From an uncultured Prevotellaceae bacterium (GTDB lineage Bacteria > Bacteroidota > Bacteroidia > Bacteroidales > Bacteroidaceae): DNA of 64,000 nucleotides. The translations under genes and the position numbers were made by a program. The DNA lies in the NCBI GenBank assembly GCA_900318115.1, contig ONJJ01000004.1, forward strand, positions 1 through 64,000, written 5' to 3'. Positions 1 to 64,000 of this stretch are shown here, piece after piece. The notes under the pieces are model-generated. The model was not told the DNA's origin. It searched no databases and worked only from the letters and a program-made list of their open reading frames with translations. Position 1 is the stretch's first letter. The number at the start of each line of letters is the position of its first letter.

Positions 1-205
1 GAAATACCACCACCGACACCTACGATCGAGGATGTATTTTTTCGGACATACACGGGGTATGTCCCTACAGGACTCTCGAAACATCCTCCGATACACTGAT
101 AACACCCACCGTAGGGACATACCCCCGTGTATGTCCGAAATACCACCACCGACACCTACGATCGAGGATGTATTTTTTCGGACATACACGGGGGTATGTC
201 CCTAC
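1..205. repeat. Direct and inverted repeat cluster at the window edge
   Basis: A 68-69 base unit occurs at 1-68 and again at 137-205, differing by one G in a G-run. Its last 26 bases (43-68 and 180-205) also occur inverted at 111-136. The shared core begins GGACATACACGGGG and ends TATGTCCCTAC. No reading frame is convincing here. The left end may continue beyond the window. The arrangement suggests a dispersed REP/MITE-like intergenic element. Confidence 0.8.
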
Positions 206-212
206 TAAAATG

Positions 213-390
213 GATACAGAATACAGAATACAGTTTTCTCATGAGCTATCACATAGGGTGCAGGGAAAAAGAGAAAATAATTTTACAATATATAATATAT
301 AATATTGAATATTATATATTATATATTGTAATTTTCAATCGCCACTTTTATGCATTGCTCACAAATAAACTGTATTCTGTATTCTGTATC
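213..390. repeat. Nested inverted repeats with an AT-rich palindrome
   Basis: A 24-base arm at 213-236 (GATACAGAATACAG...) is repeated exactly in inverted orientation at 367-390. Between the arms lies an almost perfect AT-rich palindrome, 283-306 against 308-331, with a single central G at 307. The block contains no plausible gene and lies upstream of the promoter of the next gene. It could be a small non-autonomous element or a cruciform-forming intergenic structure. Confidence 0.8.
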
Positions 391-565
391 ACTTTTGCGG
401 TCTGCAAGGGTGGAATTGTTTTCACCGAATGCAAGGTTGCCTCTCTCGCCGCTGCGCCGATGACGAATAAGAGGCGGCTGTGGACGCCGGAGGAGATAAC
501 TGCAAGCGGCAGAGGAGATAGCTGCGCGGCCAAATACAGCAAGCTGTATTTTTTCGCGCAAAAAA

Positions 566-597
566 TTTGCATATTCGGAGAATTTTCCGTATCTTTG
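566..597 (+). promoter_or_regulatory. Bacteroidales-type promoter of the CE12 esterase gene
   Basis: TTTG at 566-569 and TATCTTTG at 590-597 are separated by 20 bases, matching the -33/-7 consensus of Bacteroidales housekeeping promoters. Transcription would start near 603, a few bases before the esterase start codon. This rules out a much longer upstream extension of that gene. Confidence 0.75.
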
Positions 598-618
598 CAC
601 CGAAATATGAGACAGGTC

Positions 619-2382
619 ATGAACATAAAGCACACACTACTCACCCTGTGCCTGCTGGGCTGCGCAGCCATCGCCCTGGCACAGAACGACTTCCGCCCGA
701 TGGACGACGTCAACAAGGTCGTGGACCTGACGCTGGACTCGCTGGAGAAAGTGAAGACGGCACGCCCCGTGGCGGGCAGCAGCCGCCGCGGACAGAACCC
801 CGTGCTCTTCCTCGTGGGCAACTCCACCATGCGCACAGGCACCAAGGGCAACGGCGACAACGGCCAGTGGGGATGGGGATTCTTCGAGCATCAGTACTTC
901 GACGAGAGTCGCATCAGCGTGGAGAACCAGGCGCTGGGAGGCACCAGCTCGCGCACGTTCTACAATCAGCTGTGGCCGGACGTGAAGGCTGGCATACGCC
1001 CGGGCGACTGGGTCATCATCGAGCTGGGGCACAACGACAACGGCCCCTTCGACAGCGGACGCTGCCGGGCCACCATCCGAGGCATCTCCCCCACGGACTC
1101 CATGGTGGTCACCCTGAAGGACGGACCAAACAAAGGACGCGTGGAGACCGTGTATAGCTACGGCGAGTATCTGAGAAAGTTCGTGCGCGAGACGCGCGCG
1201 CTGGGAGCCCACCCGATCCTGATGAGCCTCACGCCCAGGAAGCAGCCCGCCCCCGCCCAGGGGAAGGGCGAGCAGGCCGGAACAGGACAAGGCGGAGCGA
1301 AGACCGCAGCAGCCAGGCAAGGCGGAGCGAAGACCGCCGCAGCCGGAGGGCGCGACGGGGAATGGCAACCCGTCCGCGTGGCGGGGACCTTCGGCCTCTG
1401 GGCCCGCCAGGTGGCAGAGGAGATGAACGTGCCCTTCGTGGACCTCAACGAGATCTCCGCCTCGAAGTACGACCAGATGTCCTCCTGGAAACTCTGCTAC
1501 CACTTCTACCTCGACAACATCCACACCTCCAAGTTCGGCGCTGAGCTGAACGCTCGCAGCGCGGCCGAGGGGCTGCTGGCCTGCCCCCATCCGGAGCTCG
1601 CTCCCCTGAAGCAGATGATGCTGACCGCAGACGACGGCAAACTCATCACCCCCACCACGGGCGTGAAGCGCCAGAAGGGCAAGCCCGTGGTCTTCATCAC
1701 AGGCGACTCCACGGTGAAGAACACCGACCGCGACAGCACGGGCATGTGGGGATGGGGCTCGCAGGCATGGCGCATCTTCGACGAGCAGCGCATCACCCCC
1801 GTCAACTGCGCACAGGCCGGACGCTCGCTGCGCACCTACCTGCGCGAGGGACGCTGGCAGAAGGTATATAACGACCTCCAAGCGGGCGACTTCGTGCTCA
1901 TCCAGTTCGGTCACAACGACATCGGCGAGCTGGGTCGCGGCAAGCACCGCGGCGAGATTCCCGGCGTGGCAGACACCAGCATCGTCAGCCGCGTGACGCT
2001 GAAGGACGAAGCCTTCAACGAGGTGGTATATAGCTTCGGATGGTACCTGCGCAAGATGATCGACGACTGCCGCCAGAAGGGAGCCACGCCCATCATCGTC
2101 AGCCTGACGCCCCGCAACGAGTGGTCCGACGGCAAGATCGAGCGCCGCAACGACACCTACGGACGATGGTACCGCGAGGTGGCCGAGCAGACCGGCACCA
2201 CCTTCGTGGACCTCCACAACATCACTGCCGACGCACTCGACGCCATCGGGCAGGAGGCTGCACGCGACTACTACTGCGGCGACCACACCCACACCTCCCT
2301 GCGTGGCGCACGACTGAATGCCATCGGCATCGCCATCGGACTGCGCCGCTCGGGCAGCGAGTTGGCCGGCTACCTGAAGTGA
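619..2382 (+). CDS. Secreted tandem-domain SGNH esterase, rhamnogalacturonan acetylesterase type (CE12-like)
   Basis: This protein of about 587 residues probably removes acetyl groups from pectic rhamnogalacturonan outside the cytoplasm. A signal peptide (MNIKHTLLTLCLLGCAAIALA) is followed by two complete SGNH-hydrolase domains. Domain 1 has FLVGNST near residue 64, GHNDNG near 137 and DNIHTS near 299. Domain 2 has FITGDST near 357, GHNDIG near 431 and DHTHTS near 555. Each carries the Ser, Gly-x-Asn-Asp and Asp-x-x-His blocks of the fold. Domain 1 has GNS where the usual block is GDS. A loop at about 223-243 carries two copies of QGGAKTAAA, a recent small duplication. The ATG at 619 is preferred over 607 because the promoter places the transcript start near 603. 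The open frame runs back to 127, but that part is promoter and repeats. Substrate is inferred from the family. Confidence 0.8.
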   Translation: MNIKHTLLTLCLLGCAAIALAQNDFRPMDDVNKVVDLTLDSLEKVKTARPVAGSSRRGQNPVLFLVGNSTMRTGTKGNGDNGQWGWGFFEHQYFDESRISVENQALGGTSSRTFYNQLWPDVKAGIRPGDWVIIELGHNDNGPFDSGRCRATIRGISPTDSMVVTLKDGPNKGRVETVYSYGEYLRKFVRETRALGAHPILMSLTPRKQPAPAQGKGEQAGTGQGGAKTAAARQGGAKTAAAGGRDGEWQPVRVAGTFGLWARQVAEEMNVPFVDLNEISASKYDQMSSWKLCYHFYLDNIHTSKFGAELNARSAAEGLLACPHPELAPLKQMMLTADDGKLITPTTGVKRQKGKPVVFITGDSTVKNTDRDSTGMWGWGSQAWRIFDEQRITPVNCAQAGRSLRTYLREGRWQKVYNDLQAGDFVLIQFGHNDIGELGRGKHRGEIPGVADTSIVSRVTLKDEAFNEVVYSFGWYLRKMIDDCRQKGATPIIVSLTPRNEWSDGKIERRNDTYGRWYREVAEQTGTTFVDLHNITADALDAIGQEAARDYYCGDHTHTSLRGARLNAIGIAIGLRRSGSELAGYLK

Positions 2383-2462
2383 GCCCCACGGAGAGACAGA
2401 ATTTTCGGGCACGGACAATAAACCCGCCCCGGCGCGCGTTATATTAGAGGTAACAGCGGACA

Positions 2463-2550
2463 GAACGTTTCGCGAAGCCAGACGAGAAGCCAGACGAGCA
2501 GCCCCGAAGAGCGCCACGAAGGCTGCCATGGCGAGAAAAGGCGCAAATCA
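2463..2550 (+). repeat. Leader repeat before ruvA (copy 1; second copy precedes yifB)
   Basis: The untranslated leader of ruvA carries GAACGTTTCG, two tandem copies of AAGCCAGACGAG (2474-2497) and GGCTGCCATGGCGAGAA (2521-2537). The same blocks in the same order, with one AAGCCAGACGAG, occur before yifB at 15938-15987. Here GCAGCC at 2498-2503 can pair with GGCTGC at 2521-2526. It could be a structured leader RNA or a dispersed element that lands before genes. Confidence 0.65.
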
Positions 2551-2558
2551 TTGACCCT

Positions 2559-3167
2559 ATGATAGAATACATACGCGGCAGCATTGCCGAACTGAGCCCC
2601 ACGATGGCCGTGCTGGATGCAAACGGCGTCGGCTACGGGCTGAATATCACCCTGAACACGTACACCGCCATCCAAGGCCTGAGCGGCGACGTGAAGCTAT
2701 ACGCCCTGGAGTCCATACGCGAGGACGCCTACCAGCTGTGGGGCTTCGCCACGAAGGCCGAGCGCGAGCTGTTCCTGCTGCTGACGACGGTCAGCGGCGT
2801 GGGCGGACAGAGCGCGCGCGTCATCCTCTCCTCCATGACTCCCGCCGAGCTCTGCGACGCCATCTCCCGCTCCGACGAGCGACTGCTGAAATCCGCCAAG
2901 GGCGTGGGAGGCAAGACGGCGCAGCGCATCATCGTGGAACTGCGCGACAAGATCGCAGGCCTGGGACTCGACGCCGCCGTCGCAGGCGCAGGCGCACAGC
3001 AGGCCGCCATCGCTGCCAACAAGGAAGTGCAGGACGAGGCCGTGGCCGCACTGACCATGCTGGGCTTCTCCCCCGCCCCATCGCAGAAAGCCGTGCTGGG
3101 AATCCTGCGCGCAGAGCCCGACGCCAGCGTGGAGCGAGTGATCAAGCTGGCACTGAAGATGCTGTAG
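2559..3167 (+). CDS. ruvA: Holliday junction branch migration protein RuvA
   Basis: RuvA binds four-way DNA junctions and directs the RuvB motor during recombination and repair. The 202-residue length is normal for the family. The N-terminal OB-fold begins [12 protein letters not shown]. Two helix-hairpin-helix segments follow: [15 protein letters not shown] and [17 protein letters not shown]. The C-terminal domain III ([12 protein letters not shown] onward) is the RuvB-contacting part. The start is the first ATG after the leader repeat. sprA follows about 110 bases downstream on the same strand, an adjacency that is, to my knowledge, common in Bacteroidota. The gap holds a CCTCCC/GGGAGG hairpin-like repeat rather than a clear terminator. 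Confidence 0.97.
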
Positions 3168-3276
3168 GAAACCTCACCCCCCGCCCTCCCCTGAAGGGAG
3201 GCAGCGAATACGTCGAAGGTCATGCGCGTCAGACGGGGGAGGCGGAATAAAGAACAACGAAGAAACGAATAGACTC

Positions 3277-6200
3277 TTGAGAAGACACTTTGCATATAGT
3301 TTTGTCTTGCTGACAGCAATCATCCTTGCTGCCAGCAATGCTTTGCTGTCTGCAAAGGCGAACACTCTCCCCCTTGAAGCGGAACGGGGAGGGAGTCTGC
3401 CTCTCGAAGCGGAACGGGGAGGGAGTCTGCCTCTCGAAGCGGAGCGGGGAGGAGAACTTCCCCTGCCTCCCGACAGCCTGCGCACCACGCCGCAGAAGAC
3501 CACGCCAGAGACCGTGGAAGACCTGGACACGGCAGCTCTCAGCATTCGCCGGCCAGACAACCTGCAGCAGGTGACTGAGATGGACTCGCTGACGGGAGAC
3601 TACCGCGTGGGAATGAAGCTGGGAACGGGAAAACTCGGCACGGGAGGATGGCTGTCAACGCCCATCCTCATGTCGCCCGACGAGTACCAGCAATGGAGCC
3701 TCAAGCGCTCCATGCAGCAGTACTACCGCCAGAAGAACCAGGACGCCTTCAACACCAGCGGCAAGAGCAAGTTCGACTTCACAGACATCAAGTTCGACCT
3801 CGGACCAGCAGAGAAGATTTTCGGCCCCGGAGGCGTGCAGATCAAGACTCAAGGCGACGCCCAACTGAAGCTGGGCGGCACCCACAAGAACGTCAAGAAC
3901 CCCTCGCTGGCGGCCAACAGAAGGAAGACCTTCAGCTTTGACTTCGACGAGAAGATCAACCTCAGCGTCACGGGTAAGGTGGGCGACAAGGTGAACATGA
4001 ACATCAACTACAACACCGAAGCCACCATGAACGTGGACGCCCAGCAAATGAAACTGAAGTACGACGGCAAGGAGGATGAGATCATCAAACTCGTCGAAGG
4101 CGGCAACATCAGCATGCCCTCCAACTCCACACTCATCCACGGCGTCAGCAGCCTCTTCGGCCTGCGCACCGACCTGCAGTTCGGCAAACTGAAGCTGCAG
4201 GCCGTGGTCAGCCAGAAGAAGTCTGCCTCACACAGCGTCAGCAGCAAAGGCGGCTCGCAGACCAACAACTTCGAGATCTCCGCCGTGGACTACGAGGAGA
4301 ACCGACACTTCTGGCTCGCACACTACTTCCGCGAGAACTACGACCGATGGATGAAGACACTGCCCACCATCGCCAGCGGCGTCACTCTCAAGCGCGTGGA
4401 ACTCTGGGTCACCAACAAGAACGCATCCACGCAGAACAACCGCAACATCATCGCCTTCACCGACCTGGGCGAGACGCAGCACATCAGCAACCACATCTGG
4501 TCGCCACTGGGCACCGGCAAGCAGCCCCACAACCGCGCCAACGACCTCTACCAGAGCATCGTCAACGAACACCCCGGCGCACGCGACATCAGCTCCGCCA
4601 CCAACGAACTCGACGCCATAGACCCCGACTTCGACGGCGGCAAGGACTACGAGAAGCTGCAGAGCGCACGACTGCTCTCCAGCTCGGAATATACCCTGAA
4701 CTACGCCCTCGGCTACGTCACGCTGAACTTCCAGCTCAAACCCGACGAGGTGCTGGCAGCGGCCTTCGAATACACCCTCAACGGACAGACCTACCAGGTG
4801 GGTGAGTTCGCCAGCGACCTGACGGACAACACCCAGTGCCTCTACGTCAAGGCCCTGAAGTCCACCACCAGCTCGCCGCGCATGGGCAACTGGCCGCTGA
4901 TGATGAAGAACGTCTATAGCCTGGGCGCCACCAGCACACAGCGAGAGAAGTTCCGCCTCGACGTCAAGTACCAGAACGACACCGCCGGCGTCTATCAGAC
5001 CTACCTCCCTGAGACACAGCTCAAAGCCACACCCCTGCTGCGCGCCATGAACCTCGACCGCCTGGACAACAACAACCGCGCCAACGCCGACGGACAGTTC
5101 GACTATGTCGAGGGCTACACCATCAGCAAGGGACGCATCATCTTCCCCGTGGCAGAACCCTTCGGCGACCACCTCCGGCAGTGGATAGGCAACGACGCCA
5201 TCGCCGACAAGTACTGCTTCGACGCACTCTACGACTCCACCAAGACCGTGGCCAAGCAGATTGCCGAGCAGAACAAGTTCCAGCTCTCCGGACGATACAA
5301 AGGCACCAACGGCGCTGAAATCGACCTCGGAGCCACACAGATCACACCCGGCAGCGTCGTCGTCACAGCCGGCGGAGTCACGCTCACCGAGAACGTGGAC
5401 TACCGCGTGGACTACTCCATGGGCATGGTCACCATCCTCAACCAGAGCCTCATCGACGCCGGACAGAAGATTGAAGCACACGTGGAGAGCGACGACACCT
5501 ACGCCATGCAGCGCAAGACCTTCCTCGGACTGAACTGGGACTACGAGTTCTCCAAGAACTTCGTACTCGGAGGTACATTCCAGTTCCTCAACGAGCAACC
5601 ACTGACCACCAAGGTCACCATGGGCAGCGAGCCGCTGAAGAACACCATCTGGGGACTGCACATGGACTGGAAGAAGGAGAGCCAGTGGCTGACCAACGTA
5701 CTCAACGCCATCCCGCTGCTGAACTTCACCGTGCCCTCCCAGATCTCATTCAGCGCCGACTTCGCACAGCTCATCGCCGGGCAGAACCACCGCGTGCAGG
5801 GAGCTGCATCCTACATGGACGACTTCGAGAACACCAAGACACGATGGAGCCTGACAACGCCAACGGCGTGGATGCTCTCCAGCGTGCCTACGCCCTTCGA
5901 AGGCTCACGCCTGACGAACGACGTGCGCAGCGGCTACCAGCGAGCACTGCTCTCCTGGTACTACATAGACCCCATCTTCACACGACGCAGCAGCTCACTC
6001 ACACCAGGACACATCAAGAGCGACCTCAACCAGCTCTCCGACAGCTACGTACGCGAGGTCTATGAGCGCGACCTCTACCCCAACAAACGGCAGAACAGCT
6101 ACAACGAAGCCGCATCGCTGAACGTGCTCAACCTCGCCTACTACCCCACGGAGCGCGGTGCCTACAACCTCAACCCCGACCTCGACCGGCAGGGACGACT

Positions 6201-9200
6201 CACCAACCCCAAGGAGAAATGGGGAGGCATGATGCGCAAGATCGAGAACCCCGACTTCGAGGCACAGAACTACGAGTACATCGAGTTCTGGATGCTCGAC
6301 CCCTTCCTCTACACCGGCAGCGACGCCAGCTACGGCGGAGAACTCTACTTCGACCTCGGCGAGGTGTCGGAGGACGTGCTCAAGGACGGCAAGAAATTCT
6401 ACGAGAGCGGACTGCCCGTGGACGACGATCCACGCTACTTCGAGCAGACCGTCTGGGGACGCGTTCCCACCAGCACCAGCAGCGTCACCTACGCATTCAA
6501 TAATGAAGGAGGCGCGCGCGCACGTCAGGACGTGGGACTCAACGGACTCTCCAGCACCCAGGAACGCGAGTACCCCGCCTACCGCGACTTCCTCACAGCC
6601 ATCCAGGGCAAGGTATCGCCGGAGGTCTTCGACAGCATCGCCGCAGACCCCGCTGCCGACGACTACCACTACTACCGCGGCACAGACTTCGACCAACAGC
6701 GAGTGGGCATCCTACAGCGCTACAAGCGCATCAACCTCCCCGAAGGCAACTCACCCGACACGGACAACTCGCCGGAGAGCTACGAGACAGCCTACAAGAC
6801 ATCGCCCGACGTGGAGGACATCAACCAGGACTTCACACTCAACGAGTACGAGAAATACTTCCAGTACCACGTCAGCCTGCATCCGCAGGACACCATCATC
6901 GGACGCAACTACATCACCGACATCCGACGCGTCGTCGCCACCCTGCGCAATGGCGACAAGCGGACGGAACGTTGGTTCCAGTTCCGAATACCCCTGGAGG
7001 AATACGAGCGCGCCGTGGGAGGCATCACGGACTTCACCAGCATCCGCTTCATACGCATCTACCTCACGGGATTCGAGAAACCCATCATCCTCCGATTCGC
7101 CACACTCGACCTCGTGCAGGCCGACTGGCGCAGCTACGAACAGTCGCTCTACAACGGGCAGGCACCATCCGTCAGCGCAAGCCTCGAGGTGGGAGCCGTC
7201 AACATCGAGGAGAACAACGAGAAACTGCCCGTCAACTACATCCTGCCGCCGGGAATCACCCGCGTCACGGACCCCAACCAGACACAGCTCGTGGAGGAGA
7301 ACGAGCAGGCGCTGTCGCTCATCGCCAAGAACCTCTCGCCCGGCGACGCACGCGCCGTCTTCAAGAACTGCAACTACGACATGCGGCAGTACAAGCACCT
7401 GCAACTCTACGTCCACGCCAATGCCCTGGCCAACGACGTCACCGACCTGCGCGACGGCGAGACCAGCGTGTTCCTGCGCGTGGGCTCGGACTACAAGTCG
7501 AACTTCTACGAGTACGAGGTACCCCTGCAGCTGACACCCGAAGGGCGCTACGACCAGTACAACGCCTCGGACTGCCGCATCGTCTGGCCCGCAGAGAACA
7601 TGATCGACATCGAACTCGAGAAGTTCACTCAGCTCAAGCGCAACCGCAACCGCGAGAAGAGCCTCGGAAACGCCAGCTACAATCAGGAGTTCAGCCAGTT
7701 CGACAGCGACCGGCCCAGCAACAAGATCACCGTCATGGGCAACCCCACGCTGGGCGAGGTGAAGACCATCATGATCGGTATCCGCAACAACGGACGCACC
7801 GTCAAGAGCGTAGAGGTGTGGGCCAACGAGATGCGTCTGCAGGAATTCTCCAACGACGGAGGATGGGCTGCGCAGGCGGCGCTGAACATACAGCTCTCGG
7901 ACCTCGGCAGCGTGAACATACAAGGCCATTACGAGAAAGCCGGATTCGGAGGCATAGAGCAGAGCGTCAGCGAACGCAGCAACGACAACACCTTCGACTA
8001 CACCATCACCACCCAGCTGGACTTCGGAAAACTGCTGCCGCCCGCCGCCAAGGTCACCGTGCCCTTCTACTACAGCTACGCCAAGGAGAGCATCAAGCCC
8101 AAGTACAATCCCCTGGACACCGACATGGAACTCTCCGACGCACTCGATGCCACCACCAGCAAGCACGAGCGCGACAGCATCTCTGACCTCACCACCCGCC
8201 AGCAGACAACCAAGAACCTCTCACTCACTGGCGTAAAGGTCAACATACAGAGCCGAAAGCACCCCATGCCCTACGACCCGGCAAACTTCACCTTCAACTA
8301 CAGCCACAGCCACACCTACGCCAGCGGCGAGACCACCGTGTACGAGCACGAGAAGTCGTGGCGAGGAGGACTGAACTACAGCTGGACACCCAACTGGAAA
8401 GCATGGGAACCCTTCAAGAACATCAAGTCCAAATCCAAGTGGCTGGATCTGCTGAAGGCACAGAACTTCAACTTCGCACCGCAGAGCCTCACCTTCAACA
8501 CCGATATCGTCCGCACCTACTACGAAATCCAGGAGCGCGACATGGAGAACCTCGAGTCGCCGACGGCCATCCCCGTCCGCTGGACACCCTCGTTCCTCTG
8601 GAACCGAGAGTTCAACCTCCGATGGGATCTCACCAAGGCATTGCACTTCACCTTCCAGAGCGGAACGCAGGCCGAAATCGAGGAACCGTACACGCCCGTC
8701 AACAAGGACCTCTACTACGACAACTACAGCGCATGGAAGGACAGCGTCCTGCACAGCATACGAGGATTCGGAACACCACTGGACTACTCGCAGAACGCAC
8801 AGCTGTCCTACAAAGTTCCTTTCGAAAAACTGCCTCTGACCGACTGGATACAGGCCGACGGCAGCTACCAGGCGCAGTACAGCTGGAAGCGAGGAGCCGA
8901 ACTCGACGACGGAAGCACACTCGGCAACCGCATCAACACCCAGCGCACCGTGAACATCAACGGACGACTGAACTTCGAGACTCTGTACAACCACTCCAAG
9001 TTCCTGCAGGATGCCAACAAGCGCTTCACCGCCTCCACCGTCAAGAGCGAGGCGAAGAAGAAGGACCAGGCAAAGAAGAAGGAGCAGGAAGCCAAGAAGA
9101 AAGAGGAAGAAGCCGCGGCCAAGAGACGTGCAGAGGCTGAGAAGAAAGCCGCAGCAGGAGACTCCACGGCACTGAAGGCACTGAACGACCCCAACGCCGG

Positions 9201-11199
9201 ACCGCAGACCAACGCCAAAGGAAAAGGCGGACAGAAGGACAAGCAGTTCAAGGGATTCGCCGGCGAGGTGGTCCTCAACGCAGACTCCGGAGTCGTCGTC
9301 AAACACGGACAGAAGAGCAAGCGCATACGCGTCACCGCAAAGGACGAGAACGGCAAGACCTACGACATCAAGTACAAGCGCGTGGACGAGAACTCCATAC
9401 GCATCATGCCGCCCAAGGAACTGCGCGACCTGAAGCGCAAGAAAAAGAAGCAAGACGAACTGCCAGACTCGCTGCTGGCAGCAGCTGACTCCATCGCAGC
9501 TGACTCCACGGCCGCCGACTCCACGGCCGCCAAGCCGAGAGCCCGGAGGAAAGGAAAGGAGAAACCCGCAGAAGACATCGCGCAGGACACCACGACGCTG
9601 CAGAAGAAGCTGCGAGTGAACGTCATCGCGCTGCCAAAGGTGGAAGACCAGAAATGGTACCAGTGGGCACAAGCCGGAGCACGATTCCTGATGATGCTGC
9701 GCAACGTCAGCGTCAGCTACCGCAACACCTATGCCCTCGGCCTGCCGGGATTCAAGCCTAATGTGGGCGACATGCTCGGACAACGCAAGACGGGAGGACT
9801 GATGTCGCCAGGACTGGACTTCGCCTTCGGTCTCGTCGGCGACAGCTACATCGACCGCGCCCAGGAGAACAACTGGCTCATCAACAGCGACAGCCTCTCC
9901 GATGCAGCCACCACCAACGGCATGGAAGACATTCAGATCAAAGCCACGCTGGAACCGCTGCCCGACTTGAAGATTGACCTCAACGCCAGTCGCACAATAA
10001 ATAACACAAAGAGCATCCAGTATATGTTCGCCGGCAACCCGACGACGCAGACCGGATCCTTCAACATGACCACCATCAGCATCAAGACCGCCTTCCAGAG
10101 CCGTGGCAACGCCAACAACGGCTACGAGAGCAAGGCGTTCAAAAACTTCCAGAACTACCTGGATGTGATACAGCGACGCGTGGAACAGCAGTACGTGGGA
10201 ACCCAGTACCCGGCAGGCGTGGGCAATAGCGGAACCTTCGACCCCGCCAACGGTACCGTGGACAAATACAGCTCCGACGTCATGGTGCCGGCCTTCCTCG
10301 CTGCCTACACCGGCCGCAACGCTATCTCCACGCCGCTCGACATCTTCCCCGCCCTGACGCGCGTGCTCCCCAACTGGACCCTCAGCTACAAGGGACTCTC
10401 CAACCTCCCCTGGATCCGCGACCACCTGAAGAACGTCACCCTCACCCACGGCTACAAGAGCATCTACACCGTAGGCTCCTACAACACCTATTCATCCTGG
10501 GTGGAATACATGCACGGATCGGACCTCGGCTACGTTCAGAACACCACCACCGGAGGCTACATCCCATCCTCGATGTACGACATCTCCACCGTCAGCATCA
10601 ACGAAGCCTTTGCGCCATTGCTCGGACTGAACGTCACGCTGCAGAACAACATGACCCTGAAGGCAGAGTACCGCAAGACGCGCGTGCTCACACTCAGCAT
10701 GACCTCCGCCCAGATCAACGAGGCATCCTCCACCGACTTCGTCTTCGGATGGGGCTACAAGATCGACGACTTCAAGATCGGAAGCCTCTTCAGCAGCAAG
10801 AGCAGCAGCCAGCGAGCATCCTCCAGAAACAAGAGCAAGAGCAAGAATAGCAAGGGCAAGGCCGGCGACGACAATGCTCCCGGCAACAGAGCTGGCAGCA
10901 ACAACAACTCGCGCAGCAGCAAGAGCAACTTCGCCCACGCGCTGAACCTCCGCTTCGACTTCTCCATCCGCAATCAGGACGCCATCACGCGCAACATCCA
11001 GACCAACCTCTCCGAAGCCACCAGCGGAAACAAGGCTCTTAAAGCCAGCTTCGCCGCAGACTACTCCATGAGCCGTTGGGTCACCTTCTCGCTCTACTAC
11101 GACCTCCAGCGCAACGAGCCACTGCTCTCCTCCTCGGCTTATCCCACCATCACCCAGGACTTCGGATTCAACCTCAAGTTCACCCTCACCAGACAGTAG
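3277..11199 (+). CDS. sprA: T9SS outer-membrane translocon SprA/Sov
   Basis: SprA (Sov in Porphyromonas) is the giant beta-barrel through which the type IX secretion system moves cargo across the outer membrane. The 2640-residue size and overall composition (long beta-rich, Asn/Tyr-rich barrel) fit the family. The start is a TTG giving MRRHFAYSFVLLTAIILAAS, a good signal peptide; no ATG lies suitably upstream. Directly after the signal peptide are three copies of LPLEAERGGS encoded by a 30-base tandem repeat (3367-3456). A charged Lys/Glu/Ala-rich insertion at about residues 1920-2110, including EAKKKDQAKKKEQEAKKK and Ser/Ala-Asp repeats, interrupts the barrel and looks like a surface or periplasmic coiled-coil loop. 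A second basic Ser/Lys/Asn loop lies near 2510-2550. The other T9SS genes are not in this window. Confidence 0.95.
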   Translation: MRRHFAYSFVLLTAIILAASNALLSAKANTLPLEAERGGSLPLEAERGGSLPLEAERGGELPLPPDSLRTTPQKTTPETVEDLDTAALSIRRPDNLQQVTEMDSLTGDYRVGMKLGTGKLGTGGWLSTPILMSPDEYQQWSLKRSMQQYYRQKNQDAFNTSGKSKFDFTDIKFDLGPAEKIFGPGGVQIKTQGDAQLKLGGTHKNVKNPSLAANRRKTFSFDFDEKINLSVTGKVGDKVNMNINYNTEATMNVDAQQMKLKYDGKEDEIIKLVEGGNISMPSNSTLIHGVSSLFGLRTDLQFGKLKLQAVVSQKKSASHSVSSKGGSQTNNFEISAVDYEENRHFWLAHYFRENYDRWMKTLPTIASGVTLKRVELWVTNKNASTQNNRNIIAFTDLGETQHISNHIWSPLGTGKQPHNRANDLYQSIVNEHPGARDISSATNELDAIDPDFDGGKDYEKLQSARLLSSSEYTLNYALGYVTLNFQLKPDEVLAAAFEYTLNGQTYQVGEFASDLTDNTQCLYVKALKSTTSSPRMGNWPLMMKNVYSLGATSTQREKFRLDVKYQNDTAGVYQTYLPETQLKATPLLRAMNLDRLDNNNRANADGQFDYVEGYTISKGRIIFPVAEPFGDHLRQWIGNDAIADKYCFDALYDSTKTVAKQIAEQNKFQLSGRYKGTNGAEIDLGATQITPGSVVVTAGGVTLTENVDYRVDYSMGMVTILNQSLIDAGQKIEAHVESDDTYAMQRKTFLGLNWDYEFSKNFVLGGTFQFLNEQPLTTKVTMGSEPLKNTIWGLHMDWKKESQWLTNVLNAIPLLNFTVPSQISFSADFAQLIAGQNHRVQGAASYMDDFENTKTRWSLTTPTAWMLSSVPTPFEGSRLTNDVRSGYQRALLSWYYIDPIFTRRSSSLTPGHIKSDLNQLSDSYVREVYERDLYPNKRQNSYNEAASLNVLNLAYYPTERGAYNLNPDLDRQGRLTNPKEKWGGMMRKIENPDFEAQNYEYIEFWMLDPFLYTGSDASYGGELYFDLGEVSEDVLKDGKKFYESGLPVDDDPRYFEQTVWGRVPTSTSSVTYAFNNEGGARARQDVGLNGLSSTQEREYPAYRDFLTAIQGKVSPEVFDSIAADPAADDYHYYRGTDFDQQRVGILQRYKRINLPEGNSPDTDNSPESYETAYKTSPDVEDINQDFTLNEYEKYFQYHVSLHPQDTIIGRNYITDIRRVVATLRNGDKRTERWFQFRIPLEEYERAVGGITDFTSIRFIRIYLTGFEKPIILRFATLDLVQADWRSYEQSLYNGQAPSVSASLEVGAVNIEENNEKLPVNYILPPGITRVTDPNQTQLVEENEQALSLIAKNLSPGDARAVFKNCNYDMRQYKHLQLYVHANALANDVTDLRDGETSVFLRVGSDYKSNFYEYEVPLQLTPEGRYDQYNASDCRIVWPAENMIDIELEKFTQLKRNRNREKSLGNASYNQEFSQFDSDRPSNKITVMGNPTLGEVKTIMIGIRNNGRTVKSVEVWANEMRLQEFSNDGGWAAQAALNIQLSDLGSVNIQGHYEKAGFGGIEQSVSERSNDNTFDYTITTQLDFGKLLPPAAKVTVPFYYSYAKESIKPKYNPLDTDMELSDALDATTSKHERDSISDLTTRQQTTKNLSLTGVKVNIQSRKHPMPYDPANFTFNYSHSHTYASGETTVYEHEKSWRGGLNYSWTPNWKAWEPFKNIKSKSKWLDLLKAQNFNFAPQSLTFNTDIVRTYYEIQERDMENLESPTAIPVRWTPSFLWNREFNLRWDLTKALHFTFQSGTQAEIEEPYTPVNKDLYYDNYSAWKDSVLHSIRGFGTPLDYSQNAQLSYKVPFEKLPLTDWIQADGSYQAQYSWKRGAELDDGSTLGNRINTQRTVNINGRLNFETLYNHSKFLQDANKRFTASTVKSEAKKKDQAKKKEQEAKKKEEEAAAKRRAEAEKKAAAGDSTALKALNDPNAGPQTNAKGKGGQKDKQFKGFAGEVVLNADSGVVVKHGQKSKRIRVTAKDENGKTYDIKYKRVDENSIRIMPPKELRDLKRKKKKQDELPDSLLAAADSIAADSTAADSTAAKPRARRKGKEKPAEDIAQDTTTLQKKLRVNVIALPKVEDQKWYQWAQAGARFLMMLRNVSVSYRNTYALGLPGFKPNVGDMLGQRKTGGLMSPGLDFAFGLVGDSYIDRAQENNWLINSDSLSDAATTNGMEDIQIKATLEPLPDLKIDLNASRTINNTKSIQYMFAGNPTTQTGSFNMTTISIKTAFQSRGNANNGYESKAFKNFQNYLDVIQRRVEQQYVGTQYPAGVGNSGTFDPANGTVDKYSSDVMVPAFLAAYTGRNAISTPLDIFPALTRVLPNWTLSYKGLSNLPWIRDHLKNVTLTHGYKSIYTVGSYNTYSSWVEYMHGSDLGYVQNTTTGGYIPSSMYDISTVSINEAFAPLLGLNVTLQNNMTLKAEYRKTRVLTLSMTSAQINEASSTDFVFGWGYKIDDFKIGSLFSSKSSSQRASSRNKSKSKNSKGKAGDDNAPGNRAGSNNNSRSSKSNFAHALNLRFDFSIRNQDAITRNIQTNLSEATSGNKALKASFAADYSMSRWVTFSLYYDLQRNEPLLSSSAYPTITQDFGFNLKFTLTRQ
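3367..3456 (+). repeat. 30-base tandem repeat (3 units) inside sprA
   Basis: Three 30-base units at 3367-3396, 3397-3426 and 3427-3456 encode LPLEAERGGS-type decapeptides just after the SprA signal peptide. Within each unit a C-rich block and GGGGAG can pair around GAAGCGGAAC. This resembles C-rich/G-rich hairpin repeats found between genes, for example at 3182-3200. Confidence 0.85.
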
Positions 11200-11210
11200 A
11201 CTGCACGGCG

Positions 11211-11309
11211 GTTAGGACTAGGTTAGGACTAGGTTAGGGTAAAGTTAGGATGAGGTTAGGACAAGGTTAGGACAAGGTTAGGACGAAGTTAGGACAAGGT
11301 TAGGATAAG
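11211..11309 (+). repeat. 11-base tandem repeat, nine units
   Basis: Nine contiguous 11-base units of the form GTTAGGAnnAG run from 11211 to 11309 between the stop of sprA and the purB promoter. The first six bases, GTTAGG, are invariant; the variation is in the last five bases of the unit. There is no spacer between units, so it is not a CRISPR. The period is close to one DNA helical turn, which would put the GTTAGG boxes on one face of the helix. Confidence 0.9.
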
Positions 11310-11354
11310 AAAAACCTCCTTTTTTCACTGCCGAGGCAATTTGAAGCAAAAAAA

Positions 11355-11386
11355 TTTGGATATCTCAGCGTCTTAGACTACTTTTG
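11355..11386 (+). promoter_or_regulatory. Bacteroidales-type promoter of purB
   Basis: TTTG at 11355-11358 and TACTTTTG at 11379-11386 are separated by 20 bases, a near-ideal match. Transcription would start near 11392, leaving a leader of roughly 105 bases before the purB ATG at 11500. Confidence 0.75.
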
Positions 11387-11499
11387 CACCGCTTTTCGAG
11401 AGAAACAGCCTACGACTGCAAGAACAACCTTGCATGAACATCACATTAAGAATAAGCCAAGAAGCAAAGAAACAGCAAATATTCAGCAAATATTCAGCC

Positions 11500-12846
11500 A
11501 TGGAACTAAATTCACTGACGGCTATATCTCCCATCGACGGCCGCTATCGCTCAAAGACCGAAACACTCGACCAATTCTTTTCTGAATTCGCACTCATCCG
11601 CTACCGCGTGAGGGTCGAAATCGAATATTTCATCTTCCTCTGCGAACTGCCATTGCCGCAACTCGCAACATTCCCCAAAGAACATTTCTCCAGACTGCGC
11701 GCCATCTACGAGAACTTCTCGCAGGAGGATGCCCAGCGCGTGAAGGATATCGAGAGCATCACCAACCACGATGTCAAGGCTGTGGAGTACTTCATCAAGG
11801 AGCAGTTCGACGCCATCGGAGGACTGGCTTCCTTCAAGGAGTTCATCCACTTCGGACTCACCTCGCAGGACATCAACAACACCGCCACACCTCTTTCTAT
11901 TAAGGAGGCTCTGGAGCAGGTGTTCCTCCCCCTGGCAGAGCAGCTGCTCGGCCGCCTCGAAGCCTTCGCCGACGAGTGGAAGGACATCCCCATGCTCGCC
12001 AAGACCCACGGCCAGCCTGCCTCCCCCACCCGTCTGGGCAAGGAATTCATGGTCTTCGCCTATCGCCTGCGCCGCCAGCTCGAGATGTTGCGTGCCTGCC
12101 CCGTCACAGCCAAGTTCGGAGGAGCCACGGGCAACTTCAACGCACACCACGTGGCATATCCAGACCTCGACTGGCGTGCACTCGGCAATCGCTTCGTCAG
12201 CGAGCACCTGGGACTGGAGCGCGAGCAGTGGACCACACAGATCTCGAACTACGACTGCCTGGGAGCTCTCTTCGATGCACTCCGACGTATCGCCACAGTC
12301 ATCATCGACCTCGACCGCGACGTCTGGCAGTACATCTCCATGGGGTACTTCCGCCAGAAGGTCAAGGCCGGAGAAGTAGGATCCAGCGCCATGCCACACA
12401 AAGTCAATCCCATAGACTTCGAGAACTCCGAGGGCAACCTCGGTATGGCGAATGCCATCTTCGCACACCTGGCACAGAAACTGCCCGTCAGCCGACTGCA
12501 GCGTGACCTCACGGACAGCACCGTGCTGCGCAACGTCGGAGTGCCCCTCGGACACATGGTCATCGCCTTCCAGAGCACACTCAAGGGACTGGGCAAGCTA
12601 CTGCTGAACGAAGACGCCATTCGCACGGACCTCGAGCAGAACTGGGCGGTGGTGGCAGAGGCTATACAGACCATCCTACGTCGAGAGGGATACCCCAACC
12701 CCTACGAGACGCTGAAACAACTCACACGCACGGGAGCTGCCATCAATCCGCAGAGTATCGCAGACTTCATCGAGACACTGGACGTCAGCGAAGCCATCAA
12801 GGCTGAACTACGCCAGATCACTCCCAGCAACTACACGGGCATCTAA
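11500..12846 (+). CDS. purB: Adenylosuccinate lyase
   Basis: PurB catalyses two fumarate-releasing steps of purine synthesis: SAICAR to AICAR, and adenylosuccinate to AMP. The 448-residue protein begins MELNSLTAISPIDGRYRSKT. The fumarase/aspartase-superfamily signature SSAMPHKVNPIDFENSEGN lies near residues 293-311. HFGLTSQDINNTATPL near 125 and KTHGQPASPT near 168 form other parts of the active site. The frame is open back to 11434, but the ATG at 11500 matches the conserved family start. The gene has its own promoter and is followed 76 bases later by the pseudouridine synthase gene. Confidence 0.96.
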   Translation: MELNSLTAISPIDGRYRSKTETLDQFFSEFALIRYRVRVEIEYFIFLCELPLPQLATFPKEHFSRLRAIYENFSQEDAQRVKDIESITNHDVKAVEYFIKEQFDAIGGLASFKEFIHFGLTSQDINNTATPLSIKEALEQVFLPLAEQLLGRLEAFADEWKDIPMLAKTHGQPASPTRLGKEFMVFAYRLRRQLEMLRACPVTAKFGGATGNFNAHHVAYPDLDWRALGNRFVSEHLGLEREQWTTQISNYDCLGALFDALRRIATVIIDLDRDVWQYISMGYFRQKVKAGEVGSSAMPHKVNPIDFENSEGNLGMANAIFAHLAQKLPVSRLQRDLTDSTVLRNVGVPLGHMVIAFQSTLKGLGKLLLNEDAIRTDLEQNWAVVAEAIQTILRREGYPNPYETLKQLTRTGAAINPQSIADFIETLDVSEAIKAELRQITPSNYTGI

Positions 12847-12922
12847 CGGAAATGCCCAGTACATCAAAATCTATACACATTTATTTCAATTACTCTCATT
12901 TTAATTTTCAGTAGAAACTTCT

Positions 12923-14344
12923 ATGGAAAACAACGACGATCAGTGGCGCGAGAAATTCGGCGCCAACGAGGGAAGTGACGAACACCGCGAAGGTTTCAAT
13001 CCCTCCAGCAGAGAACAGAATCATGGCTATGGCAGCGGTCGCACTCCGCGTCCGCGTATTCAGCGTCCCGTCTATGGCAGCAGTGCCGAAGGCGAACGTC
13101 GCACCTATCGTCCTCGCTACGATGCAAACGGAAATGCTATGGAAGAAGGTCAGCAGGAACGCCCCCAGGGCTATCAGCCCCGTGCTGGCTATCAACCCAG
13201 AGGCGGCTATCAGCCCCGTAACGGCTACCAGCGCGAAGAAGGCTACCAGCCCCGCGGAGGATATCAGCCCCGTGGCGGATATCAACCCCGAGGAGGCTAC
13301 CAGCCCCGTGGCTATCAGCCCCGCGACGGATTCCAACAGCAAGAGGGATTCCAGCCCCAGGAAGGTGGCTATCAGCCCCGTGGAGGCTACCAGCAGCGCG
13401 GCGGCTACCAGCAGCGTGGTGGAGGCTACCAGCAGCGTGGCGGAGGCTACCAGCAGCGCGGCGGAGGCTACCAGCAGCGCGGCGGAGGCTATCAGCAGCG
13501 CGGCGGAGGCTACGGTCCCCAGCGTCCTGGCTACGGCCCTCGCAAGCAGCGTCAAGGATATGACCCCAATGCCAAGTATAGCTTCAAGAAGCGTATTGAA
13601 TATTCCGAGGCTCACATCGACCCCGAAGCACCCATCCGCCTGAACAAATACCTCGCCAACGCTGGCGTCTGCTCGCGTCGCGAGGCCGACACCTTCATCG
13701 AGGCTGGAGTCGTCAGCGTCAACGGAGTCGTCGTCACGGAGCTCGGCACCAAGGTGAAACGCTCTGACGAAGTCAAGTTCCACGATCAGACCATCAGCCT
13801 GGAGAAGAAGGTCTATGTCCTCCTCAACAAGCCCAAGGACTATGTCACCACCAGCGACGATCCTCAGAACCGCAAGACCGTCATGGATCTCGTCAAGGGT
13901 GCTTGCCCCGAGCGCATCTATCCCGTAGGACGACTCGACCGCAACACCACCGGTGTGCTCCTGCTCACCAACGACGGCGAGATGGCCAGCAAGCTCACCC
14001 ACCCGCAGTTCCTCAAGAAGAAGGTTTACCACGTCCACACGGACAAGGCCGTCACTGCTGCCGACATGCAACAGATTGCCGAAGGCATCCAGCTCGACGA
14101 CGGCGAAATCCACGCAGACGCCATCGAGTACACCTCGCCGACAGACAAGAAACAGGTGGGCATCGAAATCCACAGCGGACGCAACCGCATCGTGCGCCGC
14201 ATCTTCGAGCACCTCGGCTACAAGGTCACCAAACTCGATCGCACCTACTTCGCAGGACTTACCAAGAAGAACCTCAAGCGCGGCGACTGGCGATTCCTCA
14301 CCGAGCAGGAAGTGGCCATGCTGCGCATGGGAGCCTTCGAGTAA
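12923..14344 (+). CDS. Rlu/Rsu-family pseudouridine synthase with a long Gly-Tyr-Gln-Pro-Arg repeat N-terminus
   Basis: The C-terminal half (from about residue 235) is an RsuA/RluB-type rRNA pseudouridine synthase. An S4 RNA-binding domain ([19 protein letters not shown]) is followed by a catalytic domain containing the Asp-bearing motif [16 protein letters not shown]. The first about 210 residues are disordered. They begin with acidic and polar residues and continue into dozens of units such as GGYQPR and GGYQQRGG, encoded by imperfect tandem DNA repeats at about 13160-13530. Such RGG/YQ-rich tails are typical of RNA-binding, condensation-prone proteins. Bacteroidales RluB homologues often carry basic tails, but this one is long and very regular. 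The start is ATG at 12923. RluB (23S U2605) is the most likely assignment; RsuA is possible. Confidence 0.9.
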
Positions 14345-14348
14345 ACGA

Positions 14349-14394
14349 TCTGGAGATTCCAGAAAATCTGGAGATTCCAGAAAATCTGGAGCTT
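14349..14394 (+). repeat. 18-base palindromic tandem repeat before asnS
   Basis: Two exact 18-base units (14349-14366 and 14367-14384) plus a partial third lie between the synthase stop codon and asnS. Each contains CTGGAGATTCCAG, itself able to fold as a hairpin. No terminator T-run follows. Confidence 0.8.
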
Positions 14395-14428
14395 CTTGAA
14401 AGTCTAGGAAACTTTAACCCCCAATGAT

Positions 14429-15877
14429 ATGAAAAGAACAAAGATAATAGATCTCCTTGCCACCCAACCGGGTGGCGAGGTTTGTGCCAAAGGCTGGGTC
14501 CGTTCCCATCGTGGTTCCAAGAATGTCGATTTCATCGCCCTCAACGACGGTAGCACGATAAAGAACATCCAGGTCGTTGCAGACCCTGCTCGCTTCGACG
14601 AAGAACTGCTGAAGCTCATCACCACAGGTGCCTGCATCAGCGTCGAGGGACAGCTCGTAGAGAGCGTGGGCAGCGGTCAGGCGGTGGAAATCCAGGCCAC
14701 AAAGATCGAGGTCCTCGGCACTTGTGGAGCCGACTATCCCATGCAGAAAAAGGGGCAGACCTTTGAATATATGCGCCAGCACGCCCACATGCGCCTGCGC
14801 ACGAACACCTTCGGAGCCGTCATGCGCATTCGCCACAATATGGCAATGGCCATCCACACCTACTTCCACGAGCACGGTTTCTTCTACTTCCACACACCGC
14901 TCATCACCGCCTCTGACTGCGAAGGCGCCGGAAATATGTTCCAGGTTACGACCAAGAACCTCTACGACCTCCAGAAGGATGAGGAAGGCAAGATCATCTA
15001 CGACGACGACTTCTTCGGCGAGCAGACCAGCCTGACCGTCAGCGGTCAGCTCGAAGGCGAGCTGGGTGCCACCGCCCTGGGTGCCATCTACACCTTCGGT
15101 CCCACCTTCCGTGCAGAGAACAGCAACACGCCTCGCCACCTGGCAGAATTCTGGATGATAGAGCCCGAAGTCGCTTTCCTCGATCAGGAAGAGCTCATGG
15201 ACCTCGAGGAAGACTTCATCAAGTACTGCGTACGTTGGGCACTCGACCATTGCCAGGACGACCTCGAGTTCCTCAACAAGATGATCGACAAGACCCTCAT
15301 CGAGCGTCTGCAGGGCGTGCTGAAAGAGGAATTTGTCCGCCTGCCCTACACCGAGGGCATCAACATCCTCCAGGAAGCTATCAAGAACGGCAAGAAATTC
15401 GAGTTCCCCTGCAACTGGGGCGACGACCTCGCCAGCGAGCACGAGCGCTACCTCGTCGAGGAGCACTTCAAGAAGCCCGTCATCATGACCGACTATCCGC
15501 GCGCTTTCAAGTCGTTCTACATGAAGCAGAACACACCCGTCGATGCCGCCAACCCCGATGGCGCATCCGTAGGCTACCGCGGTGCCGTGGCACCTGGTCC
15601 CACCATGCAGGGCACCGACGTCCTCTTCCCGGCCATCGGCGAAATCATCGGAGGCAGTGTCCGCGAGGCTGACTACGACAAGCTCATGAGCGAAATCGAA
15701 CGTCGCCAGATGGATCAGACCCACCTCTGGTGGTACATCGACACCCGTCGCTGGGGCAGCTGCCCCCACGCCGGCTTCGGCCTTGGCTTCGAACGTCTAA
15801 TCCTCTTCGTCACGGGTATGCAGAACATCCGCGACGTCATTCCCTTCCCACGTACCCCAAAGAGTGCCGCCTTCTAA
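14429..15877 (+). CDS. asnS: Asparaginyl-tRNA synthetase
   Basis: The 482-residue class IIb synthetase charges tRNA-Asn with asparagine. An N-terminal OB-fold anticodon-binding domain ([20 protein letters not shown]) precedes the catalytic domain. Class II motif 2 is visible as [20 protein letters not shown] near residues 228-248. Motif 3 is [19 protein letters not shown] near 450-470. The protein ends [11 protein letters not shown], typical of AsnRS. The ATG at 14429 follows a short leader containing the 18-base repeat. A good intrinsic terminator overlaps the stop codon. Confidence 0.97.
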
Positions 15878-15895
15878 CAGGCGGCCTCTTTTTCT
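15866..15895 (+). terminator. Intrinsic terminator of asnS
   Basis: GCCGCC at 15866-15871 pairs with GGCGGC at 15880-15885 around an 8-base loop that includes the asnS stop codon. It is followed by a T-rich run (CTCTTTTTCTT). Confidence 0.8.
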
Positions 15896-15937
15896 TCCTT
15901 TGCCTTCAAACTACCTTTCAAACGGAACCTTTTCGTT

Positions 15938-15987
15938 AAGCCAGACGAGCTACATGAAATTCGCTTCAGAGGCTGCCATGGCGAGAA
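15938..15987 (+). repeat. Leader repeat before yifB (copy 2; first copy precedes ruvA)
   Basis: AAGCCAGACGAGC (15938-15950) and GGCTGCCATGGCGAGAA (15971-15987) are separated by 20 bases, against 21 in the ruvA leader. GAACcTTTTCG-like bases lie just upstream in both. The element ends about 25 bases before the yifB ATG. Confidence 0.65.
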
Positions 15988-16011
15988 CAGGTGCATTTTT
16001 TTGAACTTATC

Positions 16012-17571
16012 ATGCTTGCAAAAATCTCCAGCGCAACGGTCGATGGCATCAATGCCATCCCTGTCACCATTGAGGTGGACATCACCCCAGGTGGCAAGGA
16101 CGTGCAGAACATGAGGATGGTCATCGTCGGACTGCCAGACAACAGCGTCAAGGAAAGCTACAGCCGCATCATCGCGGCTCTCACCAACAGCGGCATCACG
16201 CTTCCGTCACTCAATGTCACCGTGAACCTGGCTCCCGGCGACATCCGCAAGGAAGGCACGGGCTTCGACCTACCGATTGCTGCAGGCATCCTGAAGGCCA
16301 ACGGAATCATCACTCAGCAACCGCAAGAGAACTTCATGGTGCTGGGCGAGCTCAGCCTCGACGGCTCCCTACAGCCCATTCGCGGTGCCCTGCCCATCGC
16401 CATCAAGGCGCGTGAACTGGGATTCGACGGGCTCATCGTCCCAGAACAGAACGTCCGTGAAGCTGCCGTCGTCAACCGCCTGAAAGTATATGGAGCCCAG
16501 AATCTGAAGCAAGTCGTGGACCTCATCAACGGATGGGACAACAAGATAGAGCCCACAATCATAGACACACGTGCTGAATTCTTCGCCCATCAGAATGAGT
16601 ATGAGCTGGACTTTGCGGACGTCAAGGGCCAGGAGAGCGTCAAGCGCGCCTTTGAGATTGCCGCTGCCGGGGGCCATAACCTGATCATGGTAGGACCTCC
16701 CGGAGCCGGCAAGAGCATGATGGCCCGCCGCCTGCCCAGCATCCTGCCTCCGCTCTCGCTGTCCGAGAGTCTGGAAACCACGCAGATACACAGCGTTGCC
16801 GGACAACTAAAGGGCGGCACAGGCCTCATCACAGAACGACCTTTCCGCTCGCCTCACCACACCGTGTCGCAAGTCGCACTCGTGGGTGGCGGTGCCAACC
16901 CCATGCCCGGCGAAATCTCGCTGGCGCACAACGGTGTCCTCTTTCTCGACGAATTACCAGAGTTCCCACGCGCATCCCTCGAAGTGCTGCGCCAGCCGCT
17001 GGAAGACCGCAAGATCACCGTCACCCGGGCCAAGTACAGCATCGAGTACCCGTGCAACTTCATGTTCGTGGCATCAATGAACCCCTGCCCCTGCGGCTAC
17101 TACAACCATCCCACGAAGCCCTGCCAGTGTACTCCGGGGCAAATCCACAAATACCTGAATAAGATTTCCGGTCCCCTGCTCGACCGCATCGACATCCAGA
17201 TCGAGATTGCTCCCCTGAGTTTCGACGAACTCAGCCGCACTCAGCCAGGCGAGTCGTCCGCAGCCATCCGCAAGCGCGTCATTGCTGCACGACAGATTCA
17301 GGAAGAGCGCTACCGTGAGCACCCGGGCATCCATTGTAATGCCCAGATGACCTCGGCACTCATGCGGCAGTACGCCACACCTGCCCCCGAGGATCTGGCC
17401 ATGCTGCGCGAGGTCATCAACCGGCTGAAGCTCAGTGCCCGTGCCTACGACCGCATCCTCCGCCTCGCACGCACCATCGCCGACCTCGAAGCATCGCCCA
17501 CCATCCAGACCCATCACCTCGCAGAGGCTGTAGGCTATCGCAACCTCGACCGCGAGTCGTGGGGAGAGTAA
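16012..17571 (+). CDS. YifB/ComM-family Mg-chelatase-like AAA+ ATPase
   Basis: This 519-residue protein belongs to the ComM/YifB group, a hexameric helicase-like ATPase that promotes branch migration during integration of transforming DNA in naturally competent bacteria. The N-terminal ChlI-like domain (MLAKISSATVDGINAIPV) is followed by the AAA+ core. Walker A GPPGAGKSMMARR lies near residues 228-240 and Walker B GVLFLDELPEF near 308-318. A Cys-containing ASMNPCPCGYY segment and a C-terminal chelatase-like domain follow. The ATG at 16012 matches the family start; an upstream in-frame GTG at 15991 lies just past the leader repeat and is less likely. A shared leader motif links it with ruvA, also a branch-migration gene. 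Confidence 0.92.
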   Translation: MLAKISSATVDGINAIPVTIEVDITPGGKDVQNMRMVIVGLPDNSVKESYSRIIAALTNSGITLPSLNVTVNLAPGDIRKEGTGFDLPIAAGILKANGIITQQPQENFMVLGELSLDGSLQPIRGALPIAIKARELGFDGLIVPEQNVREAAVVNRLKVYGAQNLKQVVDLINGWDNKIEPTIIDTRAEFFAHQNEYELDFADVKGQESVKRAFEIAAAGGHNLIMVGPPGAGKSMMARRLPSILPPLSLSESLETTQIHSVAGQLKGGTGLITERPFRSPHHTVSQVALVGGGANPMPGEISLAHNGVLFLDELPEFPRASLEVLRQPLEDRKITVTRAKYSIEYPCNFMFVASMNPCPCGYYNHPTKPCQCTPGQIHKYLNKISGPLLDRIDIQIEIAPLSFDELSRTQPGESSAAIRKRVIAARQIQEERYREHPGIHCNAQMTSALMRQYATPAPEDLAMLREVINRLKLSARAYDRILRLARTIADLEASPTIQTHHLAEAVGYRNLDRESWGE

Positions 17572-17606
17572 CAACAGAAGAAATAAAGCATCATTGATTT
17601 ATCAGG

Positions 17607-17638
17607 AGGTCGTTGTCAAGTGACAGCGACCTTTTTTC
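17607..17638 (+). terminator. Intrinsic terminator downstream of yifB
   Basis: AGGTCGTTGTC (17607-17617) pairs with GACAGCGACCT (17622-17632), with one G-T wobble and a four-base loop AAGT. A T6 run starts within the stem at 17632. It separates yifB from the next operon. Confidence 0.88.
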
Positions 17639-17746
17639 GTACCATATAGCACCTTATTATAGATAGAGGTGCACGAAAGGGACGGCTTTTGTGTGAAAGT
17701 ATGTAAAAAAAGAAAGGGAAAAAGAACCGCATTGAAAAATAATGTG

Positions 17747-17754
17747 TAACTTTA
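17747..17754 (+). promoter_or_regulatory. Possible -7 box for the Gfo/Idh/MocA operon
   Basis: TAACTTTA at 17747-17754 differs from TAnnTTTG in the last base, and no good TTTG lies 19-21 bases upstream. It is the best promoter candidate between the yifB terminator and the ATG at 17800, giving a leader of about 40 bases. Confidence 0.35.
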
Positions 17755-17799
17755 CGGCGCAAAAAGCAATTATTTACCGAAAAGCCCTTATAAACAACC

Positions 17800-19080
17800 A
17801 TGAACAGAAGAAACTTCATGAAAGCGATGGGAGCAGCAGGGCTGTTCACCATCGTGCCCCGTAAGGTCTTGGGCGGCAATGGCTTCATTGCTCCCTCAGA
17901 CCAGTTGACAAAAGCCGTCATCGGTGTCGGAGGCATCGGACGCAGCAGCAGCCACTTCTCCACTTCGGAGGCCTACCGCCTGCTCGCTGTCTGCGATGTC
18001 GACAAGAAACACTTGCAGAGCGCTGTCGATGCTGCAAAGACACAACTCAAGGAAGAGGTGAAAGCCTACGATGACTGGCGCGAGCTCATCCATCAGTCCG
18101 GAGCAGACATCATCCACATCGCCACCCCACCCCATTGGCATGGCCTGATGGCCGTCGAAGCCGCCAAGGCCGGCAAGGACATCTGGCTCGAGAAACCCAT
18201 GACGCGCACCATCGGTGAGGGCAAGGCCGTCAAAGCCGCCGTCGAGCGCTATGGTCGCATCCTCCGCCTGAACACCTGGTTCCGCTTCACCGACACGTTC
18301 TACGGCCTCGGCACTCCCGTCAAGCCCCTGAAGAAGCTCATCCAGAGCGGACTGCTCGGATGGCCGCTGAAGGTGACGGTCTCTGGCGCCACGGGCTTCG
18401 CATGGAAATTCTTCTGGGTGGGCAAGGACAACCTGACGCCTCAGCCCGTACCCGCAGAGCTCAACTACGATATGTGGCTGGGACCGGCTCCCTTCAAGCC
18501 CTATAACGTCCACCGCACCCACCAGACCTTCCGCGGCTACTGGGACTACGACGGTGGCGGACTGACGGATATGGGTCAGCACTACCTCGATCCCGTGCAG
18601 TATATGCTGGGTAAGGACGACGAGTTCCCCGTGAAGGTGGAGATAGACGCGCCGCAGCAGCACTACGATGCAGTAGGTATATGGCATAAGATCACTTACA
18701 CTTATGCCGACGGCTGCCAGATTGTGCTCGAAGGCGAAGGCTACGAGAGCCAGGGCAAACTGGCTTATATCGAAGGGCCCAAAGGCAAGGTCTATAAAGG
18801 CTTCGAGTGCACCATCCCCGATGTATGGAACAAGCTGAACGAGCTGCCTGACCCGGAACCCCAGCGCACCGACTTCCTGGAGTGCGTGCGCACGCGCCAG
18901 AAGTTCGCCCTCAACGAGGACAACGGCCACCACAGTTGCACCCTCGTAAACATGGGCGCTGTGGGACTCAGACTCGGACGTCGAGAGCTGCACTTCGACC
19001 CGAAGACACAGACCTTCATCGGCGACGATGCTGCCAACGCACTCATCGACCAGCCCATGCGCGGCGAGTGGAAGATTTGA
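17800..19080 (+). CDS. Tat-exported Gfo/Idh/MocA-family oxidoreductase
   Basis: This 426-residue NAD(P)-dependent oxidoreductase has an N-terminal twin-arginine signal (MNRRNFMKAMGAAGLFTIVP), so it is probably exported folded with its cofactor. The Rossmann nucleotide site is AVIGVGGIGR near residues 38-47, followed by the family motif EKPMTR near 131. The C-terminal domain contains GLTDMGQHYLDPVQY. Proteins of this type act on sugars; some oxidise the C3 hydroxyl of glycosides. It is followed by a DUF1080 protein, the domain now linked to hydrolysis or elimination of 3-keto-glycosides. A joint oxidise-then-cleave role is a reasonable inference, but the substrate is unknown. Confidence 0.88.
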   Translation: MNRRNFMKAMGAAGLFTIVPRKVLGGNGFIAPSDQLTKAVIGVGGIGRSSSHFSTSEAYRLLAVCDVDKKHLQSAVDAAKTQLKEEVKAYDDWRELIHQSGADIIHIATPPHWHGLMAVEAAKAGKDIWLEKPMTRTIGEGKAVKAAVERYGRILRLNTWFRFTDTFYGLGTPVKPLKKLIQSGLLGWPLKVTVSGATGFAWKFFWVGKDNLTPQPVPAELNYDMWLGPAPFKPYNVHRTHQTFRGYWDYDGGGLTDMGQHYLDPVQYMLGKDDEFPVKVEIDAPQQHYDAVGIWHKITYTYADGCQIVLEGEGYESQGKLAYIEGPKGKVYKGFECTIPDVWNKLNELPDPEPQRTDFLECVRTRQKFALNEDNGHHSCTLVNMGAVGLRLGRRELHFDPKTQTFIGDDAANALIDQPMRGEWKI

Positions 19081-19160
19081 AGAGTGAAAAGTGAAAGAGT
19101 GAAAAGTGAAAAATAAAAGTAACTTATTCAAGTGAAAAGTGAAAAATAAAAGCATCCTCC
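19081..19160 (+). repeat. GTGAAAAGTGAAA simple repeat after the oxidoreductase
   Basis: Repeated GAGTGAAAAGTGAAA units and two copies of AAGTGAAAAATAAAAG fill the space after the stop codon. A related ATGAGAAATGAAAA array lies at 30958-31009. I see no gene here. Confidence 0.75.
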
Positions 19161-19201
19161 ACTTTAGCATAAAGTCTGTAACATATAATCGATAATTGAA
19201 A

Positions 19202-21565
19202 ATGAAACGTATAAGTATATTTCTTTTATTGGCATTTGGCATGGGCACATTGTCCATTATCCATTGTCCATTATCCATTGGCGAAGCCTTCGCACAGGAT
19301 AGCCGCAACCGCGTGGCCTCTACCATCATTGCCGACGGACTGGCTCAGCTGCCGGCACAGAACCTGGAGACCCTGGAGCAGGTGATGAGCGAAATCGCTG
19401 GCACGGGAGCCGAGGGTGTACAGAGCCTCGCTGCCATGCTCGGTCCCTCTGACCAAGGCAAGAATGCCACGTTCCAATACGCCATCGACGGTCTGACGAG
19501 CTACGTGACCCAGAAAGGTCGCGAGGCCCAGCGCGCCGCCGTCAAGAAAGGTCTTGAGGCTGCTCTGGCCCGATGCACCGACGAAGGCAACAAAGTCTTC
19601 CTGCAAGACCAACTGAACAAACTCACTCCCGGCAGCGTGGAGGTGAAGCACGCCGTTGAGGACCTCAGCACCATCGCCCCCAACTCGCGCGCCATCGCCG
19701 AGTTCCGCGACAAGGTCGCCGCTATGCCTGCCAAGAAGGTGACTCCGTTCCTGCTGAAGACCCTCAAGAAGAGCGACGACCGCCAGCTGCGCAACACCGC
19801 CCTTGAACTCGGTGGCGCTGCCCTGGCTCCCCTCGCCGTCAAGGCTTTCCCGAAGCTGAAGACCGACGCGCAGACCGACGTTGTCCGCTGGCTGGGCAAC
19901 CGTCACGACACAGAGAACGTCGAAGCAGTATTCCGTGCTCTCGGCTCGAGCGACAACCAACTGGTCAACGCCGCCATCGAAGCTGCCGGCAAGATTGGCG
20001 GTATCAACGCACTCTCGTCCCTGATTACCGCTCTCAACGGAGACCACGCCGCTGCCGCCTCGGCTGCCCTCTCGACCTTCAACGGTAACGTAGCCGATGG
20101 TGTGCTCTCGGCACTGAAGGGTCAAGGCAGCAACGCAGCTCCCGCCCTCGTAGCACTCGCCGGCGAGCGCCATATCACTGCTGCCTACCAGCCGCTGACC
20201 GCCCTCATCGGCAACGACAAGCTCCACGCAACGGCCGCCAAGAGCCTGGCGCAGATTGTCACAGACGACAACTTCGCCGACCTGCTCTCGCGCTTCCAAC
20301 CCTACCCCGAGCTCTTCTATAATCTCCTCGCCCAGCGCGGCAGTAAGGAGGATATCCAGAAGATTGTATCTGCTGCCAGCACCGTTGATGCTGCCCGCAA
20401 CGCCCTCCTGAAGGTGAACAGCAGCGATGTCGTTTCGCCTCTGATGAGCCTCGCCGCCACCGATGCCGCAGGTCGCGACGACCTGCTTGGCCGTGCCCTC
20501 ACCCTCATCCAAGGTGCCAACTGGCCCCGTATCGACAAGTACCAGCTCATCAAGCAGGCACTGGAGATGAAACCCGCAGCAGCCACCGCCAACAAGTTCA
20601 TCGCCGCCCTCGGCACACTCGGCAACGAACCCGCCCTGAACCTGGCAGCCCAGTACATGGACGTGAAAGCCAACGACCTCGCCGCCGCTCATGCCGTGGC
20701 AGACCTCATCGAGAAGAACGAGGCCCTGCAGCGCGGTGCTCACATCCGCGACATGCTCCTCAAGGCGCAGAACGTGTTCAAGAGCCACACCGAGAACGCC
20801 GATGCCGGATATGCCGTGGACCAGGTGAATACCATCCTGCCCAAGATTGTCGACGACCCGAATGCCGTCACGGCTAAGGTCACCAAGCTCTCGCCGGAAG
20901 AAGAGAAGGCTGGCTATGAACTGCTCTTCGACGGCACGAACCTCGACCAGTGGCACGGCGGTAATGCCAACTACCTGCCCATCGACGGTGCTATCTACGT
21001 CAGTGCCAACTACGGCGCCGACGGCAACCTCTACACCAACAAGAAATACTCCGACTTCGTCTTCCGCTTTGAGTTCTGCTTTGTGCGTCCGGGCATCAAC
21101 AACGGCGTCGGCATCCGCACCAAGGACGGCGTCGATGCCGCCTACGACGGCATGGAGATCCAGATCCTCGACCACGACGATCCCATCTACCAAGGCCTGC
21201 GCGAGTATCAGGTCCACGGCTCCGTCTATGGCATCATTCCCGCCAAGCGCATCAAGCACAAGCCCTTAGGCGAGTGGAACTACGAGGAAATCCGTGCCGA
21301 GGGCGACCACATCACCGTCACCCTGAATGGCGAAGTCCTCGTTGATGGCGATATCCGCAAGGCTTGCCAGGGCCACAATATGGCTCCCGAAGCCGGAAAG
21401 CCCAACCCCTACACCGTTGACCACCAGAGCCATCCCGGCCTCTTCAACGAAGAAGGCTTCATCAGCTTCTGCGGTCATGGCGAAGGCCTGAAGCTCCGCA
21501 ACATCCGCGTCCTCGACCTGAAGGCTCAGAAGGCTGCCAAGAAGAGCAGCAAGAAACGCAAGTGA
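19202..21565 (+). CDS. Exported HEAT-repeat protein with C-terminal DUF1080 (3-keto-disaccharide hydrolase-type) domain
   Basis: The protein has 787 residues. An N-terminal signal peptide is followed by a long alpha-helical HEAT/ARM-like region (about residues 40-560, many Ala/Leu helix pairs). The C-terminal jelly-roll DUF1080 domain begins GYELLFDGTNLDQWHGG near residue 571 and continues through NNGVGIRTKDGVDAAYDGME and GEWNYEEIRAEGDHITVTLNG. DUF1080 proteins are concanavalin-like and include 3-keto-glycoside hydrolases or lyases. The signal peptide codons contain the simple repeat TCCATTATCCATTG (19253-19282), giving the odd stretch LSIIHCPLSIGEAFA. The ATG at 19202 is chosen over a TTG six bases earlier. 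It is likely co-transcribed with the Tat-exported oxidoreductase 120 bases upstream. Confidence 0.85.
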   Translation: MKRISIFLLLAFGMGTLSIIHCPLSIGEAFAQDSRNRVASTIIADGLAQLPAQNLETLEQVMSEIAGTGAEGVQSLAAMLGPSDQGKNATFQYAIDGLTSYVTQKGREAQRAAVKKGLEAALARCTDEGNKVFLQDQLNKLTPGSVEVKHAVEDLSTIAPNSRAIAEFRDKVAAMPAKKVTPFLLKTLKKSDDRQLRNTALELGGAALAPLAVKAFPKLKTDAQTDVVRWLGNRHDTENVEAVFRALGSSDNQLVNAAIEAAGKIGGINALSSLITALNGDHAAAASAALSTFNGNVADGVLSALKGQGSNAAPALVALAGERHITAAYQPLTALIGNDKLHATAAKSLAQIVTDDNFADLLSRFQPYPELFYNLLAQRGSKEDIQKIVSAASTVDAARNALLKVNSSDVVSPLMSLAATDAAGRDDLLGRALTLIQGANWPRIDKYQLIKQALEMKPAAATANKFIAALGTLGNEPALNLAAQYMDVKANDLAAAHAVADLIEKNEALQRGAHIRDMLLKAQNVFKSHTENADAGYAVDQVNTILPKIVDDPNAVTAKVTKLSPEEEKAGYELLFDGTNLDQWHGGNANYLPIDGAIYVSANYGADGNLYTNKKYSDFVFRFEFCFVRPGINNGVGIRTKDGVDAAYDGMEIQILDHDDPIYQGLREYQVHGSVYGIIPAKRIKHKPLGEWNYEEIRAEGDHITVTLNGEVLVDGDIRKACQGHNMAPEAGKPNPYTVDHQSHPGLFNEEGFISFCGHGEGLKLRNIRVLDLKAQKAAKKSSKKRK

Positions 21566-21601
21566 GCCACGTCGCCTGCCCCTTCAGGAAGAGACAGGAA
21601 G

Positions 21602-21639
21602 AAGAAAGGGACCTGCATCCGGATGCAGGTCCCTTTCTT
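21602..21639. terminator. Bidirectional terminator between convergent genes
   Basis: A perfect 38-base palindrome centred at 21620/21621 has AGAAAGGGACCTGCATCC as its left arm, with A-rich and T-rich ends. It sits between the DUF1080 gene (+) and the convergent gene ending at 21666 (-), and could terminate both transcripts. Confidence 0.85.
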
Positions 21640-21665
21640 TATCTCGTCTTTTCGTTGTCGGGCAA

Positions 21666-23312
21666 TCACCGACGCACCTTGCTCGTTCGCAGCGAGCCGT
21701 CGGCCAGACGCTGGATGCGGATCAGCAATCCGCATGCATCGCCGCTCACGCGTCGGCCGGAGAGGTCGCGGTATTCCGTGCCCACCACCTCGGCATCGCT
21801 CTTCGGGAGCGAGATGCGAGTGCGGATGGGGTCGTCCACGGGAATGGTCCGCATCTTCTCCTCGACCAGGTCATAGAGGATGATGTTCGAGCGGTGCTCC
21901 TCGCCGCCACCGCGATAGATGGCCTGCACGCCGGCGCACTTGCTCAGGGGGAAGTAGAAATAGACTTCCTTCTCGCCCTCATAGACGGTGAAGTCATAGT
22001 CGTCGTCGAAGTCATACGCAATCTCCGTCATCGGAGCATCCAGCGTCTCATACGTGTCAGGCTTGAAGACATAGGGCTCCGTCTCGCTGTCGAGATAGAC
22101 CAAATATGATAGTTTTTCTGACAGGATGTAATTTCCGGCGATGTCCTTCGTGGGGATAACAAAGCCTACTGCAGCATAGCCTTCCTCCTCATCGAAGTTG
22201 TAGAACATCGTGATCTGCGGGTCAGCAGGACAGGCGGGCACCTCCTTGAACACGGCCAGCGAAGGAGCCACGAAGGTCTCGCCCTCGAGGATGCTGTCGC
22301 GGGCACCGTCGAAGGTGATGGCGTAGGACGTAGAAATCGTGCGGGTGGCAGCGTCGAAGTCCATATTGATCTCGGGCAGCGCATCGCCATATTCGGTGAA
22401 TTGCAATATTTCGTCGCCCATTTCAATCTGCTTCAGCGATGTCTCGCAGACGTGCTCGTAGATGTGCATACCATAATATTCGTCCACGCCCATGTACTGT
22501 CCGCCCTTGACGTTCAGCTTGTTGCCGTGCAGCGTTCCCTTCACCCATCCGGGCACCTCGTCCCGCAGGTTGAGGTAGATGTCTTCGCCGGCGAAGGCCA
22601 CGTCCACCATCTCTTGCTCTTCCTCTCCGTCGTTGTGGGTGGTGAGGATGTACTTCACCTTCTCTGCGTCGGCAGGGGGAGTGATGCATACGTCCTTCTG
22701 CTCTGTAGCCACGTAGTCCCAGTAGGCACTGCCGTTCCACTGCCAGGTCATCAGGCCCGAGTCCTTGTCCTTTGCCTGCGACACGATGCCGAAGGGATGG
22801 TCAGCATCAACGCCTGCTGCCAGGCGCAGCGTCCCGTCGCTCCAGATGACGCCGAAGCTGGCGGACTCACTCTCCTCCATCGTCTCGCCCTTCCGCTGCA
22901 TCAGGGTGATATAGTATTCCGTCGATGTCTGCGTGAATTCGCTTGTGTACGTCCCTATGGGCTGTTTCTGAATCAGATAACTTCCGTCCGTCTGCTTCTC
23001 GGCTTTCACCCAGTACTCCTCCGTCAGGCTGAGCACGGGAGCCAGGTTCAGGATGTAGAGATTACCGTCCGTGCCCTCGACCACGCTGGCGCAGGCACAT
23101 TCCGACGAACTGTCGTACTTGCCCATCCAGTTGCTGTAGGCCTCGCCCGTGTATTTCACGATGAGGTTCTCGTAGAGTTTGCCTGCGGGTTGCTGTCTGA
23201 CGGCACTTGCGCGATGTTGTTGATGAAAACGTGCCGCCTGTTGTCTGGCGGGCTGAGCGAGCGCTATCACGCTGAGCATGAGGCTCGCCACGAATAAGGT
23301 AACTTGTTTCAT
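21666..23312 (-). CDS. Putative secreted surface protein with possible T9SS C-terminal tail
   Basis: I do not recognise the family of this 548-residue protein. It has a clear signal peptide (MKQVTLFVASLMLSVIALAQ) and a beta-rich, Tyr/Asp/Glu-rich body with no recognisable catalytic motif. It ends YRDLSGRRVSGDACGLLIRI followed by a short DGS-containing basic tail. That pattern resembles the final segment of Prevotella/Bacteroidales cell-surface proteins and could be a T9SS sorting domain. The frame is open back to 23348; the ATG at 23312 is chosen because it directly precedes the signal peptide. The gene starts 42 bases after the stop of the CCA-adding enzyme gene on the same strand and may be co-transcribed. 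Confidence 0.75.
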   Translation of the reverse strand: MKQVTLFVASLMLSVIALAQPARQQAARFHQQHRASAVRQQPAGKLYENLIVKYTGEAYSNWMGKYDSSSECACASVVEGTDGNLYILNLAPVLSLTEEYWVKAEKQTDGSYLIQKQPIGTYTSEFTQTSTEYYITLMQRKGETMEESESASFGVIWSDGTLRLAAGVDADHPFGIVSQAKDKDSGLMTWQWNGSAYWDYVATEQKDVCITPPADAEKVKYILTTHNDGEEEQEMVDVAFAGEDIYLNLRDEVPGWVKGTLHGNKLNVKGGQYMGVDEYYGMHIYEHVCETSLKQIEMGDEILQFTEYGDALPEINMDFDAATRTISTSYAITFDGARDSILEGETFVAPSLAVFKEVPACPADPQITMFYNFDEEEGYAAVGFVIPTKDIAGNYILSEKLSYLVYLDSETEPYVFKPDTYETLDAPMTEIAYDFDDDYDFTVYEGEKEVYFYFPLSKCAGVQAIYRGGGEEHRSNIILYDLVEEKMRTIPVDDPIRTRISLPKSDAEVVGTEYRDLSGRRVSGDACGLLIRIQRLADGSLRTSKVRR

Positions 23313-23354
23313 TGAAGTGAGTAGTATTTCAGTTGAAGAGTTGTACATACATGT

Positions 23355-24812
23355 TCAGTCTGCCGTGAGTCCCATCTTCTTCGCCTTCTCGATGACGAAC
23401 TGCAGGGCGGCTTCGTGCTCGTTGGGGATGACTCCGTCGAGGATGGCATCCTTCACGGCCGTCTTCAGCGTGCCCACCTCTCGGCAGGGCGGCAGGTGGA
23501 ACCGCTCCATGATCTCCTCGCCACTCACGGGCGGTTGGAAGTTGCGGATGCGGTCGCGCTCCTCCAGGTCCACCAGCTTGCGGCGCACCAGCTGGAAGTT
23601 GTCCAGGAAGCGCTGCTTGCGTTGTTGGTTCTTCGAGGTGATGTCGGCTTCGCAGAGCAACATCAGGTCGTCGATGTCGTCGCCGGCCTCGAACAGCAGA
23701 CGTCTCACTGCCGAGTCCGTCACCTCCTCATCGGCAATCACGATGGGACGCATGTGCAGCGACACCAGCTTCTGGACATACTTCATCCGTTCGTCCATCG
23801 GCAGCTTCATCCGGCGGAAGATCTGAGGCACCATCTTCTCGCCCACGTAGTTGTGGTTGTGGAATGTCCACCCCTGCGCGGGATCGTAGCGCTTGGTCTT
23901 CGGTTTGCCAATATCGTGCAGCAGGGCAGCCCAACGCAGCCACAGGCCGTTGTCCGCTCTCTCGCGGTCGTCGGCGGCGAGAGCGCGGACGACGTTCGTC
24001 AGCACCTCCAGCGTGTGCCAGAAGTTGTCCTTGTGCGCGCGCCCGTTCATTGTTTCTATACCCTGCAGAGCATACAGTTCGGGGAAGATGATTTCCAGCA
24101 GTCCGCACTGGAACAGCAGTTCCCATCCGCGCGCCGGGGCATCGGAGGCCATAAACTTCTGGATCTCATCAATGATGCGTTCCTGCGAGATGATGCGTAT
24201 GCGCTCGCGGTTGCGATGCAGCGCCTCCCAGGTCTCCTGCTCGATCTCAAAGTTCAGCTGAGTGGCAAAGCGGATGCAGCGCATCATGCGCAGCGGGTCG
24301 TCGGAGAACGTCACGTCAGGATCCAGCGGAGTAGCTATCAGCCTGTCCTCCATATCCCACACCCCGTCGAACGGGTCCACCAGTTCGCCGAAGCGCTCGC
24401 GGTTCAGACAGACGGCCATCGCGTTGATCGTGAAGTCGCGGCGCTGCTGGTCATCCTCCAGCGTGCCGTCCTCCACGATGGGCTTGCGCGAATCGTGGCT
24501 GTAGCTCTCCTTGCGAGCCCCCACGAACTCCACTTCCTGCCCGTGCCAGTGGACCTGAGCGGTGCCGAAGTTGCGGAACACACTCACGTGCGCCCCACGT
24601 CCCATGCGCTTTGCCACAGCCTCAGCCACGGCGATGCCGCTTCCGATGACCACCACATCGATGTCCTTCGACGGGCGTTCCAGGAAGAGATCGCGGACGT
24701 AGCCGCCAACGACATAGGCGTCCACCCCCATTTCGTCTGCCACTTCGCCAATGAGGTGAAAGATGCGGGAATCCAGGAGCTGAGTGAGTTCTGCGCGATT
24801 TAAATGTCTCAT
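23355..24812 (-). CDS. cca: CCA tRNA nucleotidyltransferase with HD domain
   Basis: This 485-residue class II polymerase-beta-type nucleotidyltransferase should add or repair the 3' CCA of tRNAs. The catalytic motifs are GGYVRDLFLERPSKDIDVVV near residues 36-55 and RRDFTINAMAV near 145. The neck domain and an HD-type phosphohydrolase domain follow (HTLEVL near 255 and LLHDIGKPKTKRYDP near 290). Bacterial poly(A) polymerases are close relatives. The CCA role is favoured by the HD domain and by being the usual Bacteroidales annotation. A TACTTTTG box on the minus strand at 24841-24848 lies just upstream. Confidence 0.92.
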   Translation of the reverse strand: MRHLNRAELTQLLDSRIFHLIGEVADEMGVDAYVVGGYVRDLFLERPSKDIDVVVIGSGIAVAEAVAKRMGRGAHVSVFRNFGTAQVHWHGQEVEFVGARKESYSHDSRKPIVEDGTLEDDQQRRDFTINAMAVCLNRERFGELVDPFDGVWDMEDRLIATPLDPDVTFSDDPLRMMRCIRFATQLNFEIEQETWEALHRNRERIRIISQERIIDEIQKFMASDAPARGWELLFQCGLLEIIFPELYALQGIETMNGRAHKDNFWHTLEVLTNVVRALAADDRERADNGLWLRWAALLHDIGKPKTKRYDPAQGWTFHNHNYVGEKMVPQIFRRMKLPMDERMKYVQKLVSLHMRPIVIADEEVTDSAVRRLLFEAGDDIDDLMLLCEADITSKNQQRKQRFLDNFQLVRRKLVDLEERDRIRNFQPPVSGEEIMERFHLPPCREVGTLKTAVKDAILDGVIPNEHEAALQFVIEKAKKMGLTAD

Positions 24813-24840
24813 AAAGTTTAAGCAATGCTAAAAACAGCGG

Positions 24841-24848
24841 CAAAAGTA
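24841..24848 (-). promoter_or_regulatory. -7 box upstream of cca
   Basis: The minus strand reads TACTTTTG here, 29 bases before the cca start codon. The matching -33 element is weak. It forms a divergent pair with the plus-strand box at 24902-24909. Confidence 0.55.
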
Positions 24849-24901
24849 ATAAAAAAAGTTGGAACAGCGCGCTTCCTTGCGGCACTTTTTGCAGAAATCC
24901 T

Positions 24902-24909
24902 TACTTTTG
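24902..24909 (+). promoter_or_regulatory. -7 box upstream of the small lipoprotein gene
   Basis: TACTTTTG at 24902-24909 lies only 10 bases before the lipoprotein ATG at 24919, so the transcript would be nearly leaderless. TTTG copies upstream are not at ideal spacing. Confidence 0.5.
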
Positions 24910-24918
24910 TGGTTGAAA

Positions 24919-25380
24919 ATGCGAAGCAACTACCTACATTGTATAGCAATCGCGGCATCCTGCACCCTTTCTTTCGTGGCCTGCAAGACTGCCCAGGAGG
25001 CATCCGAGGAGGAAGCCCACCTCATGTTGCATCAGGCGCGTGAATTGCTGGCCGACGGACACTTCAATGCTGCCCGCGACACCATCTTCGCCCTTCGCAA
25101 GCAGTACCCCACGGCACTGGAAACCCGGCGCGCAGCCATACTCACGCTCGACAGCGTGGAACTCTTGGAAACCCGCGACAGCCTGCGGCGCTACGAACTC
25201 AGCCTGCAAGCCGCCCGCGAGGGATTCAGACTCATGCAGCCCCGCGTGAACGGCAAGACCAATGAGCTCTACTACCAGCAGCAGCGCCGCGTCTTCGAGA
25301 TGGAGCAGCACTTCGACGAACTCTGTGCCAAAGCCAAATTCTACGTTCGCAAGATCGACATAGACCAGCGCGAACAATAA
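24919..25380 (+). CDS. Small helical lipoprotein of unknown function
   Basis: The 153-residue protein has a lipoprotein signal peptide (MRSNYLHCIAIAASCTLSFVACKT) with the lipobox cysteine at about residue 22. The mature part is almost wholly alpha-helical and charged. EEEAHLMLHQARELLADGHF and YPTALETRRAAILTL could form one or two TPR-like hairpins, followed by a coiled-coil-like segment rich in Arg, Glu and Gln. The frame extends upstream to 24859, but the promoter box and lipobox support the ATG at 24919. It stands alone between cca (divergent) and a repeat-filled gap. A role in the envelope is the most that can be said. Confidence 0.75.
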   Translation: MRSNYLHCIAIAASCTLSFVACKTAQEASEEEAHLMLHQARELLADGHFNAARDTIFALRKQYPTALETRRAAILTLDSVELLETRDSLRRYELSLQAAREGFRLMQPRVNGKTNELYYQQQRRVFEMEQHFDELCAKAKFYVRKIDIDQREQ

Positions 25381-25459
25381 TCCCCACACGACCCACCTGC
25401 AGGCCCAGATTTCAGACGCGGCCTTATCTTATTGCAAGCACGACCGCATCCGCAGCCGT

Positions 25460-25497
25460 GTACCACTGCTGGTACAAGCAAGTACCACTGCTGGTAC
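25460..25497. repeat. Twin 16-base palindromes
   Basis: GTACCACTGCTGGTAC occurs at 25460-25475 and again at 25482-25497, a 22-base offset. Each is a GTACCA/TGGTAC stem with loop CTGC. They directly precede the 22-base tandem repeat. Confidence 0.85.
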
Positions 25498-25523
25498 TCG
25501 CTCACACACCTTGACACACAGCC

Positions 25524-25677
25524 CCACACACCCTGCTCCATTGCCCCACACGCCCTGCTCCATCCTCCCATACACCCTGCTGCACACCCCCACACACCCT
25601 GCTCCATCCTCCCACACACCCTGCTCCATCCTCCCACACACCCTGCTGCACAGCCCCACACACCCGGCTCCATCCTC
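25524..25677. repeat. 22-base tandem repeat, seven units
   Basis: Seven contiguous 22-base units of the form CCACACACCCTGCTCCATCC plus two bases fill 25524-25677, with small variations (CTGCACAGCC, CGGCTCC). Degenerate units continue at both ends. There are no spacers. Open frames across this region are products of the repeat and are not annotated. Confidence 0.9.
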
Positions 25678-25793
25678 CCCAGGACCATCCCCCGACATAT
25701 CCCCGTCTCATCACTCGAGCATTACCGCCCTCCCTTTTCATGGTCACCCTCCCCACCTCCCCAGCCCTCCGAGCCCCTTCAAATCCCCTTGCA

Positions 25794-25914
25794 TGCAAAA
25801 CAGAATTTCAAAAACCTTGCTAACCTTGCTAAAAAAGTTAATTTCTGTAAAGTTATGAAAGGTTTTTTAACAAAATTAGCAAGGTTAGCAAGGTTTTTGA
25901 AATTCTGTTTTGCA
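25794..25914. repeat. Perfect 39-base inverted repeat (MITE-like or large hairpin)
   Basis: The arm at 25794-25832, beginning TGCAAAACAGAATTTC and ending CCTTGCTAA, is repeated exactly in inverted orientation at 25876-25914. The 43-base centre is AT-rich and contains a further GTTAA/TTAAC pair. The arm itself contains CTTGCTAAC/CTTGCTAA, a short direct repeat. Transcribed from either side it would form a long double-stranded RNA hairpin. Confidence 0.92.
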
Positions 25915-25933
25915 AAATCCGCCGGAGGCTTGG

Positions 25934-25972
25934 CAAAGAAAACCCCGAACTTCGTTGTTACCAAGTTCGGGG
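25934..25972 (-). terminator. Intrinsic terminator of the alcohol dehydrogenase gene
   Basis: CCCCGAACTT (25943-25952) and AAGTTCGGGG (25963-25972) form a 10-base-pair stem. On the minus strand the stem is followed by TTTTCTTT. It lies 30 bases past the stop of the gene ending at 26003. Confidence 0.85.
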
Positions 25973-26002
25973 ATATCTTCACCTCTTATCTGAAAATTCC
26001 TA

Positions 26003-27175
26003 TCACATACTTTCCGCCAATATCTCCGTGATGTCCTCGGGCTTCAGATCGAGGTAGCCGGCAGGATAGCAGATGGTGCCAGCGGTGATGCCTGGCAGCA
26101 TATCCTTTGTGGCACCGAGTTCACTGATGGTCAGCGGCAGACCAATCTCCATCATCCACGCCTTCAAGGCATCGAGTCCGGCCTGGGCTATCTGCTCGTC
26201 GGTCATGCCACCTCCGTCTATGTTCCAGACATTCTTGGCGAAACGTACGAACTTCTGCAGTCCGGGCTGCATGGCACGCCGGTAGTAGGCCATAGAGACG
26301 GCAGCGAGTGCATAGCCGTGGGGAGCATGCGTCCAGGCACCTACAGAATGACCTATCATGTGTACCATCCAGTCCTGATGTTTGCCCAGACCGATGAGCG
26401 TGTTGAGTGCCCATGTAGCCGTCCACATGATGTTCGAACGAGCCTCGTAGTCCTGCGGATTCTCCACAGCCTTGCGTGAGGCCACGATGAGTCCGCGCAT
26501 CAGACCTTCGGACAGATAGTCGCTGGTGTTGTCGTCGGTGTCGCTGAAGTACTGTTCCATGATGTGGTTCATGATGTCGTAGATGCCAGCCTTCATCTGA
26601 TTGTCGGGCACGGTCATCGTGAACTTCGGATTCAGTATGGAGAACTTGGGCATCAGGCGGTTGTCGAACACGCGGCCCACTTTCAGCTTGTGCTCTGCAT
26701 CGGTAATCACCGAGCCGCCATTCATCTCCGAACCCGTTCCGGCCATTGTCAGGATACAGCCTATGGGCAGGATCTTCTGCTCCTGTGCGGGATTCTGCTG
26801 CTGCAGCCAGAACTGGTTCCAGTAGTCGCCGTCGTAGCCGGCCGACGCTGCCACGCCCTTAGAGTAGTCGCAGACGCTGCCGCCACCCAGAGAAAGAATC
26901 AGGTCCACATCGTTCTCGCGGGCAATCTTCACGCCCTCGTGCAGCTTCTCCAGAGTGGGATTGCTCATCACGCCAGGGTTTTCTACGATGGTCTTGCCGG
27001 CTTCGCGCAGGATGGCTACCACCTGGTCATAGATGCCGTTGCGCTTCACGCTGCCACTGCCGTAGTTCAGCATCACGACGGGGCCGAAGTTCATGAGTTC
27101 TTCCTTGAGGTAGTTCAGGGACTCGTCACCAAAATAGAGTTTGGTGGGATTGTAGTAAGAAAAATTTCCTTGCAT
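26003..27175 (-). CDS. Iron-containing alcohol dehydrogenase, butanol dehydrogenase type
   Basis: This 390-residue group III dehydrogenase reduces aldehydes to alcohols (or the reverse) with NAD(P)H in the cytoplasm. The nucleotide site is LILSLGGGSVCDYSKG near residues 96-111. Metal ligands are in DIMNHIMEQYF and HMIGHSVGAWTHAPHG, with the conserved His residues present. It closely resembles BdhA/YqhD-type enzymes. A strong ribosome site (AAGGAAA) precedes the ATG, and an ideal promoter lies about 130 bases upstream, so it is likely a single-gene transcript ending at the 25934-25972 terminator. Confidence 0.93.
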   Translation of the reverse strand: MQGNFSYYNPTKLYFGDESLNYLKEELMNFGPVVMLNYGSGSVKRNGIYDQVVAILREAGKTIVENPGVMSNPTLEKLHEGVKIARENDVDLILSLGGGSVCDYSKGVAASAGYDGDYWNQFWLQQQNPAQEQKILPIGCILTMAGTGSEMNGGSVITDAEHKLKVGRVFDNRLMPKFSILNPKFTMTVPDNQMKAGIYDIMNHIMEQYFSDTDDNTSDYLSEGLMRGLIVASRKAVENPQDYEARSNIMWTATWALNTLIGLGKHQDWMVHMIGHSVGAWTHAPHGYALAAVSMAYYRRAMQPGLQKFVRFAKNVWNIDGGGMTDEQIAQAGLDALKAWMMEIGLPLTISELGATKDMLPGITAGTICYPAGYLDLKPEDITEILAESM

Positions 27176-27303
27176 ATCTGTTTCCTTTTTATTTCAATTT
27201 ATCTGTTTTCACGATGAGAATGCCGTTGAATTATGTATCAGAACGAAATAAGACGACTCGCCGATTTAAGCATTGTCAAGAGGCTTGGCGGATTCTCGCG
27301 ATG

Positions 27304-27335
27304 CAAAGTTAAGGCTCAAATCTGGGACAGCCAAA
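27304..27335 (-). promoter_or_regulatory. Promoter of the alcohol dehydrogenase gene
   Basis: On the minus strand TTTG (27332-27335) and TAACTTTG (27304-27311) are separated by 20 bases, matching the Bacteroidales consensus. The leader is about 120 bases long. No obvious riboswitch fold was recognised in it. Confidence 0.8.
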
Positions 27336-27368
27336 CTTTTTTGAAGAAAAAGAAAAAATGGAAGCGGT

Positions 27369-28472
<1,104 letters not shown>

Positions 28473-28506
28473 TTATTTTTGGTTTTGGTTTTTATTGTCA
28501 AGGGGG

Positions 28507-28546
28507 AGGGAGATTCGCGCAAATATGCGCGACACCCAACCGAGGG
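28507..28546. repeat. Palindromic element A, copy 1 (intergenic)
   Basis: Forty bases containing the palindrome CGCGCAAATATGCGCG (28516-28531) followed by ACACCCAACCGAGGG. They match 59411-59450 with two differences and a variant inverted copy at about 51311-51350. This copy lies between mutL and trpS. Confidence 0.85.
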
Positions 28547-28548
28547 AA

Positions 28549-28613
28549 GAGAGGGGGCGGGAAGCCCGAGGAGAGGGGGCGGGAAGCCCGAGGAGAGAGG
28601 GCGGAAGGCCGAG
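28549..28613. repeat. 22-base G-rich tandem repeat (3 units)
   Basis: GAGAGGGGGCGGGAAGCCCGAG is repeated exactly at 28549-28570 and 28571-28592, with a 21-base variant at 28593-28613, directly beside element A. It lies between the mutL stop codon and trpS. Confidence 0.85.
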
Positions 28614-28617
28614 GGAT

Positions 28618-30543
28618 TTATTTGAAGAGGCGGTCGATGGTGTCCTGCGGGAGGACTGCTTGTATGATATGACCGTCGGGGGTGTGGACGGGGTCAGTGG
28701 TGGCGGCGAGCTGGCGCAGGAGGTCTTCCTGCTCCACGGGGCTGAGGAGTTGGCCTACAGGGATGGCAGCAGCGCGGGCCAGGGCCAGCGCCAAGCGCCC
28801 ATGGACGGCCTCGGAGGGAAGTGTGCCGCGATCGGCTGCGGCAGCCAACAGGTCCTGAAGCAGCTGCTGCGGATCGAGACCTTCGAGACCAGAGGGGATG
28901 CCGAGGATGCTGATAGTGCCGCCACCAAGGTCACTGAGGTCGAAACCCAGAGACTGAAGGTCGGACTGCACGGCAACAAGGGTGGTGGCGTCGGTGGCTG
29001 AAAGCTTGACGACATCGGGGAAGAGCAAACGCTGAGAGGGCAACGAGGAGGAAGCGGACTGCGCCAGATAGCGGTCATAGAGGACACGTATGTGGGCACG
29101 GTGCTGGTCGATGAAGAGCAGCCCCTCCTCGGTGGAAGAGAGGAGGTATTGTCCCCGATACTGAGCGAGAGAGGAGGTGGCAAAGGTGGAGGCGTCGGGG
29201 TCGAAAGCAGAGCCGCCTGGGTCCAAAGCGGGAAAACCGCCTTCCACCAATCCCGATGAAGGGACGGAAGAACGGGACGCGGCGGAGAGGCCATCGTAAA
29301 GGGATTCCCAACCTGACGGTACGGAGGAATGGGAGGAGGGGATGGCAGAGCCCGAGGAGAAGGGTGCTGGACCCGAAGAGGGTACAGCATGACCCGACGC
29401 GGAGTCGAAGGAACGGGAGGAGGGAGCAAAGGGATCGTAGGTGGGATCCACCTGAACCACAGGCTGGCGCGGCGCCGAGGTGGAGGGGTCCAAGGGGTTG
29501 AAGACGGGAATATCCGTGGGACGTCCTTCAGTATCGAAGTCTATGGAGGGAACGGCAGCAAAGCGGCCGAGAGCCTCGCGTACGGCAGCCAGGAGGATTT
29601 GCCAGATGGCCTGCTCGTTCTCGAACTTTATTTCGGTCTTGGTAGGATGGATATTGACATCAATCTCAGCAGGATTAACATCGAAGTAGAGGAAATAGGG
29701 CACCTGCTCGTCGGAGGGAATGAGCTGTGAGAAGGCTTCCAGGACGGCACGGTGGAAATAGGGATGCCGCATATAGCGGTTGTTGACGAAGAAGTACTGC
29801 TGTGCGCCACGCTTGCGCGAGGACTCGGGTGTGCCGATGAAGCCGTGGATGGTGACCATCGGAGTCTGGACCTCCACCGTAAGCAGCTTGTCGGCCAGCC
29901 GCGACCCGAAGACAGCTGCGATGCGCCCCTTCAGGCTGGAAGGTGTCAGGTTCAGGAGGGTGGTGCCATTGGAGGTGAGGGTGAAGGCGATGTCTGGATG
30001 TACGAGCACTATGCGCTCCAACTCCGATGAGATATTGGAGAGTTCGGTGTTGTTGGATTTGAGGAACTTACGGCGTGCGGGTACATTGAAGAAGAGGTTC
30101 TTGACGAGGAAGTTGGCCCCGACAGGGCATGCCACAGGTTCCTGAGATACGACATGAGAGCCCTCGAGGATCAGATGTGTCCCCAGTTCCTGCTCGGCAG
30201 TCCGCGTCAGCAGTTCCACCTGAGCCACAGCAGCGATGGAAGGCAGCGCCTCGCCACGGAAGCCCATGGTCGTGAGCGTGAAGAGATCGGCGGCCTGACG
30301 TATCTTGCTGGTGGCGTGACGTTCGAAAGCCAGACGAGCATCGGTCTCACTCATTCCACAGCCATCGTCAATCACCTGCAGGCTGGTGCGACCGGCATCA
30401 ATAGCAATAACTTCTATTCGGCGAGCACCCGCATCCACGGCATTCTCCACCAGTTCCTTGACCATGGAGGCAGGACGCTGGATGACTTCGCCGGCGGCTA
30501 TCTGATTGGCGACACTATCGGGAAGGAGTTGAATGAGGTCCAT
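28618..30543 (-). CDS. mutL: DNA mismatch repair protein MutL
   Basis: MutL links MutS mismatch recognition to strand removal. The N-terminal GHKL ATPase is clear: QLLPDSVANQIAAGEVIQRP, then ELVENAVDAGA, DDGCGM and TMGFRGEALPSI. A Ser/Pro/Ala-rich linker of about 110 residues (about 345-455) precedes the C-terminal dimerisation domain. That domain has DQHRAHIRVLYDRY near residue 475, where endonuclease-active MutL proteins have DQHA-x2-E-x4-E. Both glutamates are absent, so nicking activity is doubtful. The 641-residue length is normal. Confidence 0.96.
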   Translation of the reverse strand: MDLIQLLPDSVANQIAAGEVIQRPASMVKELVENAVDAGARRIEVIAIDAGRTSLQVIDDGCGMSETDARLAFERHATSKIRQAADLFTLTTMGFRGEALPSIAAVAQVELLTRTAEQELGTHLILEGSHVVSQEPVACPVGANFLVKNLFFNVPARRKFLKSNNTELSNISSELERIVLVHPDIAFTLTSNGTTLLNLTPSSLKGRIAAVFGSRLADKLLTVEVQTPMVTIHGFIGTPESSRKRGAQQYFFVNNRYMRHPYFHRAVLEAFSQLIPSDEQVPYFLYFDVNPAEIDVNIHPTKTEIKFENEQAIWQILLAAVREALGRFAAVPSIDFDTEGRPTDIPVFNPLDPSTSAPRQPVVQVDPTYDPFAPSSRSFDSASGHAVPSSGPAPFSSGSAIPSSHSSVPSGWESLYDGLSAASRSSVPSSGLVEGGFPALDPGGSAFDPDASTFATSSLAQYRGQYLLSSTEEGLLFIDQHRAHIRVLYDRYLAQSASSSLPSQRLLFPDVVKLSATDATTLVAVQSDLQSLGFDLSDLGGGTISILGIPSGLEGLDPQQLLQDLLAAAADRGTLPSEAVHGRLALALARAAAIPVGQLLSPVEQEDLLRQLAATTDPVHTPDGHIIQAVLPQDTIDRLFK

Positions 30544-30655
30544 TTTGGGGGACGAGCGGAGTTCGTAGTTTTCGGTTTATAGTTTTGCTCGGCGCTTGCG
30601 ACCCTTCACATTTGAAGTATGTTTCAAGGGAGCGGGCGAGGCCGATGTGTGGGAT

Positions 30656-30952
30656 TCAGAAACGGAAGGATCCGGTCATGAGGTAGTGCCAGAGGATGAG
30701 CAGAACGACAATGATGGCAATGGCGACACCGGGGTGCAGCCGTCTGCGGTCGGGGTCTGCCTTGCGGAGGTTCTGGGCGAACTTGCCGCGATAGGATTCG
30801 ATATCGGGCATATACTCGGGCTTTTCGCCCTTAGCAATCTGCTCCTCACGCTTGGCCTCAGCGACAAGACGATCGAGTTTATCCTTGCGTTCGGAGGTGT
30901 AGATGTGGACGCCACGGAAACGACGTGGACTGCGGGTGGAGAAGAGGGACAT
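30656..30952 (-). CDS. Small conserved membrane protein of unknown function
   Basis: This 98-residue protein has a charged, Arg/Lys/Glu-rich N-terminal part (MSLFSTRSPRRFRGVHIYTS onward). One C-terminal transmembrane helix covers about residues 74-92 (HPGVAIAIIVVLLILWHYLM). The topology fits a tail-anchored inner-membrane protein facing the cytoplasm. It sits between the OstA-like gene and mutL, a position where Bacteroidales genomes often have a small protein. I do not know its function. Confidence 0.75.
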   Translation of the reverse strand: MSLFSTRSPRRFRGVHIYTSERKDKLDRLVAEAKREEQIAKGEKPEYMPDIESYRGKFAQNLRKADPDRRRLHPGVAIAIIVVLLILWHYLMTGSFRF

Positions 30953-30957
30953 ATATG

Positions 30958-31009
30958 AATGAGAAATGAGAAATGAAAAATGAAAAATGAGAAATGAGAG
31001 AAAGGGAGG
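30958..31009. repeat. ATGAGAAATGAAAA simple repeat
   Basis: Short units of ATGAGAA and ATGAAAA are repeated about seven times between the OstA-like gene and the small membrane protein gene. It is similar in style to the GTGAAAAGTGAAA array at 19081-19160. Confidence 0.7.
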
Positions 31010-31025
31010 TGGTGGGGATGAGGGG

Positions 31026-33035
31026 CTACTGCATCTTCAAAGCTTTCTGATTGGCACCTCCGGGTGGTCCTGCTTTCTTGCTTGGCATATTGGACTTGGG
31101 CTTGGCATGTTGGACAGAAGCCTTGAGCTCGGTGCCTTCTTTCTTCGGGCGCCAATTGAAGATGTCATCCTTGTTCAGGGGACGGACATAGTCAAACCAT
31201 TGGAAATTATCGAGATATCGGACGCTGGGCTGTACGAGCGCAAGGGGATGCAGACAGCCATCAACCTGGCCGATGAACTTAATCTGGTCCAACTTATTCT
31301 TGGCCATGAACAGCTGTAGGAGAGTGCCTTCAGCATGGAGCAAGCCAATCATCAGGCTGTCCGAGTCATAGGGAAAGTAATTCACCAAGACATTACCCTC
31401 GACGATGGTGCGGTCCATCTGTCCCTTGACGAAGAAACTGCGCATAAGTGCACCTGTGACCTGATTATAGCACATGGAATCTATGCGCTCAACGGAGAGG
31501 GCTTGGCGGATGACGTGGGTGCTATCAACGGTGGAGTCATTGACCCAAGCCTTGATTTCCTCGCCCAAAAGCTGTTGGCCGTTTTGCCAGAGAATGGGAT
31601 CCTTGTACATGGTCATGCAGGAATCCTTGGAGATGAACACCAAGGAGTCACAGACGGCCTGAATATCACGGCGATAGGCACGGACATGATAGTAGGCACG
31701 AATCTCACGCCAGACGGAGTCGGCGGGAGCGGGAGAAGCTGTAAGGGTATCTTTCGCAGCGGAGGGGGCGGAGGGAGGAGGGAGGGAGGAGGTGGAGGGG
31801 GCAGCGAGCGGGGCCGGGATGACGGAGGCGGTGTCGGCGGGAAAACCGCCGACCACTCGACCCTTGGCAAGGGAATCTGCGGGGAGGAAGGCGGAATCTG
31901 CGGAGACGGAAGCGATGGGGAGGGAGGCAGAATCTGCAGGGAGGGAAGCGATGGGGAGGGAGGCAGAATCTGCAGGGAGGGAAGCGATGGGGAGGGAGGC
32001 GGAGGAGGCGCGAAGGGAGGAAGCGGAGGGGAGGGAATCGGCGGGAATCGTGTCGGGCTCCAAAAAGTAAGTGAACAGCTTGAAGGTGTCTGCGTGAACG
32101 TAGAAGGTGTCGCGTTGGGAATAATCTATGCAGACGGCACTGTCGGAAGCTTCGGCATAGCCGAGAGAGTCACTGTAGAGGACGTAGTTGCCTCGGAGTT
32201 CATTGCGATTGTCGCGGTCGATGTAGATGACGCGGCCATAGGCCTTGGAGAGTGTGCTGTCGGACTGGTAGTAAAGAGAATCGCCCTCGATGCTGACACC
32301 TTTGTTGCTGACAATGGAACGATCAAGCAGGTAGGCACGTTCACCACGGGTATCATAGGTGCCATTCTCGCTGTAGATATGGTTGTCACCGTTGTCGATA
32401 TTCGAGGGACCAACGATACGTGCAAAGCCGGAGCCGGTGTTGTAGTGCAGTGTGTCGGAGATAAGGGTGGTCTTTGGACTCTTGAGGTCAACGTTGTAGT
32501 TGAACACGGCTTCGCGAGTGGGGGGGCTGTACTGCCCCCACTCACTCTCGAGAGTGTTGTCACCATCGACCATGCGACCACCATTGAAGAAATAGCCGAG
32601 TTCGTAGAGACGGTCATAGTCCAGGGAGTCGCAGTAGAGGCGCATCTTGTTGTGCGTCAGGATAACGTTATAGCGAGCTCTGGCGAGCTGGTCGGAGCCG
32701 TCGTAGAAGAGGACGTCGGAGACAAGTGTCAGCGTGTCGCCCTGATTCATGTGGACATTGCCAAAGGCATCGAAGGAGTTGGATTGCTGATAGTAGAGTG
32801 CGCTGTCGCAGGTGAGGATGACATCGTCGTGACGAAAGCGGACGTTTCCCACCAGGATCTGGGCATCACGATTGATGCGCTGGTTGAAGTAGAGTTCGTC
32901 GGAATGGAGCAGATGAATCAACGAGCCCTTCTGCCGAGGCTTCTGATTGCCTCGGCGCGCGGGCGGCGCTGCCACGATAAAGACAGCCACCGATGCCACG
33001 ATCAGCGAAAGTAAGTAGCGCGATTTCAATAGCAA
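31026..33035 (-). CDS. Large OstA/LptA-like periplasmic protein
   Basis: The 669-residue protein has an N-terminal signal-like helix (MLLKSRYLLSLIVASVAVFI). Repeated OstA/LptA-fold beta segments follow (HSDELYFNQRINRDAQILVG, GNVHMNQGDTLTLVSDVLFY, LISDTLHYNTGSG). The fold carries lipopolysaccharide or lipooligosaccharide across the periplasm. A low-complexity linker at about residues 335-435, rich in Ser/Ala/Pro/Asp, contains three 36-base repeats encoding SASLPIASLPAD. A second OstA-like segment (WREIRAYYHVRAYRRDIQAV) follows. The start is a TTG at 33035, 9 bases after the stop of the upstream surA-like gene; a TTG two codons later is also possible. It is probably translated in one operon with the two isomerases. 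Confidence 0.82.
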   Translation of the reverse strand: MLLKSRYLLSLIVASVAVFIVAAPPARRGNQKPRQKGSLIHLLHSDELYFNQRINRDAQILVGNVRFRHDDVILTCDSALYYQQSNSFDAFGNVHMNQGDTLTLVSDVLFYDGSDQLARARYNVILTHNKMRLYCDSLDYDRLYELGYFFNGGRMVDGDNTLESEWGQYSPPTREAVFNYNVDLKSPKTTLISDTLHYNTGSGFARIVGPSNIDNGDNHIYSENGTYDTRGERAYLLDRSIVSNKGVSIEGDSLYYQSDSTLSKAYGRVIYIDRDNRNELRGNYVLYSDSLGYAEASDSAVCIDYSQRDTFYVHADTFKLFTYFLEPDTIPADSLPSASSLRASSASLPIASLPADSASLPIASLPADSASLPIASVSADSAFLPADSLAKGRVVGGFPADTASVIPAPLAAPSTSSLPPPSAPSAAKDTLTASPAPADSVWREIRAYYHVRAYRRDIQAVCDSLVFISKDSCMTMYKDPILWQNGQQLLGEEIKAWVNDSTVDSTHVIRQALSVERIDSMCYNQVTGALMRSFFVKGQMDRTIVEGNVLVNYFPYDSDSLMIGLLHAEGTLLQLFMAKNKLDQIKFIGQVDGCLHPLALVQPSVRYLDNFQWFDYVRPLNKDDIFNWRPKKEGTELKASVQHAKPKSNMPSKKAGPPGGANQKALKMQ
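31890..31997. repeat. 36-base tandem repeat (3 units) inside the OstA-like gene
   Basis: Units at 31890-31925, 31926-31961 and 31962-31997. The last two are identical. Each encodes the 12-residue unit SASLPIASLPAD, or a close variant, in the interdomain linker. Confidence 0.88.
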
Positions 33036-33044
33036 TCGTTATCT

Positions 33045-34409
33045 TTAGTCCTTGACCCAACCAGGGTACTGGAAGTCGCATTGCTGCCAGTCGGGATTTA
33101 TGCGCACGTAGGTGCTACGCTGCTTCTCTCGGATCCATTTCTGGATGAACTCCTCGGAACGGCGGTCCTGCACGATTTGTTTGAGAATCTGGAAATCCTC
33201 GGTAATCGTGGCGGTGTGAGAGGGGATGCGGCTCTTGAGTTTAACGACAGCGCACTGTATCTTGCCAGCCTTGTCCATCATCTGGAACGGCTTAGAGATT
33301 TCACCAACCTCCATTCCCTCGACCACACGGGCAATCTCCGTAGGCAGTTCAGCCATACGGAAACGTGAAGTCCGCATACGTTCGCCGGTAGCCGGATTCG
33401 CTGTGACGTTGAACATCAGGCCCCGGTTGTTGCGCGAATCCTTGTCATCAGAAAGCAGACTTGCAGCATCCTCGAAGGTGAACTTTTCAGCTTTGATGTC
33501 CAAGACGATAGAGTCCAGACGAGCCAGCCCTGCCTGCACATCCTGATCGTCCACATGCACGCGTTTAAGAATATGGCGGAGCTTGAGCTTGTCGCCACGC
33601 TTGTCCACAAGCTGAATGATGTGGTAGCCGTACTGCGACTCCACTATCTTCGAGACTTTCTTGGGATCGGTGAGGCTCCAGGCCACGTTGGCAAAGGCGG
33701 GGTCAAGGTCCATCTTGCTCATGTAGTCCATCTCACCACCCTGGCGCGCGGACTCGGTGTCGTCACTGTACATACGCGCCAGCACAGAGAAGGTCTGCGT
33801 GCCGCCGTTGATCTGCTCGGTGTAGTCGCGCAGCAGTCCCTTGATACGGTCGATTTCCTCCTGGCGCACCTTGGGATGCTCTGCCAGCAGTTCCACCTCC
33901 ACCTGCGTGGGAATCTGGGGCAGCGAGTCCTCGGGGAAGTCCTTGAAGAAGTGACGCACCTCAGCCGGAGTCACCTTGATGTCCTTGGTCAGATGGGTAC
34001 GCACCTCGCTCATTATCTGATTAGCACGTATGAGGTCAAACGTCTCTTCGCGGATTTGCGAGAGCGTCATGCCACGGTATTCCTCCAACTTCTCCTTGGA
34101 GCCCGCTTCCTGCACCCACTGATTAATAAACATCTCCACACGACGGTTGATGTTCTCTGCCGGCACATCGATGGAGTCTATCTTTGCCTGATGAAGGAAG
34201 AGTTTCTGCAGAGCCAGGTTCTCTGGAATGGTGCAGTAAGGATTACCGCTTACGCGCTGCATCTGCTGGCGGGTCTTCTCCACATCGCTGCGGAAGATGG
34301 CCTCATCGCCCACGACCCAGACGACTTCGTCGATGACATTGTTCAGCTGGGCAGAGGCTGTCAGATGAAGCCCCACCAGAACCGCTGCAAAAAGGTATTT
34401 GAGTTTCAT
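33045..34409 (-). CDS. SurA-like periplasmic peptidyl-prolyl isomerase/chaperone
   Basis: This 454-residue exported protein (signal peptide MKLKYLFAAVLVGLHLTASA) has a SurA-type N-terminal chaperone region (NNVIDEVVWVVGDEAIFRSD). Two parvulin-type segments follow: ARMYSDDTESARQGGEMDYM with SQYGYHIIQLVDKRGD, then a more divergent LRHILKRVHVDDQDV. SurA proteins escort unfolded outer-membrane proteins through the periplasm. It starts 2 bases after the upstream parvulin gene and is followed 9 bases later by the OstA-like gene. Confidence 0.92.
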   Translation of the reverse strand: MKLKYLFAAVLVGLHLTASAQLNNVIDEVVWVVGDEAIFRSDVEKTRQQMQRVSGNPYCTIPENLALQKLFLHQAKIDSIDVPAENINRRVEMFINQWVQEAGSKEKLEEYRGMTLSQIREETFDLIRANQIMSEVRTHLTKDIKVTPAEVRHFFKDFPEDSLPQIPTQVEVELLAEHPKVRQEEIDRIKGLLRDYTEQINGGTQTFSVLARMYSDDTESARQGGEMDYMSKMDLDPAFANVAWSLTDPKKVSKIVESQYGYHIIQLVDKRGDKLKLRHILKRVHVDDQDVQAGLARLDSIVLDIKAEKFTFEDAASLLSDDKDSRNNRGLMFNVTANPATGERMRTSRFRMAELPTEIARVVEGMEVGEISKPFQMMDKAGKIQCAVVKLKSRIPSHTATITEDFQILKQIVQDRRSEEFIQKWIREKQRSTYVRINPDWQQCDFQYPGWVKD

Positions 34410-34411
34410 TT

Positions 34412-35851
34412 TCAGTGTTTGTTAACGGTGGCTAACGCCTCCTTGTAAATAACCACGGGATAGCGACGACGGAGTTCATCGACGAACTCCTGCTCCTTCA
34501 TAGCCTGATAGTCGGCCACGACCTGTGCGTTGACGTCGTACCAGTACTTGGGTCCTTTCTTCAATAAACGTCCCACAACGGCTGTCGCCGGGTAACGCGG
34601 ATTGATGCGGGTCTTGCCCTCGCGGACCTTGAATACCAACGAGTCGACGAGAGCATTGTCGCCCTGGGTGAACATACGGCGCTCGAAACGCACTTGCACG
34701 GAGTCCTTGTTGAACTGCGTCTTGACGATGTCTGCCCAACGGTTCTCGTTCTTCTGCTTCTTCAGGGCCTTTTGCACCTGCTTGAGGACTTGAGCGTCCT
34801 GAGCCTGCAGGAGGGCTCCGGCGTAGGTAGGTTTCTCGAACGAGTAGTTCTTCTTATTCTTCTTAAAATAATTCTCCAGAGCTGCGGTGTCCTTGGCTGC
34901 CGGTTCCCAGACCTGACGCTGACAGATTTCATAGAGCAACAGGCCATCGTGATACTCCTGGATGAGGTACTTCAGTTCGTCGTCCTGAGCAGCCAGGCGC
35001 TCAGACTCCTCGTCGAGGACCTGCTCGGCAGTCTTCTGTCCGCCGCTAATCTTGACCAGACTATCGACGACAGTTCCTGCAATCTTATCCTTCATACCAC
35101 GTGCATCGAGGAAAGTACGGATGCGGGGAGCCAGGGTATCGTATGGTTCCAGAGGCTTGGTGTCCATCAACTTGATGATGTGCCATCCAACGGTGGACTG
35201 CAACGGCTGGCTGACCTCACCGACCTGCAGTGCATAGGCTGCATCCTCCAATTCCTTCAGCAACTGGTGGGGACCAATCCATCCAATCACGCCTCCACGG
35301 CGGGCAGTGCCTTGATCCTCGGAACATTGCATGGCGACTTCCGAGAAGTCACGTCCTTGAGCAAGCACGGAATTGATGCTGTCGATGCGAGCCTTGGCGG
35401 CAGCCTGCTGCTCGGGAGTAGCCTGCTGAAGCAGACGGACAAAGATGTGAGCGGGTTCTATCAGCTGTTTGCCTTCGAGCTGCTTGAGCATATTATCGTA
35501 GTACGCGCGCACCTCTGCCTCCTCGGCTTCGGGAGTAACGAGCAAAGGACGAATCTGCTGGTCGCGATAGCTGCGGAACTCCTGCTGATAGCTGCTGAGA
35601 GTGTCGAGTTTGGCATCCAAAGCGGCCTCCACCTTCAGTTTGTAGTTGACAAAGAGCTCTGCGTACTCCTCCACCGACTTCTTGTCGATGACGCCATCGG
35701 TGTTGTTTTTATTGAAATTATATTCGAACTCACTGCGGGTGACGTCCTTACCATTGATTTTCATGACCACGGGATCCGCGGAGGACTGGGCAGTGGCTGT
35801 CAGAGACAAAAGATAGAAGATAAAAGATAAAAATAGAGATTGGTGTTTCAT
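34412..35851 (-). CDS. Exported parvulin-type peptidyl-prolyl isomerase
   Basis: The 479-residue protein has a signal peptide (MKHQSLFLSFIFYLLSLTATA), then MKINGKDVTRSEFEYNFNKN, a PpiD/SurA-like helical region. One parvulin domain lies at about residues 120-230 (IEPAHIFVRLLQ, CSEDQGTARRGGVIGWIGPH, GWHIIKLMD), followed by a long helical C-terminus. It probably folds outer-membrane or secreted proteins. The codons of the signal peptide form a TTTTATCTTTTATCTTC simple repeat at about 35808-35836. It lies 36 bases downstream of guaB and 2 bases upstream of the SurA-like gene. Confidence 0.9.
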   Translation of the reverse strand: MKHQSLFLSFIFYLLSLTATAQSSADPVVMKINGKDVTRSEFEYNFNKNNTDGVIDKKSVEEYAELFVNYKLKVEAALDAKLDTLSSYQQEFRSYRDQQIRPLLVTPEAEEAEVRAYYDNMLKQLEGKQLIEPAHIFVRLLQQATPEQQAAAKARIDSINSVLAQGRDFSEVAMQCSEDQGTARRGGVIGWIGPHQLLKELEDAAYALQVGEVSQPLQSTVGWHIIKLMDTKPLEPYDTLAPRIRTFLDARGMKDKIAGTVVDSLVKISGGQKTAEQVLDEESERLAAQDDELKYLIQEYHDGLLLYEICQRQVWEPAAKDTAALENYFKKNKKNYSFEKPTYAGALLQAQDAQVLKQVQKALKKQKNENRWADIVKTQFNKDSVQVRFERRMFTQGDNALVDSLVFKVREGKTRINPRYPATAVVGRLLKKGPKYWYDVNAQVVADYQAMKEQEFVDELRRRYPVVIYKEALATVNKH

Positions 35852-35887
35852 CTTTTTTGCCTTGGTTACAAATTCAATCTTAATCTA

Positions 35888-37506
<1,619 letters not shown>

Positions 37507-37537
37507 AAGGTATTTAAGCATCGAAAAACGCGATGAA

Positions 37538-39709
37538 TCAGTTGCCCAATTCACTGATGAACTTAATGCGGACGAGACGTATCTGCTCCTCGGTGTAATC
37601 GTCCTCAAGTTCGTCCAGAGCATCATCGATATCGTCGGTCTCACTCTCGCGGAAGTATTCGAAGATATCCTCGATCTGATCCGCATCCATGATGGAATTG
37701 AGGTAGTAGTTGATGTCGAGCTTGGTGCCGCTATCGACGATGGCATCCAGCTCATCGAGGAACTCGTCGAAGTCCAGTCCCTTGCTCTTGGCCAGCACCT
37801 CGAGATCCACCTTGCGGTCAATGCTCTGGATGATACTCACCTTATTCTTACTCTTGTTTGCCACGGTGCGCACTCGGATATCCACAGGACGATCTATCTC
37901 GTTCTCCTCGCAGTGGCGGCAGATGAGTTCACAGAACTCGCGGCCATAGCGCTTGGCTTTGCCCTCTCCCACCCCGGGAATGGTCTTGAGTTCATCTATC
38001 GTAAGAGGATAGACGGTTGCCATCGCTTCGAGGCTCTGGTCCTGGAAGATGACGTAGGGGGGAATCTTCTTTGACTCGGAGACACGCTTACGCAAGCTCT
38101 TGAGCATAGCCAGCAGCACTTCATCGAGTGCTCCCGTGCCTCCATCGGGGTCAACATAGTCACTCTCGAAGTCGTTATCGAGGGAAATCATGAAGGAGTG
38201 CGGCTTGCGGATGAAGGAGCGACCTTCGTCGGTCAGTTTCAGCAATCCGTAGTTCTCCACTTCCTTATAGATATAGCCGCCCAGGAGAGCCTGGCGCAGC
38301 ACGGTGTTCCAATAGCGTGAATCCTTCTGGTCACCACAGCCGAAGCAATCGAGGTCGTCGTGTTTGTGAGCAATAACCTCTTCGGTGGGATTGCCCGTGA
38401 GCACATCCAGCACGTGAGGCACCTTGAAATTCTCCTTCACATCGCGGATGACTTCGAGAGCCATCTTGAGGTCGTCCTTGGCCTCTGTCAAAGCCTTGGG
38501 ATGCAAGCAATTGTCACAGTTATGACAGTTCTCCTCCGTATATTCCTCACCGAAGTAATGAAGCAACACACGGCGGCGGCAGACAGACGTCTCGGCGTAT
38601 GATGCCGTCTCCTGCAGGAGCTGGCGTCCGATGTCTTGCTCGGCCACGGGTTTGCCCTCCATGAACTTCTCCAATTTCTGGAGGTCACGGTAGGTGTAGA
38701 AAGTAATACACTTGCCTTCGCCCCCGTCCCGACCGGCGCGACCAGTCTCCTGATAGTAGCCTTCCAGACTCTTAGGAATATCATAGTGGATGACGAATCG
38801 GACGTCCGGTTTGTCGATGCCCATACCGAAAGCGATGGTGGCCACGATGACATCAATGCGATCCATGACGAAGTCATCTTGTGTCTGTGTGCGAGTGGGT
38901 GTGTCCATGCCTGCATGATAGGCACGGGCATTAATATCATTGGCTCGCAACACCTCTGCCAGTTCCTCCACCTTCTTTCGTGAGAGGCAATAGATAATGC
39001 CACTCTTGCCGGGATTCTGCTTGATGAACTTAACAATATCCTTGTCAATATCTTTTGTCTTCGGGCGTACCTCGTAGTAGAGATTCGGACGGTTGAACGA
39101 GCTGCGGAACTCGTCGGCTTCCGGCATGCCGAGATTCTTCTTTATGTCATCACGAACCTTGTCGGTAGCCGTAGCGGTGAGGGCAATCACAGGAGCGACG
39201 CCGATCTCGTTGACTATCGGTCGGATACGGCGATACTCCGGGCGGAAATCATGTCCCCATTCAGAGATACAGTGAGCCTCATCCACAGCATAGAATGAGA
39301 TCTTCACCTGCTTGAGGAAATCAATGTTTTCATCCTTGGTCAGCGACTCTGGCGCCACGTAAAGTAGTTTGGTGCGACCGGAGAGGACGTCGCTCTTCAC
39401 CTGATCAAGAGCCGCACGGTTCAAGGATGAATTCATGAAATGGGCGATGCCGTCATCGGCACTGACCTGACGGATGGCATCCACCTGATTCTTCATCAAG
39501 GCAATAAGAGGAGATATGACAATGGCCGTGCCCTCCATCAGCAAAGCCGGCAACTGATAGCAAAGCGACTTTCCTCCACCTGTGGGCATCAACACGAAAG
39601 TGTCGCGCCCCGCAAGCAGATTGTTGATGATTGCTTCCTGGTCGCCTTTGAAGGTGTCGAAGCCAAAATAATGCTTCAATTGAGAGGTTAGGTCTACGTT
39701 ATTCTTCAT
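37538..39709 (-). CDS. recQ: ATP-dependent DNA helicase RecQ
   Basis: The 723-residue RecQ helicase unwinds DNA in a 3'-5' direction during recombination and repair. Walker A is VLMPTGGGKSLCYQLPAL near residues 40-57, the DEAH box is AVDEAHCISEWGHDFRPEY, and motif VI is ETGRAGRDGGEGKC. A Zn-binding subdomain (CRRR...CHNCDNC) and winged-helix domain follow. An HRDC domain lies at about 520-600 (SLEAMATVYPLTIDELKTIPG). The C-terminal about 100 residues are acidic (DDIDDALDELEDDYTEEQ), as in Bacteroidales RecQ. It has its own promoter and lies downstream of the clpX terminator. Confidence 0.95.
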   Translation of the reverse strand: MKNNVDLTSQLKHYFGFDTFKGDQEAIINNLLAGRDTFVLMPTGGGKSLCYQLPALLMEGTAIVISPLIALMKNQVDAIRQVSADDGIAHFMNSSLNRAALDQVKSDVLSGRTKLLYVAPESLTKDENIDFLKQVKISFYAVDEAHCISEWGHDFRPEYRRIRPIVNEIGVAPVIALTATATDKVRDDIKKNLGMPEADEFRSSFNRPNLYYEVRPKTKDIDKDIVKFIKQNPGKSGIIYCLSRKKVEELAEVLRANDINARAYHAGMDTPTRTQTQDDFVMDRIDVIVATIAFGMGIDKPDVRFVIHYDIPKSLEGYYQETGRAGRDGGEGKCITFYTYRDLQKLEKFMEGKPVAEQDIGRQLLQETASYAETSVCRRRVLLHYFGEEYTEENCHNCDNCLHPKALTEAKDDLKMALEVIRDVKENFKVPHVLDVLTGNPTEEVIAHKHDDLDCFGCGDQKDSRYWNTVLRQALLGGYIYKEVENYGLLKLTDEGRSFIRKPHSFMISLDNDFESDYVDPDGGTGALDEVLLAMLKSLRKRVSESKKIPPYVIFQDQSLEAMATVYPLTIDELKTIPGVGEGKAKRYGREFCELICRHCEENEIDRPVDIRVRTVANKSKNKVSIIQSIDRKVDLEVLAKSKGLDFDEFLDELDAIVDSGTKLDINYYLNSIMDADQIEDIFEYFRESETDDIDDALDELEDDYTEEQIRLVRIKFISELGN

Positions 39710-39731
39710 GTGTTCTCGTTAAAGTGCGTTA

Positions 39732-39764
39732 CAAAGATATACAAAAAACCTCCAATGTTGCAAC
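39732..39764 (-). promoter_or_regulatory. Promoter of recQ
   Basis: On the minus strand TATCTTTG lies at 39732-39739 with GTTG (near-match to TTTG) at 39761-39764, 21 bases upstream. The transcript would start about 20 bases before the recQ ATG. Confidence 0.6.
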
Positions 39765-39784
39765 TTTTCTGCAATGTTTTTCGA

Positions 39785-39827
39785 TAAAAAAGCGCTTCCA
39801 GACCTCATTTTTTGAGATTGGAAGCGC
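39785..39827 (-). terminator. Intrinsic terminator after clpX
   Basis: GCGCTTCCA and TGGAAGCGC arms (39819-39827 and 39792-39800), extended by a few weaker pairs, form a hairpin. A T6 run follows on the minus strand. It lies about 45 bases past the clpX stop codon. Confidence 0.88.
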
Positions 39828-39872
39828 AAAGATAGCAATTCACCGCCTTTTTTGGAGGGAATTCTGTGTACT

Positions 39873-41123
39873 TTAGCCGAGCTGACCGACCGTAGATTTC
39901 TCTAACTGCTCGCGAGCAAATTCGCGTGTCACCCGGAACTCCTTGACTTTGGAAGAAGGTATCTCGTACTGAGGTGTAATCATGATTGCCTCGACGATAC
40001 TGCGAAGTCCCCGGGCACCCAACTTGAACTCCACGGCTTTGTCCACCATATACTCCAAGGCATCGTCATCGAAGGTCAGTTCTACGCCATCCATGGCAAA
40101 GAGTTTTTGCTGCTGACGAATGAGTGAGTTCTTGGGTTCGGTCAGGATATTCCGCAAGGCTGCGCGGTCGAGTTGGTCGAGATGTGTCAGCACCGGCAGT
40201 CGGCCAATGATCTCCGGAATCAGTCCGAACGCCTTGAGATCCTGAGGCTGGATGTAGCGCATGAGATCATTGCGATCGATGTGTGCTACGTTCTCTATGG
40301 CATTATAGCCAACGACGTGGGTGTTCAGGCGCTGGGCAATCTTCCGTTCGATGCCATCGAAAGCACCTCCACAGATGAAGAGGATGTTGTGCGTGTCCAC
40401 GTGAACAAAATCCTGGTCAGGATGTTTGCGTCCGCCCTTGGGTGGAACATTGACGATCGTTCCCTCGAGCAGTTTCAACAATCCCTGTTGCACACCCTCG
40501 CCCGAAACGTCGCGAGTAATGCTGGGATTGTCGCTCTTGCGGGCTATCTTGTCTATTTCATCGATGAAGACGATGCCTCGCTGGGTCAGTTCCAGATTGT
40601 AATCCGCAACTTGCAGCAGACGCGTCAGAATACTCTCGACGTCCTCGCCCACATAACCAGCTTCTGTGAACACCGTGGCATCCACGATAGTGAAAGGCAC
40701 TTTCAGCAACTTGGCAATCGTGCGTGCAAGCAATGTCTTTCCGGTACCTGTGGGGCCTACCATGACAATATTGCTCTTCTCGATTTCCACTCCATCGTCG
40801 GACGTAGGCTGAAGCAGACGCTTGTAGTGGTTATATACGGCCACACTCAGGTAGCGCTTAGCATCGTCTTGCCCAATAACGTACTGATCCAGATAGGCTT
40901 TGATATCTGTCGGACGAGGCAGTTCCTTCATGCTCAAGTCCCCCGACAACTTCCGGGAATGTTTAGCGGAGGAGCCACTGAGCAGAGAATCATGTTCCTG
41001 CAAGACCTCATTGGCCTGGCGCAAACAGTCATCACAGATAGCTCCCGACTCGCCAGTTATGAGCAGACGTACTTCGCTGTCCAAGCGGCCACAGAAAGAG
41101 CAACGTTGAATTTTCCTTGCCAT
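39873..41123 (-). CDS. clpX: ATP-dependent protease ATP-binding subunit ClpX
   Basis: ClpX unfolds tagged proteins and feeds them to ClpP. The 416-residue protein has the N-terminal C4 zinc domain (CSFCGR and CDDCLRQ), then an AAA+ core with Walker [20 protein letters not shown], Walker [14 protein letters not shown], and the C-terminal sensor-2 region [11 protein letters not shown]. The ATG at 41123 is preferred to a TTG one codon earlier. The gene follows clpP by 36 bases and is the last gene of the lptB-tig-clpP-clpX run. Confidence 0.97.
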
Positions 41124-41159
41124 CAATACTCTATTTAATTTAAGGTACGCACGCGCGCA

Positions 41160-41828
41160 TTAAGCCTTACGCTGGAGTACGTTGTCAATCATGCCGTAGG
41201 CCTTGGCTTCCTCGGCAGTCATCCAGTAGTTGCGATCACTGTCTGCCCAGACCTTGTCGAAGTCAGTGTGGCTGTGCTCGGCAATAATCTGGTATAGTTC
41301 CTTTTTCAGTTTCTGGATTTCACGAGCTTCGATCTCGATATCCGAAGCCTGGCCGGAGACGCCGCCCAGAGGCTGGTGGATCATCACTCGGCTGTGGGGC
41401 AGAGCGCTGCGCTTGCCTTCCTTTCCTGCCACGAGCAGGACGGCGGCCATCGAGGCAGCCATACCGGTACAGATGGTCTGAACATCACTGTTGACGAACT
41501 GCATCGTATCGTAGATACCCAGACCTGCATAGACACTGCCGCCAGGGGAGTTGATGTAGATGCTGATGTCCTTGCCAGGATCAGAGCTGTCGAGATAGAG
41601 CAACTGAGCCTGCAGTGTATTGGCTGTGTAGTCATTGACCTCCGTGCCGAGGAAAATAATGCGATCCATCATCAGACGCGAGAAGACGTCCATCTGGGTG
41701 ACATTCAGCTGGCGTTCCTCAAGGATATAGGGGTTCAGGTAATTGGCCTGTGTCCGAATCACGTCATCAAGCACCTGACCGTTCATGCCGAGGTGCCCTG
41801 TGGCGAATTTACGAAAATCTTTCAGCAT
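41160..41828 (-). CDS. clpP: ATP-dependent Clp protease proteolytic subunit ClpP
   Basis: ClpP is the tetradecameric serine peptidase partner of ClpX. The 222-residue sequence contains [17 protein letters not shown]. The catalytic Ser lies in [11 protein letters not shown], the catalytic His in [12 protein letters not shown], and the Asp in the following helix region. The gene starts 3 bases after tig and lies 36 bases upstream of clpX. Confidence 0.97.
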
Positions 41829-41831
41829 AGT

Positions 41832-43187
41832 TTACTTCTTCTCAAAAAGTTTCTGGAAATCTTCCATGGAGATGGTCTTCTCCTGAAGCTTGACGACATC
41901 TTTCAGCGCCACGCGGAGTTTACGCTCTACCGTGCGAGCCACGAGTGCCTCGGCCTGGTCCTGCTTCTGCAGTTGCTCCTGGGCATACTTGGTGATGATA
42001 TCCTCGGGGACATTGCCCATGCCATACTGTGCAAACTGAGCACGAGTCTGAGCCTTGGCGGTTTCGAGGACATCAGCCTGCTCTACCTTGATACCCGTCT
42101 GGTCTGCCAGTTGCTCCTTCGTCAGGTGCCAGAGCAGTTCCTTGATGCTGCCTTCGTAGTTCTCCTCGACGTAGCTTTCGGGTTTGTCGGGATTGTTGGC
42201 ACGCATGATGCGCTTGAGCAGTGCGTCGGGCCATTCGAGGTCACCGATGCGCTTCTCGAGGTACTCACGAACATCGATGAGGAAACGATACTCGCTATCC
42301 TCAGCAAACTGTGCAGCCAGCTGCTCTTTGACGCGAGCACGGAATTCCTCCTCGCTCTTCACCTGGCCTTCGCCGAATACCTGGTCGAAGAACTCCTGAT
42401 TGAGTTCTGCAGGCACGTAGCGAGTGATTTCCGTAATCTGATAGCTGAACTCACCGCGCACGTTCTCGGCCTCTTCCTTCGTGATTCCCAGGAGGGTGGA
42501 AAGCTCGACGGCGCTGTTCTCATAAGCCTGTGCGGGATTGAAGGTGAGGACTGTATTGACCTGCACGCCGTCGAATTTCTTCTTCTGGTCGTCGTTCTTG
42601 AAATAGCCAGGCAGGATGACGGCGTCCTCCTTCTGGATACCACCGTCCTTGATGTTACCCTGTTCGTCGAGCTCTGCGATGTGACCCTTGGTCATGTCGC
42701 CGTCCTGGAACGTGTCGACCTGCTGGTAGCTGCCACCGCGCTGGGTGTAAGCCTTCACCTGACCATCGACCATCTCGTCGGTGATTTCGATGGTATAATA
42801 GGGAATCTTATCCTTGTCCGTCAGCTTGGCGTCGAACTGAGGAGCCAGGGCGATGTCGAAGATGAATACGAGTTTCTCTGCCTCGAAGTCAACGGCAGGC
42901 TGTTTCTCGCTGGCGAGAGGTTCGCCGAGCATATCGACTTTCTCCTCACGGAGATATCCATAAAGTTTCTCGGAGAGCAGTTTCTGCACTTCCTCAGCAG
43001 TGATCTCACTGCCGAAACGCTTCTTCAGCAGGCTCACAGGCACCTGACCCGGACGGAATCCCGGGAGGGAGGCCTTCTTACGATAATTCTTCAGCGCTTT
43101 GTCCACGCGCTCCTGATAGTCTGCTTTCTCCATTTCGATGGTCAACTCTGCTGCCACCGAACTTGTCTTTTCAAATTTGATTTCCAT
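41832..43187 (-). CDS. tig: Trigger factor
   Basis: Trigger factor is the ribosome-bound chaperone and prolyl isomerase. The 451-residue protein has the ribosome-binding domain (LKNYRKKASLPGFRPGQVPV near residues 34-53, matching the GFRxGxxP signature). A degenerate FKBP-type domain (about 145-240) and the helical C-terminal arms follow. As in other Bacteroidales, the isomerase domain is divergent. It lies 12 bases after lptB and 3 bases before clpP. Confidence 0.93.
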   Translation of the reverse strand: MEIKFEKTSSVAAELTIEMEKADYQERVDKALKNYRKKASLPGFRPGQVPVSLLKKRFGSEITAEEVQKLLSEKLYGYLREEKVDMLGEPLASEKQPAVDFEAEKLVFIFDIALAPQFDAKLTDKDKIPYYTIEITDEMVDGQVKAYTQRGGSYQQVDTFQDGDMTKGHIAELDEQGNIKDGGIQKEDAVILPGYFKNDDQKKKFDGVQVNTVLTFNPAQAYENSAVELSTLLGITKEEAENVRGEFSYQITEITRYVPAELNQEFFDQVFGEGQVKSEEEFRARVKEQLAAQFAEDSEYRFLIDVREYLEKRIGDLEWPDALLKRIMRANNPDKPESYVEENYEGSIKELLWHLTKEQLADQTGIKVEQADVLETAKAQTRAQFAQYGMGNVPEDIITKYAQEQLQKQDQAEALVARTVERKLRVALKDVVKLQEKTISMEDFQKLFEKK

Positions 43188-43199
43188 TCAGTTGTACTA

Positions 43200-44072
43200 T
43201 TATTGTATGTTGTTAGATTTTTCCTCTTCGCGTTCGCGGTTGATGGCCTCGAAATCCTTCATTCGCAGTTCGAAGCTGTTGGTGAGATACTTGTCTCGTA
43301 CCACGGGATTGGCAGCCAGCTCTTCGGGTTTCCCCTTGAAGAGTATTCGTCCCTCAAAGAGCATGTAGGCACGGTCAGTGATGCAGAGTGTCTCCTCGAC
43401 GTTATGGTCGGTGATGAGCACACCGATATTCATCTGCTTCAGTTTCCAGACAATGAGCTGGATGTCTTCCACAGCAATAGGATCCACGCCGGCAAACGGC
43501 TCGTCCAGCATCACGAATGCAGGATCGATGGCCAGACAGCGCGCGATCTCTGTACGTCGGCGCTCACCACCCGAGAGGCGGTCGCCCAGGTTCTTGCGCA
43601 CCTTCTGCAAGCGGAACTCCGAGATGAGACTCTCGAGTTTCTGGCGCTTGTACTCCTCGCTCACGTTCTTACGCAGTTCCAGCACACTGGCGATGTTATC
43701 CTCCACAGTCATTTTGCGGAAGACGCTGGCCTCCTGTGCCAGATAGCCGATGCCCTTGTCCGCACGCTTATAGACGGGCAAGTCCGTCACCTCTTCCTCA
43801 CCGATGAACACGCGACCCTCGTTGGGGATAACCAGTCCCGTGGTCATGTAGAACGAAGTGGTCTTGCCGGCTCCGTTAGGACCCAGCAGTCCCACAATCT
43901 CACCGCGGTCGACGTAGAAATCCACATCGTCCGCCACCGTTCGCTTGCCATAGATCTTCTTCAAGTTCTCTGCGCAGAGACGATCAGGCTGGTGAGGAGC
44001 CTTCCAGCGAGTGCTTCGAGGATCGTCGGAAGGGAGCTTCCAAGGGGCTAATTGTTCGTTCTGTTCTGTCAT
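43200..44072 (-). CDS. lptB: LPS export ABC transporter ATP-binding protein LptB
   Basis: LptB powers LPS/lipooligosaccharide extraction from the inner membrane. The 290-residue protein carries an extra N-terminal about 30 residues before [19 protein letters not shown]. Walker A is [16 protein letters not shown], the signature is [16 protein letters not shown], Walker B is [18 protein letters not shown] and the H-loop is [10 protein letters not shown]. This D-loop and H-loop pattern is typical of LptB. The ATG at 44072 is chosen because an upstream TTG at 44093 forms part of the -7 promoter box. Confidence 0.94.
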
Positions 44073-44090
44073 CGTTGCGATTTGAGTGCG

Positions 44091-44098
44091 CAAAATTA
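44091..44098 (-). promoter_or_regulatory. -7 box of the lptB-tig-clpP-clpX operon
   Basis: The minus strand reads TAATTTTG at 44091-44098, 18 bases before the lptB ATG. The -33 element is weak. It is divergent from the mlaE promoter. Confidence 0.55.
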
Positions 44099-44173
44099 CA
44101 TAAAACTTGTTACTTTAAGCCACTTTCCATAAAAAAACTGCTCCTTACAGCCCTTCTTTTAGGCTTTTTTCAG

Positions 44174-44181
44174 TACTTTTG
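44174..44181 (+). promoter_or_regulatory. -7 box upstream of mlaE
   Basis: TACTTTTG at 44174-44181, about 45 bases before the mlaE ATG. No clear TTTG lies at the ideal distance upstream. Confidence 0.5.
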
Positions 44182-44225
44182 CACCGAAAAAGTAGAGTAA
44201 CCGTCCCTGAGGGCTCTCCCAAATT

Positions 44226-44972
44226 ATGAATACAATCCTGAAACCACTCGCCACCTTCGGCCGATATTTGCAACTTATGACCAAGGTGTTCAGTCGGCCA
44301 GAATGTTTGCGCATGTACCTTAAACAATATGTGAAGGAGATGCAGCAACTGGGGGTCGACAGTATCGGAATCGTGCTGATGATTTCCTTCTTCATCGGAG
44401 CCGTCATCTGCATCCAAATGAAAATGAACATCCAAAGTCCCTGGATGCCACGCTTCACCACGGGCTACACCACCCGTGAGATCCTGCTACTGGAATTCTC
44501 CAGTTCCATTATGTGTCTCATCCTCGCAGGTAAGGTGGGTTCCAACATCGCCTCGGAACTGGGCACCATGCGTGTGACCCAGCAAATCGATGCCCTGGAC
44601 ATCATGGGCGTCAACTCTGCCTCGTTCCTCATCCTGCCTAAAATCATGGGGCTGCTGACCATGATTCCGGTACTCGTCACCTTCTCCATGGCTGCGGGTT
44701 TCGGCGGAGCCTACGCCATCAGCTTTGCAGGTATCCTGACGCCCGAAGACCTCACCTATGGTCTTCAGCACTCCTTCAACCAGTGGTTTGTCTGGATGTC
44801 CATCATCAAGTCGTTCTTCTTTGCCTTCATCATCGCCAGTGTCTCAGCCTTCTACGGCTACACCGTCGAAGGTGGCAGCGTGGAAGTCGGCAAGGCCTCA
44901 ACAGACAGCGTGGTGCATTGCTCGATGCTCATCCTCTTTGCCGACATCTTCCTCACGAAGATCCTCTCCTGA
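44226..44972 (+). CDS. mlaE: MlaE-type lipid transport permease
   Basis: This 248-residue inner-membrane permease belongs to the MlaE/YrbE family, which moves phospholipids between inner and outer membranes with MlaF and an MCE protein. About five or six hydrophobic helices are visible. The conserved segments LAGKVGSNIASELGTMRVTQ, QIDALDIMGVNS and YGYTVEGGSVEVGKAST carry the family EQxxAL-like coupling region. The ATPase mlaF follows 105 bases later, with a palindromic element between them. The MCE partner is not in this window. Confidence 0.92.
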   Translation: MNTILKPLATFGRYLQLMTKVFSRPECLRMYLKQYVKEMQQLGVDSIGIVLMISFFIGAVICIQMKMNIQSPWMPRFTTGYTTREILLLEFSSSIMCLILAGKVGSNIASELGTMRVTQQIDALDIMGVNSASFLILPKIMGLLTMIPVLVTFSMAAGFGGAYAISFAGILTPEDLTYGLQHSFNQWFVWMSIIKSFFFAFIIASVSAFYGYTVEGGSVEVGKASTDSVVHCSMLILFADIFLTKILS

Positions 44973-45020
44973 CTACAGCCTGCTCCAACCGTCCGCGCAG
45001 CCTACATTTCCTCGCGCAGC

Positions 45021-45064
45021 CGTCCCATCTTTTACCCCGCGATTCTATCGCGGTACCCCTCCAA
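45021..45064. repeat. Palindromic element B, copy 3 (between mlaE and mlaF)
   Basis: CCGTCCC at 45020-45026 is followed by the palindrome CCGCGATTCTATCGCGG (45037-45053) and then TACCCCTCC. It is an inverted, diverged relative of the copies at 61402-61449 and 61521-61568. There the stem is CCGCAAT/ATTGCGG, so a G-C pair has become an A-T pair on both arms. Confidence 0.75.
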
Positions 45065-45077
45065 CCTCGCTCACGAA

Positions 45078-45833
45078 ATGATAGAAATCCAATCCATAAG
45101 AAAATCCTTTGAGGACAAAGAAGTCCTGAAAGACATCAGTGCCCGCTTCGACAACGGCAAGACCAACCTCATCATCGGTCAGTCCGGTTCCGGAAAGACG
45201 GTGCTGATGAAGTGCATCGTAGGCCTGCTGACGCCCACCAGCGGCAAGATACTTTACGACGGGCGCGACTTCGTCTCCATGAGCAAGAAGGAGAAAGCCC
45301 TCCTGCGCCGCGAGATGGGAATGATCTTCCAGTCCGCTGCCCTGTTCGACTCCATGAGTGTGCTCGAGAACGTCATGTTCCCCCTGGATATGTTCTCTAC
45401 CATGACCCTGAAGGAACGTACCAAGCGCGCACAGCAGTGTCTGGACCGCGTGAACCTCATCGATGCACAGAGCAAATACCCCGGCGAGATCTCCGGCGGC
45501 ATGCAGAAGCGCGTTGCCATCGCACGCGCCATTGCACTGAACCCCAAATACCTCTTCTGCGACGAGCCAAACAGCGGACTGGATCCCAAGACCAGCCTCG
45601 TCATCGACGCCCTCATCCACGACATCACTGAGGAATACCAGATGACCACCATCATCAACACCCACGACATGAACTCCGTCATGGGAATCGGCGACAGCAT
45701 CATTTTCATCAAGGAAGGACACGAGGAATGGAAAGGCGACAAGACTCAGGTGGCAACGTCCACCAATCAGGCACTGACAGACTTCATCTTCGCCTCCGAC
45801 CTCCTGAAGAAAGCTCGTCAGGCATTCATCTAA
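45078..45833 (+). CDS. mlaF: MlaF-type lipid transport ATPase
   Basis: The 251-residue ABC ATPase is the partner of the upstream MlaE permease. Walker A is IGQSGSGKTVLMKCIVGL, the signature is EISGGMQKRVAIARAIAL, Walker B is LFCDEPNSGLDPKTS and the H-loop is INTHDMNSVMGIGD. The family is typically annotated as retrograde phospholipid transporter; direction in Bacteroidota is uncertain. The ABC-F gene follows after 24 bases. Confidence 0.93.
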   Translation: MIEIQSIRKSFEDKEVLKDISARFDNGKTNLIIGQSGSGKTVLMKCIVGLLTPTSGKILYDGRDFVSMSKKEKALLRREMGMIFQSAALFDSMSVLENVMFPLDMFSTMTLKERTKRAQQCLDRVNLIDAQSKYPGEISGGMQKRVAIARAIALNPKYLFCDEPNSGLDPKTSLVIDALIHDITEEYQMTTIINTHDMNSVMGIGDSIIFIKEGHEEWKGDKTQVATSTNQALTDFIFASDLLKKARQAFI

Positions 45834-45857
45834 AAAGATATATCCCGCACAGATTTC

Positions 45858-47831
45858 ATGGTTTCCATAGAACACCTAAGCATAGAATTCAGCGCCCGTC
45901 CCCTGTTCACAGACGTCAGTTTCGTCATCAACGAACGCGACCGTATTGCGCTCACAGGAAAGAACGGCGCGGGCAAATCCACCCTGATGAAAATCATCGC
46001 CGGGCAGCAGATGCCCACGGCGGGCACCGTCAGCTCGCCTCGCGGAACCACCATAGGCTACCTGCCACAAGTCATGGAACTGGCTGGCGACCGCTCGGTG
46101 ATGGACGAGGCGTTGCTCGCCTTCGACCACATCCGCGACCTGCAGAGCGAGATCGAGCGTATGCAGCGGGAGATGGCAGAGCGCACGGACTATGAGACTG
46201 AAGACTACATGCAACTCTGTGAACGCTACGCTCGAGCAGAGGAACATTTCCAACTCATGGGCGGACTGAACTTCCACGCCGAAGTGGAGCGCACGCTGCT
46301 CGGACTGGGCTTCGAGCGCTCAGAGTTCCAGCGTCCCACGCGTGAGCTCAGCGGAGGATGGCGCATGCGTATCGAACTGGCAAAGCTGCTGCTGCGCCAG
46401 CCTGACGTCCTGCTGCTCGACGAGCCCACCAACCACCTGGACATCCAGAGCATCCAGTGGTTGGAGCAATACCTACAACAGCGCACGGGCGCGCTCGTGC
46501 TCGTCAGCCACGACCGAGCTTTCATGAACAACGTCACCACCCGCACCATCGAAATCACCTGCGGTCGCATCTGGGACTACAAGGTAAAATATGATGAATA
46601 CGTGCGTCTGCGCGCTGAGCGACGCGAGCAGCAGCTGCGCGCTTACGAGAACCAGCAGAAGGAGATTGCCGACCTCAAGGATTTCATCGAGCGCTTCCGC
46701 TACAAGCCCACCAAGGCAGTGCAAGTTCAGGAGCGCATCAAGCAGCTCTCCCGCATCATCCCCATCGAAGTCGATGACGTGGACAACAGCGCCCTGCACC
46801 TGAAGTTTCCTCCCTGCGAACGCTCCGGCGACTATCCCCTCATCGTGGAAGAACTAGCCAAGAGCTATGACCACCCCGTCATCTCACACGTCAACCTCAC
46901 CATCCGTCGTGGCGAGAAGGTGGCGTTCGTAGGACGCAACGGCGAAGGCAAGTCCACACTCGTCAAGTGCATCCTCGGCGAGATTCCTTTCGAAGGAAAC
47001 CTGAAAGTGGGTCATAACGCACAAATAGGCTATTTCGCACAGAACCAGGCACAGCTCCTCGATCCCGAGCTCACGGTCTATGACACCATCGACCGCGTGG
47101 CTCGCGGTGACATTCGCACCCGCATCCGCGACATCCTCGGTGCTTTCATGTTTGGCGGCGAGGCATCGGACAAGAAGGTCAAGGTGCTCAGCGGCGGCGA
47201 ACGCAGCCGTCTGGCAATGATCAAGCTGCTGCTGGAGCCCGTGAACTTCCTTATCCTCGACGAGCCCACCAACCACCTGGACCTCCGCTCCAAGGATGTA
47301 CTGAAGGAAGCCATCGCCGCCTTCGACGGCACCGTCATCATCGTCAGCCACGATCGCGAGTTCCTCGACGGACTGGTGCAAAAGGTCTATGCCTTTGGCG
47401 GCGGTCGCGTCCGCGAACACCTCGGAGGCATCTACGACTGGATCCGCAGTCAGCAGGAAGAGCAGGCGGCACTCTCCCCTTCCTACGCATCCTCCACGCC
47501 AAAGTCCACCGGCGTGGCTGCCGATTCTGCTACCACTTCTGCCTCTGCTGCAACGCCCTCTGCAGCTGGCGAGGTGAGTGCCAGCCGCCTCTCTTTCGAA
47601 GCGCAGAAAGCCATTGCCCGCCAGCGCAAGAAGTTGGAGCGCACCATCGCTGAGCTGGAGGCCGAGACGGCGGAACTCAATGCTGCCATCCACCTGCTCG
47701 AAGATCGCATGTCGACACCCGAAGGCGCCTCGGACACCTCGCTCTACGAGAAACACTCCCGCCTGCGCGCCAAGCTCGATGATGCCGAAACCCGCTGGCT
47801 CGAAACCTCCGAAGCCCTCGCTGCCCTGTAG
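45858..47831 (+). CDS. ABC-F family ATPase
   Basis: The 657-residue protein has two ABC cassettes and no membrane segments, the hallmark of ABC-F ribosome-associated ATPases (Uup/EttA/YdiF type). Cassette 1 has Walker A GKNGAGKSTLMKIIAG, signature RELSGGWRMRIELAKLLL and Walker B DVLLLDEPTNHLD. Cassette 2 has GRNGEGKSTLVKCILG, KVLSGGERSRLAMIKLLLE and LILDEPTNHLD. The linker between them is helical and charged (P-site interaction region), and the C-terminus is a coiled coil of about 60 residues after an Ala/Ser/Thr linker. It may help in translation or ribosome rescue; drug resistance is possible but not indicated. Confidence 0.92.
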   Translation: MVSIEHLSIEFSARPLFTDVSFVINERDRIALTGKNGAGKSTLMKIIAGQQMPTAGTVSSPRGTTIGYLPQVMELAGDRSVMDEALLAFDHIRDLQSEIERMQREMAERTDYETEDYMQLCERYARAEEHFQLMGGLNFHAEVERTLLGLGFERSEFQRPTRELSGGWRMRIELAKLLLRQPDVLLLDEPTNHLDIQSIQWLEQYLQQRTGALVLVSHDRAFMNNVTTRTIEITCGRIWDYKVKYDEYVRLRAERREQQLRAYENQQKEIADLKDFIERFRYKPTKAVQVQERIKQLSRIIPIEVDDVDNSALHLKFPPCERSGDYPLIVEELAKSYDHPVISHVNLTIRRGEKVAFVGRNGEGKSTLVKCILGEIPFEGNLKVGHNAQIGYFAQNQAQLLDPELTVYDTIDRVARGDIRTRIRDILGAFMFGGEASDKKVKVLSGGERSRLAMIKLLLEPVNFLILDEPTNHLDLRSKDVLKEAIAAFDGTVIIVSHDREFLDGLVQKVYAFGGGRVREHLGGIYDWIRSQQEEQAALSPSYASSTPKSTGVAADSATTSASAATPSAAGEVSASRLSFEAQKAIARQRKKLERTIAELEAETAELNAAIHLLEDRMSTPEGASDTSLYEKHSRLRAKLDDAETRWLETSEALAAL

Positions 47832-47898
47832 CCTCTGAAACTTTCGCTGCCCTGTAGCCCCCTCTCCCTCTCGAATTCACAACCAAATCATCAGCATA

Positions 47899-49932
47899 AT
47901 GAAACTCAAAACCACACTCCCACTTATGGCCATCACACTTCTCACGGCCTGCGGCGGTACCACCGCTCCCCTCACGACGGGTATTGACCTCGCCAATCTC
48001 GACACCACCGCCGTCCCCGGCACCGACTTCTATCGCTATGCCACCGGCGGTTGGTCCGACAGCCATCCCCTCACTGCCGAATATGCCCGTTTCGGCAGTT
48101 TCGACCTCCTTGCCGAGAACAACCGCACCCAACTGCGCGAGCTCATCGAAGGTGTTGCAGCCCAAAAGAACGAACCCGGCAGCATCGCCGATAAGATTGC
48201 GCAGATGTACAACTCCGCTATGGACTCCGTCAGCCTCAATGCACAAGGCTACGAGCCCATCCGCAAAGACCTCCAGCGCATAGAGGAATGCTACGACAAG
48301 AAAGAGCTCTTCCACCTCTACGCCGGCTTGCAAGCTGAAGGCATCGGGGGACTCTTCGGATTCTACATCGACGCCGACATCAAGAACAGCGTCATGAACC
48401 TCCTGCAAATCTGGCAGTCTGGACTCGTCATGGGGCAGAAAGAATACTACCTCGACACAGACTCCGCCACCACCGCCATCCGCGAAGCCTACAAGAAATA
48501 CATGCAGAACCTCTTCCTCTACTGCAAAGTCGCCGACAGCGCAGAGGATGCCGCCGCACGCGTTGACAAGGTCCTCGCCTTCGAGACGGAGTTGGCAAAA
48601 GCCTCCCGCACACGCACTGAGCTGCGCGATGACGAGCTCAACTACAACAAGATGTCCTACGACTCGCTGCGAGTGGCCTACCCCGGCATCGACTGGAATT
48701 ACTTCTTCTCCATCCACGGCGCCAAAGGCATCAAGGAAGTCAGCGTGGGACAGCCCGAGTTCATCCAAGCTGTAGAGAAGCTTTGGGCAGAAGCTGAGGT
48801 GCCGACCCTGAAGGACTACATCCGATGGCAGCTCATCAACGGCGCCTCCAGCTACCTCGATGACCAGATGCGCGCAGAGAACTTCGCCTTCTTCGGCACC
48901 GTGATGTCCGGACGCCAGGAAGATCGTCCGCGCTGGAAGCGCGCCGTCAGTTCCACAGAAGGAGCACTCGGCGAAGCCGTCGGCCAGCTCTATGTCGAGA
49001 AATATTTCCCTGCCGAAGCCAAGGAACGCATGACACAGCTCGTGCGCAACCTGCAAGTGGCTCTGGGCGAGCGCATCGACGCACAGGAATGGATGTCCGA
49101 TTCCACCAAGGCCGTTGCCCACGAGAAGCTCGAAGCCTTCATTGTCAAAGTAGGCTATCCCGACAAGTGGCGCGACTACTCCACCCTCAAGATTGGCAAG
49201 AACTATTGGGAGAACGTCAAGGCGACCTCCATCTGGGCTATCAAAGATATGATCGAGAAGAAGCTCAACAAACCCGTTGACAACACCGTCTGGTACATGA
49301 CTCCCCAGACCGTGAACGCCTACTACAACCCCACCACCAACGAAATCTGCTTCCCCGCCGGCATCCTGCAGCCCCCCTTCTTCGACATGCAGGCTGACGA
49401 CGCCTTCAACTACGGCGCCATCGGCGTGGTCATCGGTCATGAGATGACCCACGGATTTGATGACCAAGGTGCCAAGTTCGACAAGGACGGCAACCTCCGC
49501 CAGTGGTGGACGGCAGAGGACACCAAGAATTTCGAGGAGCGCACCCACGTCATGCGCGACTTCTTCAATGGCATCGAAGTCCTCCCAGGCCTCATGGCCA
49601 ACGGTCAGCTCACACTCGGCGAGAACATGGCAGACCACGGTGGCCTTCAAGTCGCCTTCCAGGCATTCAAGAATGCCACCAAGGATGCTCCCCTGGAAGA
49701 GCGCGACGGCTTCACGCCCGAACAGCGTTTCTTCCTCGCCTACGCTGGCGTCTGGGCTGCCAACATCCGCGATGAGGAGATCCGCAACCGCACCAAGTCC
49801 GACCCCCATGCCCTCGGTCGCTGGCGCGTCAATGGCGCCCTGCCTCACATCGACGCATGGTACGAAGCCTTTGGCATCACAGAGTCCGACCCCATGTTTG
49901 TTCCCAAGGAACAGCGCGTAAACATCTGGTAA
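47899..49932 (+). CDS. M13-family (PepO/neprilysin-like) zinc metallopeptidase lipoprotein
   Basis: The 677-residue peptidase starts with a lipoprotein signal (MKLKTTLPLMAITLLTACGG), cysteine at about residue 18, so it is probably anchored in the envelope. The zinc site HEMTH lies at residues 514-518 in VVIGHEMTHGFDDQGAKFD, and the downstream glutamate motif is GENMADHGGLQVAF. The C-terminus ends QRVNIW, as in most family members. M13 enzymes cut oligopeptides and peptides up to about 40 residues. A perfect 12-base-pair hairpin lies just after the stop. Confidence 0.95.
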   Translation: MKLKTTLPLMAITLLTACGGTTAPLTTGIDLANLDTTAVPGTDFYRYATGGWSDSHPLTAEYARFGSFDLLAENNRTQLRELIEGVAAQKNEPGSIADKIAQMYNSAMDSVSLNAQGYEPIRKDLQRIEECYDKKELFHLYAGLQAEGIGGLFGFYIDADIKNSVMNLLQIWQSGLVMGQKEYYLDTDSATTAIREAYKKYMQNLFLYCKVADSAEDAAARVDKVLAFETELAKASRTRTELRDDELNYNKMSYDSLRVAYPGIDWNYFFSIHGAKGIKEVSVGQPEFIQAVEKLWAEAEVPTLKDYIRWQLINGASSYLDDQMRAENFAFFGTVMSGRQEDRPRWKRAVSSTEGALGEAVGQLYVEKYFPAEAKERMTQLVRNLQVALGERIDAQEWMSDSTKAVAHEKLEAFIVKVGYPDKWRDYSTLKIGKNYWENVKATSIWAIKDMIEKKLNKPVDNTVWYMTPQTVNAYYNPTTNEICFPAGILQPPFFDMQADDAFNYGAIGVVIGHEMTHGFDDQGAKFDKDGNLRQWWTAEDTKNFEERTHVMRDFFNGIEVLPGLMANGQLTLGENMADHGGLQVAFQAFKNATKDAPLEERDGFTPEQRFFLAYAGVWAANIRDEEIRNRTKSDPHALGRWRVNGALPHIDAWYEAFGITESDPMFVPKEQRVNIW

Positions 49933-49944
49933 AAAAACATCATA

Positions 49945-49975
49945 GCTGTGCGCAGCCATCATCGCTGCGCACAGC
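49945..49975 (+). repeat. 12-base-pair hairpin downstream of the M13 peptidase gene
   Basis: GCTGTGCGCAGC (49945-49956) pairs perfectly with GCTGCGCACAGC (49964-49975) around CATCATC. No T-run follows on the plus strand. It may be a weak terminator or a palindromic element. Confidence 0.7.
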
Positions 49976-50008
49976 CTACTTTCAACTCATAAATTTCAGC
50001 CCACTCCC

Positions 50009-50926
50009 GTGCCCCTAACCCTTCCCGACCGACTTCCAGCCATCGACCTCCTGAAGCAGGAGAACATCTTCGTGATGGGAACCTCACGCGCCACGTCGCA
50101 GGACATCCGTCCTCTGCGCATCGTGGTGCTGAATCTCATGCCCATCAAAATCACGACCGAGACAGACCTCATCCGCGTGCTATCCAACACGCCGCTGCAG
50201 CTCGAGCTCTCGTTCATGAAAATCAAGAGTCATACCTCCAAGAACACCCCCGTGGAGCACATGCGGGCATTCTATCATGACTTCGAGCTGCTGCGCCATC
50301 AGAAGTTCGACGGCATGATCATCACCGGAGCACCCGTGGAGCACCTCGCCTTCGAGGATGTCAACTATTGGGAAGAGATGCAGGAAATCTTCTCCTGGGC
50401 ACGCACCCATGTGACCTCCACCCTCTACATCTGCTGGGCAGCGCAGGCAGGTCTCTATTATCACTACGGAGTGCCCAAGTATCCACTGCCCGAGAAGAAA
50501 TTCGGCATCTTCGCCCAGCGCATCGCCAATCCCCTGCTTCCCATCTTCCGTGGATTCGATGACATCTTCCAGATGCCCCACAGCCGCCATACCGAAGTGC
50601 GTCGCGAGGACATCGCAGCAGTAGATGGGCTGAGCATCATCGCCGAGTCAGACGAGTCGGGTGTCAGCATCGTCATGGCACGTGGCGGACGCGAGTTCTT
50701 CATCACCGGACATCTCGAATACTCGCCGCTCACCCTCGACACCGAGTACCGCCGCGACCTCGCCAAGGGACTGCCCATCCAGATGCCGCAGCACTACTAC
50801 CGCAACGACAATCCGGAAGAAGGTCCCCTCGTCACTTGGCGCGCGCACGCCAACCTCCTCTTCACCAACTGGCTGAACTACTACGTCTATCAGGAAACAC
50901 CCTACGATATCGATGAGATCCATTGA
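50009..50926 (+). CDS. metA: Homoserine O-acyltransferase MetA (acetyl-CoA type predicted)
   Basis: MetA acylates homoserine at the entry to methionine synthesis. The 305-residue protein starts with a GTG codon: MPLTLPDRLPAIDLLKQENI. The catalytic cysteine is Cys142 in STLYICWAAQAGLYYHYG. The His in APHSRHTEVR-type PHSRHTEVR and the Glu in GHLEYS complete the catalytic set. Residue 111 is Glu (ITGAPVEHLAFEDV). In characterised MetA proteins Glu111 favours acetyl-CoA, whereas Gly111 favours succinyl-CoA, so O-acetylhomoserine is the likely product despite the usual succinyltransferase annotation. It ends 14 bases inside the next gene's start region (overlap with 50913). Confidence 0.93.
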   Translation: MPLTLPDRLPAIDLLKQENIFVMGTSRATSQDIRPLRIVVLNLMPIKITTETDLIRVLSNTPLQLELSFMKIKSHTSKNTPVEHMRAFYHDFELLRHQKFDGMIITGAPVEHLAFEDVNYWEEMQEIFSWARTHVTSTLYICWAAQAGLYYHYGVPKYPLPEKKFGIFAQRIANPLLPIFRGFDDIFQMPHSRHTEVRREDIAAVDGLSIIAESDESGVSIVMARGGREFFITGHLEYSPLTLDTEYRRDLAKGLPIQMPQHYYRNDNPEEGPLVTWRAHANLLFTNWLNYYVYQETPYDIDEIH

Positions 50927-53897
50927 GCTCCTTGCCCCCGCCCGCAACCTGGAATGCGGTCTCGAAGCCATCCGCCACGGAGCAGACGCCGTGTACATCG
51001 GCGCACCCCGCTTCGGAGCACGTGCTGCTGCCGGCAACAGCATCGGGGACATCGCTCAACTCGTGGACTACGCCCACCTCTTCGGCGCACGCATCTACGT
51101 CACCCTCAACACCCTCCTCTACGACGAGGAACTGCCCGCCGCGCAAGCACTCATCGACGACCTCGCCGCCATCCACGTGGACGCTCTCATCACCCAGGAT
51201 CCACGCATCCTCCCCCCATCTGCTCCCTCCTCTCCCTCCTCCTCTTTCCCCTCCTCTTCCTCTTCCCCCTCTGAGGCTTCCTCTTCCTCCTCCTCCTCTT
51301 TCCCCTCCAAGGCCTGCGGTCGGGTGGCGCACATATTTGTGCGCTCTCCTCTCCCCCTCCACTCCTCCACACAGATGGACAACCGCACCCTCGCCGACGT
51401 CCTTGCCCGTCAGGCCGCAGGCTACGAGCAAGTGGTCCTGGCTCGCGAGCTCTCGCTGGACGACATTCGCGCCATCCATGCCGCCGTGCCCTCCATGCCG
51501 CTCGAGGCCTTTGTCCACGGCGCCCTCTGCGTCAGCTACAGCGGACGCTGCTATGCCTCGGAGTATTGTTTCGGACGCAGTGCCAACCGTGGAGAGTGCG
51601 CCCAGTTCTGCCGCCTGCCCTTCGACCTCCTCGACGAGGATGGCCGCGTGGTCACCGTGCCCGAGAACGCCTCGCCTGGAGTTCCGCACGTTGCCCGCTC
51701 CCTGCGCCAGCGCCACCTCCTCTCGCTCCGCGACATGAATCGCTCTGCTGACCTCGAGGCGATGATGGATGCCGGCATCAGCAGTTTCAAGATCGAAGGA
51801 CGCCTCAAGGACGTCAGCTACGTCAAGAACCTCACCGCCTACTACCGCCAGCGCATCGACGCCATCCTCGCCCGCCGCCCGGAGGACTACTGCCGCTCGA
51901 GTTTCGGAAGAAGCGTCATCACCTTCACCCCCAATCCCGCCAAATCCTTCAACCGCGGATTCACCTCCTACTTCCTCCACGAGCGCACCACCGACCTCGC
52001 CTGCCATGCCACTCCCAAGTCCATCGGCGAACCAGTGGGCATCGTCAAGGATATCATCCGCAGCAATCACCCCGCTCGCAGCCAGAACGCCGCCTCCATC
52101 ACCGTCGCCGGCAGCGCCTCCTTCTCCAACGGCGATGGTCTCTGCTTCTTCGACTCCAGCGGCCACCTCGTCGGCTTCCGCGTGAACCGCGTCGATCAGC
52201 AAGGTCGCCTCTATCCCTCCACCTTGCCCGAAGGACTGCACAAGGGCACCCGCCTCTATCGCAACTACGATGCAGCCTTCGAGCGCGAACTCTCCCGCCC
52301 CACCGCCGATCGCCGTCTGGCCGTCCGCTGGCTCTTGGAGGAAGTGCCTGCGCCCTCTCCCACAGCCATGGAGTCTGCGCCGTCCGATGAGCGTTTCCTC
52401 CCCGGTTTCCGCCTCACACTCACCTCGGAATCCGGGTGCACCATATCCCGCTTCTTCCCCCATCCCCACGAGGCAGCTCGCACTCCGCAGGCTGAGCCCA
52501 TCCGCCGCCAGCTCCTCCGTCTGGGCGACACCCCCCTCACGTGTAGCGAGGATGACATCGACATCCGCCTCTCTGCCGACTACTTCATTCCTGCCTCCAC
52601 TCTTGCCGACTGGCGCCGCCAGCTCACGGAGGAACTGGGAGAAAGAGGCAGCAGAGCCACCACCATCCACTCCCATCAGGAAGCGGAGCTCACCAATTCA
52701 ATAGAAAAAGATCGCACCGCGCAGCCAACTCCCCTCCCTGACGGAAGGGATATGGGGGTGGGTCTTTCTCCCCTCCCTGACGAGAGAGGCACGAAGGAGG
52801 GTCTCCTTCCCTCCTCCCTCATGACTTGCCGCTACTGCCTGCGCCACGCCATCGGTCAGTGCCTCCGCGAGCACCCTTCGCTGCGCGGCCCCCTCTCTCT
52901 GCGGCTTGCCGACGGACGCCGTTTCCCCTTGCGCTTCGACTGCCAGCGCTGCGAGATGCACGTGTTGCGCACGCTGCTCCTGTGCCTCCTTTTCCTCTTT
53001 GGCGTCCACGCCTCCCCCCTGCATGCTGCCGAGACAGACCGCCCCTACAGCGTGGGTTACAACTTCCGCGTCCATGCAGACAGCCTCCTGCTGCAGGAAG
53101 ACCGCCCCATGCACTGGTGCCAAGGCGTAGCCCAGAGCAGCGACAGCCTCTGGGTCTTCGGCGACGACCACCTCGTCGTTGCTGCCATCACCATCATCCC
53201 CGAGGACTGCGTGGATAGCGTCTGGGTGAAGGTGGCCCGCGACCAAGCCACCATGGGCTGGACCCACGAGAGTGACCTCCTCGCCGCCGTATCGCCCGAC
53301 GACCCCATCAGTCAGTTCATCCGCATCTTCTCTGCCCACCATCTGCCGTGGTTCCTGGCATTCATCACTGTCGCCAGCCTCGCCATCGGCGTGCGCCACC
53401 TGCGTCGCCGCCACCTCCCCCGGTTCTACGACCTCCCCAGCGCCTACCCCACCCTGCTCAGTTCTACGCTTGCCGTGGCCACCACCACCTACGCCCACAT
53501 CCAGCACTACCTGCCCGAGCAGTGGGTCCACTTCTACTTCCATCCCACGCTGAACCCTCTGGCCCAGCCAGGCGAGCTCTGTCTGTTTCTCCTCTGCGTG
53601 TGGTTGCTGCTGCTGCTCTCCATCGCCGTGGCCGATGCCGCTTTCAGCCAGCTGCGCAGCATTGCCGCCGTAGCCTACCTGGCGACGTTGCTTGCCGTCT
53701 GCATCCTCATCTATCTCCTGCTCAGTCTGGCTTCGCAGCTGAGCATCTACCTCGCCTACGCACTTTGTGCGCTCTACATTCTCTCCACCCTCATCTATTA
53801 CTTCACCCACGTCCGTGCCCACTACCTCTGCGGCCGCTGCGGAGCCAAGATGCGGCAGAAAGGCGTATGCCCCCGCTGCGGAGCAGTCAATGATTGA
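50913..53897 (+). CDS. Fusion of a U32-family protein with a zinc-ribbon membrane protein
   Basis: One uninterrupted 994-residue frame joins two proteins that are normally separate. Residues 1-684 are a U32 protein (RlhA/TrhP-like, linked to RNA hydroxylation). It has MRSIELLAPARNLECGLEAI, the U32 signature EAFVHGALCVSYSGRCYAS near 197, clustered cysteines (YCFGRSANRGECAQFC), and a C-terminal FDCQRCEMHVL. From about 685 a new hydrophobic segment (RTLLLCLLFLFGVHASPLHA) leads a periplasmic SH3-like part (VWVKVARDQATMGWTHES). Several transmembrane helices follow, and the last is a CxxC-CxxC zinc ribbon (LCGRCGAKM, CPRCGAVN). An internal ATG at 52956 could start the second part alone. Two low-complexity insertions interrupt the U32 part: residues about 99-146 (Ser-rich, including element A) and about 592-637. 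The start overlaps metA. Confidence 0.85.
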   Translation: MRSIELLAPARNLECGLEAIRHGADAVYIGAPRFGARAAAGNSIGDIAQLVDYAHLFGARIYVTLNTLLYDEELPAAQALIDDLAAIHVDALITQDPRILPPSAPSSPSSSFPSSSSSPSEASSSSSSSFPSKACGRVAHIFVRSPLPLHSSTQMDNRTLADVLARQAAGYEQVVLARELSLDDIRAIHAAVPSMPLEAFVHGALCVSYSGRCYASEYCFGRSANRGECAQFCRLPFDLLDEDGRVVTVPENASPGVPHVARSLRQRHLLSLRDMNRSADLEAMMDAGISSFKIEGRLKDVSYVKNLTAYYRQRIDAILARRPEDYCRSSFGRSVITFTPNPAKSFNRGFTSYFLHERTTDLACHATPKSIGEPVGIVKDIIRSNHPARSQNAASITVAGSASFSNGDGLCFFDSSGHLVGFRVNRVDQQGRLYPSTLPEGLHKGTRLYRNYDAAFERELSRPTADRRLAVRWLLEEVPAPSPTAMESAPSDERFLPGFRLTLTSESGCTISRFFPHPHEAARTPQAEPIRRQLLRLGDTPLTCSEDDIDIRLSADYFIPASTLADWRRQLTEELGERGSRATTIHSHQEAELTNSIEKDRTAQPTPLPDGRDMGVGLSPLPDERGTKEGLLPSSLMTCRYCLRHAIGQCLREHPSLRGPLSLRLADGRRFPLRFDCQRCEMHVLRTLLLCLLFLFGVHASPLHAAETDRPYSVGYNFRVHADSLLLQEDRPMHWCQGVAQSSDSLWVFGDDHLVVAAITIIPEDCVDSVWVKVARDQATMGWTHESDLLAAVSPDDPISQFIRIFSAHHLPWFLAFITVASLAIGVRHLRRRHLPRFYDLPSAYPTLLSSTLAVATTTYAHIQHYLPEQWVHFYFHPTLNPLAQPGELCLFLLCVWLLLLLSIAVADAAFSQLRSIAAVAYLATLLAVCILIYLLLSLASQLSIYLAYALCALYILSTLIYYFTHVRAHYLCGRCGAKMRQKGVCPRCGAVND
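51311..51350. repeat. Palindromic element A, copy 3 (inside the U32 gene, inverted)
   Basis: GGCCTGCGGTCGGGTG is followed by the palindrome GCGCACATATTTGTGCGC (51327-51344) and TCTCCT. Relative to copies at 28507 and 59411, read on the other strand, the flank GGTtGGGTG and loop TATT are kept, while both stem arms changed together. The bases are translated as ACGRVAHIFVRSP within the U32 barrel region. Confidence 0.75.
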
Positions 53898-53913
53898 TTG
53901 CAAGTCGAATTTT

Positions 53914-53943
53914 CCAATTGTAAGATTGTAAGATTGTAAGATT
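53914..53943. repeat. 30-base GTAAGATT repeat, copy 1
   Basis: CCAATTGTAAGATTGTAAGA followed by further TTGTAAGATT is exactly repeated, in inverted orientation, at 61629-61658. Here it lies 16 bases after the U32-fusion stop codon and 30 bases before the MBOAT gene. Confidence 0.88.
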
Positions 53944-53973
53944 AGCAAATCCATAAATCCGTAAATACCCCTC

Positions 53974-55443
53974 ATGTCCTTCACCTCCCTTCAGTTTCTG
54001 TTCTTTCTCCCGCTGGTCTTCAGCCTCTACTGGATGCTTCGTCGCAGTGTGCGGTGGCAGAATCTGCTGTTGGTGGTCGCCAGCTATGTCTTCTATGGCT
54101 GGTGGGACTGGCGCTTCCTGGGCCTGATAGCGCTGACCACCGCCGCCAGCTTTGCCAGCGGTCTGCTGCTGGAATCCTACGAAGGGCATGAGCGGCGTCG
54201 CCGCTGGATCACGTCCTCCAACATCGCTCTGAACCTGGGCATCCTCGCCCTCTTCAAGTACTACAATTTCTTCGCCGACAACTTCGCCGCGCTACTGCTG
54301 GCGCTGGGACTCCACGCGGACCTGCCCACGCTGCGCCTCATCCTTCCCGTGGGCATCTCGTTCTACACGTTCCAAGCCCTCAGCTACACCATCGACGTCC
54401 ATCGTCGGCAGTTGCGCGCCACGCGCGATGCCGTGGCCTTCTTCGCCTACATCTCCTTCTTCCCACAGCTGGTGGCTGGTCCCATCGAGCGCGCCACGCA
54501 CCTGTTGCCGCAGATGTTGCGCGCGCGTACCTTTAAATATGAAGCTGCCGTCGATGGTCTGCGCCAGATGCTTTGGGGCTTCGCCAAGAAGATGCTGGTG
54601 GCGGACAGCTGCGCCCTGGCCGTGGACATCATCTGGCAGTCGCCCGCCGAGCAGAGCGCGCTGGTGCTGGCCGTGGGTGCCGTGCTCTTCAGCATCCAGA
54701 TCTACGGCGACTTCTCGGGCTACAGCGACATCGCCGTGGGCTGCGCCCGCCTCTTCGGCATCCAGCTGATGCAGAATTTCCGCACTCCCTACTTCGCCAC
54801 CTCCGTCCGCGACTTCTGGCGCCGCTGGCACATCTCGCTGATGACATGGCTTCGGGACTACGTCTATATCCCCCTCGGCGGCAACCGCTGTTCTCCTCTG
54901 CGCCACACGCTGAACACCCTCACCACCTTCCTCCTGAGCGGACTCTGGCACGGTGCCGCCTGGACCTACGTCCTCTGGGGCCTGTACCACGGAGTCCTCG
55001 TCAGCATCGAGAAAGCCCTAAACTCTAAACTCTCCGCTCGACTTCTAGTCGCTCATTCGAGCTTGCGAGTCTTGAGAACTCCAAACTACTCTAAACTCTA
55101 CACTCTAAACTCTACACTCCTCACCTTCCCGCTCGTCACGTTCGGCTGGATCCTCTTCCGCGCACCCGACCTCAGCTCGTTCTGCGCCTACGCCAGCGGC
55201 CTCACACACCTCTCCACCCTCGCCGCCTTCTCCACCCTGACCATGGGCAAGACCGCCCTGCTCTGGAGTGCGGCGCTGATGGTTATCGAGTGGCTGCAGC
55301 GCCACCGCACCCACGCGCTCGACCTCCCCGCCTGCGGCATCCTGCGCCTGCGCGCCGTCCGCTGGACTATCTACTACGCGCTGCTGGCGCTGCTGCTCTT
55401 CTGCCACGCCGACGCCCACAACTTCATCTACTTCCAATTCTGA
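53974..55443 (+). CDS. MBOAT-family membrane O-acyltransferase (AlgI/DltB-like)
   Basis: The 489-residue polytopic membrane protein transfers acyl groups, probably acetyl, to an extracellular glycan. It has about ten hydrophobic segments and the MBOAT core: NLGILALFKYYNFFADNF, ISFFPQLVAGPIERA, DFWRRWHISLMTWLRDYVYI and the catalytic histidine region FLLSGLWHGAAWTYVLWGLY. The partner SGNH gene starts only 5 bases after its stop, the usual acyltransferase-pair arrangement. Residues about 347-382 are an inserted low-complexity loop (NSKLSARLLVAHSSLR onward) encoded by CTAAACTC-type repeats plus a small palindrome (55018-55120). The loop falls between transmembrane segments. Confidence 0.9.
   Translation: MSFTSLQFLFFLPLVFSLYWMLRRSVRWQNLLLVVASYVFYGWWDWRFLGLIALTTAASFASGLLLESYEGHERRRRWITSSNIALNLGILALFKYYNFFADNFAALLLALGLHADLPTLRLILPVGISFYTFQALSYTIDVHRRQLRATRDAVAFFAYISFFPQLVAGPIERATHLLPQMLRARTFKYEAAVDGLRQMLWGFAKKMLVADSCALAVDIIWQSPAEQSALVLAVGAVLFSIQIYGDFSGYSDIAVGCARLFGIQLMQNFRTPYFATSVRDFWRRWHISLMTWLRDYVYIPLGGNRCSPLRHTLNTLTTFLLSGLWHGAAWTYVLWGLYHGVLVSIEKALNSKLSARLLVAHSSLRVLRTPNYSKLYTLNSTLLTFPLVTFGWILFRAPDLSSFCAYASGLTHLSTLAAFSTLTMGKTALLWSAALMVIEWLQRHRTHALDLPACGILRLRAVRWTIYYALLALLLFCHADAHNFIYFQF
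55018..55120. repeat. CTAAACTC simple repeat with internal palindrome inside the MBOAT gene
   Basis: Units such as CTAAACTCTAAACTC and CTCTAAACTCTACACTC flank a palindrome CGACTTCTAGTCG (55039-55051), whose loop TCT equals that of element B copy 3. The frame is kept open and encodes a loop absent from the MBOAT core. Confidence 0.75.
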
Positions 55444-55448
55444 AAGCC

Positions 55449-56417
55449 ATGAGCCCCACAGACATACATCCGCAGTCCGAGCTGTCGTCGCAGGCGGCCT
55501 CCACCCTCAAAGTCAGGGAGTCGGCATGGCGCCTCTTCCTCCGCCGCCTCGCGCTCTTCCTGCTGCCGCTGCTGCTGCTTGCCGCCGCGACGGAACTCTA
55601 TGTGCGCAGCCTCCCCAACAGCTACCGCATGAAAGCCGAGATGATGCAGCGCATGGAAGACAGCGTGGAGGTGATGATCCTCGGCAACAGCCACGCCTAC
55701 AGCGGCATCCGCCCCGAGCTCATCCCCGGCTGCGCCGTCAACCTCGCCAACGTCTCGCAGACGCTGGACCTCGACCTGCTGCTGCTGGAGCACTATGCTC
55801 CACGCAGCCCGCGTCTGCGCGTTGTCGTCCTGCCGCTGGACAACAGCAACCTCTTCGACCAGCCCATGCAGCAGACCGACGAGTGGTTCCGCTGCGCCTA
55901 CTACCGCCGCTACATGCACCTTGGCGCCTACTACCGCCCGCGCTACTGGCTGGAGCTCTTCCACTTCCAGAGCATGCGCGGCAAGATCCGGAAATGGCGA
56001 CAGCAGCGCCAGCCCGACTGCACCGCGCTGGGATGGGACACCGACAACAGCCTCCGCCATCGCGCCGCAGACTGGAACACAGGCCAAGTCGATCGCGTGC
56101 TGCAGCGCCACATCTGCCACGACTGGGAACAAGCCTCCGCCAATCAGGCAACGCTACTGCACATCGCCCGCTACTGCCGCGAGCACCACCTGCGCCTCAT
56201 GCTCGTGGCCACCCCCGTCTATCCCGCCTACGCCGCAGGCATCCCAGCCTCGCAGCGCCGTTTCCTCGCTGCCACGCGCCTTGCTGCCAGGCAGGCGGGT
56301 GCCACCGTCCTCGACTTCTCCGCGGACACCACTTTCTGCGACCCCGACTTCTTCGACCCCGACCATCTCTCGCACGAAGGAGCTGCGAAGTTCACCCGTC
56401 TGCTGCCAATCAAGTGA
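55449..56417 (+). CDS. SGNH-hydrolase-like partner of the MBOAT acyltransferase
   Basis: The 322-residue protein has a single N-terminal membrane anchor at about residues 30-50 (LFLRRLALFLLPLLLLAAAT). An extracytoplasmic SGNH-like domain follows: the Ser block is MILGNSHAYSGIRPELIPG and the Asp-His block is DPDHLSHEGAAKF near the C-terminus. Pairs of MBOAT with DltD/AlgJ/PatB-type SGNH proteins carry out O-acetylation of surface polysaccharides, so it likely completes acyl transfer on the outer face. The ATG at 55449 lies 5 bases after the MBOAT stop; the frame is open further back but overlaps MBOAT. Target glycan is unknown. Confidence 0.85.
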   Translation: MSPTDIHPQSELSSQAASTLKVRESAWRLFLRRLALFLLPLLLLAAATELYVRSLPNSYRMKAEMMQRMEDSVEVMILGNSHAYSGIRPELIPGCAVNLANVSQTLDLDLLLLEHYAPRSPRLRVVVLPLDNSNLFDQPMQQTDEWFRCAYYRRYMHLGAYYRPRYWLELFHFQSMRGKIRKWRQQRQPDCTALGWDTDNSLRHRAADWNTGQVDRVLQRHICHDWEQASANQATLLHIARYCREHHLRLMLVATPVYPAYAAGIPASQRRFLAATRLAARQAGATVLDFSADTTFCDPDFFDPDHLSHEGAAKFTRLLPIK

Positions 56418-56482
56418 TTATCTCAGAACGATCCTCCGGATTGAGGTCTATCTCGGCATGAGATTCGCCCTCCCCCCCCGAA

Positions 56483-56520
56483 CAAAAAAATTGCGACTCG
56501 CATCACTGCGACTCGCAATT
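56483..56520 (-). terminator. Intrinsic terminator of the nucleotidyltransferase gene
   Basis: On the minus strand ATTGCGAGTCGC and GCGAGTCGCAAT arms pair with one G-G mismatch and are followed by T7. It lies about 130 bases after the gene ending at 56650. The region between holds no gene. Confidence 0.75.
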
Positions 56521-56649
56521 CAATTTGGAATTCCAGGAATCTCACTCCCCTTTACTGCGGGAAGAGGATTCCACCTATCTATCAAACTATGTTAATATTT
56601 GGTATGGATAAAGGATCCAAAATTTGCATTTTTTCTCTCGCACACGGCA

Positions 56650-57561
56650 TCAGAAGAGAGGCGAGGGATACACGCCCTCGTCCACCAGCTGCTGGATGCG
56701 CTCCACGGTGCCGGGACGGTCGGCGGCATAGGTCACGCCGAACCACTTCGACGTCGTATCGAGCACCTTCACGGTGGCCGTGCCCTCGTTGATGAGCTTG
56801 TCCACCATCAGGGGGATGAAGAACTCAGCCTTCAGGTTCTCCATGTTCTTGGGATTGGAGAGGAACTCCTTGAAGTACTCCTCGCTGTACTTGAAGTAGT
56901 CGGGAGTGAAGCCCCACATGTTCATGCTCACGGGGACGTTCTCGCCGCCCACGGGCTTCCATTCGCCGTCTTCCTTGTAGCAGATCTCGCCGTCGATGCG
57001 CTCGATTTCGGTGCGCTCCACCACGTCGGTGAGGTTGCCCTGGGCATCCTTGCCGCATACGCCGCGGGCCACGCTGCCGTTCTCCGAGAGGGTGTTGCCC
57101 ACGCGGAAGCCCACCATGGCGTACTTACCCGTGCTGCCCTCGGGCAGCTCAGAGAGGAACTTGCCGATGGTCATGAAGGCGTCGCGGTTGTAGAAGTCGT
57201 CGCAGTTGATGACGCAGAAGGGCTCCTTGATGACGTCCTTGCCCATCAGCACGGCGTGGTTCGTGCCCCAGGGCTTCACACGTCCTTCGGGAACGCTGAA
57301 TCCTTCGGGCAGGTCGTCCAGGGCCTGGAAGCAGAGTTCGCAGGGGATGTGGCCCTCGTATTTCTTCAGTATCTGATTGCGGAACTGGTCTTCGAAGTCG
57401 CGGCGGATGACCCAGACGATCTTGCCGAAGCCAGCCTGGATGGCATCGTAGATGGAGTAGTCCATGATGGTTTCACCATTGGGGCCCAGCGCATCGAGCT
57501 GCTTCAGCCCACCGTAACGGCTGCCCATACCGGCAGCAAGGAGGAATAGAGTAGGTTTCAT
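56650..57561 (-). CDS. Sugar nucleotidyltransferase
   Basis: The 303-residue cytoplasmic protein has the nucleotide-binding signature LLAAGMGSRYGGLKQLDALG at residues 7-26, typical of GT-A-like sugar-1-phosphate nucleotidyltransferases. The metal-binding Asp pair is in FCVINCDDFYNRDAFM near 117-132. The region YEGHIPCELCFQALDDLPEG and the C-terminal about 60 residues do not match RmlA or GalU well. It may belong to the family often annotated as nucleotidyltransferase of unknown sugar specificity. The ATG at 57561 is preceded by a promoter box at 57603-57610. Confidence 0.85.
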   Translation of the reverse strand: MKPTLFLLAAGMGSRYGGLKQLDALGPNGETIMDYSIYDAIQAGFGKIVWVIRRDFEDQFRNQILKKYEGHIPCELCFQALDDLPEGFSVPEGRVKPWGTNHAVLMGKDVIKEPFCVINCDDFYNRDAFMTIGKFLSELPEGSTGKYAMVGFRVGNTLSENGSVARGVCGKDAQGNLTDVVERTEIERIDGEICYKEDGEWKPVGGENVPVSMNMWGFTPDYFKYSEEYFKEFLSNPKNMENLKAEFFIPLMVDKLINEGTATVKVLDTTSKWFGVTYAADRPGTVERIQQLVDEGVYPSPLF

Positions 57562-57602
57562 TTCTGGATTGTTTCTTGGGGTTATTTAGTTAATTCGTGC
57601 CG

Positions 57603-57610
57603 CAAAGTTA
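57603..57610 (-). promoter_or_regulatory. -7 box upstream of the nucleotidyltransferase gene
   Basis: The minus strand reads TAACTTTG at 57603-57610, about 40 bases before the ATG. The -33 element is weak. Confidence 0.5.
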
Positions 57611-57619
57611 CGTATTATT

Positions 57620-57915
57620 TTTCATTCGCGCACTATAAAAGGCACAAAAAATCACCTGCTGTGCATAAAAAGCATACTTTTCGGCATCCTTTCCGCTCAT
57701 AAAAGCCAAACGGCCCAATGAAGGGAAGCCTGTTAAGGAAGTCTGTTGCAAATCCTAATGGAGATAGCCGCGAGGAAGTGAGGAGAACGCTTCTCACGAA
57801 TAATCAGACATCATAACCTCACTCATGATATGCAAAGCGGTATCTTTGCAATGCAAAAGAACCATTGGCGGTCGGCAGAGGGGATGTTTTAGTCGGAAGT
57901 AGGCAGGTGCTCTAT
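57620..57915. other. Intergenic region without a recognisable gene
   Basis: I see no convincing gene between the nucleotidyltransferase promoter and the sulfatase stop codon at 57916. A plus-strand TATCTTTG at 57841-57848 lies within the imperfect palindrome GCAAAGCGGTATCTTTGC, but no plus-strand gene follows. It could be a decayed promoter, an antisense start into the sulfatase gene, or chance. Confidence 0.5.
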
Positions 57916-59544
57916 TTATTTCAGGGCTTCCTGCTGGCGGTTTTCTTGGTAGTGGTCGCCTACGAGCTGGAGGAAGCGGCGGCGGAATTTGCGGAGGAGA
58001 CGGGGATGGGTGGCGGTGATGTCGAGGTGCTGGGAGGGGTCTGCCTGGAGGTCGTAGAGGGTGTAGTCGGAGACTACTCCGAGCTCGTTGCCTGTGGCGT
58101 TGCGCCGGGCTCCTCGATAGGGAGGGATGAGGGCGTAGCGGCCGCATCGGTAGGCGAGTCGTCCGGCGGCCTCGACGATCATCTCGCGGCGCGCACGGCG
58201 GCTCTTGCCGAGGAAGGTGGAGAGGAGGTTCTCGGAGTCGAGTCCTGCGGGCACGGGCTGGCGGAGCATGGCGGCGAGGGAGGCGAGGAGGTCTTGCTGG
58301 GAGACGAGGGCGTCGGAGACGAGCGGGCGGATGTGGCCGCGCCAGTAGATGAAGAAAGGCACGCGCGTGCCGGCGTCGAAGAGGCTGTACTTGCCTCCGC
58401 GGAGGCCTCCCATGGGGTCGTGGAGGGGTGCGGATTCGCGGGCTCCGTCCTGGTAGCCGTCGTCGAGGACGGGTCCGTTGTCGGAGCTGAAGATGATGAT
58501 GGTGTTGTCGAGGAGTCCTTCGCGCTCGAGTTTCTGGATGAGCTGTCCCACGCACCAGTCTGCCTCGAGGATGACGTCGCCGCGCGGTCCGAGGGCTGTC
58601 CTGCCGGCGAAGCGCGGGTCAGGGACGCGTGGCACGTGGGGCTGGTGGAGTCCGTAGTAGAGGAAGAAGGGCTGGTGCTTGTTGGCGTCGATGAAGGCGT
58701 TGCAACGGTCGAGGAAATACTGCGCCATCTGGTCGTCCTGCCATCGTGCGGCGTGGCCTCCTCGCATGAATCCTATGCGTCCGATGCCGTTGATGACGGT
58801 GTTGTCGTGGCCGTGGGAGGAGGGCATGCGTACGAGCTCGGGATTGTCGCGCAGGGTGGGTTCTCCGGGGAAGTTGTGTTCGTAGCTGACTTCGATGGGG
58901 TCGTCGGGGTCGAGTCCTACGACGCGTCCGTTCTCGACATATACGGTGGGCACTCGGTCCACGGTGGCCGCGATGATGCACGAGTAGTCGAATCCTATCT
59001 CTCGCGCTCCGGGGCGGATGACGTCGTTCCAGTTGATCTTGCCGCGGCCCATGCCGAGGTGCCACTTGCCGACGGCGGCGGTGGCGTAGCCTGCGTGCTG
59101 GAACATGCGCGGGAGGGTGAACTGCTGTGGATCGACGATGAGTGGTGCGTCGCCAGGTAGGATGTGGGCGTCCTTGTTCTTCCAGGGGTACATGCCGGTG
59201 AAGAGTCCGTAGCGGCTGGGTGTGCTGGTGGCAGAGGTGGCGTGGCCGTCGGTGAAGCAAACGCCTCCGCGGGCGAGGCGGTCGATGTTGGGTGTGCGGA
59301 TGGTGGTCTGGCCGTAGGCGCTGACGTCGCCGTAGCCGAGGTCATCGGCGAGGATGAGTACGACGTTCGGGCGCTGGGAGTCCTGCGCGGCAGCGGCTGC
59401 GGCGGGGGAGGAGGGAGTTTCGCGCAAATATGCGCGACACCCAACCGAAGGTGAGAGGGGGCAGCCGGCGGCGAGTGCGAGTGCCGGGGGGCAGCCGGCG
59501 GCGAGTGCGAGTGCCGCGAGGGTCAATGTTTTCTGGTGTTCCAT
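57916..59544 (-). CDS. Ser-type sulfatase, probably exported
   Basis: The 542-residue sulfatase shows NVVLILADDLGYGDVSAYGQ (metal site) and the formylglycine motif region TSATSTPSRYGLFTGMYPW. The modified residue is Ser (S-T-P-S-R), so activation would need an anaerobic sulfatase-maturating enzyme. GKWHLGMG and FFLYYGLHQPHVP follow, and IIIFSSDNGPVLDDG holds later metal ligands. The N-terminus is odd: two copies of ALALAAGCP (30-base DNA repeat) precede element A (SVGCRAYLRET) and an Ala run before the catalytic domain starts near residue 55. It may still serve as a signal sequence. The gene overlaps the upstream sialidase-fold gene by 22 bases, suggesting translational coupling. Substrate is unknown. 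Confidence 0.88.
   Translation of the reverse strand: MEHQKTLTLAALALAAGCPPALALAAGCPLSPSVGCRAYLRETPSSPAAAAAAQDSQRPNVVLILADDLGYGDVSAYGQTTIRTPNIDRLARGGVCFTDGHATSATSTPSRYGLFTGMYPWKNKDAHILPGDAPLIVDPQQFTLPRMFQHAGYATAAVGKWHLGMGRGKINWNDVIRPGAREIGFDYSCIIAATVDRVPTVYVENGRVVGLDPDDPIEVSYEHNFPGEPTLRDNPELVRMPSSHGHDNTVINGIGRIGFMRGGHAARWQDDQMAQYFLDRCNAFIDANKHQPFFLYYGLHQPHVPRVPDPRFAGRTALGPRGDVILEADWCVGQLIQKLEREGLLDNTIIIFSSDNGPVLDDGYQDGARESAPLHDPMGGLRGGKYSLFDAGTRVPFFIYWRGHIRPLVSDALVSQQDLLASLAAMLRQPVPAGLDSENLLSTFLGKSRRARREMIVEAAGRLAYRCGRYALIPPYRGARRNATGNELGVVSDYTLYDLQADPSQHLDITATHPRLLRKFRRRFLQLVGDHYQENRQQEALK
59411..59450. repeat. Palindromic element A, copy 2 (inside the sulfatase gene)
   Basis: Forty bases matching 28507-28546 with two differences, including the palindrome CGCGCAAATATGCGCG at 59420-59435. 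On the minus strand it is read as PSVGCRAYLRETP, a different codon frame from the U32 copy. Confidence 0.85.
59461..59520. repeat. 30-base tandem duplication in the sulfatase N-terminus
   Basis: Two 30-base units (59461-59490, 59491-59520), both beginning GCAGCCGGCGGCGAGTGCGA and differing only in the last few bases, encode the doubled ALALAAGCP peptide. Confidence 0.88.
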
Positions 59545-61460
59545 AGTTTGTGGATTGTGCCGTCGGGGCGGCGGGTGATGACGATGCCTGCGGACAGGGA
59601 TACCACGGGTCGTCCGCTGAGGTCAAAGGACGTTGAGGATGCCTGGATGGGAGGATTGGAGGAGGAGCGGGATGGGTTGTTGAGGGATTTGTAGTCGTGG
59701 AGTGTGCCGGGGGACTTGACGTCGTGAATGCCGTCGGGCAGGGGCTGCAGGCGGAGTTCCATCCATGTCCATGGCCGCAGTTGGTCCACGTCGGGGATGG
59801 TCTCGTGGAGGACTGTGCCGTCGCGGTTGTCGGTGACGTCGATGGCGGCTGCCATGCGCGCTCCTATGGGTGGCTGCTGGCATCCGAGTGCGCTCCACGG
59901 TATGGCGGCCTCGATGACGTAGTTGGAGCTGAATGTTCCGGCGACGAAGTGGATGGCAAAGTCTTCTCCTGTGATGCGCCTCCATGCGCGGCTCTGTCCT
60001 CGCTGTGCGAGGTGGGTGCCAGCAGCCCGGAGTTGTAGTTTGTAGCTGGTGGGCTGCGGCGCTGTCTCGGTGGAGCCTTCGACGTCGAGGAGCAGGGTGA
60101 CGAGGTCGGGGTTGTTGTTGCCTGTGGCGAGGGTCTTGTCATAGACTCGCGCGAGAAAGTAAAGGGAGTCGAGGTCATAGGCGAAGTCGGCGATGACGCG
60201 TGTGCCGCAGTCGGTGCCGAGCAGGATCTGTGCGGCGTCGTTGCGGGTGTAGCCCTCGCCGTTGGTCAGTCGTCCGTCCACAGCGGGATGTCCGTAAGCA
60301 GCTTGCAGGAGTCGTGTGGGGTATCCCTTGATCATCTCTATCTTCCCGTTGATGCCCGACACGGCGACGACGACTCCTGTGTCGATGACAGCGAGTGAGT
60401 TCCAGAGTCCCTGGGGGTTGTGCTGCGCCTCGCCGAAGGGCGTGCTGACGGCGCGGAAGTCGCGTGCCTCGTCGTTGCCCACGGCCACTCGCATCTGTAT
60501 CTTGCCGTCGTTGCCGTAGGGCGACTGGTGGCTGATGACGGTCTCTCCTGTGGGCAGCTGTCGGAGGTAGGGTGCTCCTCCAGTGGCGACGGGGCAGAAG
60601 TCGAAGTTGAGCGAGCAGTCGCGGTTCTTGTCTGTGGCATTGACCCAGTAGTTCTGCCAGTTGTTCTGGAGTGTGGTGCGTACGGTGGTGGGGAGGAAGT
60701 CGTTGTATCCCCAACCGTTGTCCTCGATGGCGACAACTATCTCCTGGGTGCGCTGGAGGAGTATGGGCACGGGCATGCCGTCGCGGTAGCCTTTCCGGTA
60801 GCTTATTTTCTGTGCCTTGGTCCATGTCTGTCCGCCGTCGAAGCTGCGGCAGAGGGAAATCTGTTGGTCGCCGTTGGTGGTGTAGGGTCCTTCGTCGGCG
60901 AAGTAGAGGTGGAGTTCGCCGGAGGGCAGTTGCAGGAAGCTGGGTTCCCAGCAGCCGTCGTGGAAGGTGTAGCTGGCGTCGTTGACGAAGATCTCGTCGC
61001 TCCAGGAGCGCCCGTTGTCGGTGCTGCGCTTGCAGCGGATGCCGAAGCGGCGGTCCTCGGTGTAGGGCTCGGAGGGGCGTGGATTGTAGCCCACGACGAT
61101 GGTGCCGTCGTGGAGCTGGATGAGGTCGGGCACGCAGTTGGGGGTGTTGTTGGTGTTGGTGACGATGCGCTTGGCGGCGGTCCAGGTCTTGCCGAGGTTG
61201 GAGCTGAAGGCGATGTCGATGCCGCTGTGCTCGCAGGCGGCCATCAGGCGCCCGTCCTGCAGCTGGATGATGCGCGCGTAGCCGCCGCTGGCGAAGACGG
61301 TGCGCCGGGTGGTGGTGTCCCAGAAGATGCGGGGATAGGGATAGGGGGACACGGAGGCGGCGCGCAGGGGGAAGGAGGAGAAGAGGAAGAGGAGGAAGAA
61401 GAGGGGGAGGTGCCGCAATAAAATTGCGGCGGAAAAAACGGGACGGAGGGAGGTTTTCAT
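59523..61460 (-). CDS. Exported sialidase-fold glycoside hydrolase with CBM9-like domain and possible T9SS tail
   Basis: The 645-residue protein has a signal peptide whose codons are largely palindromic element B (VFSAAILLRHLP). A six-bladed beta-propeller follows, with three Asp boxes (SSNLGKTWT, STDNGRSWS, SFDGGQTWT). This is the fold of GH33 sialidases, but the FRIP-type arginine motif is not obvious, so another propeller hydrolase such as a GH93-like exo-enzyme is possible. From about residue 400 a CBM9-like beta-sandwich appears (DFAYDLDSLYFLARVYDKTL, NYVIEAAIPWSALG). The protein ends FDLSGRPVVSLSAGIVITRR with a short basic tail, resembling a T9SS sorting end. Its stop overlaps the sulfatase start by 22 bases. 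The pair may attack a sulfated glycan. Confidence 0.8.
   Translation of the reverse strand: MKTSLRPVFSAAILLRHLPLFFLLFLFSSFPLRAASVSPYPYPRIFWDTTTRRTVFASGGYARIIQLQDGRLMAACEHSGIDIAFSSNLGKTWTAAKRIVTNTNNTPNCVPDLIQLHDGTIVVGYNPRPSEPYTEDRRFGIRCKRSTDNGRSWSDEIFVNDASYTFHDGCWEPSFLQLPSGELHLYFADEGPYTTNGDQQISLCRSFDGGQTWTKAQKISYRKGYRDGMPVPILLQRTQEIVVAIEDNGWGYNDFLPTTVRTTLQNNWQNYWVNATDKNRDCSLNFDFCPVATGGAPYLRQLPTGETVISHQSPYGNDGKIQMRVAVGNDEARDFRAVSTPFGEAQHNPQGLWNSLAVIDTGVVVAVSGINGKIEMIKGYPTRLLQAAYGHPAVDGRLTNGEGYTRNDAAQILLGTDCGTRVIADFAYDLDSLYFLARVYDKTLATGNNNPDLVTLLLDVEGSTETAPQPTSYKLQLRAAGTHLAQRGQSRAWRRITGEDFAIHFVAGTFSSNYVIEAAIPWSALGCQQPPIGARMAAAIDVTDNRDGTVLHETIPDVDQLRPWTWMELRLQPLPDGIHDVKSPGTLHDYKSLNNPSRSSSNPPIQASSTSFDLSGRPVVSLSAGIVITRRPDGTIHKLWNTRKH
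61402..61449. repeat. Palindromic element B, copy 1 (encodes the sialidase-fold protein's signal peptide)
   Basis: The palindrome GCCGCAATAAAATTGCGGC (61412-61430) has 8-base arms and loop AAA, with flanks AGGGGGAGGT and GGAAAAAACGGGACGGAGG. It differs from 61521-61568 at one base in 48. On the minus strand it supplies residues about 5-20 of the protein. Confidence 0.88.
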
Positions 61461-61520
61461 AAATTTAGGGAATTAGGATTTTTAAAGTTCGAGGATTAAG
61501 AGGGAGGGGAAAGAAGCGGG

Positions 61521-61568
61521 AGGGGGAGGTGCCGCAATAAAATTGCGGCGAAAAAAACGGGACGGAGG
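61521..61568. repeat. Palindromic element B, copy 2 (intergenic)
   Basis: A 48-base near-identical direct copy of 61402-61449, 119 bases upstream of the coding copy in the transcription sense. Its palindrome is at 61531-61549. Confidence 0.9.
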
Positions 61569-61628
61569 AAGAGGGGGGACATAGGAGGGGACTTTTTAGG
61601 GGGGGATTTGAGGGAGAGAGAGGGCTGC

Positions 61629-61658
61629 AATCTTACAATCTTACAATCTTACAATTGG
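61629..61658. repeat. 30-base GTAAGATT repeat, copy 2 (inverted)
   Basis: An exact inverted copy of 53914-53943. On the minus strand it begins 5 bases after the stop codon of the Omp85-like gene, the same position relative to a stop codon as copy 1. Confidence 0.88.
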
Positions 61659-61663
61659 TTTTT

Positions 61664-64000
61664 TCAGAAGGGATAGCCTACGGCGAGGTGGAATCCTACG
61701 GAGTCCCAGAAGCGGCGGAGGTTGTAGTATCCGCTGCGTCCGGTGTCGTAGGGAGCGTGGATGCCGATGCCGACGTCGAATCGGAGGACGAGGAAGTCGA
61801 GGTCATAGCGGAGTCCGGCACCTGTTCCAAGCGCTATGTCGCGGAAGAAGTGGCTGGCATCGATGGCGGCGCCGGGGCGGTCGGCATCGGGCTGCATGAG
61901 CCATACGTTGCCGGCATCGAGGAAGACGGCTCCGGAGAGGGCTCCGACGACGGGGAAACGGTACTCGGCATTGAGTTCGAGCTTGAGGTTGCCGACCTGG
62001 TCCACGTAGCTCCATCCGGAAGCCGAGGGGTGGTAGCGTCCGGGACCAATGGTGCGTACGCCGAAGGCTCGGATGCTGTTGGCTCCGCCGACGTTGAAGA
62101 GGTCGGTGTAGGGTGCCATGGTGCTGTTGCCGTAGCTCCACACGGCTCCGAGGAATGCGCGGGCAGCGATGGCGGTGCGGGCCGTCACGGGAAAGGTCTC
62201 GCGCCACTCGGCGGTGAGCTTGAGGAACTGGGCGTAGGGCACTCCGAGGAGGTTCTTGTTGCGCTCGCGCACGGGGCGCCCGCAGAGGCTGTAGATGGTG
62301 TTGGTGATGTTGCCTGCCTGCTTGGCGTTGAGGATTATGGCGCGGGAGTGGCCGTCGCGAGCGCGGGGAGCGTAGGTGAAGGTGTAGGACATGGAGGGCA
62401 CGAGCTGGTTGCGCATGCTGACGTAGAGCGCCTGGTTGGAATTCATGATGGAATCGAAGCGGGCAGAGCGGTGGGAGAGCATGTTGTAGTCCAGGCGCAG
62501 CGGCACGAACTCGTGCTTGATGTCGCGGCGTCGCTGGTAGGTGTAGGTGAGGCGTGCTCCGAAGCTGATGAGTTGGAAGTAGGAGGCGCGGTTCATCCAG
62601 TCGATGTCCAGCTTATAGACGGTGGAGGCCTGCGCGCGCCGGTTGAGTTTGCGTGCGAGTCCGAAGAACTTCAGGCGCGGATAGGTCAGCGTGAGCGACG
62701 AGCCCAGCTCGAAGGAGTTGAGCAGGCTGCGGTCGGTGTCCTCGGAGGGGATGCCCGTCTGCCACTCGTAGGAGCCATAGACCTTGAAGTTCAGGGTCTC
62801 GGCGCCTCGGAAGACGTTGCGCTTGGTCATCCCCCATCCTATTCCGGGTCCCAGCAGTCCGTTGGTCTTGTTGGTGAACTTGGCTTCGAGCTCGCTGTCG
62901 TAGGGCTTGTCGAGGACGGCGAAGATGTTGACGTCGAGGGTGTCACAGGCGGCGGTGGTATCGCGCGGTACGTAGTTCATCTGCACGTTGGAGAAGATGC
63001 CCATGCCGCCGACCTTGGTCTGAATGAGTTCGTGGATTCGCTGCCGGTAGAGCGCTCCGCGCTCGTAGAAGAGGTTATGGCGTATGGCTCCGTAGCGTAG
63101 GGGCGGCTTTTGGGTGTTGCCGTTCCAGCGGAGGATGTTTCCGTCGCGTGTGAGCATGCTGTCGGTGACGGCGAAGTCTCCCTGCGAGAGCACGGTGATG
63201 CTGGTTCGTCCCATGTAGTAGCGGTTGCGCTCCTGCGGCTTCATGTCGGGCCGTGGCCGCACCTGCAGGTGTGCGGTGAGTGGTTTCCGGAGCGTGTCGG
63301 CGCGGAAGGTGATGTGCTCTGGGCGATAGAAGTAGAATCCATTGTTGCGGAAGAGTGTGGAGAGTCGCCGTCGCTCGGCATCGAGCTGTATGGCCGTGAA
63401 GGGGTCGCCGGTGTGGAGTGTGCTCTCGTCAGCGGTGGCGCGTATGAGGCTGTCGGTTGTGTGTCCGAAGCGCTGATATTCGATATTTCCCAGTCGGTAG
63501 AGGGGTCCGGGGAAAACGGAGTATCCGATGCGCGCCTTCAGCGAGTCGCGCCGCTCGGGCTGCACCTCATATTCCACTCGTCCGTGGAAGAATCCGTAGT
63601 TGCGGAGGGTGTTGCGCGCAATTTGTGTGCGCAGGCGCGGATTGGCGGTGGAGATGGTGCGCGGGCGGGCGGCAAAGGAGTCGAACACCCATCGTCCGAA
63701 GCGTGTGGTGTCGTTGACGAAGCCGCTGTAGAACCACAATCCCACGGGGAAGGGCCACCGCGCCGAGGTGCTGCCGAAGACGCTGTTGTTGGGCGCGTAG
63801 GCGAGCGCGGCATTCACCTCCTCCTGCGCGGTGCGCATGGCGCCTTGGTAGATGGCTATTTCGCGGCGCAGGCTGTCGCGCTCCTGACGGCTGAGTTCGT
63901 GGTCCTTGGCGCGCTGGCTCATGTGGTGGATCAGGGTGGAGGCATCGACGTTGCCGCTGAGCAGTCCCTCGACGGTGTTGTAGGCATCGGCGATGGCTGT
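61664..64000 (-). CDS. Omp85-family outer-membrane protein, TamA/TamL-like (N-terminus beyond the window)
   Basis: The open frame continues without a stop to the window end, so the 5' end is missing; the ATG at 63922 is not the start. At least 778 residues are present. POTRA-like repeats appear first (NPRLRTQIARNTLRNYGFFH, SVFPGPLYRLGNIEYQRFGH, TLFRNNGFYFYRPEHI), then a 16-stranded-type barrel. The Omp85 barrel motifs FNVGGANSIRAFGVRTIGPG and FPVVGALSGAVFLDAGNVW lie near the end. The protein ends with the aromatic residue of GYPF, an outer-membrane insertion signal. In Bacteroidota, TamA-like lipoproteins (TamL) insert surface beta-barrel proteins together with TamB; that is the most likely role, with BamA the alternative. 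Confidence 0.85.
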   Translation of the reverse strand, partial: TAIADAYNTVEGLLSGNVDASTLIHHMSQRAKDHELSRQERDSLRREIAIYQGAMRTAQEEVNAALAYAPNNSVFGSTSARWPFPVGLWFYSGFVNDTTRFGRWVFDSFAARPRTISTANPRLRTQIARNTLRNYGFFHGRVEYEVQPERRDSLKARIGYSVFPGPLYRLGNIEYQRFGHTTDSLIRATADESTLHTGDPFTAIQLDAERRRLSTLFRNNGFYFYRPEHITFRADTLRKPLTAHLQVRPRPDMKPQERNRYYMGRTSITVLSQGDFAVTDSMLTRDGNILRWNGNTQKPPLRYGAIRHNLFYERGALYRQRIHELIQTKVGGMGIFSNVQMNYVPRDTTAACDTLDVNIFAVLDKPYDSELEAKFTNKTNGLLGPGIGWGMTKRNVFRGAETLNFKVYGSYEWQTGIPSEDTDRSLLNSFELGSSLTLTYPRLKFFGLARKLNRRAQASTVYKLDIDWMNRASYFQLISFGARLTYTYQRRRDIKHEFVPLRLDYNMLSHRSARFDSIMNSNQALYVSMRNQLVPSMSYTFTYAPRARDGHSRAIILNAKQAGNITNTIYSLCGRPVRERNKNLLGVPYAQFLKLTAEWRETFPVTARTAIAARAFLGAVWSYGNSTMAPYTDLFNVGGANSIRAFGVRTIGPGRYHPSASGWSYVDQVGNLKLELNAEYRFPVVGALSGAVFLDAGNVWLMQPDADRPGAAIDASHFFRDIALGTGAGLRYDLDFLVLRFDVGIGIHAPYDTGRSGYYNLRRFWDSVGFHLAVGYPF

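Follow-up and report, generated by a model that had tools for sequence, protein, structure and literature searches.

The closest described relatives of the element reported here are the REP/RAYT (TnpAREP) systems, or REPtrons, in which short covarying palindromes, present in many copies, are accompanied by a cognate HUH-Tyr transposase, with one palindrome family per RAYT and inverted pairs at the RAYT gene; the element described below, element A, resembles them in all of these respects. The cellular role of RAYTs and REPs is an old open question, and the origin of bacterial minisatellites is poorly known. The accessible part of PMC8266576 describes the E. coli RAYT as cutting single-stranded REP on one strand, at a CT located 5' or 3' of the hairpin, and a Marinomonas enzyme as using the foot tetranucleotide as a guide. 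According to the available sections of Quentin et al. (2018; PMC6006769), the TnpAY1 subclass 2.4, found in Bacteroidetes, carries in-frame REPs in the transposase gene between the HuH and Tyr motifs, so in-frame REPs within RAYT genes are not new here. We analyzed a stretch of 64 kb (the window) from an uncultured Prevotellaceae bacterium whose genome is a 3.33 Mb draft in 74 contigs.

Element A has the form GGTYGGGTG-N7-TATT-N7' (27 nt), that is, a 9-nt tail, a 7-nt arm, a TATT loop and a second 7-nt arm. A sequence-only reading of this DNA had located three copies in the window, all of which exist and fit this single register (28515-28541, minus strand; 51318-51344, plus strand; 59420-59446, minus strand), with tails reading GGTTGGGTG or GGTCGGGTG and stems TCGCGCA/TGCGCGA, in two copies, or GCGCACA/TGTGCGC around the TATT loop. 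Copy 1 (28515..28541, minus; tail GGTTGGGTG, 7-bp stem) is flanked by a mutL-like gene and a gene for a class I tRNA synthetase, both in the same orientation as the copy, and on its tail side, 8 bp off, there is a tandem array of three 22-bp units (28549..28614). Copy 3 (51318..51344, plus; stem GCGCACA/TGTGCGC) is found in frame and sense in a U32 peptidase gene (994 aa, 50913..53897, plus strand), with a tail-side array 10 bp off (51225..51308) that codes for a Ser/Pro-rich linker. Copy 2 (59420..59446, minus) is also in frame and sense, in a sulfatase ORF (57916..59544, minus strand) directly past the apparent signal peptide, and its tail-side array of two 30-bp units (59457..59516) is 11 bp off, so that all three window copies have a tail-side array 8-11 bp from the tail. 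As had been stated from the sequence, the two coding copies are translated in different frames (phase 2, SVGCRAYLR, in the sulfatase; phase 0, GRVAHIFVR, in U32). An antisense ORF over the U32 locus (50862-52676) was rejected as lying on the wrong strand, and the U32 loci were re-read with the plus-strand ORF. Searching the whole window with Rfam at gathering score gave a sole match, an abiF RNA (RF03085; 27256-27291, minus strand; 41.8 bits versus a gathering score of 37) away from element A, and no link of the element to tRNA was found.

Element A is a family of many copies. Its pattern, at up to 3 mismatches, matched the own genome 26 times and the reversed control 0 times; a stem-free pattern of tail plus loop, at up to 1 mismatch, gave 30 matches versus 1 in the control, and we examined 33 copies in this genome, which bears out the expectation of further copies. 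In all of 97 copies with the element A tail, 7 nt separate the tail from the loop, though 5 to 10 nt were permitted; because both the tail and at least 5 bp of stem were required for this set, its pairing is by construction, which the stem-free pattern avoids. When 63 distinct 27-mers were chosen by tail and loop only, the full 5-bp inner stem was present in 60, compared with a mean of 18.5 and a maximum of 27 of 63 after arm shuffling (1000 times), and 92% of the pairing cells were paired versus 66% in the shuffled arms (maximum 73%), figures that are somewhat overstated because many of the searched loci were fetched with stem-containing patterns. The matches listed from the stem-free search also show compensatory pairing by eye. 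The stems of element A covary while loop and tail do not, with compensatory changes far beyond chance, as the stems of the window copies had suggested. At the tail foot, a subset of copies reads GGTTGGGTGTAGCGC (GTAG at the foot) and most read GGTG and then other bases. A chance palindrome and a conserved peptide were both ruled out by copy number, control patterns and reading frames, with one possible exception (L298, see below).

A scan of 84,980 named species, using a pattern with a fixed GCGC stem and a database from which own-genome records may be left out, returned 48 stretches, all of them from metagenome-assembled genomes of Bacteroidales that carry the labels goat rumen, buffalo rumen or goat abomasum or belong to the RUG/RUI series. 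The stem-free search of 18 genome records (two of them one genome) gave matches in 17, some by chance, the reversed control giving 0 to 3 per genome and the lone match in G003 forming no hairpin. Species have stems of their own, such as AGCCGCA in RGIG8062 and TGCGGCG in RUI080. In RUG13587 (L071:2598-2792), five A copies stand head-to-tail, 41-43 bp apart.

A cognate RAYT, whose presence elsewhere in the genome had been raised as a check, was found outside the window (G000:C42, L037); its open frame contains three A copies, of which one has a fully changed stem (CGCCGCA/TGCGGCG). With the RGIG1607 RAYT protein as query against 15 genomes, an A-clade RAYT was found in nine (60-83% identity, or the query itself); A copies lie within the ORF in all nine, and in both orientations in eight (six by the first count alone). 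No A-clade RAYT was found in RGIG3623, where 32 A copies are present and the draft has a rated completeness of 80%, nor in the RUI002, RGIG8060, Tb.RUG.125 and G019 drafts, and the sole RUG13587 match was partial, covering residues 10-121 at 60%; as these are draft genomes, RAYTs may be missing from them and repeats may be collapsed. The assignment to RAYTs follows the RAYT fold and the presence of both the HUH motif and the catalytic Tyr motif, together with matches of seven out of seven proteins to NCBIfam NF047646 at E 7e-7 or better, the best of which, at 52 bits, is below the 80-bit cut-off. The HuH motif reads MPDH[LF]H, and the proteins are predicted to end in a DprA-like domain with the Rossmann-type DprA / SLOG fold.

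Within these RAYTs, A copies occupy the linker in frame between the HuH and Tyr motifs. Six species have the antisense linker copy translated as PQIC(G/R)AP, and RUG11694 and RUG12444 have it in another frame, as REYALHPT, which argues that the DNA, not the peptide, is kept. By reading, other RAYT clades have other palindromes in the same linker; a hairpin with a stem of at least 7 was present in 42 of 54 delimited linkers (mean 1.07 versus 0.07 in dinucleotide shuffles), a count that leaves out the 18 of 72 RAYTs with no clearly delimited linker, 10 of 82 ORFs having first been left out of the RAYT tree (6 same-gene duplicates and 4 pieces of two interrupted genes). Element A is a REP of the REP/RAYT kind and, judging by homology, is probably recognized by this RAYT.

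In addition to the palindrome itself, tandem arrays (Tandem Repeats Finder, score at least 40, unit at least 5 bp, array end at most 50 bp from the element) accompany element A with a clear polarity, which we observed in the own genome and in two sets of relatives. In the own genome, a tail-side array accompanied 20 of 26 A copies and an array on the opposite side 1 of 26, compared with 3.2-3.4% at random positions. Among the 45 A copies outside RAYT genes in named relatives, 24 had a tail-side array and 8 one on the opposite side (null 2.6%); inside RAYT genes the figures were 8/10 and 1/10. For 41 A copies with other stems the figures were 12 versus 5 (sign test p 0.14); seven of these from the own genome gave 5 versus 1, and the 21 from RUI080 and RGIG8062 (G094, G095) gave 3 versus 3, so polarity was absent in these two genomes despite an A RAYT and species-specific A expansions. 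Array polarity is therefore not universal. The unit sequences vary from locus to locus, and in a few of the counted cases (e.g. L016, L075, L272) the array consists of repeats of the element. With arrays counted on either side, 52 of 89 A-like hairpins had one within 50 bp versus 37 of 230 other hairpins at the same loci, some of which are perhaps other REPs.

A second REP family, T (GTG-N5-CGG-TTTTC-CCG-N5; 24 own-genome matches at up to 1 mismatch), had arrays on the tail side at 17 and on the other side at 4 of 31 copies (null 3.4%). Its copy in the window (31833..31856, minus) has an array on its tail side (31872..32045), and a T-like match with an imperfect stem (29229..29247, minus) within the mutL-like ORF has no array within 50 bp. 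Mismatch repair influences repeat stability, and the mutL-like gene (28618-30543) has both an element A copy after it (28515-28541) and this T-like palindrome within it. Elsewhere in the window, at 25459-25498 and 25503-25681, a pair of neighboring palindromes of the GTACCA-CTGC-TGGTAC type adjoins a large tandem array, possibly another REP family with its own array. Repeats of 7-8 bp units with no recognized palindrome are present at 53917-53943, 55088-55119 and 61628-61655, and similar ones abut A copies in RGIG3623.

Such arrays could be produced passively, if the hairpin and the G-rich tail stalled replication and adjacent slippage made the repeats, the RAYT having only spread the element. 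The arrays beside the RGIG3623 copies, in a draft where no A-clade RAYT was found, and the C/T-rich flanks on the element strand agree with this idea. However, stalling alone predicts no side preference, because either strand can fold into a near-perfect hairpin, and the arrays are one-sided by 20:1 in the own genome and by 17:4 in the T family. We therefore regard passive slippage as rather unlikely, albeit a serious contender, and favor a strand-specific action of the RAYT-REP system itself.

The order of events can be read from orthologues. The insert in the sulfatase is present in 2 of the 16 closest orthologues (own genome and RUG11694), and the other 14, by reading of the sequence, have a short signal peptide without it; a comparison of orthologues for presence or absence had been proposed as a check for both coding copies. 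In U32 the insertion is older, several congeners sharing it in partly eroded form. The 30-bp sulfatase unit spans host sequence and sequence that accompanies the element elsewhere, and occurs once in RUG11694 and twice in the own genome beside the same element. Arrays were found in 5 of 7 U32 orthologues with an A or T element and in 0 of 1 without; two with an A-like element have no array, and the U32 gene and the L294 site (L044) of G010 have neither element nor array. Four further orthologous pairs have the element in common and different array units, one of them (L013/L094) with a stem changed on both sides, and at L014 two relatives (L099, L077) have the element without an array. In the L002/L094 comparison neither side has an array, and the L012, L020, L023 and L292 comparisons were uninformative.

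Two housekeeping genes were compared more widely. In the inter-domain linker of dihydroxy-acid dehydratase, where the element is A in the own genome and T in RUG11694, an array was present in 2/2 genes with an element and in 1/28 without; 500-700 nt into the phosphoglycerate mutase domain, the figures were 3/3 and 0/27, the element being A in two of the three and, in the third, a palindrome with a TTCGT loop, which itself forms the repeated unit of the array. These counts consider only recognized REP elements located at the site, a criterion that we chose once the data were known; with any hairpin, the association was weak (Fisher p 0.09 for the dehydratase linkers and 0.12 for whole mutase genes). 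The own-genome phosphoglycerate mutase (L021, G000:C56) is 675 aa long and includes in-frame A elements and Ser/Pro-rich arrays, compared with about 410 aa in many relatives and 710 aa for the RUG11694 frame.

Altogether, the orthologue comparisons favor the element coming first and the array later, and at several sites they support a lineage-specific tail-side duplication after insertion. The empty orthologous sites also suggest that element A is mobile, and the proposal of the sequence-only reading, a copied palindromic element that enters genes in frame in the manner of REPs and Rickettsia palindromic elements (RPEs), is supported; the polar arrays, the coding-strand bias and the DprA-like fusion go beyond that reading. 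An alternative is that the element prefers to insert at the 3' edge of pre-existing arrays in tolerant linkers. This would account for the 16 of 20 merged window arrays that have no A or T element, and the arrays of 7-8 bp units beside RGIG3623 copies suggest insertion into repeat-rich spacers; nevertheless, we consider it improbable, given that sites without the element have no array in 27/28 dehydratase genes, 27/27 mutase genes and the U32 and L294 sites of G010, and that orthologues with a common element differ in their array units.

The copies also show a bias in strand. Of the 33 copies examined in the own genome, 21 overlap an ORF that contains a Pfam domain and one overlaps that of the RAYT (22 in all); two of these 22 copies (L012 and L297) probably precede the start codon. 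The tail strand is the coding strand in 21 of the 22, counted on contigs unplaced relative to the replication origin, and these 21 sense copies cover all three phases (14, 4 and 3). A further copy, L292, reads in frame and sense in what we take to be an RfbD-like protein. Ten intergenic copies are each co-oriented with at least one neighboring gene with a Pfam domain, the second neighbor being convergent for L018 and L020, and the T family is sense in 15 of 17 Pfam-supported overlapping ORFs (30 T loci fetched). The only antisense copy among the 22, L298 in a Tex-like S1 domain, matches the A consensus, reads like what is presumably the native Tex protein, and may be a coincidence. A stem variant in G018 (C112:14566) is a possible orthologue of this copy. 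Lagging-strand targeting is known for IS608-like elements and would yield part of such a bias, since the direction of many genes is that of the fork. The element could also act at the RNA level and be preserved as a hairpin in the mRNA, with selection on transcripts causing the coding-strand bias and with mobility old or absent; this would fit the 21/22 sense copies, the co-oriented intergenic ones and the 15/17 of the T family, but is very unlikely in view of the species-specific expansions with their own stems, the presence or absence between close orthologues and the two orientations inside RAYT genes.

We thus consider it probable that element A belongs to a RAYT-REP system that acts strand-specifically and thereby gives rise to tandem duplications next to the element. 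The RAYT, as an HUH single-strand DNA transposase, would recognize the REP-type hairpin on one strand, and element copies would have been inserted at many sites, often within genes and predominantly on the coding strand. Once an element is in place, the tail-side (5') DNA would be tandemly duplicated repeatedly, with a new unit in each lineage. The likely cause could be strand-specific nicking or hairpin binding 5' of the element, leaving a 3' end that would re-anneal upstream and be copied again, while the protein, together with its DprA-like domain, would hold the nick. One-sided tandem growth would be the outcome, the unit being whatever sequence lies there, and the product would be in-frame, fast-changing Ser/Pro/Ala-rich linkers beside many copies. 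In this scheme we infer the nicking, the role of the DprA-like domain and the driving of the arrays by the RAYT rather than by the hairpin alone.

A wider reading, which we offer tentatively, is that the RAYT-DprA protein and its REPs are an engine for new tandem repeats, the REPs seeding low-complexity regions in housekeeping and secreted proteins: the hairpin would mark a coding-strand site, the enzyme would nick the tail side and re-copying would build in-frame hypervariable linkers. If the RAYT-REP explanation holds, a domesticated transposase would make coding sequence locally variable with frames unbroken, and the element would seed new variable protein linkers, differing between species, in rumen bacteria. 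Since the same element is found at orthologous sites with and without arrays and the polarity is known in the genus, the role of RAYTs and REPs and the origin of minisatellites become testable together, and the fusion of a REP transposase with a DprA-like domain could give a new handle on the fate of RAYT products.

With respect to known systems, element A may depart from other REP/RAYT systems in its tail, where most copies have GGTYGGGTG and not the plain GT[AG]G foot but a subset has GTAG at the foot; it departs from them in that about two thirds of the examined copies overlap ORFs whereas REPs are mainly extragenic, and in the DprA-like C-terminal domain of its RAYT and the tail-side tandem arrays. 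The TnpAY1 subclass 2.4 resembles the A-clade RAYTs in its in-frame REPs between the HuH and Tyr motifs, but, as the available part of PMC6006769 describes it, has NH[IFV]H as its HuH motif and lacks a C-terminal extension, compared with DH[LF]H and a DprA-like domain here. Rickettsia-type RPEs and intragenic REPs (accessible part of PMC3733652) are likewise palindromes in frame in unrelated genes; element A differs from them in having an identified cognate RAYT, a mostly coding-strand placement and one-sided arrays, and its likeness to RPEs is one of behavior only. REPINs and tandem REPIN clusters, as portrayed in the accessible part of PMC3116915, are similarly RAYT-linked, with inverted pairs at the RAYT gene, whereas the arrays described here mostly exclude the palindrome (exceptions include the five tandem copies of L071). 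A REPIN, i.e. an inverted REP pair, as the moving unit was unsupported, copies outside RAYT genes being mostly single. In the openly available literature we found no paper joining RAYT with DprA and, by title and abstract start, none among the papers listed on minisatellites with repetitive extragenic palindromes, although two of them (PMC2267715 and PMC4666352) are partly concerned with stem-loop or triplex repeats. Compared with these systems, the RAYTs ending in a DprA-like domain, the element polarity with its tail-side arrays and the coding-strand bias of the ORF-overlapping copies appear to be new.
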